DNA from: Ectocarpus siliculosus
Taxonomy: Eukaryota; Sar; Phaeophyceae; Ectocarpales; Ectocarpaceae
Direction of reading: 5' to 3'
Length of the DNA stretch: 64,000 nucleotides
Assembly: GCA_000310025.1 (NCBI GenBank)
Contig: FN649733.1
Span: 566,826 to 630,825, forward strand
Shown: positions 1-64,000 of the stretch, in pieces
Numbering within the stretch: the stretch's first letter is position 1
Layout of the letters: each line of letters starts with the position of its first letter
The notes under the pieces: model-generated
The model's input: the letters and a program-made list of their open reading frames with translations, nothing else
What the model was told of the DNA's origin: nothing
Databases searched by the model: none
Made by a program: the position numbers and the translations under genes

Positions 1-630
1 ATGTCGAGCTACTGCAGCACAGCAGTAGTAGTACCCACACCCAGGGATCCATGCCCGCTTTTATATCATCTGCACGCCCGTCCTCTCGCCAGAACACTTC
101 AAGTAACGTGATGATGATGCTCTGGCAGCTCCGCGTTGTTTTTTTTCGCTCTCTTGACTCCATCTATCGGTAGGTTCTTTATTGGAGTGAACACCCCACC
201 CAAAGCAATCGCCATCAATCATCCATCCATCCCGACGCGTCGGTTTGTTGACAACCCGCATGGCAGAATATCTGCACGGTGATTCTTTTGCTGCCCCAGT
301 GACGGCACCTCTGCTCTGGTGTCTCCGTTCCTTCATCGATGCATTGAGTGAGGTGCAACATTTTGAAAGCGTTTGGCTCGCAGATGAATGGGTTTCACCG
401 TTTATTGGCGGGCTTCGCCCGCGTAATTTAACTCCTAAAAGCTCTGTCCCGGTACATTAAAAATTTGCCGATAGATGGAGTCAACAGAGCGAACAAAACA
501 ACGTGGAGGTGCCAGAGTATCATCACGTTACTTAAAGTGTTCTGGCGAGAGGACGGGCGTGCAGATGATATAAAAGCATGCATGGATCCCTGGGTGTGGG
601 TACTACTGCTGTGCTGCAGTAGCTCGACAT
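1..630. mobile_element. Foldback/MITE-like element with long terminal inverted repeats
   Basis: The first 170 bases (starting atgtcgagctactgcagcac) reappear as reverse complement at 468-630, with only scattered substitutions and small indels. This gives arms of about 165 bp around a 297-bp centre. No transposase ORF is present, so it would be non-autonomous. The left target-site duplication, if any, lies outside the window. The right end is followed by aaatagtcgcg. The centre holds a perfect 6-bp hairpin at 408-422. Confidence 0.8.
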
Positions 631-1944
631 AAATAGTCGCGTGTGTGTGCGTGCGTGCGTGTTTGTACGATCTCCCTCTCTCTCCTCGCTGTAGCTCTTC
701 AGGGGGGTGCTGCTACGTGCTCGTCATCGACACTCAGTGTGGGTTGACATTGCGAAACTTCGTGCACACAGAGACCACTGGTCTCTGCTGCTGTTGGTGT
801 CTGGTATGCGCCAGTTGCAGCGCCCAGGCTCCCGCCTGATGTGTGTCGGTCTCTGAAGTGGTTGGTTCCAATGCGGTGCGCGCACAAGAAAAAAGCGGCG
901 TAATTGCCAAAATTACTCGAAAATAGACAAGACGCCAAAGTAGGCGCCAAGTTAAATGGAGACAGCTGATTGGCGGACGCCAAGTTAAATCTGTCCCGGT
1001 GGCTTTTTTTGCTGCCGGATTTTGCTCATCTACAAATACACATACGCCAACCCCTGAACTCCATCTTTTTCTTGCAGGCACACAAGGTGGAGGAGATCAC
1101 CGGGACATACGTATGCATATGCCCCAACATGAACCGAGAGAAAGAGCTCGACATAGACGTTCCGTGGCGTTTTTTTCTCGTTGTTTGGCAATGGCAATCT
1201 CCTGTTTCAGACCGTTCACGTCTCCGATGCCACACGGAACCACTCTCTGTTGTTTACTTCTACACAGTAGCAGCAGCAGGTTCTTGTGTAGGCGTGATAA
1301 GGCGTGCCAAGCGATTTCACCGGCATAAACATCCGCATATCCGCAAGAAAACTATGATTCTACGTACCCACAAGGGGTATGAGACACGAGACACCACAGC
1401 AGCCCATTGATCATGTTCGAGCGTTGAAGACAAGACCTACCGTAGGTTATTAGACGGCGGTGTGGCGTCTTGTGTACACCACCCTTGCGACAGAATGCGT
1501 TTCGGGGATCCACTGCAGTCTGGGGTGTGTGACAACATGTGTACGTGATGTCTCTCCTGGCAAATAGTTGTCGCAGCCTGCGTAGCGTAGACTGATAATC
1601 AGGAGATGTGATCCTACCTGCTACAAGAGACCCTGACGACAAAGCTTCCCGCCTGAATGGTCTCGTCTGTGCAGCTGACATCTCTGCGGCATGAAGAATC
1701 AAGTTCCAAACCCACCTCTCGACAACCCCCCCTGGGTGGCAACAACAACCCCCGGCAATGGTAGAAAAACATCCATACTTTTCCAACGTACCGACCATGG
1801 CTACACCTAGGCACCCTGGGAACACCTAGATGGTTGTCGAGTGACACAGCCATTCAGCACAAGGAGGTTTTCACTATTGTTGGCGTCTGCGCATTTTTTT
1901 TCTTTCATCAGCTAAAGTGCGTGAATTTCTGCACCCCAAAACAG
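631..1944. other. No recognisable gene; possible upstream intron sequence
   Basis: No convincing coding exon was found. The stretch may be intron of the acidic-protein gene whose first visible exon starts at 1945. It contains GT-rich microsatellite sequence near 637-663. Confidence 0.4.
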
Positions 1945-4530
1945 GGTCATAAAGGACGGCGCGGTGGTTGAACCAGAGAAGCCCGTTGAGTCTTCCGCTG
2001 CCAAGACAACGGCTGCGGCAGTCGTGCCTGACGTAGCTGTTGTCGCCAAGGAGCCGGCAGAAGCAAGAGAAGCGGAGGAGGTGGACGGGGAGAACGGTGC
2101 CGTTGCCGCTCAGGAGGCAGCGGTGGTGGTCGCTGCAAGCCCTGAGGGGCACGGTGAAGAGGAAGAGGAGGAGGAGGAGGAGGAGGAGGAGGAGGAGGAG
2201 GAGGAGGAGGAGGATGAAGACGAAGACGAGGATGAAGACGCAGACGGTAGGGCGGACTCGTGTTTGCTTACGTTATTTTGAGCTACCAAAGCCTGTGTTG
2301 ATATACCATACTATCATGCCGATGTAAGGCGGCTTGACTCGCACCTCAGCGGCATGAGTGCGTGCCGTTATATGTCGGGGGTGGTAAAGAAGGAACTACG
2401 GAAGGAATACGTCGTCAGTTGTCTCAAAACCAAGGCGGGTAGCACTTGGGTGTGCCTGCCCACACGACCTTGTCTTTGGGAGTGTCAAGACCGGAAAACA
2501 ATCAAGTCGTTCGAATCTGGCTGCCACTTGTACAAGACAGAAGGCACCAATGTGGACAAGTCAGCCTTCTTTTCACAACGGGTTCTTGGATGAGGGTCAC
2601 CCTTTGTGCCGCTTGCTCCACACCTCACGGGCGTTTTTTGGGGTGTGGGTGTAATGTTTCGCCTAGTGGTCGGTTACAACCCGACGGGAAATATCCCCGC
2701 TTCGTAGTATTAGGGATGCGAGGTGTAATAGGTCTGGTGGCTACGGCGACGTAGCTGTTGACCCCCCACACACACACACGCTTTGTAGGGATGCGAGGCC
2801 AATCGTCTAACAGCTACGGCATGCACGGCTCTGAGTACCCCCCCCCCCCCGCCCACACACACACACACACACAAACCGTCTTCCAGCTTCTATTCTCGTA
2901 TGTATGTGTTCCTCCCCGCCCCTTTCGGGCGACTTTTTAGCGCAGCGCAAGATATTTGTTCGGGTATAGTGGCCCAAAACCACGGCGCCCGCTTGGTCGT
3001 GTACTACTTTCATCTCTTGGATTAAGTCTGACGTGTTTCTTGCTCCCTTCCCTCCTCCGTATTCGTCCAATCGAAGGTGACGATGAAGACGAAGACGAGC
3101 AACAAGAGGAAGAAGCCAGCGGCAGCGGAGGGGGCGAGGGGAAGGGTAAAGGGAAGGGGAAGGGGGCGGCGGTGGCGGAGAAGGAGAGACGACCCAAGAA
3201 AAAGGCGAAAAGAAGCTACGACGACGACCGCCTCGAAGCGGTTTCAAAAGGTGCAAAATTAGTTCGGGGAGAAAGAACAACAACGACTTTCTGCGTGTGC
3301 CACTGCTCGTCTTAAGTTTTCGTCATGGGGACCGTTGGATTGGAATAGCTGCGAAACATTAGGGTGCGGAATCAGCTCCGTCCAGAAATATCGCCACTCC
3401 CGTGGTCAATTTTTTCCCACCAATCAACGTGGCGGGTTCGCGTATGCCCGATCGCCTAGACGGCACGAAACAACGTTCATGCCGTGTTTACTGGGCTGCT
3501 TCATCTCGGCTGCTGGACGTGTTGTGGCGTGTTACCGTCATTGTGGCTATTGCTGGACACGTGCTTGGTCACACGAAAATGGCAAGCAAACACGTGACCC
3601 CCCCCCCCCCCCCCCCGGCAAACCCCTAACTTTTTTGGCTGTCCCAAAAAAAAAAATCTCTGCGCCCAAGGGGAAAAATATTTACCCCCCCGCCCCCCCC
3701 CAGGGGGGGATTGCCTCTCCCCCCCCCCCGGGGGCAAAAAATTGGAAATTTCTGGGGGGGGCCGCCAAACAAGACCAATACCACCATNNNNNNNNNNNNN
3801 NNNNNNNNNNNNNNNNNNNNNNNNNNNNNNNNNNNNNNNNNNNNNNNNNNNNNNNNNNNNNNNNNNNNNNNNNNNNNNNNNNNNNNNGGTTCCAAAAGGG
3901 GAAAAATTATTTGGGGGAGAAAAAAAAACAAGGACTTTTGGGGGGGCCCCCTGCTCTTTTAAAGTTTTCTCCAGGGGGCCCGTGGGTTGGGAAAAGTTGG
4001 GAACCATTGGGGGGGGGAATCAGCCCCCCCCAAAAATATCCCCCCCCCCGGGGCCAATTTTTCCCCCCCAATAAACGGGGGGGGTTGGGGTATCCCCGTT
4101 CCCCTAGAGGCCCCAAAAAAACGTCCACCCCGGGTTTAGGGGGCGGTTTCTTTTGGGGGGGGGGAGGGGTTGGGGGGGGTTCCCCCCTTTGGGGTTTTTG
4201 CGGGCCCCGGGTTGGGCCCCCCAAAAAGGGCAAGAAAACCCGGGCCCCCCCCCCCCCCCCCCCGTCAACCCCCTACCTCTCTTGCCTGTCCGAACAGACG
4301 AACTCTCTGCGCTCAAGGGGAACATCATCTACCCCCGCGCTCGCCGCAAGGCGGCGATTGCCTCTCAGCGCCGCACGGCGTCAGAGATTGGCAAGTTCGT
4401 GGGGGGCGCGGCAGACGAGGACGATGACGACGATTCAGACGAGGATGGGGAGCTTGGAGGCAACTTGGGCGGCGCCTCCGCGGCGGTAGCGGACGGCGAG
4501 AGCGACGAGGAAGCAGAGCTCGAGTTCTGA
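1945..4530 (+). CDS. Unrecognised acidic nuclear protein, last three exons (partial, 5' end not found)
   Basis: Three exons join in frame: 1945-2246 (acceptor aaaacag, donor gtaggg), 3077-3250 (acceptor tcgaag, donor gtgcaa) and 4298-4530 (acceptor gaacag, TGA stop). Intron phases agree at both junctions. Exon 1 is Ala/Val/Glu-rich and ends in a long poly-Glu/Asp run. Exon 2 has a Gly-Lys repeat and a basic cluster (RRPKKKAKR) that fits a nuclear localisation signal. Exon 3 begins DELSALKGNIIYPRARRKAA and ends in an Asp/Glu-rich tail. There is no in-frame ATG in the first exon and it starts at a good acceptor, so upstream exons are missing or outside the window. The acidic/basic layout suggests a chromatin or RNP protein, but I recognise no family domain. 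The second intron carries a false assembly gap. Confidence 0.6.
2155..2236 (+). repeat. (GAG/GAA/GAC)n coding microsatellite
   Basis: About 80 bases of near-pure GAG/GAA then GAC/GAG triplets encode an uninterrupted Glu tract followed by alternating Asp-Glu in the acidic protein. Length polymorphism would be expected. Confidence 0.85.
3606..4261. other. Assembly artefact: 100-N gap flanked by degraded duplicate sequence
   Basis: N runs from 3788 to 3887, exactly 100. The segment left of it (about 3617-3787) is a blurred copy of 4262-4412, with many bases replaced by homopolymers. The segment right of it (about 3975-4261) is a blurred copy of 3335-3605. Both meet at poly-C tracts. This is what low-quality read tails on two contig ends look like, so the real locus probably has one copy and no gap. 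Confidence 0.9.
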
Positions 4531-6795
4531 ACTGGATGATGGACAGGAGAGGGCCTTTCGCCCCTGTGCACGTTTCTTTCTACAGCAGTGGTCTCTCGAA
4601 CAGCAGTCAGTGTAGTTTATGCATGGGTTTTACGTCTGTAGGGATAATGAATGGTATTGGGGCGCTATATACAGGGGGAGCAGAAGGTCTCGCAGGGTAG
4701 GTAGGGGTCGGTGGAATCCTGAGCGAAGGGGCCCCTAACAGGAGGGAGGGTTGGGTTGGGAGAGGTGGGGTAGGGGGTTGGTTGCGGCCTCACTTTTGAT
4801 GACGCAGTTTTGTTCGAGGCCAATCTTGGTGTGGCCACTCCGTGCGTACAAAGCTCGGGTACTCGAGACCGATCGATGCTGTTGGTTGTGGCGGGGGAAC
4901 AGTTGCTCAACGACCGACACCTCCGCCCGACCGAAGTTGCCAACCGACCAATGAGCGGCTTGTACAGATGTGTTCGATTGGGGTGGGAGATATACATACG
5001 TTACGGCGATTTTGTTTGCATTGAAAAAGTCCGATGCGCTGATGGATGTGCTTTGCAGCCAGTGGTAGCCGACGCCGCGTTATTCCTTCTTACCGAAACC
5101 GTGAGGCGGCTAGCTCGCACGGCTTGCTTGGTGCGCATGAATCATCAATCATATTGACTTTTGGGGGGGGGAGCGGGGGGCGGAGGAGTTTAGTCTCTGC
5201 AGCAAGGTATTATCGCTCAACGCGAAGGTATTTGTTCTTTGTCGATTATCAGCTGTTTTGGCCGGAGGACGGTTGACGCCGGTGTTCACGCACGTGGCAG
5301 GCTGCGCAGTCTATGCATACTGCAGGCGAGTTGGGGTGTATCGGTTGGAGAATGCGTTTAGTGAATGAAGTCTTCTTGTGTTCCTATGTCGCCGAAAAAG
5401 ACATGCATTGCTGTCTAGTCTTGGCAACTTCCCACGCCTACCATGCAATACCTGCCCCACAGCAGTATACGTCTTATCCACTACTACTGCTGTGTTGTGT
5501 TGGCTAGAGCAAAAGAAAGGTGTTCAGCGGGTAGACTTATGGTAGGGTGATCTCGTTCGGCGACGTGCTACTGCTCATTGACGGTACTTTTTCTCTACCA
5601 TGTTGGCATTTTTTGCGCCGATTTACGGTGTTTTCTTCGGTTTCTTCGCGAGCTGTTCTCGCAGACTGAGTGACCATGTGACTGTCCGGCGGCATGCCGA
5701 ATCGTGATATTCCGACACAGCGTCTGTAAAAGACATGTAGCAGCAAGTGACGGGAGACTTTGAAGGAACTCGTGTGGGATCCCGTTGGGGTTTGTTCATT
5801 GTAGCACTATTTGGTTTTCAGTTCAATGGGCAAGAGTCGAACCCGTTGCTGTCGCGCACGTATTTGCGGCACAGAGTTCTCTCTGGTGCAGTTCGTTGCC
5901 GCGAGGCTACACAGGAGTATGCCTTTGCTTGACTGTTCACACCGCAACGCCGGCTGACACCCGCGAGCATGAGCTTTTGTGTCAGCCCCGCAGGAGACCC
6001 TCGTAGATCCTAATTGATTTGTTAAATGGCGCTGGGCGACGGTAGTGGGAGTACTGCACCGAACAGACGCACCTTCGGCCGGCCACCCGCTTGGCCGAAG
6101 AGGCTCGCTTCGGGTAGGTCCAACGGAGTCGTTTTCATGTATTTCAAGCACTGGGGCTACATCGTTTGGTTGTGCGTTTGAACGTCTTTCCGCAGTGAAG
6201 GAGAAAGTTACAATACTCGCTTGTACATGGTGCACATGCACTTGCTTCTAGCCCGCCCGCCTGCCCGCCAAAACAGCGCGACCGATTCCCCGACGTTACA
6301 AGGAAGGCTTGTTGTTAGTGGCTCTTTGTTGTAGCAAGGAACTGAGCTCTTCTAGCCCTGCCGTGGCCGTCAAGTTCTCTGCCCAATACGCTACTTCGAC
6401 TATACCACCAGGTGCATACAAGGACGACACATCCTAAGGTGGGCACAACAACTTCAAAATATGACACAATATTACACCTTCGGACCCATCTAGAACCAAA
6501 AACAAAAACAGTGTTGTAACCTCCACACTATCAATACGCCCGCATCATGAACAATACCATGTGCGGATCCCCAGCCAACAAGCACGATGACGGCTTGCAA
6601 AGCGAGGAGAGGAAGACAAAAAGTGGCGAATCTTCGCAAGATATTACCCCGAGCGAGAGAAAGTCGGTCTTCAAAACCACACCGATCCACCCCTCCCTCA
6701 CCTCCCCTAGCATGTCTATCAGCCAGATCATCGGGTCTATGATGACCTGGAACCTCGGCATGTACATACAAGGAGCTAAAGCTAGCTTGCTATTA
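4531..6795. other. Intergenic, 3' flank of acidic protein gene and of TPR gene
   Basis: No supported gene. It holds a G-rich tract at 5161-5187 and a 28-base palindrome at 6073-6100 (arms cttcggcc/ggccgaag). Genes on either side converge on this interval, so it should contain both 3' ends. Confidence 0.5.
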
Positions 6796-9229
6796 CTATG
6801 TAGCATCGCTTGTTGGCGCAGCCACCCCGACATCCACCCCGTGTTGCTCCGCAACCTGCCGCTGGGCGTGCAGTGCCTCCCTCGGACTGCACTGCCACTC
6901 AGCACAAGCCAAGGCCCGCCACCTCAAATCCCCGTCGACGTCGCCACGCTTCCTGCCGCCGTTTCTCCACCCTTCCGACCGCCGCTGCGCTTCCTTCATC
7001 GCCCGCGCCGCCGGGGTGTCGACGCTCGTCCACCTCCCCGCCCGCTGAGGGCCACGCGACGCCGACCGTGCTGGAGGGGCCGATCGAGGGGTCGGTACAT
7101 GGCCGAGGCGTGCCCATGAACCTTTGTGAGGTGGGGCAGGGCACGGACGAGGGCTGGTGTACGCGTGCTCGAGGAGGTCCCTTGCCGTTGCTTCGCCAAC
7201 GACTTCCTCCCCGTGCTGCTGCTGTGACCGGCATCGCGGAGAAAGGCCCACGCCGTCGAAGCGTGACGGCACTTGCGAGTTTTTTTGACCGAACTTGAGC
7301 TTGCCTATGCAAGGGAAGGACGACACCGCTACTCGGGAGCGTGAAGCCGCGCGCTTACGGGAGTAGGAGGCGGCGGTGGCGGCGGCGGCGGAGGCTTTCT
7401 CGAGCGCGGTTTCAATCCCCTTCGCGACGGGACTCTCCGGCCCAAGATGCTGGTCGGCCGCCGAACGCGCGTACTTGTACGAGGCAATTGCCGCGTCCAG
7501 CTGACCAAGGTGCTCCCTCTCGACCCCAAGGTTGAAACAGGCGATGGCGAGGAGCCCTCCCGCCGCCGATGGTGGTCCGTCTTGCCTGTCGACCGAGCTC
7601 GTGTCTCCTTGGACGCTCTTTTCGTCCCCTGCAGACTCTCCTCCTCCTCCTCCTCCATGGCCTTCCGTACCGTTTTCGGCGGGGTTCGCTTTTTTTCCGC
7701 CTTCTGGCACGTCATGGTCCGCGTGGTGGACTGACGAGGATGCTTCTGGACTACATGTACGCCCATCATCCGCCACGGCCGAAGAACTAACCGTCTCCCC
7801 GTCTTCCCCTTGGACTTCCGGCCGAGGAACGCTGCTGCTTTCAAGACATCCTGTGACCCCCACACTTGGAACGCTATTACCGCTATCCCCGACACCACCC
7901 TTTGTCCCGCTGTCGGCAGAAGTAAGATGAACCGACGCAACAGCAGCACCGTCCTCATCCATATCCGCTGGGTCACCACTCGCGGTGTTTGGGTCTTCGA
8001 CGTAGGAGAACCCTGCTTCTTGCTCCATCATCGCTTGGGATGCGAGGTCGATGGCGTGACCGGCGTGCATAGCGGCTTCCCGGTGCAGCCCAATGGTCGA
8101 CAAAGCGGCGCTCATGTTCACGTGTGTGCCGGCGGGGTTGTCCGCGCCCCCGGGCACCTTGGCTTCTATTCTAAGAGCGCGGGCGAGAAACTTGACGCTT
8201 TCGCGTGGCTTTCCCCAGTTCTTCATCAGGCAGCCGAAGTTGTTGAGCGTCAACGCGCGGGCCTGAAGCCTTGCCTTGCCAAGAAAAGGCTGCCCACGGC
8301 TGGTCAGCAGCGAGGCTTTCTGTAGTAGGCGAACTGAGGCCTGAATCATTGATTTGTGCATGTTTGGTGGAAGGGGAATATGGTTAAGATTTGCCGAACC
8401 ACCCGGGGGCTGGAGGATTTCCTACGCTTACATGCGGGAGGACGCTTGCTTTCTACATACAGTCTAGAGAGCCGTTGTTTTCGTCTGTCTGTGTGTGCAT
8501 GTACAGCAGTACCGTATGCATTGGTTGCGTCAGACACCACACGCCCCGGGACTTACCAATTTCAAAAGCTTGATTATTGTACAGATAAAACAGCGACGGC
8601 TCCGACAATGGCGGCGTTGGTAAATGTTCTCCTCGAGAGCTTGCCTATAACGTGGTATCCTTTTAGTTTGGCGTACTCTTCGTCAGGGAGAAATCGAGCT
8701 GGTGCAGGGGGTGTGATATCTTGGGCAACCTACGGTAGCCAGAACCTGTAATAGCATACAGTGTCACATTGTAGCATACGTTCAAGCTAGGTAAAAAAAG
8801 AAACGCTACAGAGTGTACATATCTGTGTGCATACATACATGCACGCCCGTGAACTCGAACCCATACATACGTCGCGCGAGGTACAGATCGAATGTACACC
8901 ATGATACATCATGATCGGATCGGCATGCAGTAAGATCTTTGCGCCTGCGTGTGCCGTCTAGACTACTACACTAACAGGCACACCTTGATGTTGTTCTCCG
9001 ACAGCCTTTTCATGGCGAGGTGGTTGTAGGCTAAGACAAGGTCTGCTGCGACTTCGCGGGTCTCCTCTGACGAGGGACCGTGAGAGTCGACCGACCGAGT
9101 TAGGCTCTCTTCCGCTGCAACGACGGCGCCATGGTCGTTGCCACCCTTTCTCAGACTCAAGATGCGCGAGCGAATCTCCTCTGAAGTCTCACTTATAAAG
9201 CTGCCCTCTGAACTGTTGTGTGCCTCCAT
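6796..9229 (-). CDS. Tetratricopeptide-repeat (TPR) protein, two exons
   Basis: Exon 1 is 8984-9229 (start ATG at 9229; donor gtgtgc) and exon 2 is 6796-8340 (acceptor gattcag). They join in phase at Lys-Ala inside a helical repeat, giving about 596 residues. Exon 1 and the start of exon 2 contain TPR-like helices (VLAYNHLAMKRLSE; LTLNNFGCLMKNWGKPRESV; HVNMSAALSTIGLHREAAMH). A further repeat lies after an acidic Ser/Gly-rich linker (LLAIACFNLGVEREHLGQLD, then IASYKYARS). TPRs are protein-binding scaffolds; no catalytic domain is seen. The last 170 residues or so are Arg/Pro/Gly-rich and do not look structured, so the true 3' end could involve another splice near 7300. Exon 1 may extend upstream in frame to 9385, where a dispersed repeat abuts it. 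Confidence 0.6.
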
Positions 9230-11698
9230 CACCAATTCAAGACCCCTTCTCCCCGTTAAGCAACAGCGGCGCAGCTGGGTGCAGGGCCCATTTCTCCCCA
9301 AACATGGAGCATTAGTCAAGACGAAAAACGTCTCGCGCAAAATGCGGCGGAATTGCTCGATTGCTCCGCAGGTACGCTGTATCACTGATATAAATTATCA
9401 GTGTATAGACGTAAATAGACTCGAAATAAGTCCAGTACCCAGCCGGTTTTCCCCCCCCACTCACTGAAAAGACTCCACCACATCCCGTTCGAACGTGGGT
9501 ATATCTCGAATGGGTAGCCTTTCTGTGTGTGTATTTATTTTTCCTACAACTCCACCAGAACTCTACTGCTACGCCTCCACACACACCTTGATTTGTTCGG
9601 GTTTTCTTGCGCATTTTTGCGCCTTGACAAGGCTTAGACGAGAATACCTACCAATTGAACCTCTGCCAGGCTACTACTGCTGGAGTGCTTGGCTGGTAAA
9701 ACAGCTCTCTCTATCTCGATTCATGCTACAGAATACAAAACGAATTCATTCATGTCTCTCTGCACGCACACCCAGATATATATGATATATGATACCCTGT
9801 AAGAGTCCGGGATAAATTATCGGTGATGAATTCATAGCGCGGTAGCGGACACTTGTGAGAGTTTGAGACGTGGTGTATGTGGGTGTGAAGGTGAACATCC
9901 AAAACGACAGAAAAACAAAATTGTAGTTCTACTGCAGTACGCAGTAGTAGTAGGTTAATCTTCACCACGCATTTTCAAGGGACACCGATCGATGCCGTTC
10001 CGACTGCTTAACGTGTGTTGCATAGCAGTGTGGGGTGGTGATTTCCAGGCGTTGACTCAAACTTTTCACTGACATGATTTGTCGAGGAGGAGCACAGGCG
10101 ATGGATGGTGAGTTGTGGCGTCGCCGCTGTCTGACGACCACGCCCGTACATACCTTCTCTACAGGTAGCTTCTTCTTGCGTCATTTGTCTGACTTGGTAG
10201 TGTGTGTGTACGCTCAGGACAAAAAAATAGCACTACTGGTAGTAGAAGCAAGTGTATGCTATGGAAAACTAAGCATTGCTCGTAGTAGAATCAACTCCAT
10301 TCGCTCAATCCGATTACCGTGCTCGCAAGACTCCATGCTTGGCGGCGATTGAATCGGCTCATTCAGTATTGGTTTTGGTTTCAGCGGGGGGGTACCTCAG
10401 GGCTAAAAAAGCGCGAGGAACCAACAGGAAAGCTCCCCGTGTGCAGCACCATGGGCATACAGAACCAGCGTTCGCAAAATGTTTAGGTATTCCCTGCCAA
10501 AGAGCGAATACACACAATGAACAACAGTATGGCACTGCACAATATTCAACCACATGCAAATAAAACAAGTTGAAGCCGGCACCGCTGCTCCGAGCCTCGA
10601 TTTGCAACACGCGCAACATCAGACGAAGAAAAAATGACGGCGATGAATTGGATCACCAACCTTGAGCGAGGTCTCCCGCATCGAAACAGCACAGCAAAAA
10701 CACCCCACCCATCCCCACTACAATATTAGTCAAAAAGCATGCAACGTCAAAAGGTTCCCCAATTTCAGGAACCGGATTGAAATAAGAGGAAATTGCGCAA
10801 GTCGTACACCAAGCACAAAACAACGCAATCAACCCTCGAGGCATGGCACACGTGCATCGTACGGGCTGCAGTCGATTCGCGCTAAACCTCACTGCTGCTT
10901 CGTCAACACAGCCACCCCACGACGCACCCATTTACCTATCGCTCTGGCACAGAAGAGGGGCGATAAGGCGACAGCAATAAATCAAGAAACCTCAACATCC
11001 CTCAGCAACCATGCACGGAAGGGTTGTAAAACCTGTCTACTGTAGTTTGTACTTGTGTACATGAAACAACACGAAGACAGAGAGAGAGCACTTACGACCA
11101 TCAACAAGTCGACGAAAGCTCGTTCTTTCCCAAACAATGTCAGGCGAGTTTACCCAGGACAAAAGTGACAGCGAGCGAAGGAAGTGCTACTTTTGCAGGA
11201 GGAATACGCCAATATTCCCCCTCTCTAGCAAAAAAAAATACATGTACACGAGTGCGAATTCACGCCGCCCCACAACGCAAGCACCTGGTCGGATGAGACA
11301 ATCAAGGAATATAGGCTCAGAAAATCAAAACGCCTCGGTTTGGTGTCTCCATTGCCACGTTCACGGCGAACGCCACTCTAGAGCACAGAAGACGCCGAGC
11401 CTGAAGAAAAACTACGCAACAGCCAACAACCACGTACGAACAAGATCCCTCCCCCATTTGTAACAATCAAACAGCACGCCCCCCCCCCAAAAACGTCACA
11501 AGGCCTTGTGTTGTGTCAACATCGACGCACACGGCCTACAACAAACTCGCTCGCAACGGAGCCCCCCAACAAGAATGTGCTCATACCCTCATCCTCAAAC
11601 ACAAGGCCGACCTGAACCTCTACACTCCACCACACCCGACCCTCACCCTCATCGCCAGGCCGATCACTCTACATCTGCCTGAACCTTTACACTCTCCA
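9230..11698. other. Intergenic, no supported gene
   Basis: The region contains one dispersed repeat copy (9372-9546) and otherwise AT/CA-rich sequence with no sustained coding signal on either strand. It should hold the TPR gene promoter and the 3' UTR of TYR1. Confidence 0.5.
9372..9546 (-). repeat. Dispersed ~180-bp repeat, copy 1
   Basis: The reverse complement matches 21665-21850 and 46556-46736 through shared blocks such as gtgagtggaggaaaaccggc and ttcgagatataccc. It includes a palindrome (cactgata/tatcagtg) at one end and a ttcga/tcgaa palindrome at the other. Confidence 0.8.
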
Positions 11699-14600
11699 TT
11701 ATCGTCCGGTTGGACTCTCTTTTCTCGCCTTCAGGTCGGCCATTTTGTCCTTAAGGGTGCCGTACATCGGGAACGGCAAGTCGTCCTTCTCGAACACCGT
11801 ACGCCCGCCGATCGACTGGCGGGAGCCTGCACGAGGCCCCTTCTTGACGCTGACCGCTTGGCCCCCCGCCCCCACCCCCCTACTCGTTTCCTCGCCCCCC
11901 TTCGCGAGCCACGCGTCGCGTAAGTCGAACCCGTCCTCCGCGCAGTGGGCCCACTCGAAGGTGTCGTACACGTACGGCAGGGCGTTGATCCGGGGGTCGA
12001 AGGCCGCCAGGACCTCCCGGTTGGTCATGGTGTTGCCCCCTCCCAGCGGGCTCCCCTTTATGCCCGTCTGCACCGTGAAGTCGTTCACCTCGTTGGCGAG
12101 GATGTCGAACGGGAAGATGTCGCTCCCGCGGTGGCCGAGGCACTCCTCCGAGTACTTGCTGATCGGCTGCGAGTAGGCCGTGCCGTCTGAAGCGGTGTAG
12201 GTCACGTCGGCGTCCGGCCACTCGAAGTCCGTAACCTGCCCCGTCAGCACCGAGTACATCCACAGCCGCTCCATCGTCGGGTGCGTCGACCAGAAGGACG
12301 GGTCCAGCGACGAGCTCGACTGTTGGGGAGGAAGAGCGGTCGTTCGGGAAATGTGTTTGTGGAATACAATACAACACTTATCTTCATCCTGACGGCCTGT
12401 CATCGGCCGTACAGAGATTCATAGGCAGGACAAGCGCGGTTTGCTGAGACACTACTGGGGTGTCCGGGCTAAATCGTGATACACAAGTCAGCCGTTAGAT
12501 GCAACATGTAAAACGGCCGACACAGGGAACACAGCGCACAGCCGGAGCGCTACTCGGCGTCAACGTCCAAGAGCTGACCTGCAAGTGATCCCCCTCGTTG
12601 ATCGGGGTGCTGCAGATCACCCGCACAAGCTCCCGCTTGGTGTCCTCGTCCGAGTCACCCATGAGCTCCTTCATGAACACCATCGACTCGAATACCTGGA
12701 GGTAGTCGTCCCCCTGGGTGAGGTCGTACCCGTGGCAGCCGCATACCCCGGACTCCAAGACCTCGTCGGGGGACTCCGTCACCGCGACACTGCCCTCGCA
12801 CGAGAAGATGCCGTCGCGGAACATGTCCTTGCGGTGCACGAACGCCATCAACGCGAGATCGAGAGCGGTTTCCTCGCCGACCAGGTCTTCGATGCGGGCG
12901 CCGTAGGTCTCCTCGCAGTCCATCACGCCACCGATCCAGATGTGCACCGGCCCGTGAGGGTCGTACCTAAGGGCACATCAGGCGGGTATCCTCCGGTAAA
13001 AAATATGGCACCGGAACATTATCATCATCATCATCAATATCCTGGACGAGACCTAGAATGGTTCGACGCCGTAGGCACCACGAGACCTAAAGAATGATCT
13101 TACCTTGCGTGTGTCCCACTTACCGCGCCCAATTGACCGCTGGATCCCTAGACATAACACTATTCCGGGGGCTCGTGACAGCAGCTACAGGCACAAATTT
13201 GTTTAGTGTCGTTTCATGAGCATGGTTGCATCGACTCACAGGCTCTCCCACACCCAAGAGTAGAAGTCGGTGAAGGAGGTGGCTAGGTTGTAGTGGGATT
13301 CACAGGTGGGCCAAGGATAGAAGCTTTCCGCACGCGCATGGCACATCTGCCCCATCCCCCTCGATATGTACCTGCAAGCAGCGACAAAACAAGAAGGGTT
13401 AGACTGCTACGCAAGAAGTGGTTGTGTGACATGTGGTCTTCGTTTCGTGGGCGGGGTAAGAGGTAAGAGCACGGGAGTCGCGTGAGCGGGTTCAGAGATG
13501 CGGCGGTTGGCGATGACAAAAGCGGCGGAATGGCCTCAAGATCCAACCATGAAGGTGCCGATAACGGGTGCAAGACACCACAAGAGACTCCTCATGCACC
13601 TCTGTTTGGCGCAGTTGCAAAGATGCGGATGGCCTCAAACTTGACTTCCTATCCCCCCTCAATGTTGCGTCCCGCCTGCTCTCTCCACCTCTCGCGCTCA
13701 CGCTGCCTTCTTGGCTACGATCACCTCTGACGATCGATTCGTGCACAACCTAGCTTGCTTGCAACGATACAAAAAAAGAGTGGGCCCTTACCGCCGGTCG
13801 TTGACGTTCCACGGCGACCTGAGCTTGCTGTACACGTCCGGCTCGATCTTGCTTGGGTTACCGTCCCTCATTTTCGGGACTTCAACCTTAGCCCATCGGC
13901 CATTTTGTACCTGGCGGTCCGATTCCGGTGTCGCGGACGCAAAATGAGGCGCGACAAAGCATGCATCGCAAACGGTTCATGGCGATAGAGGGGTACGAGG
14001 GGGTCGGCGTGAGTGTTTCGACGGAGAAATGTCTGGGAGTTGCGTGAGTTTGAGGTAAAAACGACGTCATGACTGCACGAAAAAAAGTGTTCAGCACATA
14101 TCTTTACGACTGGGGTCATATTTCGAACGGGAAGTCTTCCTGTGAGATAATGTTTACCGTAAACGAAAGTGTGCGTGTCGGTAACCAGAGCAGCACGTGG
14201 CTGATACAGTACTCTCACCCCAACAACCGTACATGATACCCCTCCCCCCTCAGCCTCATCGCGGGAGCGGGGCGTGATCAAAAGCACCCGAAGGGAGGAA
14301 AAAAACGAGACAAAGCAGCAACTCTCTTTCCCTACCCCTGCCGCCAAAGAATCGTACCATTCTGGTGGTAGGGTCTGCTGTGCCGAACCAAGACTCCTGG
14401 AGTAAGGGAGTCTTTATCTTGGAGCCAAACATGTCGTCCAAGTGCTCGTTGGCGGCGATGCCAGCGGTGGAAGACTCGATGGTGAAGTCCCAGTAGGGGA
14501 GGGTCAGCTTGGGGTTGACCTGCTGCAGGCTGTTCTCGAACGTGTTGGAGATGAGGCCGTGGTTGGTCAAGAAGCCCAGCCCGTCGTGGAACTGTTCGTT

Positions 14601-16198
14601 GTTCCGCAAGAAGACCAGACGAAGAGACCGAAAGAGGGGTTGGAAACAGGACCCAATTTCCCCGGTTGCATCCATTGTCCAACATGTTTACTTGAAAGAA
14701 GTTTCCAGTCGGTTTCAATCCGCCTACTGAAAACACTTCAACACATGCCTCTCGACTCTCGAGTGTGTATTTTTACTTTCTAAAAAAAACACTGCGAATG
14801 CGAAGGTTGCTGAGGATGGGGCATGGGGGTCTTGTGTACCTCTTGTGATTAGGGCAACACTCCCCGACATTTCACGAACATAGATGTCTACCTTCATGTG
14901 GCACGCGTGCGAACATAGCGCAGACCCATCAAAGGAACCCCGATGCGGTCAAAGGACCGGGGGGATTGCAGCAGTTTCCCGAACGGTTTGTCGTATTCAG
15001 TGAAAAAAAAAAATACAGCAAGGTGCGTGCCTTTTCTGAACCGGCAAAAATGACGGCCCCACCAACTAACTCACGTGATCGCAAAACTGAGGGCTCGCGG
15101 CCTTGAAATGCAGGCGATTAATTGCCCAGATGTCCGAGTAGTTCTCTCCGTATTTTTCCCTTCCGTCGCCGTCCTGCACTCGTACGCTCCACAGCTCAAG
15201 CATCTGTAAAGGACGGTACGCGGTTCAGCAGAGTCAGCCTTTTCCGACCTCATGATGCGCGAAAAAGTGAGCCTTGCCCTTATTTCCTGCACCTTCTCGA
15301 TTCAGGGGCTGGAACAGAGAGCACGGCGGGAATCCACCTTTTGCTGCCCCGTCTCCCTTCGAGTCGACAGCCAACACGCCTCACTCAGCCTGCTGCGCAC
15401 GCGAGAGACCTGACGGCACACCTCCTCCCGCGGCCGCAGCACACGGGACCCTTAACTCTCCACTCCAAAGTGTGCTCTGAGCACACATCGCGCTAGCTCG
15501 CTCACCGCGTCAAGCAGCTCCTCTCGGTCCTCGTCCGTGAGGGTCCTGATCTCCCTCCGCACGTACTTCACCATGACGAACTCGTCCAGCCTCCGGGCGA
15601 CCGCTCCCGTCGCGATCTCCACCTCCTCCAGCGTCACCAGGTTCTCCTCCAGGTGCTTCGCCTCTAGCACAACGACGGCCTCCGCCCCGCTCGCCGCCGT
15701 GTGAACCTCGGAGGCGCTGCTGCCGCCGCGGATCAGCCAGCGGTACTCGAAGCCCTCGCGAGGGTCGTCGACAGAGAGGGTGGTCTCGCGGTGGGGTTCG
15801 ACGAGCTTGACATCCCGCAGCCAGGGGTAGTCCGAGGCCGGCTTGCCGTCCCTCAAGTGGTACAAGTTTCGGGCCTGGAACGCGAGAGGTGGGGGTGTCG
15901 TCGTCGACAGCCCAGGCCGGTCACTCGTTTCTCTCCCCTTGTTGTCCACAAAGCTCTGCAGCGTGCTGCTGCTACTGCTGCTGCGGGTTGCTGCCGCGGT
16001 GTGCACCCCCGCGCGGCTGGTGGCGGCTACCCCTAGCGCGAGCGCAAGCGCCAGCCCGATCTTCGCCAAGCCTCGCCGCGGCTTTCCGTCGTCGCCCTCA
16101 TCGAAAAATGGGTGCTCTCCCTCCGCTGACGGCGTCGCTGCTGCCGTCGCGGGATCGCCTACAGATCCGTACCCTCGAGAACCTAGCTGAGGTGGCAT
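11699..16198 (-). CDS. TYR1: membrane-anchored tyrosinase-family copper oxidase
   Basis: Seven exons: 15506-16198, 15075-15203, 14358-14591, 13792-13910, 13240-13371, 12579-12966 and 11699-12319; about 771 residues. Tyrosinases hydroxylate monophenols and oxidise o-diphenols to quinones with two type-3 coppers. The tail has YGSV at 10-13, then a membrane segment at about 44-60. CuA: RLH in exon 2, then FHDG and TNH nine residues apart in exon 3, followed by LPYWDF. CuB: PHGPVHIWIGG in exon 6 and STHPTMERLW in exon 7. Relative to its paralogues it has an extra intron between 'WESL' and 'YDPHGPVH', and it lacks both the intron after the FVHRKD region and the intron after the DxFxFDIL region. 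The frame is open throughout, so it looks functional. Substrate is unknown. Confidence 0.88.
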
Positions 16199-18453
16199 CG
16201 CTCCCTACGCGTGGCCGTGCCGTGGTGATATCACTTTGTTGTTCTCAAACCCAGGCTGCAGGGGAGCTGTTGTATTGTAGTCGTGTGCAGGTTGGAGCTT
16301 TCCAGGCTGTAGCCGGCTGAATGAAATACGGAGACATGCGGAGGAATCAAAATATATCGTGATACCTGTATCGTGATCGTGCCGTCGGTAGTCGGGAAGA
16401 TACCATGCGCCCTCCGTCACTGGAACTTAATAACCATGGATTTGTGAGATTGTGAGACATCCTTGAGTTGCAGCAGTAGTGCAACTCACTACTGTACAGC
16501 AGTACACCACGCACTACCTATGCATAAAACACTACTCTGATGAGCGAGACCAAACGGCACGAACTCCCCTCCTTCGAGTGTGGTTATATCTCGAACGGGT
16601 AGACTTTCTGTGTTTGTTTGTATCAATGTATCAGCTGGAATGTATAGTATGTGTTGGGTGGTTTTTAGGACGAGGTAGGTCCTTATACAGCAGTAGAGCA
16701 GCAGCACTACTACGTATACAGCAGTGGTACTCATTATTGGGCGGTAAGGGTATGAGCTCTTTACTGTCTTTCTTTAATGAAGGCGACCAGACAGGATGGA
16801 CTACTTACTGCATCCTCTCTCACCCACACCAAGCAGCACGTCGGCTGCACGTGCCGCCTTTTATCGCGGTATCTCGTCGGAATGCTGTATTTTTGAACAA
16901 ACCCGACAACTAGACTTATACCCCGTATTAGAGAATGGTCGCGGTAGCCCGGTCTTTTTCAAAGACTCCGGACGCCAGCGTCCATTCGTTCATGCTTTTT
17001 TGTGGTCCACGGCAGGATGAAAAAACTAAATCAGTCGTTGGATCATCATGCTCAAAACCAACCAACGGCTTCCCAGAGGACCTTCAAAACTTCACCCTGC
17101 CTGAAACCGAGCGTCTCATTGTGGCGCCACCAATGAACGTGTTTGTAGGCAACATGATGTTGGGATTTGCAACTCCATGTTTTGCCAACATCGCTCATTG
17201 TCTACAACGCATGCACAAAAAAACTGCCCCAACACACGTGAACTTAGCTACTACGCTACAGCTGTAGTCTCGCGGGTGGGGTGTAGCAGTCACTGGCGCC
17301 CACGCGCGTGCCACTACGTACCCATCCGTGTGGACGAACACGCTCTCTCCATCTCCAAAATTACGATTGATGTATGTATGCATATTTGAACCGCATTTGA
17401 CTTCTCATAGACACCAGCCCACCCAGTTGGGCAGGGCTGCGGCACCCGTGGTGACTGTGTCGAATGTATGCATCCTCCACCGACAAAAATACACCAAAAA
17501 CAGGAAGACGGCTGGCTGCAGCTCATCATCTCCTTTTTCTCGTGAGTCCTTCTCCAATCGCACGGGCTGACGAGGTCGGTGCATGACTTTTTAGCGCAAA
17601 ATATGCACCATTACAGCTGACACACTCAACACCCTCCTGAATGCCCCACCTACTGGCATGGAATCTGGCCCTTCCAGTCCCTGCACGGACAGCAAGCACT
17701 ACCTATACGACAAAAAAAAAAAAAAAATGAGCGTCTTCGGTCAACCACAAGGAGCCACGATGTGGCCGAAGCATGCTCTCGGACCAAGATAACGACGAAG
17801 CGTGAACTAAGCAGCAAAAAAGTCGTTGCCGACCTTGGGAAGCGACATGTACACATGATACGACACATTACAGATATTAGTTTGAGTTACCAAGACTTGA
17901 CAAAAACTTAACTAACGTGTACTACGAGTAGAACAAACCGAACAACCCTGAACACTATCCCGCATCCTAGGTCGGCGAGGGTGGGGGAGAACACGCGCCA
18001 ATTCCTTTCACCACCAAAAAATAGCGCTCGAGACAAGGACAACGACGACGTGCATCAATGCATCGGAGGAAGTACACAACCGCCTTGAGCAACCAGGCAC
18101 CAAAACAAACAAAAGTCATCAACGAACACTGCAATAATCTTGAGACGGGGCTTCCAATCAAGGGGGATTATTCTTTATATCAATTCCGGCACCAGAAAAT
18201 CACTATAATAATAGGATTTTGCACAGCCATCCACCAGCCATCCACCCTACTGGCACGAGCCCGCAACGTAGGAAGACACTAGCGCTGTGGAAAGCAATAC
18301 ACCCGGAATACCCCATTCACCGGCGACCTATCCAGTTGAGAAACAAGAACGGGCACACAAAATAGCAGGTAGAAAACAAAATCCACGTGTGTCCTGTCGA
18401 GTGGGCTCACTTTCTGCTAGCCAGCTTCTTCGCGAGGGCCGATTGGACGCGAA
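16199..18453. other. Intergenic between TYR1 and TYR2
   Basis: It contains the TYR1 promoter side and the TYR2 3' flank. A partial dispersed repeat lies at 16563-16632. There is no convincing ORF. Confidence 0.5.
16563..16632 (-). repeat. Dispersed repeat, partial copy 2
   Basis: The core tatatctcgaacgggtagac plus the following tttctgtgt matches copy 1 at about 9500-9535. The ttcgag/ctcgaa palindrome is retained, but the other half of the element is missing. Confidence 0.65.
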
Positions 18454-21400
18454 TTAGGGCGCGGCGGCCTGACCCTTAGCGTTGGCCTTCCTGGCCTGTG
18501 CATTCGCCTTAATCTCTTCGTAGCCGCTGTAGCGCGGCCTTCGGACTTCACCCTCCTTGAATGCCGGGCGACTCTTAATCGACGACGGGCCTCTGGCCTT
18601 GGCGTTTTCCCAGGCGTCGTCGAAGTTGACCCCGTCCGCCTCGCAGTGCGTCCACTTGAAGGTGTCGTACACGTAGGGAAGGGAGTTGGAACGGGCGTCG
18701 AAGGCCTGGAGAGCCTCGCGGTTGGTGAGCTGGTTGCCGGTGTCCAGGTTGCCACGGATACCGGTCTTGATCGTGAAACCGTCCGTGTCGGAGTCCAGGA
18801 GGCCGAAGGGGAACACGTCGCTGCCGCGGTGTCCCGAGCAGGTCTCGCCGTAGAGGCTGATCGACTCAACCTCGACAGTGCCGTCGGGCTTGGTGACGGT
18901 GACGTCGTCGTCCGGCCAGGTGAAGTCCGTGATGTGCCCCGTCAGGATGCTGTACATCCACAGCCGCTCCATGGTCGGGTGCGTCGGCCAGAAGGACGGG
19001 TCCAGGGACGAGCTCGCCTGAAGGCCAATCGGGGTGGCGTGGGGTACAATTGTGAGCTACCGGCACACAGTGGATGATGAACGAAAAACCCCCAGACGAG
19101 ACCGAGCGTGCATACAGAAGCTGGATCGTTTTCAACAAAACAGTGATCGCGCGCGCGTAGCGTGCATGGCCGACAAGTGTCAAATGAATCGTGCATTGGC
19201 ACACACGATCTTTTTTCAACAGAGAGCGGGCACAGCGGCTACAAAAAACAGCATTCAATGGTGCCCTCGGACATGCCGACAAAGCCGGCACGGCACACAC
19301 ACAACACCTTTCTTTACGCACCTGCAAGTGATCGCCGTCATTCACGGGGGTGCTGCAAATGATCGAAGTCACCTCCCGCTTGACATCGTCATCTGCGTCC
19401 CCGAGGATGGATTCCGCCATTGTTAGACGGTCAAAGATGTCCTCGTAGTCGTTTCCCTGGGTAAGATCGTATCCAAGGCAGCCGCACTGCCCGGTGGACA
19501 AAATCTGAGTGGGAGGCAGCGGAAAAGCGGAGAACGGTAGTAGATGTTGCAACATCGATTTTGGCCGTTGAATGCACGGTTGTAGTACTGCCTGCTTCAG
19601 GGAATATTCTACACCAAGCTAGAAAAAAAAAGGGACTCCACGACACAACACGTAATGGTAGCAACACAGGTGTGCTCCGCTAACGCAATGAAATCATTAC
19701 ATATAATCCTAAATCCATATCTATGAATACGGCCGTCCGTCATTGCAGCGATGCGAATACTGTTCGCGGACGAATAAGTAGTTGTGCTACATTGACAAGA
19801 GAAAAAAAACACGTGCGCCGGCGGATCTCTATTCGTCTACTTTTCTTGGACCTCACCTCTTCGGGCTTCTGATCGATACTTGCGGTTCCCGAGCACTGGA
19901 AGATTCCCTCGCGGTACAAGTTCTTGCGGTGAACGAAGGAGAACATGGCGAGCTCTCCCGCGGCCTCTTCACCGACAAGACTGCGGATAGTGGCGTACGA
20001 CTGCTCGCAGTCCAGCACGCCCCCGATCCAGATGTGCACAGGACCGTGCGGATCGTACAGGCTGTCCCACACGTACGAGTAGAAGTCCGTGTAGGAGGTG
20101 GCGAGATCGTAGTGAGTCTCGCACGTGGGCCACGGGTAGGTGTTGCTCGTCGGGATGCCGCACATGTTGCCCATTCCCCGAGTCAGGTAACTGGTGCGCC
20201 AAACGTTAGCAAGGCCGGACGGGGAGGGGGGGGATAGTCAAAAAGCGTCGCTCTTTCTGGTGGAATATCGGATGGAGACAGGGTCCACCCACTGAAAAGT
20301 TACGCGGCTACTGTAGTTGGATGCGGCCGAGCAATTGCATGGTAAAACGATATCACGTACGCAACTCCCAGTGGGGCCAACCCTACCCTTACCCCGAGTT
20401 GTGCACAAACAATCAGTACTTACGCCCTGTCGTTGACGTTCCACGGAGCGCGAAGCTTGAGGTAGATGTCCGGGGTGAGTTCACCGGGGTTGTTGACTTC
20501 CATTTTGGGGATCGGGGTGAAGGCCCACCGGCTGTCTTTCAACTGAAATCACGTACGAACGACGACGGGAAAAATCGTACGCAGAGATCATCACCAGCAA
20601 AGCCCTGCTTCCCCTTGCAGCGAGACAAATCTACATCTTGTTGGGAACAACTATGCAAGACTATATCGAAATTACGACCTCGAGACGTCAGCCGTTCCGC
20701 TCCGGTATATGTGCGCCGTGACCGAACGCTACCGTTGGCGAATGTCCAATCACGGCTTGTCGCAAGGGGATTTTCCTTGTCAATTCGAAGGCGTGCTCAC
20801 GTGCTACAAATGGTGCTAATCTTGCGCGCGCTTGCCGAAGTTGGGCACTACGATGCACAGGTCGGGGTATGCTTGAGTGAAGTACGTACGGGCGCTGCCC
20901 GCAGCAAACGAGTTAGATCGACGGAACCACACCCGCTGTCTCTTACAAACACTTACCATGTTGTCCTCCTCGTCGTACGTCCCGAACCATTCGGGCGTGA
21001 ACACTTCGCTGTAAGTCTCCGCCGACGAAACAGATTCCCCGAAAATCCCTCCGGCCGAAGAGCCGTCGATGGTGAAGTCCCAGTACGGCACGGTCAGCTT
21101 GGGGTTGACCCTCTGAAGGCTGTACTCGAAGGTGTTGGTGATGACTGCGTGGTTCGTCATGAACCCGAGACCGTCGTGGAACTGTCGTGGGGGCAGGGTC
21201 AAGGAAATGGAAAATAGGTAACAGGCAACAGATGGGGGACGATGACTTAAAAAGAGAGACAAAACACTCGATCTTGAACGGCCATGTGTTTACACACAAG
21301 GTTGCTGACAAGTATGTGTAGTCCATGTCCCATAACGCGGTAACCTCGGTTCGACGGGAAGAAACAAGAGGAGGCGAGTCCAACAAGTGCGGGTTTATGT

Positions 21401-24103
21401 TCATCCCGATGTATACTGCTTGTAGAACACATGTTCGATCGCACGGGTGTCAGGTCACACAGGAGCTCGTCTCTTCTACATCGTGTGTATGCTTCGATGA
21501 AATGAAACTGCAACACCCGACGGGACTACCATCCAACCATTGAGACTTGCGTCTGACTGGTCACAAAGACACGGCAGTCTCGGGGGTGGGGAAACACACG
21601 GGGGAGGATGTTCCGCCACGCGCGACCGTCTCGCTGGATTTTGAGCAACGCCCCGAATTTGGCATGTATCTTGAGGAAAAATACATACACACACAGAAAG
21701 ACTACCCATTCGAGATATACCCTTAGTCGAAGGGGATGTGGTGAGTCGAGTCTTCTCAGTGAGTGGAGGAAAACCGGCTGAGTACTGGACTAATTTCGAG
21801 TCTTTTTGAAGTCTATACACTGATAATTTATAGTATCAGTGGTGCCAGCTGAATCTTGTTCTCCCTCGGGCGGGGGACACACACGGGGGAGGATGTTCTG
21901 CCATGCGCGACCGTCTCCCTGGGTTTTTGGAAACGCGCCGAATTTGGACATGTATCTTGTTCGCCATGCGCCAACAGGTACATAGGCAGACCGCACTCGA
22001 TCTCCGCGCACAACACACCGAACAGCAGTCGGTCCCAACGTTAACCCAGAACATCTCTGTCAATGCCGGGCTTATTATTTTTTTTTGCCGATGCAAACAC
22101 AACACGAAACGTACTTCTTGAAGTATCTGCTAAATGAGCACGAACGGGTATCTCCGTGTGAAGGATATGTTACGCCAGGCAACAACAGAACACACATGCG
22201 CACGGAGATCTCCGTGTGAAGGATATGTTACGTCAGGCACAGCAGAACACACATGCGCATGGGTATCTCCGTGTGAAGGATATGTTGCGCCAGGCAACAA
22301 CAGAACACAAAATGTCTGGAGAACACAATTCCGACGAGCTCATTGTAGCGGCCTTCACCCTCTTACACGCTACTGCTGTAGATCGTTACATCTTGAGGAC
22401 ACACAAAAAGTAAACCATGGTATACAATGCTTTCTAAGAATAGACTCACGTGATCGCAGTCCAGCGGGCTTGCTGCCTTGTAGTGCAGACGGTTGATGGC
22501 GTAGATGTCTGCGTAGTCATCTCCGTACAGCTCCTTGCCGTTGCCACCGTCCACTCTCACCGTCCAAAGCGTGTACATCTGTTGTGGAGGTCGACAGCGA
22601 CATTTGCGAGGGAAACCGTTGTCAGGACGAACAGGTACCCATCGAGGCGGCAACGTGACATCGCGGGCAGCTATACATTATTGAGCATTTACTGCTGGTT
22701 TCAACACCACGGCGGGATGCGTTGTTTGAAGGAAATGAGTTTTCGTCTCTTGTGCTCCGCGATTCCACATGCACTTTCCGTACACCCGTCCGTATGCATA
22801 CCGTAGGTTGCGTGCGTAAGGTATCACACCCACAGGACCAATTTTCAAAGCTCGAATACTCTACGACGAAGAGGATATGCCGAAATCAAAGGATGTGTTT
22901 TCGGAAAGCTCTCGACGAGACGGTTCCATCGCCGCCGGTTTCGGCACGGTCGCTGCTTTTCCTGCCAGAAATCGAGCTTTGAAAATCGGTCTACGGGGTG
23001 TGATATCTTATGCAACCTACGGGTACAAGCACGTGACTGATGGCGTCAACTACGGGTCTTTCACACGGAAATATATTGCCCGGCGAACGCTGCGCGAGTC
23101 GCGACAGGCCACAATGGCCAAAGCATGGGGGACGGGAGTGCGGGGGATTCGAAAGGCGAGATATCTCCGTGCTGGAAAGCGGCTCAGCAACGATGGTTCG
23201 CTCAGCGGCTAGACGTCTCTGCACATTAATTTACGGGAAAATTAAGAAATGACAGCAGTCTTTGTGTCGTGTGTCTTCTGCGCGAGCGGGTCTGACTGCT
23301 CCTGCTGCTGTGCAAGGTTTGTTCTTGTCATCAAGCCCACTCACCGCGTCAAACAGCTCCTCCCGCTCCTCGTCCGTGAGGGTCCGCAACTCGCGGCGGA
23401 CGTACTTGACCATCACCTTCTCCTCGAGCCTTCTTACAACCACGCCGGTCTCCGCGTTTACCTCCTCCAAATCAATCATGGTGTCATCGAGGACGGTCAG
23501 GATCATCACCGTCTCGGCACCGCTCGCTTCGGCACGCACGTCGTCCTTGTCGGCGTCGGCGCCACGCACGGTCCAGCGGTACTCGAACCCGTCCCGTGGT
23601 GACGATACCGTGAACGTCGTCTCGCGGTGCGGCTCGATGAGCTTGACCTCCTTGAGCCACGGGTAGTCGAGCGCCGGCTTTCCGTCACGAATGTGGTAGA
23701 AGTTTGTCGCCTCGAACGAGAGGGGGGCCAGCTCCGTTGCGACTCCTGGCCGGGAGTGGTGGACCTTGACAACAGCAGGGGTGTCGTTGACCTCCACGCT
23801 GCCGCTGCCGCTGCTCCGCGCGATCCCGGATGCCTCGATCATCGACTCCGTTGGTGCTGTCTCTAACGTTGTCACCGGAGGAAGGTGATACCCCGCCTGA
23901 GCCAAGGCTACCATCACGCCCACGGCGAGCGTGCCCACAACGGCAAAGCTAAACCATCTCCGCCCGCTAGGTTGCTCTCCTCTCTCCGTCCCGTTCTCCC
24001 GAAGGTGGTCGAACGACAACACAGGCGTTGCCTTCGCGACATCGTCTTGCTCGACCGATCCGTACTTCCTCCTCGGCAGCGTCGGGGAAGATTGGAAAGA
24101 CAT
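18454..24103 (-). CDS. TYR2: membrane-anchored tyrosinase-family copper oxidase
   Basis: Seven exons: 23345-24103, 22450-22578, 20957-21181, 20424-20542, 19857-20190, 19322-19504 and 18454-19017; about 770 residues, all junction phases consistent. The tail has RRKYGSVEQD (YGSV at 14-17) and a membrane segment at about 51-68. CuA: RLHYKAASPLDCDH, then FHDGLGFMTNH and VPYWDF. CuB: DPHGPVHIWIGG, a Cys-rich insertion (QCGCLGYDLTQG), then SFWPTHPTMERLW. The last exon ends in a Lys/Ala-rich tail. It has a standard single exon 5 and lacks the intron that splits the last region of TYR3-5. It is divergent from TYR3, 1.35 kb away. Intron 2 (1268 bp) carries a dispersed repeat and a short tandem repeat. 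Confidence 0.88.
21578..21960 (+). repeat. ~95-bp direct repeats flanking a dispersed repeat
   Basis: The block from about 21578 to 21672 (sharing acacgggggaggatgttc and gcgcgaccgtctc) recurs at about 21862-21960. Copy 3 of the dispersed repeat lies exactly between them. All of it is inside TYR2 intron 2. Confidence 0.75.
21665..21850 (+). repeat. Dispersed ~180-bp repeat, copy 3
   Basis: It matches copies 1 and 4 along its length, ending in the palindrome cactgata...tatcagtg. It is located in TYR2 intron 2. Confidence 0.8.
22146..22311 (+). repeat. Short tandem repeat, three units of 56-59 bp
   Basis: The phrase tatctccgtgtgaaggatat (or a one-base variant) starts near 22149, 22208 and 22264, each followed by gtta/ttgcgcaggca and cagaacaca. 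It lies in TYR2 intron 2. Confidence 0.9.
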
Positions 24104-25453
24104 GACGGTTTACAAAAAGAAAGGACTCGCTCTGCCCCTGCTGCGTGCCCAGTCGGATGAATGGGGTGGGTGCTCTGGCCGTTCTTTGTCCTACTCGCTC
24201 TTGCTTGCCCTCGTCTTCCGCCCGCTGCAGATGCGGCCGGGTCGAGCGTGTTGTGCAAGACCGGGTGAGCTCTGCTGTGTGCAAAGGTCTGGTGTGAAGA
24301 AAGCGTGATGGATAGGGAGGGAGGGCATCGCGTGACGGAGACACAGAAAAAAAAAAATGAAGGATTTTCTAAGGAATTTCCCATAGGCACACTTAGGTGT
24401 TTGCGAAGTTGAATTTCAGTTTCATCTTGGTCTTTTTGATCCTCCCGAGCGCCGAAGACCGATGGATCTTTAGGAATTCAATCTTTTGCTTTATGGAATT
24501 GCCCCCAAAGACCGCAGGAAAGCTTGAATTCAGTCTTGCTCATTTTGGTCTTTGAAGGAACAATTTTTGATTGGCCTACACACCCCGAGATACTCCCGAC
24601 GTCCTCCCGACACCGCCGCACCAACCCGTGGAGCTGCCCAAACACACACACCTTGGCCGCCGTAGACGACACCATGCATGGCGAACCAACTACAAACAGC
24701 AGCAGTGCCGCCAGACCACAGACGGTCAGACAAACGTCGCTGCACCGCACACCCGGTGCGCATTGATTGCATGCTGCCACCAAAACAAAACCAAAGGCAT
24801 AACGCAAAAAACACCTGAGTATTTTGATTGGCCGAAAGCCGCACAGTCTCTCGTCGCCTAGCTGTAGGTAAACTGTGGGAACCGGGAACCGGGACGGGGA
24901 CTAAACTGTAAAAGGTAAAAGGTATACGCCTGTTGCAATATGTATAGCACCCACGAGGAAGCACATTGGTGCACAGAGCACATCCCACACCTCACAACAC
25001 CTCCGTACCCCATACTCTAAACACGGCACTCGACAAAGAAGGGTCACCAACAACGCGGGGAAAATTGCGTTGCAAGCGATGTCGTATGTTGTGATCATTA
25101 TTATTATAGGTATTCGATCATGATCCGTGACAAATCATCACGTTCTCCCAAACTCCTCATGCGTACCACAGCCGTGACAACGGCGTCCCATCGTCCCATC
25201 CCATCCACCATCCACCCTTTCACGTTCTCATCATTCTGTCCACACGTATGCATACAACGGCGGCTGGTCTGTGGTTCGCAGACCTGATCAGGGGGGTATA
25301 CTTGTAGGTACAGAAGTTTTTCGGTCACGGCACCTTTGTTCGGGCCTTTTGTCACGGAGTCACGCCGGTGGGATTCACTGCCCAACTGTCGCACATCCCC
25401 ACAGCCACACGTCCCTGCCGACTTCCGAGGGAGAGAAAGAGAGCAGTACCACC
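24104..25453. promoter_or_regulatory. Divergent intergenic region between TYR2 and TYR3
   Basis: The 1350 bp between two opposed start codons must hold both promoters. The 200 bp before TYR3 (from about 25249) is conserved upstream of TYR4 (from about 44272), including gttcgcagacctg, ttttcggtcacg and gtcacggagtcacg. These are candidate core-promoter or 5' UTR sequence. No TATA element can be assigned with confidence. Confidence 0.45.
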
Positions 25454-28400
25454 ATGTCACTCCAATATGCTCGGCAGAAGTATGGATCCGTGGAAGACCC
25501 GACCAAGTCGAGGCGCGCCGTCTCTCCGACGCCAACTGCCCGTGGTGATGATGCCGGTGCCGCCGAAAGAGTTTCTTTCGACTTTGATCCGTCGCGCGCT
25601 TTGCGTGGCGAGAGCGCGGACGACCAAGGGGGAGGGAAGCGATGGTTCACCCTTACGGTCGCCGGGGTGCTAGCCGTGGGAGTCATGATGGCCCTCACCC
25701 ACGCGGGATACCGGTTGCCCAAGGTCACGAGGACAACAACAGACGTCGGCAGCCAAGGCCACACTCCGAGCCTGATCCGCGCTGACGAGGCCAAGATCCT
25801 TCCCAGCGAAGACCTTGCAGTGGAGGACGACGAGAAGAAGCAGGTGGCTCGACCGTTCCCGATAGCCGACGTGTCTCCGCGTGCAGAGGACGAGACACCT
25901 CCTGCTGCTGCAGAGGACGGGCAGCTCTCCGGAGAAGAGATCCCGCGGTTATCATTCGAGGCGACCAACTTCTACCAACTGCGTGACGGGAAGCCGGCCC
26001 AGGACTACCCGTGGCTCAAGGACGTCAAGCTCATCGAGCCCCACCGCGAGACGACGTTCACGGTATCGTCTCCACGGGACGGGTTCGACTACCGCTGGCG
26101 GGTGTTCGCCGGAAGCGCGGCAGAGGGAGAACTGTGCACCGAGGCGACAGGGCCGGAGAGTACCGTCGTCCTGACCACGCTCGATGAGAACGAGGTTGTC
26201 CTCGAGGAGGTAGACGCGGATGGGACGGTCGTACGGCGGCGGCAGGAGAAGGTGATGGTCAAGTACGTGAGGAGAGAGATCAGGACTCTCACGGACGATG
26301 AGCGAGAGGAGCTGTTTGACGCGGTGAGTGAGTCATTGAGTGTGATCTGCACCTCTGCACTATTGTTTTTGTTCGATTTTTTTATCATGTCCAGATAGAA
26401 GCGTATCGCTGCTGCTCTTTCCTCCGCAGTTATTTGGTTTTATTTAAACGTTCCTTTGCAGCAGGCCATCATCCTCGTGCGGAGGCAGATTGCACGAATT
26501 GTTCAATGCAGAAGCGCTATACGCTATACGCGGCGGTATGCTTATTTCTGCTGAAAAACCTAATGACGTGGGTGGATAAATTGCTTCTGGCGTACAGCAG
26601 GTGGTGCTGTGTCTTTTTCAAACCCCCATGATCCCCTGTGCGTTGTATGCTCACGTGTGCCACACATGCCAAGAGAAAGCGTGCCGCCTGACGCTATGCG
26701 TACTATCTATCGTACGTTGTGACGTTGAATCTATAATACCGCTGCTGCTGTGGCGAACTTGCTCTCGTTTTGAAATGGACGCCCCCCGCGTGTGTCATCT
26801 ACACGCATTGCGTTTAACAACCACGTTCTGGTACAAACGCAGATGTTCACGCTTTGGTCAGTGAGAGTGGACGGCGGCAACGGGAAGGAGCTCTACGGAG
26901 ATGATTACGCGGACATTTTCGCGATCAACCGCCTGCACTACAAGGGAGCGAGCCCATACGAGTGCGACCACGTGAGTGGTCATTGGCATGCACGACACGC
27001 TTTCACGATATATATGCAACCTCTCTTGACTTTGTAGAGAACCGTAAGCAGGTCCCCTTTACATGCATTTGGTGAGAGCATAATCGGGGCCAACACTCCT
27101 GTTTGATAATCCGGTGTCCTACTGCTGTAGACTATGGTGGTGGTGTGGAGTACACTGTAATGCAGTAGTTCGAGACATGGATGGCACCGGGGTGCCCGTA
27201 TTCAGCACCACCGCAGCACCAGCAAGGCCGCTGTGTGCTCTGTGTGTGTCTGGACATCATACTGGATGGCACCGGGGTCCCAAGCAAACACCCTAAGCGT
27301 TAATTTTATGAGATCGCACCCGGTGCCATCTCTCACCACGGATCAACAATATCCGTTCCTGGCCGCTTCCTTGAATGTCGAATCTCCCATATATGTGTAA
27401 TGCATAAAAAAAATGCACAGTTGTGCCATCCTGTTGTTCGCTTTTTCTGTTTTTTTCCTTATTTTCCTTGTGCGGGTATGGCGGTAGTTAACCAAGCACA
27501 CAAGATTAGCAGAAGTGCAGAGACCTATTGTAGGAGATGGATGCGCTCGTTCGGTCATCCTCACGCTGCTGAGGTTTGTTGACCAGAACAGGCCGCGACA
27601 CGCGCAGAGCACCCTTGGACATGGCTGATATATCCGGCCTAAGTGCAAGCGGTCACATATGGACTCCACAACACCACACGAAACACGAAACCCGTGCGTG
27701 TTCTACGTAGAATTTACGTAAGGTGATGCGTCCTCGTTTTACAATTTTTTTTTCCTTCTTGGAAGTATTGCGCACGAACCCACCGGTGCTTCTTTCGAAC
27801 GTGCACCAGTCCGATCTATCAATGTGATCGTGGCAATTTTATGTGCATTGGCAGAAACGAACGATCTAGTAGTGCTGATTCGCTCTCCCCCCCTTGTGGC
27901 GTCTTTGCCCCTTGAACAGTTCCACGACGGTCTCGGCTTCTTGACCAACCACATCGTCATAACCAACACCTTTGAGGCCAGCCTACAGACAGTGAACCCC
28001 AAGCTGACTTTGCCGTACTGGGACTTCACGATCGAGAGCTCTACCGCCGGTACTAAAGGCGATGGAGGATATCAGTCCCAGACCAAGAGCGAACTGTTCC
28101 AGGAGTCTTGGTTCGGAACTGCGGACCCTACGGATGGCCAAGTGAGTTTCTGTGTTTGGTTCCTCGCACAGAGAGGCGAGAGGAGAGGAGGTTCTGAGGT
28201 CGAAAGCAGGGTCATTGATTGGTCGTCGTCCAAGGCTACGGCGGGGAAACAAGCCCCACAACACCTGTTTTCGCGTTTCTTGCAAGATGCTGTAGTCAAA
28301 AAACGCTTGTTCGTGAATACCTATGCGTACAGTCGACGTAACAAAAAGCTGTCGTGAATGAGGGCATGTTCCGCAGAAGAAAAATATCCGTGCCTCCCCC

Positions 28401-31400
28401 GGCTCTTGAGTCGGAGGGTACGCAATCTTTGAGTTAGCGTACAATACCGTTCGGTAGGCGACGGCTGGCTAACAAGTGCTACTTGCTACCAAATTTGTTT
28501 ACCACCACGTTGGCCTGCTAGAAGGGCGCTCCGAGAAAATGCTTGGAACGGTTCCAGCACCGGTCTTCGTAACACGGCAGAATCCCCGTGACCGTTTATT
28601 CTTGCCCTATGATACAATAGAGTGAAAAAAGAACGCAGTGGCATCACCTCCCGCCGCTGGCGAAGCCGCTCTCCCCCGACCAAACCGCTCGTTCGTTTTT
28701 GATGATCGTGCTGACGTCTTGTCCCGTGACCCGCATTCGTCCTTTTCTTGTGAAAAACTTTTGTGGTTTCGTTTCATCAGGTAAAGGATGGCCGGTGGGC
28801 CTACACCGAGATCCCGAAGATGAAGGTCAACGACCCTGGCGCCGTAGAGCCGGACGTGTACAGCAAGCTCCGTGCTCCGTGGAACGTCAACGACCGGCCG
28901 TGAGTCGTCGCCCCTACCGGCAGCAGCCCCACCCTTGCTTTTTCGCTGAATGTAGACCCGTGCTGCTGTTTCCACCCCGGACAATCTCATGATGAGTAGT
29001 CTTGTGCCTTACCCGTGCTGCTGTTTCTACTCTCGCCTTTTACCCACAGCAAGCTGTCTGCTTGTTGCCCGGGTACCTACTGAAAGCTTGCTTGTACGTG
29101 CGGGTACCTGACCCCCTCCATCCCAAACGCCACCTACCATCGGCAGGTACCTGACCCGCGGCATGGGCAAGATGTGCGACGCCAAGGTGGACGAGTGGTA
29201 CCCTTGGCCCACGTGCGAGACGCACTACGACCTTGCCACCGGCTACAGCGACTTCTACTCGTGGGTCTGGTACTCCCTGTACGACCCCCACGGGCCGGTG
29301 CACATCTGGATCGGGGGCGTGTTGGACTGCGAGAAGACATTCGGCGCCATTGCCGAACTCGTGGGTCCGTCCATCGCCGAAGACCTGGCGCTGTACTCGT
29401 TTATCCACCGAAAGAACCTGTTCCGAGACGGAATTTTCTCCTGCGTGGGAAGTGCCACGGTGGTACAGGCGCCGGCGGAAGTGAGTTAGGTTCCGCCGCA
29501 TATTGTTGTAAAACCCTGGAGAGGAGACAGGTACCGTTGTTGGACCTTTACTACCCGGAGACTCAAGCCTACCCTTTTCTCTCGCGTTTATGAAGTACTT
29601 CGAAGAACTAATTTTTTTTTGTTCCAGAACATCACAAATTCATCCCTTCAACAGATTTAGAGTCCGTGATAGATTAGCAACGAATTCATACAAGTAGTTT
29701 GGAATGACTACCATTTGTTTTAGTCGGAGAGTTCTTGTCTACAGATGGCCAAATCGCACCCGAACGGTAGTCGCTCAATTCTGTTTTCGCTTGTTGTGGA
29801 ACGGATGGGCGTCAGATGGCTGCTTTTGTGTTGCCAGTGACGTCAAGCTTTTACATGTCTTCGCCGTCGTTCCACGGCAGCTCTGGGCCCCGGGTTTCCA
29901 GTTGTGTTCGCCGTGAATCACGAGCGAATAACTGCTCTATTTTAGGGATTTTTTGCTCGGCAAAGCTATGCATACCAACCCCGAGCGGCCCCGCTGCGGC
30001 TACTTGGCCTCCCTGTGGCATGCTGGCCCGGGGTTGATAGAAATAGCTGTGTTTGCAGCGTCCCTCGCGATGAACGGTATGTGTACAGCACAGCTTACCT
30101 GAGCTCACGGCAACAACTCTTTCTCTCGTTTGGATTTTTGCTGACGACGCATGCGACGGGCGGTAGGTGCTATCCAGCGGCCAGTGCGGCTGCCGGGGGT
30201 ACGATCTCACCCAAGGGGATGACTACGAGTCCATCTACTACAACATAGTGGACCTCGATGATCTCATTGGTGATTTCGACGCGGACGTGAAGCGCCAGGT
30301 GGTGGCGGCGCTTTGCACGACTACTATGAACGACGGGGATCACTTGCAGGTGCGTTGATAACTCTCTCCGGTGCGCGCAGCGCTGGATTGTGCTGTTCGT
30401 AAGCCCTTTCTACGCCAACGCAGTAGTGCTGGTGGTGACGCGTGCGAGAGCTGGGGCGTTTGCTGTTCCCACATCACTCCTGGCTAGCGCTTCTGTTGCG
30501 TCCGATCTGTGGCTTTACTTTATTGTACGTCTTGATGGGAGTCGTAGTCGTTCGACGCCAGTTCCTCCGAAGCGCACGACTTGTCTCGGGCGGCACACTC
30601 ATAAGCGTGTTTTGGTTGGCTCCTTGCTCCTCGTTCCACCGCGCGCATACAGGCGAGTTCGTCCCTGGACCCGTCCTTCTACGCTACGCACCCGACCATG
30701 GAGCGGCTGTGGATGTACGCCGTGCTGACGGGGCAGATCACGGACTTCACCTGGCCGGACGACGACGTCACCATCACCAAGCCCGACGGCACTGTCGAGG
30801 TCGAGTCGCTCAGCCTCTACGGCGAGACGTGCCAGGGGCACGGCGGTAGCGACGTGTTTCCCTTCGGCATCCTAGACTCCGATACGGACGGCTTCGAGGT
30901 AAGATGAAGCGAGGTATTCATGTTGACTTCGTGTAGCAAGACTTTATATTACAGGTTCGTAAGAAAGTATTTTTGTGTTGGCTGAGGTTCGCTGGGCAAG
31001 TAACACGTCAGCTATACGAGCTGTTCGAGCTTGGGAAACGTCACAGATGGCGGTCACACCAACAATTCTTTGCTTTGATCACGCCTCGATGAAACTATAA
31101 TACGAGTATACTCTGATGGGCCAGCCCACTCCGGAGCCCCGCATTACATTCACCATATTTTCCGTCTTGTCGGCGTAGTTCAGGGTAGATTCGTCGCCCC
31201 GGCCTACCCTGGATGTTCTACACGTTGTAGCGTTGCTTCTTTTTTTCTCATGCCGAAACTTCCCCGCTAGCTCTGTGGTGGTCGTTTTTTCTCGGCGACA
31301 AACATGACGCTGTCCTTGGCGAATCTGCTAACTTGTTTCGATTGGACCGAGTGTCCCAGATGTAAGCCTGTAACCGTCAGCTCCCGACCCTAACTTACAC

Positions 31401-31775
31401 CTGTCCGGTGACACGACGATGCCTGGCGGCGGTGACTTTTTGGTATTTTTTTCGTGACAAATTTCTTTTCAGGTGAAGACGGGCGTCAAGGGCATGGAGA
31501 ACGGGAATACCCTCACCAACCGAGAGCTCCTCCAGGCCTTCGATGCCCGTTCCAACTCGGTTTCTTACGTGTACGACACCTTCAAGTGGACCCACTGCGA
31601 GGCCGACGGTTTCGACTTCAACGACGCCTGGAACGGGGCAGCACAGGCAAGACCCACGTCAAGCAGCCGCCGACCTTCTTTCAAGCAGGGTGCCCCACGA
31701 GCGCCGATGTACAACATCTTGGAGGAGAAAAGGGCAGCTCGCGCGGCCAAGAAGGCCACCAATCTGATCAATTGA
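25454..31775 (+). CDS. TYR3: membrane-anchored tyrosinase-family copper oxidase
   Basis: Eight exons: 25454-26323, 26843-26971, 27920-28141, 28781-28899, 29147-29480, 30167-30349, 30653-30898 and 31473-31775; 801 residues. YGSV is at 10-13 and a membrane segment at about 65-82, giving a type II topology. The stretch around residues 160-290 is beta-rich and ends in a conserved KVMVKYVRREIRTLTD block that leads into the enzyme. CuA: His322 (RLHY), His335 (FHDG), His344 (TNH), then LPYWDF. CuB: His495 and His499 (DPHGPVHIW), then His632 (ATHPTMERLW) after a 133-residue gap, against about 22 in classical tyrosinases. Here the residue before ATH is Tyr, not Trp. The start ATG at 25454 is the first in frame before the conserved tail. 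Near-identical to TYR4. Confidence 0.9.
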
Positions 31776-32151
31776 TCATTATTTTGTTTCTCATCCGGAG
31801 GGGGGGGGTTGTAGATTCGGGGTACGGTAGGCCGGGGGAGGGGGGGGGTTAGGTTAGGAACCCTGCTGCTTGCCGGTTCGTTGCGTCATCTCTCCGTCTG
31901 GTGTGTGCTTGCTTGGTTGAGGTGTTCGTCCAAAGGATCGCCTTTGGTGGTTTGTCTTTGTCTCTCTGTTATATTGATTGCTTGATTTACTTCTTTTGGT
32001 GTGCACGGGTTGGTGTCGCATACACACGGTTGCTTTTGGCGACGGTCGAGAGGGAAGGGCAACCTCGCCCTCCCCGTTGGTTCAATTCTATCGTCCCCTT
32101 CGGTTGTAGGCAACGACGAAACGAGTCTATCTGTCTATATATTTATATAAG

Positions 32152-32736
32152 CACCTTTTTTTATTTTTCAGCGTGACGAATATCTCCGCAATTTCGTTTT
32201 GCCTCTCAGCGAAAAAAAGAAGCGAGCTGTGGTTACCGGTGGGTAGATATTTAGTGTCAACGACGAGTTTAGGTGACTGATTCAGTCACAACCAAAGGCG
32301 TTGTGTTGTTCATGCATTTTGATAGTTTCTAACGTGTTTTCGCGACACCTTTTTTTAATTTTTCAACGTGACGAATATCTCCGCAATTTCGTTTTGCCTC
32401 TCAGCGAAAAAAAGAAGCGAGCTGTGGTTACCGGTGGGTAGATATTTAGTGTCAACGACGAGTTTAGGTGACTGATTCAGTCACAACCAAAGGCGTTGTG
32501 TTGTTCATGCATTTTGATAGTTTCTAACGTGTTTTCGCGGCACCTTTTTTTATTTTTCAACGTGACGAATATCTCCGCAATTTCGTTTTGCCTCTCAGCG
32601 AAAAAAAGAAGCGAGCTGTGGTTACCGGTGGGTAGATATTTAGTGTCAACGACGAGTTTAGGTGACTGATTCAGTCACAACCAAAGGCGTTGTGTTGTTC
32701 ATGCATTTTGATAGTTTCTAACGTGTTTTCGCGGCG
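32152..32736 (+). repeat. Satellite-like tandem array, three ~195-bp units
   Basis: Units begin with cacctttttttatttttca (or close variants) near 32152, 32346 and 32541 and are almost identical, ending near cgtgttttcgcgg. The equivalent place downstream of TYR4 (about 51690-51890) holds only one diverged unit. Confidence 0.95.
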
Positions 32737-33009
32737 CCACTCACTGTGTTTTGTGACAAGGAAGTGTTGAAGCGCTTTGCACTAGTAAGCATGCAGGTAT
32801 TCTGTTGCCCGTCGCATGATGGTTGTTGATGTATAGCTTGTGCCATTGGATATCCCTGGGTGTCCCCGTGGAAGTAGCAGTTTTGAGCTTGTGTGTTGCC
32901 GACTGAGTCCTGTCAGCGTTCAATGTTGCCCCGGAGGGTCACAAGAGAGGGGGGGTACGGCTGCCCGCCGTTACCGGGCGGAGACAAACAATCAATGCGG
33001 CGGTGATCG

Positions 33010-33310
33010 TGCGGTAGGGAATAGCAATCCATGATCCCTCCCCGAGTTTGAGCATCAGCTTCCACCTCCTGCGACGGACAACAAGACCGGAAATTGTCTC
33101 GCCATCGTAATAATAGCTCGCCAATTGAAGCAACAGAGGGCCTGGTCCGCAGAAGATTTTTATGTTGTGTTTTCTTGCCGACTAATATTGTAGGCTACGG
33201 CAGTGCAAATAAATCTCATGGCGCCTAAAGTACGGTTCCGTAGGGAATTGCAAATCCGACCCCTGCCCGACTTTGGGTAGCTTCCACCTCCTGCGGCGAA
33301 TTAAGATCGA
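33010..33310 (+). repeat. Two diverged ~85-bp direct repeats
   Basis: The block at about 33010-33090 and the block at about 33233-33310 share gtagggaat, gcttccacctcctgcg and intervening similarity, with a period near 220 bp. Confidence 0.6.
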
Positions 33311-33960
33311 CGTCAACCCTAGATTTCGTCTATCTGTGTCGCCATGTCGTTAAGCCATGTCGCCATCCGCTTACAGTAGTTGGAGAGCCACGAACAAGAG
33401 GGTCCGCTTCGCCACCAAGGAAACAGTTTATTTTTTCGGGTCTCCCTCTGTGTGAGATGATGCTACGATGTATCGGGTATAACTAACTCTGGTTGATCTT
33501 AAGGGATAGGGTCTAGGGTCTACGGCTGCACATTCTATTCGAGGGGTTCTCCTTCCTCGCGTACTGAGATGCGCATCTTCCACGGCAAGCAGAATAATGA
33601 AGTTCGTCATGCAGTTACGTTCTTTCTTTGTGACTGCAAATAAATAAATTAAGTTAGTCCCGTCGGGCGTTTTTGTTCTTGCCAAGGGAAAAGAGACTAA
33701 ACTACGATGACATTTTTTTTTTTTTTTTGTTCTTCACTTCAAATCAGCGCTCACAGCACTTGTTGTGCCGTTTATTCCAACCCGTGGTCACACAGAAGAG
33801 CCTCTCTCTACCCTCCCCTCCTGCGGTACTTCGCCTTCAATTTTTAATGCGAGAAGAGTTCAGCACTCTCTTTCCTCTGTGTACACACGAACTAGCGCTA
33901 TCCACTTGGTTGGCCAGGAGCGGAAGCGAGAGAAAAACTCACTTTGCAAGAAAATTAAAA

Positions 33961-34040
33961 GCTCGCCTACGCCGGGATTCGAACCCCTGACCTGACCTCT
34001 AGAAGATTACGAGGCTACCAACTAGACCACCGGGGCGACC
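33961..34040 (-). tRNA. tRNA-like sequence (degenerate tRNA or tRNA-derived SINE head)
   Basis: The minus strand has a good pol III A box (tggtctagttgg) and B box (ggttcgaatcc) at tRNA-like spacing. The ends ggtcgcc and ggcgagc pair at six of seven positions, and a T run (ttttaattttc) follows as a terminator. The T stem pairs at only three positions, there are about four extra bases before the acceptor strand, and no seven-base anticodon loop forms. I therefore cannot assign an anticodon and suspect a pseudogene or SINE. Confidence 0.35.
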
Positions 34041-37000
34041 GGAATATCCATCTTATGACATTACCGGTCCGTGTACACGGCTGCTGCATGTGAGGTAGTT
34101 GGTGCTGCCCCTGCTGCTTGCTGCAGGACATGGAAAGCTTCCTGAGGGTCAAAGCGGCAAGGAAGGGTGCGTTGTTCCTTCTCTTGTTTCTTCACTCTGC
34201 TCTCCTCTATGCATACTTCTGTATGTCCTGTCGCTGGCGGTCTCTCTTTTTTGATCGCCCTTTCTTTGTTCTTGCTTTCAAGAAACTGTGAGGATGTACT
34301 CTCTATCTAATAAAATTTGTACATTTGAACAAAAATTTGGAATGTATAAAACGCCCCTATAAGAAACTGATCGTGTCTGACAGTTTCTTTGGGTCCCCAC
34401 CCACCCACAACCCACCTGTCGTCATGATTCGTGGTCTCCCATAGTTTCAGCGGTACTACTGCTGCTGCTGCTGCTGTGGTCTACTACAGGACATACATAC
34501 ATGCGCTACTACTGCTGCGTCCATGGGTGCAACAGAGAGCGAGCCCCGGGGACTACTACTGCTGCTGCTGCTGCTGTGTGTGGTGGCCTGCTGACGACTT
34601 GATCGTGCAGGGAGAGGCTCCTTTTCCACCACCCAATACGACTCTAATAATATGATATACATATATATGTCCACGACAGGAAACTAAACGGGTACACTAC
34701 GCCTCTGCTTTTTTCCCTCTCTCCCGGCTCTTTCGTTTACTATAGGAGAGGAAACCTAATTAATGTGAAGAGCATCTTCTGGGGTCCGCATTCATTCACT
34801 ACGTATTTTGAGTGTCCTTGAGTGTCCCGGATTCTTTCCCAGCGTGCGGAGAGCGCGTTCAAGCTGGTGGTCTCCTTGTAATTCGGGTGTGATCGTGCGT
34901 GTATTACGTATAGATAGACGAAACAGCAAGATGATTATTAGCAGGATTCTTGACAACATGGAGTCCCTCGCCACAAAAAGGTGCATACGCATGGATGGGC
35001 GTAATGAGAAGTGCTGTGACTGTTTTTTTTGGGGGGGGCGTGAGGTCGCCTCTGTCTACATATTATATATAGATAGATAGACAGTACAAATTCGCGCGAA
35101 AAACAATCAATCAATCAATAATGTGAACCATGGTCTCCAACAACATACTTTTAAAGTCAATCTTCCAGAAGCGGTCACCGTCCGTTGATGGTTGCACCCC
35201 CCACGAGCGATGACGTGTCTTTGCTGTCGTCTCGGGTGGTGGTCCGTGTTGTTGTTGTCTTGTGTCTTGTGTTAATTTTTTAGTGTGTGTGTCGCTACGG
35301 TAGGTGGTGATTTTCGCGTGCTTGTCTCCCTCCTATCTATCTATTATCTATTATGCGTAGTCTAGTGACATGAGAGGTTTCCATATTATTAACTGGAGTC
35401 TGAGTATGAGGGTGCTCTTTATTCTTCTTAAAAATAAAAGAACCGCGCGGCGAGTTTGCCGGCAACGATAAAATACAGTAAATAAACTGCCCGCGGGTGT
35501 TGTTTTGTTGTTGTTTTTCTTCACATTAAACTCGTGTCAGTTGCTATTCCCAAAATCTAGCAAAGACTCGGCCCGTGGTCACAAAAATGCTAAAGCCATC
35601 AGAAGATCTAAAGAACACGCACACTATTAGCAAGAAAAGGGTACACAAGCCCGAGGAGGTACACCTACAATCCCTGCAGCACGTTTGCGTGCTCACAACT
35701 GAACTACACGCCCACACACTACAATTCGACTACAGCAGGCGGCATCACCCCCCTTGTCCCGCACTTCACCAAAATGAATGTTTGTCGACTACAGCGTACT
35801 GCTGTCTGAAGTGCTGTCTGTACAAAATACCACCATGGTGTATGGTGCACAACAAGCTCGGGGCATGCAGCTGCTGTCTGAAGTGCTGTCAGAATGGTCC
35901 CGTGGACATACAATGAAGAAGAACAACCAACCAAAGCCATCATTGCAATTGGCAATCGCCCGAATCTATCCAGATCATCTGTGTGTTAGACACAGCAGTG
36001 TAAACATCGGCACTGACTAGGAATCGTTCCACATTGAAGGGGTCTTCCACGATGGAGGTACACATTAAGGCACCCGGGTTATCCGCGCCATCTCTGCCGC
36101 GTCTCACTACAAAACCAGTGACGTCATTACACACACCTAACACCTATCTATATTCAGGAAAAAAAACGGAAAATAATTGACAACACAAGAGATGTTTGTC
36201 CGTGCGACACGGTTCGATGCCGTCCGCATGCTCCGGTTCCGCTGCTGCTCCGGTGCCGCTGCTCCGGTGCCGCTTCTCCGGTGTCGCTGTGGCCAGTCCT
36301 AGCACGACCAAATTCGACCCGCTCCGCTTCGTACACGCTCTCGTTGCTGTCCTTCCCAGTCGGTTCCTCGCTTTCTCCCTCGTTGCACTTAGTTAGGGTT
36401 GGTTCTTGGTCTGAAAATTCTCGCGCCGAAGGGTCAACCAGCCCAGTCAGCTCGTCACCACCTGTCCCCTCCTCATTTGATGGCAAAACCAGGTTACTGA
36501 GACAGTACAGCTCCCTCTAGCAAGCATAGGGCCGTGTACATAGTGCCCGTCCACCTTTCTTTCTGATGGCGTCTGCCTCCGCGCACAAAGATGAGATGGG
36601 CATTGCTGCCTGCACCGACGGCCTCGAGGCCCGCGCATCTGCACCTTTCTTTGTACCTGACGCACCAGTGCCGACCCAACTCCACCACTACGCACGCCTT
36701 GCGGTGGGTGCGCCGTAGCAAGAAGGTATCGGTCCCTTGAGGATGAGTCTAGCCCTGCTCGCTAGAAAGACCCCCCCCCTCGCTTTGGGTCATGCCTAAG
36801 CAAAACCTTGCCGAGGCAGCGAGGGGAAGAAGGGACGGGTGTGGTAACCCGCCGCATCTATGATGTTCCGGAGCGTGATAGCTCTGATGTGTTGGCGCTG
36901 GTGCTGTGATAGCTCTTGTGATGGCGTGATAGCCTAGAGGCGTGAAAGCCTGGCAGCGTGATAGCTGGTGGATAGGTAGTATGGGCACGGGCGTGATAGC

Positions 37001-37571
37001 CCAGGGCGTGATAGCCGGGAAAAAAGAAGATGAATTAATCAAGGGATCAAGGGCATGTGGCCAACACCGTTGCAGACACGCATACCCAGAAAACAAGAAT
37101 AATATGTGGCAAAGATGGTACCACCATTCCCCCAATTTATTACAACTGCGGAACCCCCAAAATTCCCCGCTCCATCTTCTAGGAACATTCCTCGGTTGCA
37201 ATAATCTGTCAATGCTGTGAGTACATCCAACATGGCGGACGAGGCTGGCCCCAGCCGTCACGGCAGAAACAACCCTTGGCCACCACAAGCACACACACGT
37301 GCTCTCGCTCGCCCCCGGTAAACACGGTGAAGCGAGTAGACTGAAAACAGGAACCAACACGCTCGTCCGCTTCCTGCTTTCTGATTGGCCAACGGTTTAT
37401 TTCTGCCGCTTCTCACAAAACGCAGATTTCCCTTACTTCGTCAGTCACACACGTGTTGCAGCCCATGGAAAAATAACCATATTTGTATTTTATACAATCA
37501 AAATATAATCATGGAATCACGTCCCGGGAGGTTACGCCGCGAGGAAATCTCGTTCGTTCTGCTCCACCTCT
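34041..37571. other. Intergenic, repeat-rich, no supported gene
   Basis: It holds two CTG tracts (about 34454-34478 and 34552-34576), a duplicated 20-mer (ctgctgtctgaagtgctgtc, at about 35801 and 35872) and the minisatellite at 36872-37017. The minus strand between 36154 and 36721 keeps fairly long open frames with an acidic composition, but I recognise nothing in it. Confidence 0.45.
36872..37017 (+). repeat. Minisatellite built on gcgtgatagc
   Basis: gcgtgatagc or a one-base variant occurs at about 36872, 36905, 36924, 36940, 36955, 36991 and 37006, with variable spacing (15-36 bp). Confidence 0.8.
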
Positions 37572-37577
37572 CGTAAT

Positions 37578-37694
37578 AGGGTCGATCCAGAATAGTGCAC
37601 AGCATCGAATCGTTCCTCACCGACAGGGCTACCTACCCTGCGATTCTCGTGCAATTTGATGCACTCTACGAAGGTGCACCTTTGGCTCGAAGTT
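37578..37694 (-). repeat. Dispersed ~115-bp repeat with coding-like conservation, left copy
   Basis: It matches 42326-42440 in the same orientation. On the minus strand both copies keep an open frame with the shared peptide SSQRCTFVEC, a variable stretch, then VGEERFDA and GS. This pattern suggests a fragment of an element-encoded protein. Confidence 0.7.
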
Positions 37695-38438
37695 GAAAAG
37701 TGTGCTTCCAGGATTTCTATTGCGGGCTGAAATTTGAATTCGTGAGGTGGGGTGGTCATTGTGACTGCTGTGCTCCACGGCGCCGGTACACGAGGGTCAA
37801 CGCTCCACTGGCACACAGCACACAACACGAAGCTGGAGGTGGCAGGAAGCTGGCCAGCGGGTCACGTAGGTGGGTGAAAGCAAAGATTCGTTTGAGCAGG
37901 ACACCCTGTAGGGCCTGTGCAGCGGCGGAACAACTCGAATTTTGAATCCAATTCCCACACAGCAGCAGTAGATGCGATGCCAGGTACCCTGCAATACATG
38001 AGAGGTATGGCGTCTCGTGTATGCTTTCCCGCGTGAACCATAGCAGTCTATATAGGAGAGGACATTGCGCACATGTTTGGTGCGGTATGCATAACGCTTA
38101 CGTCCAGCACATGCGATGATCGTAAGATACCACCCCTCCAGCCGCAATATAGTTCCACTGGTTTATCCATATACTGCACCAAGGGGAAGGAGGGAGTCCG
38201 GTTTATTTTCTTTTTTGTTTGGATAACAAACCGCGTCTTGGAGACGTTTCTGAGGTCAACTTGACAAGAAGGTACAGGAGTCCTCCAAACTGTTCAAAAT
38301 ACGATGCGTAGGTCTGCTCGCCACATAAGTGATCATGCGAAACACAACACGAAAGATATTTTAGATTATTGCCTATTGGTTTGTGGGAGAAGATGTAGCC
38401 TTAACAACATGTTGGCACGTTAACGTCGTAGGTGGTAG

Positions 38439-39107
38439 ATGGGGAGCCAAGGGACGAACAAACGTAGGCGTCAAAGGCAACTGCTGAAATTCCGGAGACC
38501 GGTGGAGATCTCGAAGAAGATGTTCGATCCTGGCCTTTGCTCGTGGAGAGACGTGTACAAGGCGATTCCGAATCGCGGGCAGGGAGACTGTGGGCCCTTG
38601 TCGGTGATATTTCTCGCCTTACACAGAGGTGGAATGGATGCCCACACAGCGCAATGTGTGCTGTCGACACAACGTAAGGAATTGGCGGACTTTATCCTCC
38701 TTTGTCGGGAGCTCATCGTAGAGTACCAAGCAGCTACAGGAGAGGGGGGGGGCTTCTTTGTAGGCCAAAGCGACTCGGACAAACCGGATGCGGACATCAA
38801 GAGCATGGCCAAATCCACCGCCGACATCTGCACGTTGGAAGACTGGAAACGCGTCACCCTCTGTCCCGGAGGCTACCTGGACGACAAAGCTCTTGTGATC
38901 CTTGGCAAGCTGTTATTGCGCGAGGTCATCCAGCTCGTCAAGGAGGATGGTATCGTGGGAGAGCGTATCGTGGACGCCAGAGAGCCGTCCGCTTTGCTGG
39001 GGGCAAACCTGGTCCTCCACCGTGGAGCCCACTTCGAGGCTCTTCTCCCGAAAGTGAGGACTGCCGTTGTCGTGACGAATCGTGAATGGAAACTATACGT
39101 CACGTGA
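38439..39107 (+). CDS. OTU-like cysteine protease, probably from a mobile element
   Basis: A single 222-residue frame starts at a clear ATG. OTU enzymes are papain-fold cysteine proteases, often deubiquitinases, and some transposable elements carry them. The expected blocks appear in order: a basic N-terminus, the nucleophile region NRGQGDCGPLSVIFLAL (Cys about 51), a GGYLDDKALVILGKLL block as in the family's central helix, and LVLHRGAHFEALLP with the candidate catalytic His near residue 205. It has no intron, unlike the genes around it, and sits among repeats. A good donor (gtgagt) overlaps the stop region at about 39102, so the protein may continue. Splicing to the next acceptor at 39162 would soon hit a stop. 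Family call fairly sure; element type unknown. Confidence 0.6.
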   Translation: MGSQGTNKRRRQRQLLKFRRPVEISKKMFDPGLCSWRDVYKAIPNRGQGDCGPLSVIFLALHRGGMDAHTAQCVLSTQRKELADFILLCRELIVEYQAATGEGGGFFVGQSDSDKPDADIKSMAKSTADICTLEDWKRVTLCPGGYLDDKALVILGKLLLREVIQLVKEDGIVGERIVDAREPSALLGANLVLHRGAHFEALLPKVRTAVVVTNREWKLYVT

Positions 39108-39162
39108 GTTCCACCAAGCATAGACAAAGTTTAAAAAATTCCAACCTCCTTCCCATTTACAG

Positions 39163-39877
39163 GACGAGTTGAGGGCCAATGATGACACCGGTGACGCTGG
39201 TGGCGAGATTTGGTACGCACGACCGAACAGTGGTATTCGAGGGGTATGATAAAGCAGGCTGCCCCAAACTACGACGTTATTGATCTTGGCGTGCAACGGA
39301 TGGAATGGTTGGTGGCGTACTGGCTTTCTGTGGTGCCGCTTGGTTCCGGCAACTATCCGATTAAAGTGCCCGACTGGAACGGCAAGGGGTACCTCACGAA
39401 CCCGGAGTGTGATGGAGGTGCTATGATGCTGTTGCGCACGTTGCCAAAGGTAACTCTCTGGGCGGGTGTAGGGGTTAACATAGTGGTCCAGGTCGTTGCT
39501 CAGAGTTGTGCAAATGCAAACTTGCGTGCTGCGAGGAGCAGAACACAGTAGTAGACGAGGGTGGTGCAGAGCCGACACCCGAGGAGGAATTCTGTCCAGA
39601 CGATAGTGACACCGACGACGAAGAGGAGGATTCACCAATGGCAGAAAGGTTGGGGGTGCACCAGGACGATAGAGACCCAGGGTTAGAACACGACGATAAT
39701 TCACCGGCTGTAGCAAGTTCAATCATGGACATGAGTTTCGGTGTGTGCGGATTCTTAGAGGACGATGAGCGAGAGTACGAGGAGCAACTCGTGAGTGAGG
39801 GGTGGGAAGGTACGCTACAGCAGGTCGATTGTAGGGACCAGGTTGTATCCGCCCCTAGTAATGAAATGTCCGTGTGA
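39163..39877 (+). pseudogene. Coding-like remnant downstream of the OTU ORF
   Basis: After a good acceptor (ccatttacag) at 39162 there is a short frame starting DELRANDDTGDAGG. A second frame covers about 39210-39452 (YDVIDLGVQRMEWLVAYWLS), ending at a possible donor gtaac. A third frame, 39506-39877, begins CKCKLACC and then becomes very acidic. The CxCKxxCC motif recalls Cys-rich tails of transposon proteins. The pieces do not join cleanly in one frame, so this is probably a decayed part of the same element. No family recognised. Confidence 0.3.
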
Positions 39878-40494
39878 TGTACTTGCCAAAGTATTTTTCG
39901 AAATGAGACTATCGTATAGCGCAGAGGCCGGGGCACAGTCTGTTGTGTACTTGCCTGGGGCATTCATAGAACGATCGTACAAATTAACAACAACGTGCAG
40001 ATTGATCGTTCGTCTGGCTCCAGAGAGCCTATCCGATCACAGGCAAAGAAAAACGAGGCCGGATTGTCTTGTATTTCTTTCACAAGGCACATGCCCACAC
40101 CGCCGAGCGCGCTTCCACCCACCACCAACTAACCAAACCGTAACACGCGTCCACGTCTCATTTATCATTTATTTAGGGATTGGTTGTCGTACAATCGTGC
40201 TCAACTATTGGGGCTGCGATGATTAGTTGCGAGCTTATCCGAAAAAAACAACACCGGGATTTACTGTGGGCTGCTACAAGAGCGCGCCATACATAGGGGA
40301 ATGCAAAACAACGCACCCGCGTGACATCTGTACCTTACATCACCCTCGCAAATACCTTCCACTCGTTCCCCAACGCTTATTATTCCGGGCAGAAGACCAT
40401 TCGCGTATCACAGGTACGCGCACTACCACCATCAGCATACCACACGCCCCAAAATTCGCCAACCATGACGTGCGCGGGTGTGTACCTAGCCCTC

Positions 40495-41984
40495 CTAAAA
40501 AAACACACACACAGCGGGGGGATTCGCCTGAAGCCAGCCTCCCCGGTCGGCACATGGTTCCAAGAACGACAGTGGCAGTTTCAGTGCCACGCCTTTCGCA
40601 GCCAGCGACAAAGCCGACTTGACATATTCTAGCGCGCCCTTGTACGGGGGGCTCGTCAGGACCCAGTCAGGTCGTTGCCCAGGCTTGGCTAACAGAAAGT
40701 CGACAGCAAATGACGCCAAGCTTGCGTCCAGGTTCGTGTCCGGGGGCAACCCTCCAGGGGACAATCTGGTGTGAAAAACAATATGACAAACGGATAGTTC
40801 GGGTGAGAGGGAAGTCCCAAAAAAATTGTCATGAGGGTACGTGGCTATCTCGGAAAGATTTAAAGGTGGGAGATCCAGGAAAAAGTCGCAAGGGACCTTC
40901 CTCTCGCCCACAAACGTACCACCTGATTATGGTGACTACAATGTACGTGTCGTATGTGTCGATCACTTCGAGACGCTAAAAATCCCTGAACGTCATCATT
41001 GCGTTTACTTTGAACCACACCACGCCTGTGCCACTGATTATACGAGCAGATACTTCATGAAAAAAGTAGTTCGCTTGCACTCGACCAGCTCTATGTTCAA
41101 CCTAGCAGAACTTTCAACACCAAACAAGGCAAAGAAATGCAAGGAGGTACCCTTTTGGCTGTAATTGACAACAACACAAAAGAAAAAAACTTAACAGTTT
41201 CGTATCCCCAATCCTGCAAATACCAAAAAGACACGGAGCTCGGGATGCTGTGACGCTACTGTTGATCGCGGTCGGAACACGCCTTGAAACGCAAAGCGAT
41301 ATACCAGTGATATCATGCAACAATAAAGAACAGCTTGGGACTAGCTTGCTTTCAACAAAAAATGTCGAAGGCACGCGCGACTGGTCGTTGCGATGGACCA
41401 CGAGAACAAGAATAGTGGAAGCGATCGGTTGTAGGAAACAATAAGCTCCGAACATGCACTTATCATGTCATGCCCGCAATTTCAAAGGCACGTTCCGCTA
41501 GAGTATCCAGCGCTGACTGACAGGCGGGGCGACGTCCCGTTAGATTACCTTGCCGCCAACCAAGAGAAGCAACACGCAGCAGCACTCACCTAGTGCTTAT
41601 GTCGTTCGTGACGACCTTGCACGTGGCTCCAAGACGAGTTGCAATGGCATCGCCTGGCCCCCCACACATGTCGAGGACACACCCCTCGAGTTCAACAGCA
41701 CCCAGCAAGGCCTCCACAGCCTCAGGCGAAGTGCAGTAGCGATCCAGACAACGGCGTTTGATGTGCTTCCTCGGTTCAGGAATACCGGTCCACTTTGCGC
41801 CGTGCCGCGCTAGTTGCTGAGCTCGAAGCTTTGTGCGCGGCTTGTTCTTCTCCCGTAGCTGCTTGATGTACAGCTGCAGGAGGCAGTCCGGCCGGTTGCA
41901 CAGGACAAGCCGGTACATGCCCGAGCCCTCAGCATTCAAGGAGGGGAATTTTCGGCCATGCCGGCCTCTTCGATAAAAGCCCAT
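40495..41984 (-). pseudogene. DNA adenine-methyltransferase-like gene, probably frameshifted
   Basis: Exon 41590-41984 (donor gtgagt) joins exon 40495-40765 (acceptor cacaccag) in phase, reading NDISTRLSPGG across the junction. Motif I of SAM-dependent methyltransferases is present (VLDMCGGPGDAIATRL), followed by an Asn-Asp pair and then motif IV as TSPPY. This I-to-IV order and an [N/D/S]PPY motif typify amino-methyltransferases acting on DNA (N6-adenine or N4-cytosine). After motif IV comes GVALKLPLSFLEPCADRGGW, typical of phage-like and element-borne members. The frame breaks at a T7 run near 40500; one base fewer would continue it with a plausible C-terminus (RRARYTPAH). Upstream, a Cys-rich segment (CCSACGEGG, 41936-42157) is in a different frame, so a second indel is likely. 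Confidence 0.5.
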
Positions 41985-42325
41985 ACTTGACGCCCGGTCC
42001 TTTCCCTGAGGCGCCGAAAGTCAGAACGATCACCTCCTTCACCACACGCGCTACAGCAGTTCTCCGGCATGTTCCCGTCCATGTTCCCCGACGACGAAAG
42101 CGTCCTGCATGTTATTTGGGGGTCCGCGAACAGACAGTGTTCAACTAACATCCGCACCCCATGTTGTTGCTTTACACACCATTAGTAGCAGTTGGCTTCA
42201 CGCGCCAGGGGCATGCTAGTGGGGGTGCAATGTACATGTGAAAAAGCGCGCCAACGGGAGGCGCTTTTGCCGGTTCCCCCGCGTTTTGGGAGCCATGTCT
42301 AATACGACGATTTCACCATCAATTG

Positions 42326-42440
42326 GGCAGATCCAAAATATTGCATAGCATCAAATCGTTCCTCACCTACCAAACTACACGCCATCCCACTCTTGGGCGC
42401 TTTGGTACACTCTACAAAGGTGCACCTTTGGCTCGAAGGA
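42326..42440 (-). repeat. Dispersed ~115-bp repeat with coding-like conservation, right copy
   Basis: Direct-orientation partner of 37578-37694. The minus-strand frame retains SSQRCTFVEC and VGEERFDA. Together the two copies bracket the OTU and methyltransferase ORFs. Confidence 0.7.
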
Positions 42441-43572
42441 AGGCCTCCCCGAGGCGGCGTAACCAACGCGTCCAAACTCCGCACAGAGACCTCAAACCAT
42501 CAACTCCTACAATTCCTCCACCTTCACAACACTCATGCTGAAAAAGACCCCTCACCAGTGTAGTATACCACTTGATCAAAGCTCCCGCCGAGTTTGGTTC
42601 CAGTCCGAGGTCTGAGTGTGGAGTGCTGAGCATATGAAAAGTGGTACCAAGGTAGCTCGAGTGCGCCGCCAGACGCGGGGGGATGGCAGGCTGCAATCCC
42701 CGCTGAAACCCATGCGTGATTTTTTGATAGGAAATTTTTTTCGTTTTCTGCAACACGTGTGGTCAATCTTTCGCGTCGTCAGTCGTCGTAGGCCCGGATG
42801 ACCGTAGTTGTTTTGTTCGTACCCCCCCACCCCTGTTTCTTGTGTGAGCCCCCGGCGGGGTGTTCTTTAATCACGGCAAAAATAATTATCCTACCGATAG
42901 GGGCATTCACATATTCACATACATACAAACCCAGGCTTTCCATATGGGTGGCAGAAGTTTCGTGTGACACTGCTGTGCGGTTGGTTGTCGATTTGTCTTA
43001 TAATAATAGTAGGTGGTTTGCTGTTGGTGTTGTTGCTTCTATGGCAGGTGCATCACAGCAGAGGACAGACAATACAACTTCATCTCACCGGGTACACAGA
43101 AAAGACAATTCTAAGAGGGTAGGGGTCTGAAGGGTACACAGTACCTCCTGGGACCGACCCACATCCCACATCCTATCAAATAAAAGGGCGTATAATAACG
43201 AAAATCAAAATCGAAAAATTCAAAATCAAAATCGAGATCTGATTGGCCGAATATCTGCTATGTACCTCCTGGCGACGCCCTTTGATTTTATGGAAGTTCC
43301 TTTGTCTGAGCACCTGCCGCGAGGCCGCTACAAAGCAAGTGTACGACACGACCTGCTGCACACTGCTGATAGAGGGGCTATCGGCACCCTACCACCGAGA
43401 CCATGGCCATTATTTGTAGCCAGAAGACTCTGCTCGCCGGCAAGCCATAAAACGGGCCGGCTCGTTGGGTGCTCGAGGAGAAAATGCCGATCGTGACAAG
43501 CGGTGAACGGACTGACGATCAGAACAGGGCTGCGCGGCTTTTTCGGGCTGTTCCGTGCGGGAGAGGGTAGTT

Positions 43573-44080
43573 GCAACCTTTTTTCTCCACACTCACGATA
43601 CCCCAAGGCATCTAACCTTGTACGAGACAGATGGTGGGTAAAAGTACCTCCCGTCGCGTGGCATTGCTAATGCTGTTGCTTCCTCCTTCGAAGAGTTATC
43701 GCTGAAAAACTAAACTTTGAGCAGACACTCGTTGCGAACTTGAACTAGCCGCTCTCTGAGACGTGGACTTTTTAGGGTCAACCAATTTGTTTTTCCCTAC
43801 ATGCACGATACCCCACGGTAGCAGACCTTGGGCTTGAAAGATGGAGCAGAGAGGTACCTCCCGCCGCGTGGCGTTGCTGTTGCTGTTGCTTCCTTCTTCG
43901 GAAAGTTATCGGTGGATATCACAACCCGTGCCGGCCCAAAACGCCGAACTTGAAGTGACCGCTCGCAACCGTTGGCATTTTTGCTTCAACACAACCTTTT
44001 TTCTCCGGCACATTCGGAACCTCACGGCGCCAAACCTTGGCATTGCCCAACAGACCATGTTTCCAGCTCCTTCCGGATAC
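43573..44080 (+). repeat. Diverged tandem repeat, 2.5 units of ~210 bp
   Basis: The blocks cacgataccccacgg (43593 and 43803, one with aagg), gtacctcccg[tc]cgcgtggc, ttgctgttgcttcct and agttatcg recur in order. A third partial unit starts at ttttttctccggcacattcgg near 43993. Confidence 0.75.
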
Positions 44081-44495
44081 CGTTGTTGAGGCAACTCGTT
44101 AAGTATTCGGCGAGATATCGGCTAAAACGTGAACAGAAGAGCGTAAAACGCACCCGACCCTACAAAAATCACCGCTGCGCTGCTGGCTCTTTCCCTGGCG
44201 CCAAATCATTTTTGATTTTTTGCCTATGTTGCCCATCACAACTGCAGGCCTCACCGTCCCTGTGTACTGTGTACAACGGCGGCTAGTCTCTGGTTCGCAG
44301 ACCTGGGGAGGGGGGTATAGGTAACGTTTTTCGGTCACGTTTCGGTCACGGCACCTTTGTTCGGGGACTGCTCCTGTGCAATCCAGCGTCACGGAGTCAC
44401 GCTGGTGGGATTCCCTCTAGTCTTCCCCCAGCCATGACATTCCCACAGCCAAACGTCCCTACCGAGCTCCGAGAGAGGGAGAGAGCGGTACGACC

Positions 44496-47400
44496 ATGTC
44501 ACCCCAATATGCTCGGCGGAAGTATGGATCCGTGGAAGACCCGACCAAGTCGAGGCGCGCCGTCTCTCCGACGCCAACTGCCCGTGGTGATGATGCCGGT
44601 GCCGCCGAAAGAGTTTCTTTCGACTTTGATCCGACGCGCGCTTTGCGTGGCGAGAGCCCGGACGACCAAGGGGGAGGGAAGCGATGGTTCACCCTTACGG
44701 TCGTCGGGGTGCTAGCCGTGGGAGTCATGATGGCCCTCACCCACGCGGGATATCGGTTGCCCAAGGTCACGAGGACAACAACAGACGTCGGCAGCCAAGG
44801 CCACACTCCGAGCCTGATCCGCGCTGACGAGGCCAAGATCCTTCCCAGCGAAGACCTTGCGGTGGAGGACGACGAGAAGAAGCAGCAGGTGGCTCGACCG
44901 TTCCCGATAGCCGACGTGTCTCCGCGTGCAGAGGACGAGACACGTCCTGCAGAGGACGGGCAGCTCTCCGGAGAAGAGATCCCGCGGTTATCATTCGAGG
45001 CGACCAACTTCTACCAACTGCGCGACGGGAAGCCGGCCCAGGACTACCCGTGGCTCAAGGACGTCAAGCTCATCGAGCCCCACCGCGAGACGACGTTCAC
45101 GGTATCGTCTCCACGGGACGGGTTCGACTACCGCTGGCGGGTGTTCGCCGGAAGCCCGGCGGAGGGAGAACTGTGCACCGAGGCGACAGGGCCGGAGGGT
45201 ACCGTCGTCCTGACCACGCTCGATGAGAACGCGGTTGTCCTCGAGGAGGTAGACGCGGATGGGACGGTCGTACGGCGGCTGCAAGAGATGGTGATGGTCA
45301 AGTACGTTAGGAGGGAGATCAGGACTCTCACGGACGATGAGCGAGAGGAGCTGTTTGACGCGGTGAGTGAGTCAATTGAGTGATGTGCACGTACATGTAT
45401 ATGTGCAATATTGTTTTCGTTCGATCTTTTTTTTCAGATAGATGCGCATCGCTGTTGCTCTTTCCTCCGCAATCGAGAATTTAAGTTTTTTTTTGCGTTT
45501 TCACAGCATGCTCGTGCGGAGGCAGATTGCACGAATTGTTCAATGCAGGAACGCTATACGCGGCGGTATGCTTATTTCTGCTGAAAAACCTAATGACGTG
45601 GGTGGATAAATTGCTTTTGGCGTACAGCAGGTGGTGCTGTGTCTTTTTCAAACCCTCATGTGCGTTGTATGCTTCACGTGTACCCAAGAAAAAGCGTGCC
45701 GCCTGACGCTATGCTTACTATCGTACGTTGTGATGTTGAATCTATACTACCGCTGCTGCTGAGGCGAACTTGCGCTCGTTTTGAAATGGACGCCCCCCGC
45801 GTGTGTCATCTACACGCATTGCGTTTAACAACCACGTTCTGGTACAAACGCAGATGTTCACGCTTTGGTCAGTGAGAGTGGACGGCGGCAACGGGAAGGA
45901 GCTCTACGGAGATGATTATGCGGACATTTTCGCGATCAACCGCCTGCACTACAAGGGAGCGAGCCCTAAGCAGTGCGACCACGTGAGTTGCCGTTGGCAT
46001 GCACGACACGCCTTTACGATATATATGCAACCTCTCTTGGCTTTGTAGAGAACCGTAAGCAGGTCCCCTTTACATGCATTTGGTGAGAGCATAATCGGGG
46101 CCAACACTCCTGTTTGATAATCCGGTGTCCTACTGCTGTAGACTATGGTGGTGGTGTGGAGTACACTGTAATACAGTAGTTCGAGACATGGATGGCACCG
46201 GGGTGCCCGTATTCAGCACCACCGCAGCACCAGCAAGGCCGCTGTGTGCTCTGTGTGTGTCTGGACATCATACTGGTTGGGGAGATGGCACCGGGGTCCC
46301 AAGAAAAAAGCGTTCAAGTTTATGAGATCGCACCCGGCGCCATCTCTCCCATCCTTGAGGTAATGGAGATGGAGTAAAATTTGCGTCGATTTTCCCTTGC
46401 CGTGCTTTGCGTAGTCACGGATACAAACATATCCATCCGTCCCTCGCCGCTTCCTTTAAATTTCGAATCTCCCATATGTGTAATAATGCATAGGTGTGCG
46501 ATCCTGTTGCTGTTGTTCGCATACAATACGGGTAGCCTTCCCTGACCCATTCTTGGGAAAAATAAAGACACACCCAGCGAGACTACTCGTTCGAGATATA
46601 CCCACACTCGAACGGGATGTGGTGAAGTATTTTCAGTGAGTGGAGGAAAACCGGCTGGGTACTGGACAAATTTCGAGTCTTTTTCAGTCTACACACTGCT
46701 GATGATTTATGTCAGTGATACCAGCTGGTGCTAAGTACAAAAACATCTGTACAGGTAACCTTCATGTAAGACATCTGAACCAAATGGTATTGCCGAAGCA
46801 CCGGCGATGGCGTCGCCTCAAGATCTGTCCATAGCTTTTTCTCGCTTTTTTTCTAATTTTCCTTGTGTGGGCACGGCGGTAGTGAACCAAGCACACAAGA
46901 TTAGCAGAAGTGCAGAGACCTACTAGGTAGGAGATGGATGCGCTCGTTCGGTCATCCTCACGCTGCTGAGGTTTGTTGACCAGAACAGGCCACGACCCGC
47001 GCAGAGCACCCTTGGACATGGCTGATATATCCGGCCTAAGTGCAAGCGGTCACATATGGGCTCCACAATACCACACGAAACCCGAAACCCGTACGTGTTC
47101 TACGTAGAATTTACGCAAGGTGATCCGTCCTCGTTTTACAATTTTTTATTCTTCTTGAAGTATTGCGCACGAACCCACCGGTGCTTCTTTCGAACGTGCA
47201 CCAGTCCGAACTACGTATCAACGTGATGGTGACAATATTTTTTGTGCCTTGGTAGAAACAAACGATCTAGTAGTGCTGATTCGCTCTCCCCCCCCTGTGG
47301 CGTCTTTGCCCCTTCAACAGTTCCACGACGGTCTCGGCTTCTTGACCAGCCACATCGTCATTACCAACACCTTTGAGGCCAGCCTACAGGCGGTGAACCC

Positions 47401-50400
47401 CAAGCTGACTTTGCCGTACTGGGACTTCACGATCGAGACCTCTACCGCCGGTACTAAAGGCGATGGAGGATATCAGTCCCAGACCAAGAGCGATCTGTTC
47501 CAGGAGTCTTGGTTCGGAACTGCGGACCCTACGGATGGCCAAGTGAGTTATTGTGTTCGGTTCCTCGCACAGAGAGGCGAGAGGAGAGGCGGTTCTGAGG
47601 TCGAAAGCAGGGTCATTGATTGGTCGTCGTCCAAGGCTACGGCGGGGAAACAAGCCCCACAGCACCCACCACGAGTGGAGCGAACGGTTGTCTGACAGTC
47701 GATCGGAGTCAAACAATCGCCGCACATACATAGGTTCACAGGGCAGCCAATCACGTGCAAGCGTTGCCCCTTCTCCTTAAACCGCGGGACCCCCTTTCGT
47801 GGCGTCTGGTCAGGTTTCTGGGGCTCGGGGAGGTTGTTGCTTTCACGTTTCTTGCAAGCTGCTGTAGTTGACGGAACAGAAAGCTGCCGTGAATGGAGGC
47901 ATCTAACGGAGAGGAAAGTATCCGTGTCTCCCCTGGCTCTTGAGTCGGAGGGTACGCAATCTTTGAGTTAGCGTACAATACCGTTCGGTAGGCGACGGCT
48001 GGCTAACAAGTGCTACTTGCTACCAAATTTGTTTACCACCACGTTGGCCTGCTAGAAGGGCGCTCCGAGAAAATGCTTGGAACGGTTCCAGCACCGGTCT
48101 TCGTAACACGGCAGAATCCCCGTGACCGTTTATTCTTGCCCTATGATACAATAGAGTGAAAAAAGAACGCAGTGGCATCACCTCCCGCCGCTGGCGAAGC
48201 CGCTCTCCCCCGACCAAACCGCTCGTTCGTTTTTGATGATCGTGCTGACGTCTTGTCCCGTGACCCGCATTCGTCCTTTTCTTGTGAAAAACTTTTGTGG
48301 TTTCGTTTCATCAGGTAAAGGATGGCCGGTGGGCCTACACCGAGATCCCGAAGATGAAGGTCAACGACCCTGGCGCCGTAGAGCCGGACGTGTACAGCAA
48401 GCTCCGTGCTCCGTGGAACGTCAACGACCGGCCGTGAGTCGTCGCCCCTACCGGCAGCAGCCCCACCCTTGCTTTTTCGCTGAATGTAGACCCGTGCTGC
48501 TGTTTCCACCCCGGACAATCTCATGATGAGTAGTCTTGTGCCTTACCCGTGCTGCTGTTTCTACTCTCGCCTTTTACCCACAGCAAGCTGTCTGCTTGTT
48601 GCCCGGGTACCTACTGAAAGCTTGCTTGTACGTGCGGGTACCTGACCCCCTCCATCCCAAACGCCACCTACCATCGGCAGGTACCTGACCCGCGGCATGG
48701 GCAAGATGTGCGACGCCAAGGTGGACGAGTGGTACCCTTGGCCCACGTGCGAGACGCACTACGACCTTGCCACCGGCTACAGCGACTTCTACTCGTGGGT
48801 CTGGTACTCCCTGTACGACCCCCACGGGCCGGTGCACATCTGGATCGGGGGCGTGTTGGACTGCGAGAAGACATTCGGCGCCATTGCCGAACTCGTGGGT
48901 CCGTCCATCGCCGAAGACCTGGCGCTGTACTCGTTTATCCACCGAAAGAACCTGTTCCGAGACGGAATTTTCTCCTGCGTGGGAAGTGCCACGGTGGTAC
49001 AGGCGCCGGCGGAAGTGAGTTAGGTTCCGCCGCATATTGTTGTAAAACCCTGGAGAGGAGACAGGTACCGTTGTTGGACCTTTACTACCCGGAGATTCAA
49101 GCCTACCCTTTTCTCTCGCGCTTCTTACTGAATGTAGTTTTTTTTTGTTCAGTAACACAGCAAATTTATCTCTCCCACAAATTGAGAGCCCGTGATAGAT
49201 AGATTAGCAACGAATTCATACAAGTAGTTTGGAATGACTACCATTTGTTTTAGTCGGAGAGTTCTTGTCTACAAATGGCCCAATCGCACCCGAACGGTAG
49301 TCGCTCAATTCTGTTTTCGCTTGTTGTGGAACGGATGGGCGTCAGATGGCTGCTTTTGTGTTGCCAGTGACGTCAAGCTTTTACGTCTCTTCGCCGTCGT
49401 TCCACGGCAGCTCTGGGCCCCGAGTTTCCAGTTGTGTTTGCCGTGAATCACGAGCGAATAACTGCGCTATTTTAGGGATTTTTTGCTCGGCAAAGCTATG
49501 CATACCAACCCCGAGCGGCCCCGCTGCGGCTACTTGGCCTCCCTGTGGCATGCTGGCCCGGGGTTGATAGAAATAGCTGTGTTTGCAGGGTCCCTCGCGA
49601 TGAACGGTATGTGTACAGCACAGCTTACCTGAGCTCACGGCAACAACTCTTTCTCTCGTTTGGATTTTTGCTGACGACGCATGCGACGGGCGGTAGGTGC
49701 TATCCAGCGGCCAGTGCGGCTGCCAGGGGTACGATCTCACCCAAGGGGATGACTACGAGTCCATCTACTACAACATGGTGGACCTCGATGATCTCATTGG
49801 TGATTTCGACGCGGACGTGAAGCGCCAGGTGGTGGCGGCGCTTTGCACGACTACTATGAACGACGGGGATCACTTGCAGGTGCGTTGATAACTCTCTCCG
49901 GTGCGTGCAGCGCTGGATTGTGCTGTTCGTAAGCCCTTTCTACGCCAACGCAGTAGTGCTGGTGGTGACGCGTGCGAGAGCTGGGGCGTTTGCTGTTCCC
50001 ATATCACTCCTGGCGAACGCTTCTGTTCCGTCCGATGTGTGGCTTTACTTTATTGTACGTCCTTGATGAGAGTCGTTAATCGTTCGACGCCAGTTCCTCC
50101 GAAGCGCACGACTTGACTCGGGCGGAACACTCATAAGCGTGTTTTGGTTGGCTCCTTGCTCCTCGTCCTGCGCGCGCATACAGGCGAGCTCGTCCCTAGA
50201 CCCGTCCTTCTACGCTACGCACCCGACCATGGAGCGGCTGTGGATGTACGCCGTGCTGACGGGGCAGATCACGGACTTCACCTGGCCGGACGACGACGTC
50301 ACCATCACCAAGCCCGACGGCACTGTCGAGGTCGAGTCGCTCAGCCTCTCCGAGGATGCCTGCCAGGGGCACGGCGGTAGCGACGTGTTCCCCTTCGGCC

Positions 50401-51314
50401 TCCTGGACTCCGACACGGACGGCTTCGAGGTAAGATGAAGCGAGGTATTCATGTTGACTTCGTGTAGCAAGACTTTATATTACAGGTTCGTAAGAAAGTA
50501 TTTTTGTGTTGGCTGAGGTTCGCTGGGCAAGTAACACGTCAGCTATACGAGCTGTTCGAGCTTGGGAAACGTCACAGATGGCGGTCACACCAACAACGCT
50601 TTGCTTTGATCACGCCTCGATGAAACTATAATACGAGTATACTCTGATGGGCCCGCCCACTCCGGAGCCCCGCATTACATTCACCATATTTTCCGTCTTG
50701 TCGGCGTAGTTCAGGGAAGATTCGAAGCCCCGGCCTACCCTGGATGTTCTACACTTCTTTTTTTCTCATGCCGAAACTTCCCCGCTAGCTCTGTGGTGGT
50801 CGCTTTCTCTCGGCGACAAACATGACGCTGTCCTTGGCGAATCTGCTAACTTGTTTCGATGGAACCGAGTGTCCCAGAGGTAAGCCTCTAGGTCTAACCG
50901 TCAGCTCCCGACCCTAACTTACACCTGTCCGGTGACGCTACTCTGCCTGGCGGCGGTGATACATACATTTTTTCATGTCTTTTTTTGTTTTCGTTACGTA
51001 TTTCTTTTCAGGTGAAGACGGGCGTCAAGGGCATGGAGAACGGGAACACCCTCACCAACCGAGAGCTCCTCCAGGCCTTCGATGCCCGTTCCAACTCGGT
51101 TTCTTACGTGTACGACACCTTCAAGTGGACCCACTGCGAGGCCGACGGTTTCGACTTCGACGATGCCTGGAACGGGGCAGCACAGGCAAGACCCACGTCA
51201 AGCAGCCGCCGACCTTCTTTCAAGCAGGGTGCCCCACGAGCCCCGATGTACAACATCTTGGAGGAAAAACGGGCAGCTCGCGCGGCCAAGAAGGCTGCCA
51301 ATCTGATCAATTGA
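44496..51314 (+). CDS. TYR4: membrane-anchored tyrosinase-family copper oxidase
   Basis: Eight exons: 44496-45362, 45854-45982, 47321-47542, 48315-48433, 48681-49014, 49697-49879, 50184-50429 and 51012-51314; 800 residues. It has the same domain order and copper ligands as TYR3: YGSV at 10-13, one membrane segment, RLHY / FHDG / TSH for CuA, PHGPVH and ATHPTMERLW for CuB. In exon 3 the third CuA motif reads LTSH where most paralogues have LTNH; the ligand His is kept (TYR5 shares this change). Further changes from TYR3 include one residue fewer in the linker, YGET replaced by SEDA after the third CuB His, and KQCDH for YECDH before exon 3. Exons 4 and 5 and their introns are identical to TYR3. 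No disabling change is seen. Confidence 0.9.
46521..46836 (+). mobile_element. ~315-bp insertion in TYR4 intron 2 carrying dispersed repeat copy 4
   Basis: TYR3 intron 2 runs directly from gttcgc to ctttttctg (about 27435). TYR4 has about 315 extra bases between the same words, including 46556-46736, which matches the dispersed family at 9372 and 21665. No clear target-site duplication is visible. Confidence 0.7.
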
Positions 51315-54300
51315 TCAATATTTTGTTTCTCACCCGGGGGGGGGGATTGGTTGTGATGTAATTTCGGGGTGTGGTGGGCGGGGGAAGGGGGGGGGGTCAG
51401 GTTAGGAACTATGCTGCTCGCCTTTCTGTTGCGTTATCTCTCCGTCTGGTGTGAGCTTGCTTTGTTGAGGTGTTCGTCCAAACGATCGTGTTGGGTGGTT
51501 GTCTTTCTGGTGTATTAATTGTTATATTTAATTCTTTTGGTGTGCACGGGTTCGCATACCTCAGTTGCTTTTGGCGACGGTCGAGAGGGAAGGGCAACCT
51601 CGCCCTCTCCGTTGGTCCAATTCTATCGTCCCCGTCGGTTGTAGGCAACGACGAAACGAGTGGTGTACGTCTACCTCTCTATACATCAGTCATATTTTTT
51701 TATTTATCAACGCGACAAATATCTCCGCAATTTTGTTTGCCTCTCAGCGAAAAAAGAGGCGAGCTGTGGTTACCGGTGGGTAGATATTTAGCGTCAACGA
51801 CGAGTTGAGGTCACTGATTCAGTCACAACCAAAGGCGTTCGGGTTGTATCTCGTTCATGGGAACATGTTTTGAAGGTTCCTTACGCGTGTTCGCGGCGCC
51901 ACTGTGTTTTGGGACAAACAAGTGTTGAAGCGCTTTGTACTAGTTGGCATGCAGGTATTCTGTTGCCCGTCACATGATGATTGTTGATGTATAGCTCGTG
52001 ACGTTGTATATCCCTGCATGTTCCCGGGGCAGTGGCAGTTTTGAGCTTGTGTGTTGCCGATTGCGTCCTGTCTGCGTTCAATGTTGCCCCTGAGGGTCAC
52101 AAGAGAGGGGGGGTATGGCTGCCGCCTGTACCGGGCGGAGACAAGCAATCAATGCGGCGGTGATCCTGTCTTCTGTCATGGTGTCAAGCCACACCATACC
52201 TTGAGCACCCTGTTCTGCCTCCCGAGACGAAACCCTTGATGACGATAATGCTAAAAAAAAGCCAGCTTTCCTCTTTTGGTTGTTGAAGAGTTCGCGACGT
52301 TACACCTTTTCTGTTCATTGTGGCGTCTTGTCTGTGTGTGTGTCTTTGTTATTGGCATCGACCGCGCTAGCCGACTGACCAATGAAAAGACGTCATTCTG
52401 TTTTTTTATCTCTCTCACGCCCGATTCGAGATGCTTGGGCGGGTCGCTGGCATGCGTCAAATCGAGCAAAAAACAGAACGTGCTCCCGAAAACGAAAAAA
52501 AAACGGTGCCGATATTCGTAGGCATAGACTACGTCTGTAGCACTCGCAACCGCGCGGGCGTGTTGCCAACGGATGTCGTCATGGTGTCGGGGTTCGAACC
52601 TAAGCACCCATCGCTCGGCCAAAAAACAGAGAGCGGTACAGTACGTCAAATTCGGGTCGAGCTTCAATCCCTTTATTCGTGTCCAAGGACCAGCCGAAGT
52701 AGTTCGTTTTCTTAAACGGCATTTCTTATTCCTTTGGAATCCGCATTCTCCCAATCCTCTTATTTCCCACTCCGTATATTTTCTTACTTGGCTAAAGAAT
52801 ACTTCGAAATACAACACAACAAAACGGTCATCATGCCGCTCAACCAGGAAGAAAACTCGTGTAGCAGCCGTTGGTGTGGCGAAATAACCACACTCTCCCG
52901 ACCAAAAAAATGCACTGTTGTTCAGGTAGGTAGGGGGGTGGGAACACGGAAGGAGCAGCGGTGGGACGCTTCTTTTTGGGCACGCTCCTCCAGCTACCCC
53001 TTGTTTCTTATATCTTGGGGGTATCGCGCCTTCATGTTTCTTATTGGGACATTTCTGACGTTGGTTGTGTGGCCGAGAGTGAGCTATGTTTCTTAAAGCC
53101 CTTTCTTCATATTTTCGCAATAATTTTGAGCCTGTTTTTCTTGTCAGAGTTGCGGGCCCGTGCTGTGGGGCATGTACGATACTTGGAGCCCATGACGTCT
53201 CCGTCATCGAACCACACACACCCAGTCGCACAACTACATCGTCACTTAACCAAAAGGATCTGTGTAGGTAACTTAGTGTTTTCTTCACATTTAGAACCGT
53301 TCGTTCCGGTCTTCACCCATTGCTGCCTTGTACCCTTGTAGCATCCGTACCGGTCCAACTGACGCGGAACATCCGTACTGGTCCAACTGACGCGGAACAT
53401 CCGTACCGGTCCAACTGACGCGGACGCCTTCCGTCCGTGGTCACAGCCTAACTATACCCAAAGAGGGTGCACATTCTGAGAGGGAAAAATCTCAAGAGAA
53501 AATGAAAAATAACATGGATCCGGAAAAAGCAACACACACACGCACGCACGCGATGATTTCTTGTAGACTGTCATACATGGTCTACATGCAGAACACACGC
53601 AGCAGACAAAAATATAAAAGGCCCCACACAGTCAGACGTTGCCGCCGACATATCGGGTAAAGGGGGTAAACTAAAATAGAGCATGCCGTCAGTTACCCTT
53701 CGGCACGCGATGCCAAGCGAAACAAATATAGAAATGACGATCGCCGATAAAGACAAGTACAACCGAATATCCTTGTATCATACCCCTTCTACATAGGGTG
53801 GGGTGTATCCTCCGCCCTGCTTGGTGTGATGCTCCACCGAGCGGCCGCAGCGCGCGTGACATAGCGATGATCAACCACAAGACCTACCGAGGGCGTGCGT
53901 GCTCCTGACCACAACAACACCGCAAATTTTAGGCACTATGGGCGGTGTCCGCCCACATCAGGCAGGGCGATTTGCGAATTGGTTCGTACTGATTAGGCTC
54001 GGGCAGGACCGAACGCCTCGCCAATGACTGTGCTGCGGGTGGGTGAGAGAGAGTACACTCGTAAGCGCGCCGAATCTCTCCTACATGCTTACATTGCTCA
54101 CGAAAAAAGGTACAGCCATCGTGTAAATATCTGTCTGTGCTTATAAAAAACAACAGTTGTTCCTTAGAAGCACCGTAAAGATAGCCTGTACTTGTTGAAC
54201 AACTAAAGCTTTGCACTACAAACAAGTTGTTGGCTACAACGAGAAAAACAAGACCAACCGGCGCCGTTTACCCACGCCGCATCCCATCCAAAGTCGCTGT

Positions 54301-54559
54301 TGCAACACATATATAATACAATTATCAAAAACAGCCTGGGCCACTGAGCCAACCCCCGAAAAGGGAAGAATCGGTAACATCCTAACCTTGTTTGTAGTTA
54401 CCTAGGCTATGTACTGTAGACAAGACCTCAAATAAAGAACATCGTCTCTCACCAAACGCGGCGTGACTGCGGTCGTTTGACAAGACAAAAGCATCATGCA
54501 AAGAAGCCCTGCCCCCTCGCTCCTGGCTACCGTCTTCTCATACTGCATGCAGATGCAAA
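51315..54559. other. Intergenic between TYR4 and TYR5, no supported gene
   Basis: The first 850 bp is the end of the segmental duplication. Beyond it there is a possible pol III A/B-box pair on the minus strand near 52580-52625 and a 28-bp triplicate repeat at 53343-53424. Long minus-strand open frames between 52251 and 53288 show no recognisable domain and look like chance. Confidence 0.45.
53343..53424 (+). repeat. 28-bp tandem repeat, three units
   Basis: atccgtaccggtccaactga followed by cgcggaac occurs at 53343, 53371 and 53399. The middle unit has one substitution (accg to actg). Confidence 0.95.
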
Positions 54560-56144
54560 TCAGACGCGTTGCTCCCGTCTCTTGGCCTTGCCCTCAGCCA
54601 TCAGCTTGAGCGTGCTGCTGTACATGGGCGCTCGTGGGACACCGTCTTCGAAGGCGGGACGTGCAGAAGTCGACTTGGATTTCTTCGTGGAAGACTGCCA
54701 GGCATCGCCGAAGTCGTATCCATCTGCCGCGCAATGCTCCCAGTTGAAGGTGTCGTACACGTAGGGCAGTGCGTTGATCCGGGGGTCGAAGGCTTGCAGA
54801 GCCTCTCGGTTGGTGAGCTCGTTGCCGGTGGCCGAGTTGAAGCTGATGCCGGTCTTGATCTGGACAATTGTTCGGTTAGACCAGCAGGGAAAGGATTGGG
54901 CCAAAGAGCTTAGGGTAGGGTATCGTCGAGAGCATTGTCTACCGCAATACTTGTAGGCAGGGTTTGTGGAAGATAGCCAACAACAACAAACAACGGCGGC
55001 ACGATTGCGGTGGAGATAATAATAATAAGTCAGGACAAAAGGTCGTCGTCGTTTCGCACCTCGAAGCCGTCGGTGTCGGTATCTAGGAGACCGAACGGGA
55101 ACACGTCGCTCCCATGGTGGCCGAAGCAGGACTCTTCGTACTCGCTCAGGCTTTCCGTCACCACGGTGCCGTCTGGCGTGGTGTACGTCACGTCCGCGTC
55201 CGGCCACGACCAGTCCGTGATCTGGCCCGTCAGCACGACGTACATCCACAGCCGTTCCATCGTCGGGTGCGTCGACCAGAAGGACGGGTCCAGCGAGGAG
55301 CTCGCCTGGTGTGTTGTGTGGTGCCGAGACAAAGGTGCAGGGGGCGAGGACGTTCTGAGTTCGGCCAGAGGATGGATTTGTCGTGCTTGGTTGTCGCTTA
55401 ATTCGGTCGTCAACGTACTTTTCGAGAGACCACTTCTGTCCGCGTGTTACACTACACGTCCGCAGCGGTGGGATACAACACACACATAGACGGGTTGTTT
55501 ATATCCAGCCGTTTTAGAGCAGCAGCTGCTCTGTTTCTTTCTTCGCGGTGAGAGAGAGGGCCGACGGCGTGTTCTGGTAGCAGCAGCGGGTGATGAACGT
55601 GCTTGTTCACGGTACTACTGTACTGTACCTCTCGTAGAAACGGCCCGTGTGTCAGTGCCAGACGCCCTGAGCGTTCGTTCCAGTTCATTCCGCCTGCCTC
55701 GTCTACCTGCACCGAAGGCCGATGGTCGTGTGCGCACCACACAAACACAACTCACCTGCAAGTGGTCCCCGTCCACGAGGGTGGTCGTGCAAATCGCCTC
55801 CACCACCTGGCGTTTCGTGTCGGCATCGTAGTCTCCGATGACGTCGTCGATGACGGACATGGTGTGGTAGATCCTCTCGTAGTCGTTCCCCTCGGTCAGG
55901 TTGTAGCCCAGGCACCCGCACCGAGAGAGCATGACCTGCTAGACGGCACATACGGCAGACAAGGTTAATCCGAAAAGGGCGCAATGTTACACGTCTGCAT
56001 CTCTGTCCGTCTCTCGTTATTTCGCCCTCGTTGTTTTAGCCCGCGGACCCCATCGTCCTTGCCATCTTCCCTGTCGGAAAGCCTATATCTGCTTCTAACC
56101 ACCGACGACCTGTTTGCTATATTGTTGGAAATCTGTTAAACGGC

Positions 56145-56176
<32 letters not shown>

Positions 56177-59100
56177 ACAAGTATACCCGCCCCGCCTTCC
56201 CCACCCCTCCTCCCACTTCTGCCTCTCTCATCTCACCTCTTCCGAGGACTGGGCCACGTCCGCCCTTCCGTCGCACTTGAAGATCCCGTCACGGTAGAGG
56301 TTCTTGCGGTGGATGAACGACTGCTCGGCGAGCTGGCTCGCTGCTATCTTTCCGACAAGACCCTCAATCCTTTCGTACGTCTCTTCGCAGTCCAGCACGC
56401 CCCCGACCCAGATGTGCACCGGCCCGTGGGGGTCGTAAAGGGATTGCCAGACCCACGAGTAGAAGTCGCTGTAGCCTGTGGCGAGATCGTAGTGAGATGT
56501 GCACTGTATGCAGTTCAAACAAGGCAGGGGGGGAGGGGGGGGGGTGGTACGGGTTGGTGTGTTTGTCACGTCGATTTGCGTGTCCACCAGCCAACTTCTA
56601 TGTCAAGCCTTGCAACCGGACCTATCAATTACTCACGGTGGGCCATGGGAACGCTTTTTCCATGTCCGCACCGCACAGTTCGCCCATGCCGCGGGTCAGG
56701 TACCTGTCATGCAGCGTGGTCAAGCAACCGAGGGGTGAAAGGGTAGGATAGGCGTGGAGGGGTTGGCGAGAAAGGCACCGCTGGCAAGTGCCCAGTGAGT
56801 ACACAGCGGGTATTGGTGGTAGGTTTGCGAGCGATAAGCTACCTCACACACCGGTTCATGGTGTGTCACCAGCTCATATGAAGCACGCCGCGCAAAGTCG
56901 GGCGCCTTGTATGAACTCACTGTCGGTCGTTGACATTCCACGGTGCCCGAAGCTTTCCGTACACGTCCGTGTCGATAAGACCAGGGTTGTTCTCAAACAC
57001 ACGCGGGATTTCCGTGAATGCCCACCGGCCGTCCTTCACCTGAAACAGATTGTTATCGCTTGTTGGCCCATCGTTGTCGACGTTGTCCTGGTCCTTGTTG
57101 TTGTTGTGATCGCATGCTAAACACCCTACCCCAATACCCAATATCAAGCCACAAGCTGGGCAATGCATTTAACCAAGGACAGTGAATGCCCGTCGATACC
57201 ACCCAAACACAACAGCGTTTTTGATTTCTGATGCCTCTCCCTTCCTTCCCTCCAGTCCGCATCAAACTCATCTTTCCCACACAACCCCCCCCCCCCCATA
57301 CACACACACCATGTTGTCCTCAGGGTCAAAAGTCCCGAACCAATCAGGGCGGAAAAGTGGCGACCGTGTGAGGGGCCCCCCGTCGTCCACTGTGCCTTCA
57401 AGACCCCCCACATCAGTAGACTCAATGGTGAAGTCCCAGTACGGCAACGTCAGCTTGGGGTTGACTTTCTGCAGGCTGAACTCGAACGTGTTAGAGATCA
57501 TGGAGTGGCTTGTCAAGAATCCCAGACCGTCGTGGAACTGTTGGGACCGTAGAAAGCACGGGGGTAACAAATGTGGCAAGATTGGGACAGATTCGCAGCG
57601 TCAGCGCTGTGTGAATTGGGAGGATAGAGACGCATCCAGCCTAGCGGCAGGTGGCGCAAAATGACGGATTGGATTTTTTTATGGTTTCTAGTCTCGTAGT
57701 CAGTTCAATCATTTGTGTGCTCCACCGCAGCCCCGCAAGGATGCAAGGATCGATGGTCTGACCTCACGGCAGCGTATGATAGCGAGTGCCCGCCCCCGCC
57801 CCCGCGCGCGCCCCGTATTACTTTGATAGTCCTATTGTCTGTCTAGAAGCGCTGCGGGTAAGGAGTTTAATCAAGGAAAAACATCTAACCACTCGCAGGG
57901 CCTGAAGCACAACCCAGAACAAACGCCAGCATTTCAGCAAGGAAACATCGGAATGGCGGCAGGCTGGTGGTGGTGAGGATTGTGCGCGACACACGCTTTC
58001 TTCACAAGAAAATATGAGATGGGCGGGCGACTGTCTCCCACGCAAAATTCAACAATCACCCAAACCAACATGATGATCAAACTGGTTGCCAGACGAATAC
58101 GGTAGTTTCCATCGCGTCATCATACACTCACGTGATCACACGAGCTTTGACTGGCCGCCTTGTAGTGCAAGCGATTTATCGCGTATATGTCAGCGTAGTC
58201 TTCCCCATAAAGCTCCTTGCCGTTTCCACCGTCCACTCTCACCTCCCAGAGCGCGAACATCTGCGTTTACAGTTTGTGCGAGAACGTGAAGGAAGAATAA
58301 AACTCATGACCCTACTACAAATCGACTACAATACTTTATACAGTGTAATCTACAGGATTGTACGGTAGTCTACACAGCGTACATCGGGGTTCTCCGGGTC
58401 AATTTCGAAGAGAAAGGAACTGCGTTGTTTGAAGTAAAATAGAACCTAAGCTGGGTTTGGGGCCCTAAATAAAAGCCTGAATACAAGAAGACGAAACCCG
58501 GCTCGAAATTGGCGTTCTTCTATGTACGCCCTTCCTTACTGTTGTCAACATGTAGAACCACGCATGCATTCGGTATCCAGCCTACTGTACAACATGCACG
58601 TACACATACAACTGCATGTTGTATACAACTGCATGTTGTATGTTACAGTAGAAAATTCCTCTCGCTTCGCAAAACAGCTGGACAGCCGTGTAACTCTACT
58701 ATATAGCTTGACGAACTTCCTCACCGCGTCGAACAACTCCTCTCGCTCGTCGTCCGTGAGAGTCCTGATCTCCCTCCTCACGTACTTGACCATCACCTTC
58801 TCCTGTAGCCGGCGGGTAACCACCCCCGTATCCGAGTTGACCTCCTCCAGAGAGACGGAGTTTTCGCCGAGGTGTGTGAAAACAACCACGGCCTCTGCTC
58901 CGCTGGCGGTGGCAACAACTTCCTCGGTTACACCTTCTTCTTCAAATGATGACGCCGGGGCGGAGTCCGTGATTGATACCGGCGCACCAAGCAAAACCTT
59001 CCAGCGGTACTCGAATCCGTCGCGGGGAGTCTCCACGTCTAGCGTGGTCTCCCGGTGCGGTTCGATGAGCTTGACGTCCTTCAACCAGGGGTAGTCCTGC

Positions 59101-59546
59101 GCCGGCTTCCCGTCCCGCACGTGGTAGAAGTTGAGCGCGGTGAAGGAGAGAGGTGGCGACACGTCTCCCTGTTGCTGTCGCTTCTCCTGTCCCTCTTGCT
59201 GCTGGTGCTGGTCCTGGTCCGAGGCAATGGGGAATGCCCTGCCGACAACTGGACGATCCTCGACAAAGCTGCTGCTTCGTCGAGCAGCCTGTAAAGATGC
59301 GTTGCTCTCGGGGTCAACAGCACCCTTGACGGCTGAAGTGTCCGGCAGCAGACGGGATCCGATCGCAATCATCGCTGTGCCAACGAGGGCGAGGGATCCG
59401 ACGAGGGCGAGGATGAAAGCGGGACGTGTCCCTCGGCCACCTTGTGCCCTATCTTTCGTTGCGATCGAAAACCGGTCGGTGTACGTAACCCCCCCGGAGG
59501 ATGACCCTGCCGCACCCGAATCTACGATAGACCCGTACATCTTCAT
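54560..59546 (-). CDS. TYR5: membrane-anchored tyrosinase-family copper oxidase
   Basis: Nine exons: 58725-59546, 58132-58260, 57310-57537, 56921-57039, 56637-56703, 56237-56503, 55756-55935, 55060-55305 and 54560-54859; about 785 residues. I chose the ATG at 59546 because it places MKMYGSI at the conserved tail; an in-frame ATG at 59597 would add 17 residues. Membrane segment at about 43-63. The linker has a Gln-rich insertion (DQDQHQQQEGQ). CuA: RLHYKAAS, FHDGLGFLTSH, LPYWDF. CuB: DPHGPVHIWVGG and STHPTMERLW. An intron unique to this copy splits exon 5 between PWPT and CTSHYDL. The donor of exon 3 (gtgtgtgtgt) lies inside a GT microsatellite. It is the most diverged member with TYR1. Confidence 0.87.
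56144..56175 (-). repeat. (CAA)n microsatellite in a TYR5 intron
   Basis: About ten uninterrupted caa triplets on the plus strand (ttg on the sense strand of TYR5), upstream of exon 55756-55935. Confidence 0.95.
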
Positions 59547-62395
59547 TTGAAGTGGTGGCTCGATGGTGGTCCTATTCCATACGGGGGGATTGCACAAAGG
59601 GTGGGGCTAGTTTGATGCACATGCTGCGTACAATGTAGAAGGTTGACGAGATCTTTCGGCATCTGCAGATACTTGGATCCAAAATATTTGACCACCCCTG
59701 AAAAAAAAAAACGGTCTGGTGATGAAGGGGCCCCGGCGTATGATGCGGCACCCCCCACTGGGTCCAGGCGAAGAAATGACTCTTTGTTTGATATTCTTTG
59801 AGCAGTCCACAGGTCCGATGAAAACATGATCCTGCGTGGATCTGGATCTAATCTGAACAACTATATGGGTCACCAAACCCTCACGCCGTTCTCTGGAGTG
59901 GACCCTGAAATGCTGCACGCACAGCATGATGGCCTTATGCATGGCATACTGCTGTACGTTGATCGGTCAAATGATGAGTTCCTCTTGATCTGAACTCTCG
60001 ACAGCACTGTACGTACACAGCAGCAGTATTAGTACCAGTAGTATTTTACCGGTTTCAAAAAGATACCGACAGATACAATAAATGTCCTATATTTGTTCCT
60101 CCTACGTTCAGAATTAAACACAGGTAGGTACATAATAACCTATCCATAGCAATAGCAGCTACTACGTCGTAGAAAAATGTGGTACATTGAAGTACACAGA
60201 CAGATAGACAGTGAGTATTGCGTATCGCATTTATTTCTTCACCACAAGTCAAAGGGTGGGTGTAGACTAAAACTACAGATAGTCCATAGTGTACACAATG
60301 TGATGCATGCATACACATGCATGCGCGTATGTATGCATGCATGCGGTGCACCTTGCACTAGGTGTCATGTAGTGTACACACTACTTCACTTCGTGTGAAC
60401 CCATGCATGCAGACAGGCTCCTTGTGGGAAATGACTGTCCACGTACCGTACCGTAGTTGTTTTGTATTATTGTAACCACCGAGCATAGCAGCAGTACCAC
60501 CACATAAAAAGCATTCATTCGTGTGAACAAAGACGAAGAAATTACGGGGGATGGATGCCACAGCATCGAAAGGGTGGGGGGTCGCAACAGCAGTACCGCG
60601 AAAAATGTTTGCAAAAAAGTGCAAACATAGTGAGTGTTGGACCACGCTCGGAAGGCAACAACTGATCGCTGAACTTATTATTTCATGCAAATGCGCAGAC
60701 TAACCAGCACTGCAATCCGCATCATCAATACAACATTCGTAAAAAGAAATACAGGTTTCTCTCTCATTGCTTATTTTCTGTTTGTTGCCAATAGTGACTC
60801 CGACACGGGATCACCTTGCCACCCCCCCTGCCTTCGGCTTTGATGCATCGACGAAACGCGTTGGCTCCCGTCCATGATGCTCGATCATCGACATCACACC
60901 GTCCGTGGCGCAACTCATCAATCACGAATGACACATGTCGCAACAACAGCGCGTCACCGAGAGGATGCGAGCACTTTGCAACGACGACGCATTGATTGAA
61001 GGTAAGCACAGCATCAGCAGCAGTGGATGAAGGAAGGAGGGCTGGGATGGAAGAGAGAAGGGCCGTGTGTACAGAGCACGACGCGTTGTTCCGGGCCCCT
61101 TTCGCAAGGCAGACCAGCTGATGATAACCTAAATGATACCCTGTGTTCGCATTAGGCACCCAACAACTGCAACCATGTATTGTAGTAAAACATCCATCGC
61201 CATAGGGGATTTTATTTTCCGAGACCAAACAAGCCACCTGATCTGAACGGCAGCAACAGCAACAAAAACAACGTCGAGAACAGCAGCAGCAGCAGTGTCG
61301 ACAATACAGCAGTGCGCCTTCAATGTGCACACCAACAACAGACAGATGCTGACGTAGGCTCCCCTTCCCAGTTGGCACCACAATACTACCTTTAGTCGGC
61401 GGTACTGAAGAGCAGTCGCCGCCCAGACCCCCCCGCACCCGCACCCCCCGAACCCACACCCCTGCGCACAAACACAAATCACAAGAAACCTCCAAGTTCG
61501 ACGGCATCGCGTCATCTTTTCTACACTAGTAGTGTATGAGCAAGCTGGATGGGGGCATAAAGGAAGTGCTGTACACACGTAGTGAACACCAACAACAGAT
61601 TTACAAAGCGCAAACTGGATCTGCATAGACTTCTTCATGTATCGTCAACTCTACAACACTAAATCGACACACAAAAGCATAACACCCGCAGCCCTCTTCC
61701 ACCTTCACCTCGTCACCACAGAGTTTTCATGATGGGTTGTGCCCTGCCGTCATACATAAATACTTCCCCCCCCTCTGACGAGGGACAACGTCTTTGCTCG
61801 ACGAACATCTCCACCACACCGGCGTGGTAGCCGCTTGGTATCGAGCCAAGAAAAAATTGATGAAGTCCCGGACGATGTACGTTATCGCCCTAATTCTCAC
61901 CGGGAGAGGACCCGGGGCATCCGCTACTCCGAACTGGCACCCCCCCGCCCCCTCTCAGCCAATCCTACGCCCATTGGACTCCCCTTGGGTAAAAATGCGG
62001 TAACGCTTTCTAATGTGGTACGCGCGACCAGACCCGCCCGTACCTCGAACGAGAGAAGGCTCTCGCCCCGCCCCGCCCCAGCTTTAAACCACCTCCACGC
62101 AAGTCGCCACGACGATGCATAGCTCGCACACGCTCACGCTTCGCGATAGTAGTAGTGTGATAGTATTCAGTACTCCACAGAAAAAAACATTTCCTGAGTG
62201 CCACAAATTGTTGGCCGACCACAAAAAAAGCACATACAAACAGACCGCCGTCAAAGACGGCTCGTTCCTACCGGCTCATTCTTACTATGGCACCTTGTTC
62301 GCGACCACAGGTTTGTAGCTGATCCGAATAGCCTACCATATACTGCTGTGCGATGAATGTCTGCAAGAGAGAAGCCCTCGAGCAACCAAGTGCCT
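59547..62395. other. Intergenic, TYR5 promoter side, no supported gene
   Basis: No coding signal on either strand. It contains CAG/CTG-rich patches (60018-60026, 61270-61300) and an atgc-rich palindromic stretch at 60302-60345. Open frames here are low-complexity. Confidence 0.45.
60302..60345. repeat. (ATGC)-rich alternating palindromic microsatellite
   Basis: Repeated gcatgcatacacatgcatgc words form overlapping self-complementary purine-pyrimidine alternation. Confidence 0.8.
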
Positions 62396-63430
62396 CTCAA
62401 ATGGGGTGCACCCAATCGTCTTACAGCACACGCCAAGTAACGCAAAAAACGTACCGTATAACACAAAAAGGCAAGGGAATTTCGCACGAGTTATCTCCGC
62501 GCGAAGTCACATAAAATGCCCAACCATCGACCCCCCAACACAGCAGCCTGCATGGCATGTTTGGTTGGGTCTCTGAAACAATTTGGAACCTCTAGGCACC
62601 CATTTAGGCCTCGAAAAAATCATCATGGCCGTCCGGGATGCTTCGCCCGCACGTGGCACGCGGTTGTTCTCGTAATGGCTGAAAAGAGCAAAAGGGGGGC
62701 AGAGCTCTGCGTCTGCCCTTCCTGGAATTACACACGCACCAAAAAAGGGACTCAAAACTGACAAGACTGGGAAACACAGCAACCACCACCACCGCTGAAA
62801 CCTCTCGACACACGGAGCTGGAGAAAAAAAAGGGACGTCGTAGCATTCTCAACAACCCCCGCGATTTAAACACTGCGTTCCAGGGACATCTATCCAATGT
62901 AGACTAGTGCGGCTCAAATGGGGTGCACCCAATCGTCTTACAGCACACGCCAAGTAAACGCAAAAAACGTACCGTATAACACAAAAAGGCAAGGGAATTT
63001 CGCACGAGTTATCTCCGCGCGAAGTCACATAAAATGCCCAACCATCGACCCCCCAACACAGCAGCCTGCATGGCATGTTTGGTTGGGTCTCTGAAACAAT
63101 TTGGAACCTCTAGGCACCCATTTAGGCCTCGAAAAAATCATCATGGCCGTCCGGGATGCTTCGCCCGCACGTGGCACGCGGTTGTTCTCGTAATGGCTGA
63201 AAAGAGCAAAAGGGGGGCAGAGCTCTGCGTCTGCCCTTCCTGGAATTACACACGCACCAAAAAAGGGACTCAAAACTGACAAGACTGGGAAACACAGCAA
63301 CCACCACCACCGCTGAAACCTCTCGACACACGGAGCTGGAGAAAAAAAAGGGACGTCGTAGCATTCTCAACAACCCCCGCGATTTAAACACTGCGTTCCA
63401 GGGACATCTATCCAATGTAGACTAGTGCGG
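62396..63430 (+). repeat. Tandem duplication of a 517/518-bp unit
   Basis: 62396-62912 is repeated head to tail at 62913-63430. The only difference I see is one extra A (aagtaacgc versus aagtaaacgc). The unit has no recognisable gene. The junction is a clean gcgg|ctcaaatgg. Confidence 0.95.
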
Positions 63431-64000
63431 AACAACTGGGCTAAACTCAACCTCAGTGTAGGGCAAGCATTGGTATGTCTAAAGTCCTACCGGCATGGCA
63501 CCCACCATCTCTCTTTGTATATGGGTCTAGTACGGGAATACCCTCCCCCCTCTCTCCTTCTCTTCTCTCTCTTTCACCAATGCACCCTCGGTCTGACAAC
63601 GACCACAACACGCCCCCCGCTCCGCACTCGTCTGTTAAGTCCCAAGCTTTTATTTTCTGGGCTACAAGACTCCATTCTCATACTAGAGCTGGAGCACATA
63701 ACAAATTGTATTCAATACGCCATCTAGACATTTAGGTACAAGAACAAACAAACAAGCGTGCTGTCCTGCCCCCCCGATCGACAACACGTCAAACGTACAA
63801 ACCCACCGCCCGCCGAACACTAACCGAGGCACCAACACGCCCCCCCCCCCCCCCCCTTAAAATAATGGTTGAAAAAACCCGCCTGTTTAAAGGGCACCCC
63901 CCTGGGGGGAATCAAAATGTTTTTCCCCCCCCACCCCGGTGGGAAATGGGGGGAAACCCTTTTTTTTTTCCCCCCCCCGGGGGGTACCACCCCCGGGGAA
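63431..64000. other. No gene; last ~160 bases are degraded contig-end sequence
   Basis: From about 63840 the sequence becomes homopolymer runs of C, G, T and A with little other structure. This is the same look as the sequence flanking the N gap at 3788, so a contig end probably lies just beyond the window. Confidence 0.7.

What the first reader, a model, noticed from the sequence alone, without database searches (positions are those of the whole stretch)
11699..59546. Cluster of five membrane-anchored tyrosinases with an unusual architecture
Five intact paralogues (minus, minus, plus, plus, minus) share a layout of cytosolic tail, single anchor, beta-rich region and tyrosinase core. Classical tyrosinases are soluble or have a C-terminal anchor. 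An N-terminally anchored, clustered family suggests a dedicated phenol-oxidising system, perhaps for phlorotannin or cell-wall cross-linking. The architecture is read from sequence; the biological role is inference.
Basis: partly seen in the sequence, partly recalled or inferred. Interest (0 to 1): 0.75.

Follow-up and report, generated by a model that had tools for sequence, protein, structure and literature searches.

The report
Membrane-anchored tyrosinase-like gene cluster, brown alga
A brown alga carries a side-by-side set of five intact copper-oxidase genes of the tyrosinase kind whose proteins appear to be pinned to a membrane by their front end, and they could be the missing enzymes that oxidise this alga's defence phenols.

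Summary
The window carries five intact tyrosinase-family genes (-,-,+,+,-; 770-801 aa) spanning exactly 11699-59546. All 34 modelled introns are GT-AG; PF00264 matches five of five proteins and is the only Pfam match. Each has a 42-63 residue tail, one hydrophobic segment, an Ig/FN3-like domain and a core with all six copper histidines.
The architecture is not special to the cluster. One relative lies about 121 kb further along the contig, four are on other contigs, and a more divergent one keeps the same tail and segment. Twenty-six related loci were found in the genome. Linked clusters of such genes in Ectocarpus were printed in 2013, filed as secreted.
I predict membrane-anchored polyphenol oxidases rather than classical tyrosinases, delivered by the secretory pathway.
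Phlorotannin as substrate fits, but nothing here tests it. Whether the segment stays as an anchor or is cleaved needs an experiment. New variant of a known kind.

The parts
11699..16198 (-). T1, 771 aa; exons 15506-16198, 15075-15203, 14358-14591, 13792-13910, 13240-13371, 12579-12966, 11699-12319
   Evidence: PF00264
18454..24103 (-). T2, 770 aa; exons 23345-24103, 22450-22578, 20957-21181, 20424-20542, 19857-20190, 19322-19504, 18454-19017
   Evidence: PF00264
25454..31775 (+). T3, 801 aa; exons 25454-26323, 26843-26971, 27920-28141, 28781-28899, 29147-29480, 30167-30349, 30653-30898, 31473-31775
   Evidence: PF00264
44496..51314 (+). T4, 800 aa; exons 44496-45362, 45854-45982, 47321-47542, 48315-48433, 48681-49014, 49697-49879, 50184-50429, 51012-51314
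   Evidence: PF00264
54560..59546 (-). T5, 785 aa; exons 58725-59546, 58132-58260, 57310-57537, 56921-57039, 56637-56703, 56237-56503, 55756-55935, 55060-55305, 54560-54859
   Evidence: PF00264
16016..16072 (-). T1 hydrophobic segment (residues 43-61), the weakest of the five (longest run without D,E,K,R,N,Q,H is 15 residues)
23900..23956 (-). T2 hydrophobic segment (residues 50-68)
25643..25699 (+). T3 hydrophobic segment (residues 64-82)
   Evidence: modelled as a helix at 65-83 with low confidence
44685..44741 (+). T4 hydrophobic segment (residues 64-82)
59361..59417 (-). T5 hydrophobic segment (residues 44-62)
25946..26254 (+). T3 Ig/FN3-like beta-sandwich domain (residues 165-267)
   Evidence: AlphaFold2 of exon 1 with the five window sequences: ten-residue block means 76-91 from 161 to 270 except 55-58 at 171-200; structure comparison best Z 9.6
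27920..28141 (+). T3 exon 3, carrying HisA2 and HisA3 of copper site A
29147..29480 (+). T3 exon 5, carrying HisB1 and HisB2 of copper site B and the start of the long insert
30653..30898 (+). T3 exon 7, carrying HisB3 (motif THPTMERLW)
25351..33008 (+). segmental duplicate, copy containing T3
   Evidence: five blastn blocks, 87-94% identity; dS 0.043
44388..52165 (+). segmental duplicate, copy containing T4
   Evidence: five blastn blocks, 87-94% identity; dS 0.043

Best explanation
The five genes encode type-3 copper oxidases held in a membrane of the secretory pathway as type II proteins: a short cytosolic front tail, one hydrophobic signal-anchor, then a variable linker, an Ig/FN3-like spacer and the copper head in the lumen or outside the cell. 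Shown: intact genes, the domain order, all six copper histidines, a single dominant hydrophobic segment, a Y-G-(S/A) motif in every tail. Inferred: type II orientation (long tail before the segment; ten invariant cysteines all on the far side). Inferred: a polyphenol/diphenol oxidase rather than a tyrosine hydroxylase, because the residue after HisB1 is Gly or Ala, the seventh His is lost, and no acidic residue stands four or nine residues before HisB1. Inferred, and weaker: the tail motif sorts the enzyme to a phenol-storing vesicle (physode) or the cell surface, where it oxidises phlorotannins so that they couple to each other or to the wall. The family grew by local and dispersed duplication, which continues (T3/T4).
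For: Gene models. PF00264 alone in 5 of 5. Profile match to solved haemocyanins, o-aminophenol oxidase and tyrosinases, aligning HisA2, HisA3 and HisB3. Six ligands in 10 of 10 genes. One hydrophobic segment after 41-63 residues in 10 of 10. Front tail free of Cys in 5 of 5 window proteins and ten invariant Cys beyond it. Y-G-(S/A) in 11 of 11 tails; shuffled tails give 0.40 on average, at most 4 in 5000 trials; whole tails are 30% identical on average among seven diverged members while the motif is 90%. HisB1+1 is Gly in 8 and Ala in 2 of 10, HisB2+1 is Ile, Leu or Thr, HisB3-1 is Thr, Ile or Met, no Glu/Asp at -4 or -9 in 10 of 10, read against the review PMC8049008 (passages); -4 is the plant position (Glu248/His252), -9 is a recalled bacterial position. 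The same genome's canonical tyrosinase on C26 keeps the HH pair, and a frame beside it that I take for its copper-B exon has Asp after HisB1 (not assembled). Physodes arise from ER/Golgi, some are exocytosed, and phlorotannins are supposed to be activated by an enzymatic oxidation before cross-linking (PMC7570113, passages).
Against: No expression, localisation or activity data. T1's segment is short and Ala/Leu-rich (run of 15), as is L005's outside the window (15), so cleavage is possible. Net charge of the 15 residues on each side does not favour type II in all: in T1, T3 and T4 the far side is the more positive. The fourth motif position is Val/Ile in 8 of 11 but Thr in 3 of 11, so the recalled YxxPhi sorting rule is not met by three. 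Four of the five relatives outside the window (L001, L002, L004, L005) do have Cys in the tail. Other acidic residues do lie ahead of HisB1 (Asp at -13 in 9 of 10, variable at -6, Asp at -2 in the five window genes), so a displaced waterkeeper is possible. Loss of the seventh His and of the usual Glu lowered activity in several studied enzymes, so activity could be weak. No PF00195 match lies on this contig. Brown algal phlorotannin cross-linking is usually ascribed to vanadium haloperoxidases (recalled).
Confidence: 0.5

Rival explanations
1. [quoted passage not shown]
For: PMC3658974 assigns Ectocarpus to the secreted alpha subclass (sections 5 and 6 read). Small residues that could suit a signal peptidase follow the segment in several members (my reading of the sequences). 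T1 and L005 have runs of only 15 residues.
Against: Front tails of 41-63 residues in 10 of 10, runs of 16-23 residues without D,E,K,R,N,Q,H in 8 of 10, and a tail motif conserved in 11 of 11, which would be pointless if the tail were only a discarded signal.
Confidence: 0.22
2. Not an oxidase of phenols in practice: the copper site binds oxygen or copper, or is weak, and the protein acts as a carrier, copper sink or structural/adhesion molecule through its Ig-like domain.
For: The best solved-structure match is a haemocyanin (KLH1, E 1.8e-7). Second-shell residues that support catalysis are absent. A 132-135 residue spacing separates HisB2 from HisB3.
Against: All six ligands kept in 10 of 10, and the core up to HisB2 is the best conserved long region (67% mean identity among seven diverged members). 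Matches to o-aminophenol oxidase and tyrosinases also appear.
Confidence: 0.18
3. A wound or defence melanin system: true tyrosinases acting on tyrosine-like monophenols.
For: PF00264 membership and tandem expansion as in other lineages with tyrosinases (PMC3658974).
Against: Gly/Ala after HisB1, no Asp/Asn after HisB2, no Glu at the waterkeeper positions considered, seventh His lost, 10 of 10. The review notes tyrosinases with Gly or Ala after HisB1, so this is not excluded.
Confidence: 0.08
4. Plastid enzyme, like plant polyphenol oxidases.
For: Most plant enzymes carry a plastid transit peptide (PMC8049008, passage).
Against: No match to a narrow ASAFAP-like pattern in the first 150 residues of 10 of 10; the long tail ahead of the hydrophobic segment does not look like a bipartite plastid signal (inference).
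Confidence: 0.02

Closest known systems
Type-3 copper proteins, alpha subclass (Ectocarpus siliculosus linked genes; PMC3658974)
   Same: Probably the same kind of genes (inference; its gene lists are in supplements not open to me): type-3 copper core, linked clusters in a brown alga
   Different: [quoted passage not shown] here a long tail precedes a hydrophobic segment in ten of ten genes, with an Ig/FN3-like domain modelled in the window copies
Metazoan gamma subclass / melanosomal tyrosinase
   Same: Membrane-held copper head facing a lumen (here inferred)
   Different: Mammalian enzymes have a signal peptide and a C-terminal membrane segment (PMC8517187 and PMC8049008, passages); here the segment is N-terminal and none was seen at the C-terminus in 5 of 5
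Molluscan haemocyanin KLH1 (4bed) and o-aminophenol oxidase (9t62)
   Same: Among the best profile matches, mainly over the copper-A region
   Different: Best matched stretches cover only about 100-120 residues; no counterpart of the tail, segment or long insert was aligned
Plant polyphenol oxidases (catechol oxidase, aurone synthase)
   Same: A residue other than Asn/Asp after HisB1 is seen in studied catechol oxidases (Ile, Thr, Gly, the last in a fungal one)
   Different: Plant enzymes mostly have a plastid signal, a C-terminal shielding domain and a seventh His, and CgAUS has a 30-residue HisB2-HisB3 spacing (256/286)
Canonical tyrosinase of this same genome (C26:1037278-1040072)
   Same: PF00264, best match of the genome
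   Different: Keeps the HH pair and a Cys two residues before HisA2; likely Asp after HisB1 (exon not assembled); no similarity to the ten cluster-type proteins at E 0.05

Membership tests
Type-3 copper protein / PF00264 tyrosinase domain | Profile match over the curated cut-off | tested here: met
   5 of 5 window proteins match; T1 53.4 bits against 22.6; bit scores of the other four not shown by the call
Type-3 copper protein / PF00264 tyrosinase domain | HisA1(n)HisA2(8)HisA3 and HisB1(3)HisB2(n)HisB3 | tested here: met
   10 of 10 genes
Type-3 copper protein / PF00264 tyrosinase domain | Binds two coppers and oxygen | not testable with these tools
   needs purified protein
Alpha subclass (secreted) | N-terminal cleaved signal peptide | tested here: inconclusive
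   hydrophobic segment present but after 41-63 residues; no signal-peptide predictor was at hand
Gamma subclass (membrane-bound, metazoan) | C-terminal transmembrane segment after the copper core | tested here: not met
   no C-terminal hydrophobic peak in 5 of 5; the second peak in T3 and T4 (1.27) lies inside the core
Classical tyrosinase (monophenolase) | Asn/Asp after HisB1 (common, not universal) | tested here: not met
   Gly in 8, Ala in 2 of 10; exceptions known
Classical tyrosinase (monophenolase) | Waterkeeper Glu ahead of HisB1 | tested here: inconclusive
   Leu or Met at -4 and Trp or Tyr at -9 in 10 of 10; other acidic residues exist nearby and only a structure could tell
Classical tyrosinase (monophenolase) | Seventh His (HisB3-1) | tested here: not met
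   Thr, Ile or Met in 10 of 10; some other family members also lack it
Classical tyrosinase (monophenolase) | Hydroxylates monophenols | not testable with these tools
   enzyme assay needed
Type II single-pass membrane protein | Uncleaved N-terminal signal-anchor, tail in the cytosol | tested here: inconclusive
   one hydrophobic segment in 10 of 10; net charge of the 15 flanking residues in T1-T5 does not settle it (N side -2,1,0,0,3; C side 2,-1,2,2,1)
YxxPhi sorting signal (rule recalled) | Tyr-x-x-bulky hydrophobic in the cytosolic tail | tested here: inconclusive
   8 of 11 tails have Val/Ile at the fourth place, 3 of 11 have Thr
Ig/FN3-like domain | Beta-sandwich fold | tested here: met
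   seven strands over 168-267; VIA-align best Z 9.6, rmsd 2.3, 86 aligned; Foldseek none at E 0.001 or better; a fold class only, Z near 8 is common

The most novel reading that the evidence does not exclude
Brown algae evolved, independently of animals, a membrane-tethered phenol oxidase family that is sorted by a conserved tyrosine-based tail motif to physodes, the phlorotannin vesicles, and supplies the unknown oxidation step of phlorotannin coupling and wall cross-linking: a counterpart, built the other way round, of tyrosinase in the melanosome, with a copper site B stretched by a cysteine-bearing insert of about 100 residues and retuned from hydroxylase to polyphenol oxidase.
Probability: 0.22. 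Interest if true: 0.78.

Novelty: new variant of a known kind. Interest (0 to 1): 0.5.

Why it matters
How phlorotannins are oxidised and bound into the brown algal wall is described as unknown in detail in the paper I could read (PMC7570113, passages). A membrane-held, secretory-pathway copper oxidase family expanded in this genome is a concrete candidate, with testable residues. If the anchor is confirmed, it also qualifies a published statement that membrane-bound type-3 copper proteins are present only in animals (PMC3658974).

Tried and rejected
Relatives outside this genome: one scan each of genome contigs (92 stretches matched a pattern) and viral contigs (210 stretches) with the five-protein alignment confirmed none. 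NCBIfam gave bacterial tyrosinase models far under their cut-offs (T1: 32.5 bits against 450). Foldseek found no PDB match at E 0.001 or better for the exon-1 model. The insert between HisB2 and HisB3 was folded alone from T1's exon 6 without an alignment: mean pLDDT 37.8, useless. That the C8 genes form one clade was not supported: T1, T5 and L001 come out on an open fork beside the T2/T3/T4 and L002-L005 groups. The idea that tails never contain cysteine was dropped when relatives outside the window showed some. A strict YxxPhi claim was dropped (3 of 11 have Thr). Assembly artefact for T3/T4: thought unlikely, because the copies differ at silent sites (dS 0.043), differ in repeat number and lie on one contig; reads were not at hand.

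Literature: ten searches, all that were allowed, of open-licence PMC papers only; several lists were cut (for example 20 of 36 shown). Eleven papers were opened. Of these only PMC3658974 treats brown algal type-3 copper genes as a family. The others that bear on stramenopiles: PMC6418280 places one tyrosinase gene near a fucokinase locus, PMC8278619 and PMC4108028 name single tyrosinase genes in expression tests, PMC12089773 has the word only in its reference list, PMC8780586 lists tyrosinase among secreted oomycete proteins, and PMC3681718 says that tyrosinase domains take part in species-specific new domain combinations in an oomycete; all passages only. The last means that unusual tyrosinase architectures in stramenopiles are not without precedent. 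The large brown algal comparative genome paper of 2024 that I recall did not appear in the listings, so 'not in print' is not claimed.
Full report
WHAT WAS CHECKED. The window lies at G000:C8:566826-630825 of a 189-Mb assembly in 492 contigs. EsV-1-7 repeats, which I recall as expanded in brown algae, are very numerous (150 of 150 scored matches pass, 880 candidates). PF00195, type III polyketide synthase, matches at three places, none on this contig. I accept 'brown alga' as well supported, not proved.

THE GENES. Comparing the copies in all frames gave conserved exon cores; flanks were read for splice sites and the models assembled (T5 corrected). Five intact proteins of 771, 770, 801, 800 and 785 residues result, 54-57% identical to T1 and 97% for T3 against T4. 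All 34 introns are GT-AG. The exon layout is shared, with a few differences: T1 and T5 split exon 5, T1 joins exons 5 and 6, T1 and T2 lack the last intron. Two segments of about 7.7 kb carrying T3 and T4 are recent duplicates.

THE LAYOUT. Tail of 42-63 residues and one dominant hydrophobic segment. Mean pairwise identity among seven diverged members: tail 30%, segment 38%, linker 21%, Ig/FN3-like domain 61%, core to HisB2 67%, HisB2-HisB3 stretch 52%, C-terminal part 54%. The beta-rich region, modelled from the five exon-1 sequences, is a seven-stranded sandwich (ten-residue block means 76-91 from 161 to 270 except 55-58 at 171-200; whole model only 52.9, pTM 0.37). The nearest solved folds are domains of glycoside hydrolases and fibronectin-type domains (Z 8.0-9.6 in the rows shown), with no Foldseek match at E 0.001 or better. 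This is a common fold and says nothing of function.

NOT ONLY A CLUSTER. Searching the genome with the beta domain and with the core found ten loci with both: the five, one more on the same contig 121 kb beyond the window (L001), and four on C144, C2, C9 and C1 (L002-L005). The five extra genes assemble to intact proteins of 721-759 residues; L004 and L005 each need one GC-AG intron. A divergent eleventh (L006, C186) has tail, motif and segment too but was not assembled. One search also shows a lone fragment of exon 1 on C26 (291260-291427, 75% over 55 residues) with no core match beside it; it was not fetched. Counting matches to the copper-A part of the query (E up to 0.01) gives 26 loci, the five included; such counts are lower bounds and the weakest (C282, E 0.003) may be chance. 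One canonical tyrosinase on C26 is found only by PF00264. Of the 21 loci outside the window I fetched 20 (not C282), and also the C26 one (L007). The signature EP-(H/F/Y)-(R/K)-x-T of the beta domain was seen in 6 of the 15 divergent loci (L006, L008, L010, L011, L015, L020). Upstream frames that could be anchor exons were seen for L015 (with a YASI motif) and, less clearly, L018, not joined. For the rest I could not assign one, and the search was by eye; how far the anchor reaches in the wider family is open.

THE TAIL MOTIF. Y-G-(S/A) occurs in 11 of 11 tails; shuffling each tail gives a mean of 0.40 and a maximum of 4 in 5000 trials. With one tail per close group it is 8 of 8 against a mean of 0.35, maximum 3. 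Shuffling ignores common descent, so the fairer comparison is with the whole tail: 30% mean identity against 90% for the motif. The fourth residue is Val or Ile in 8 and Thr in 3. A sorting signal is my favoured reading, by recalled analogy with tyrosine signals; a phosphorylation or binding site is possible.

THE COPPER SITE. The six histidines are at 263, 276, 285, 440, 444 and 578 in T1 and in the matching places in 10 of 10 genes; HisA2, HisA3 and HisB3 also align with haemocyanins. HisB2 and HisB3 are 132-135 residues apart, with 5-6 cysteines between them, against 30 residues in aurone synthase. HisB1+1 is Gly (8) or Ala (2), HisB2+1 Ile, Leu or Thr, HisB3-1 Thr, Ile or Met. In studied enzymes these positions tune hydroxylation against oxidation, with known exceptions (PMC8049008, PMC7693034, passages). 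The canonical tyrosinase on C26 has the HH pair and, in a frame I take for its copper-B exon, Asp after HisB1. My inference is a polyphenol oxidase that hydroxylates poorly. Loss of the seventh His and the usual Glu may equally mean a weak enzyme, and other acidic residues ahead of HisB1 (Asp at -13 in 9 of 10) could stand in.

WHAT IS KNOWN. [quoted passage not shown] So clustering is known; the N-terminal anchor, the tail motif, the Ig-like domain and the long insert were not described in the parts I read (its supplements were not open to me). PMC7570113 (passages) says physodes come from ER and Golgi, some are exocytosed, and phlorotannins are supposed to be oxidised by an enzyme before they are cross-linked, the detailed mechanism being unknown.

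VERDICT. New variant of a known kind, moderately interesting, with clear tests.

Noticed in passing
locus L001 (G000:C8:751651-755901): A sixth, intact gene of the same architecture about 121 kb beyond the window end, with Ala after HisB1.
   Followed up: yes
G000:C26:291260-291427: A lone piece of the family's exon 1 (75% over 55 residues) without a core match beside it; perhaps a dead fragment.
   Followed up: no
loci L010-L013 (G000:C9, about 2834000-2889000): A second, divergent linked group of four tyrosinase-like loci.
   Followed up: partly
locus L017 (G000:C18:2125000-2130500): A close relative of L009 with in-frame stops in the copper-A region, probably a dying copy.
   Followed up: no
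locus L007 (G000:C26:1037278-1040072): A canonical tyrosinase (HH pair, Cys-x-HisA2) without sequence similarity to the cluster proteins at E 0.05; useful comparator.
   Followed up: partly
window 32151-32735 and 51750-51839: A 194-base unit in three head-to-tail copies after T3; a 90-base part of it matches once after T4 at 96%.
   Followed up: no
window 38439-42020: Between T3 and T4: four open frames tested gave no Pfam match at E 0.1; one has a TSPPY stretch that recalls DNA methyltransferases. Perhaps part of a mobile element.
   Followed up: partly
window 3240-4187: A 100-base N gap (3788-3887) between two direct repeats of 74% identity; sequence quality may be poor here.
   Followed up: no
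window 62439-62738 and 62957-63256: A direct repeat of 300 bases shown at 100% identity.
   Followed up: no
window 6799-8421 (-): Open frame with weak TPR matches, all under the curated cut-offs.
   Followed up: partly
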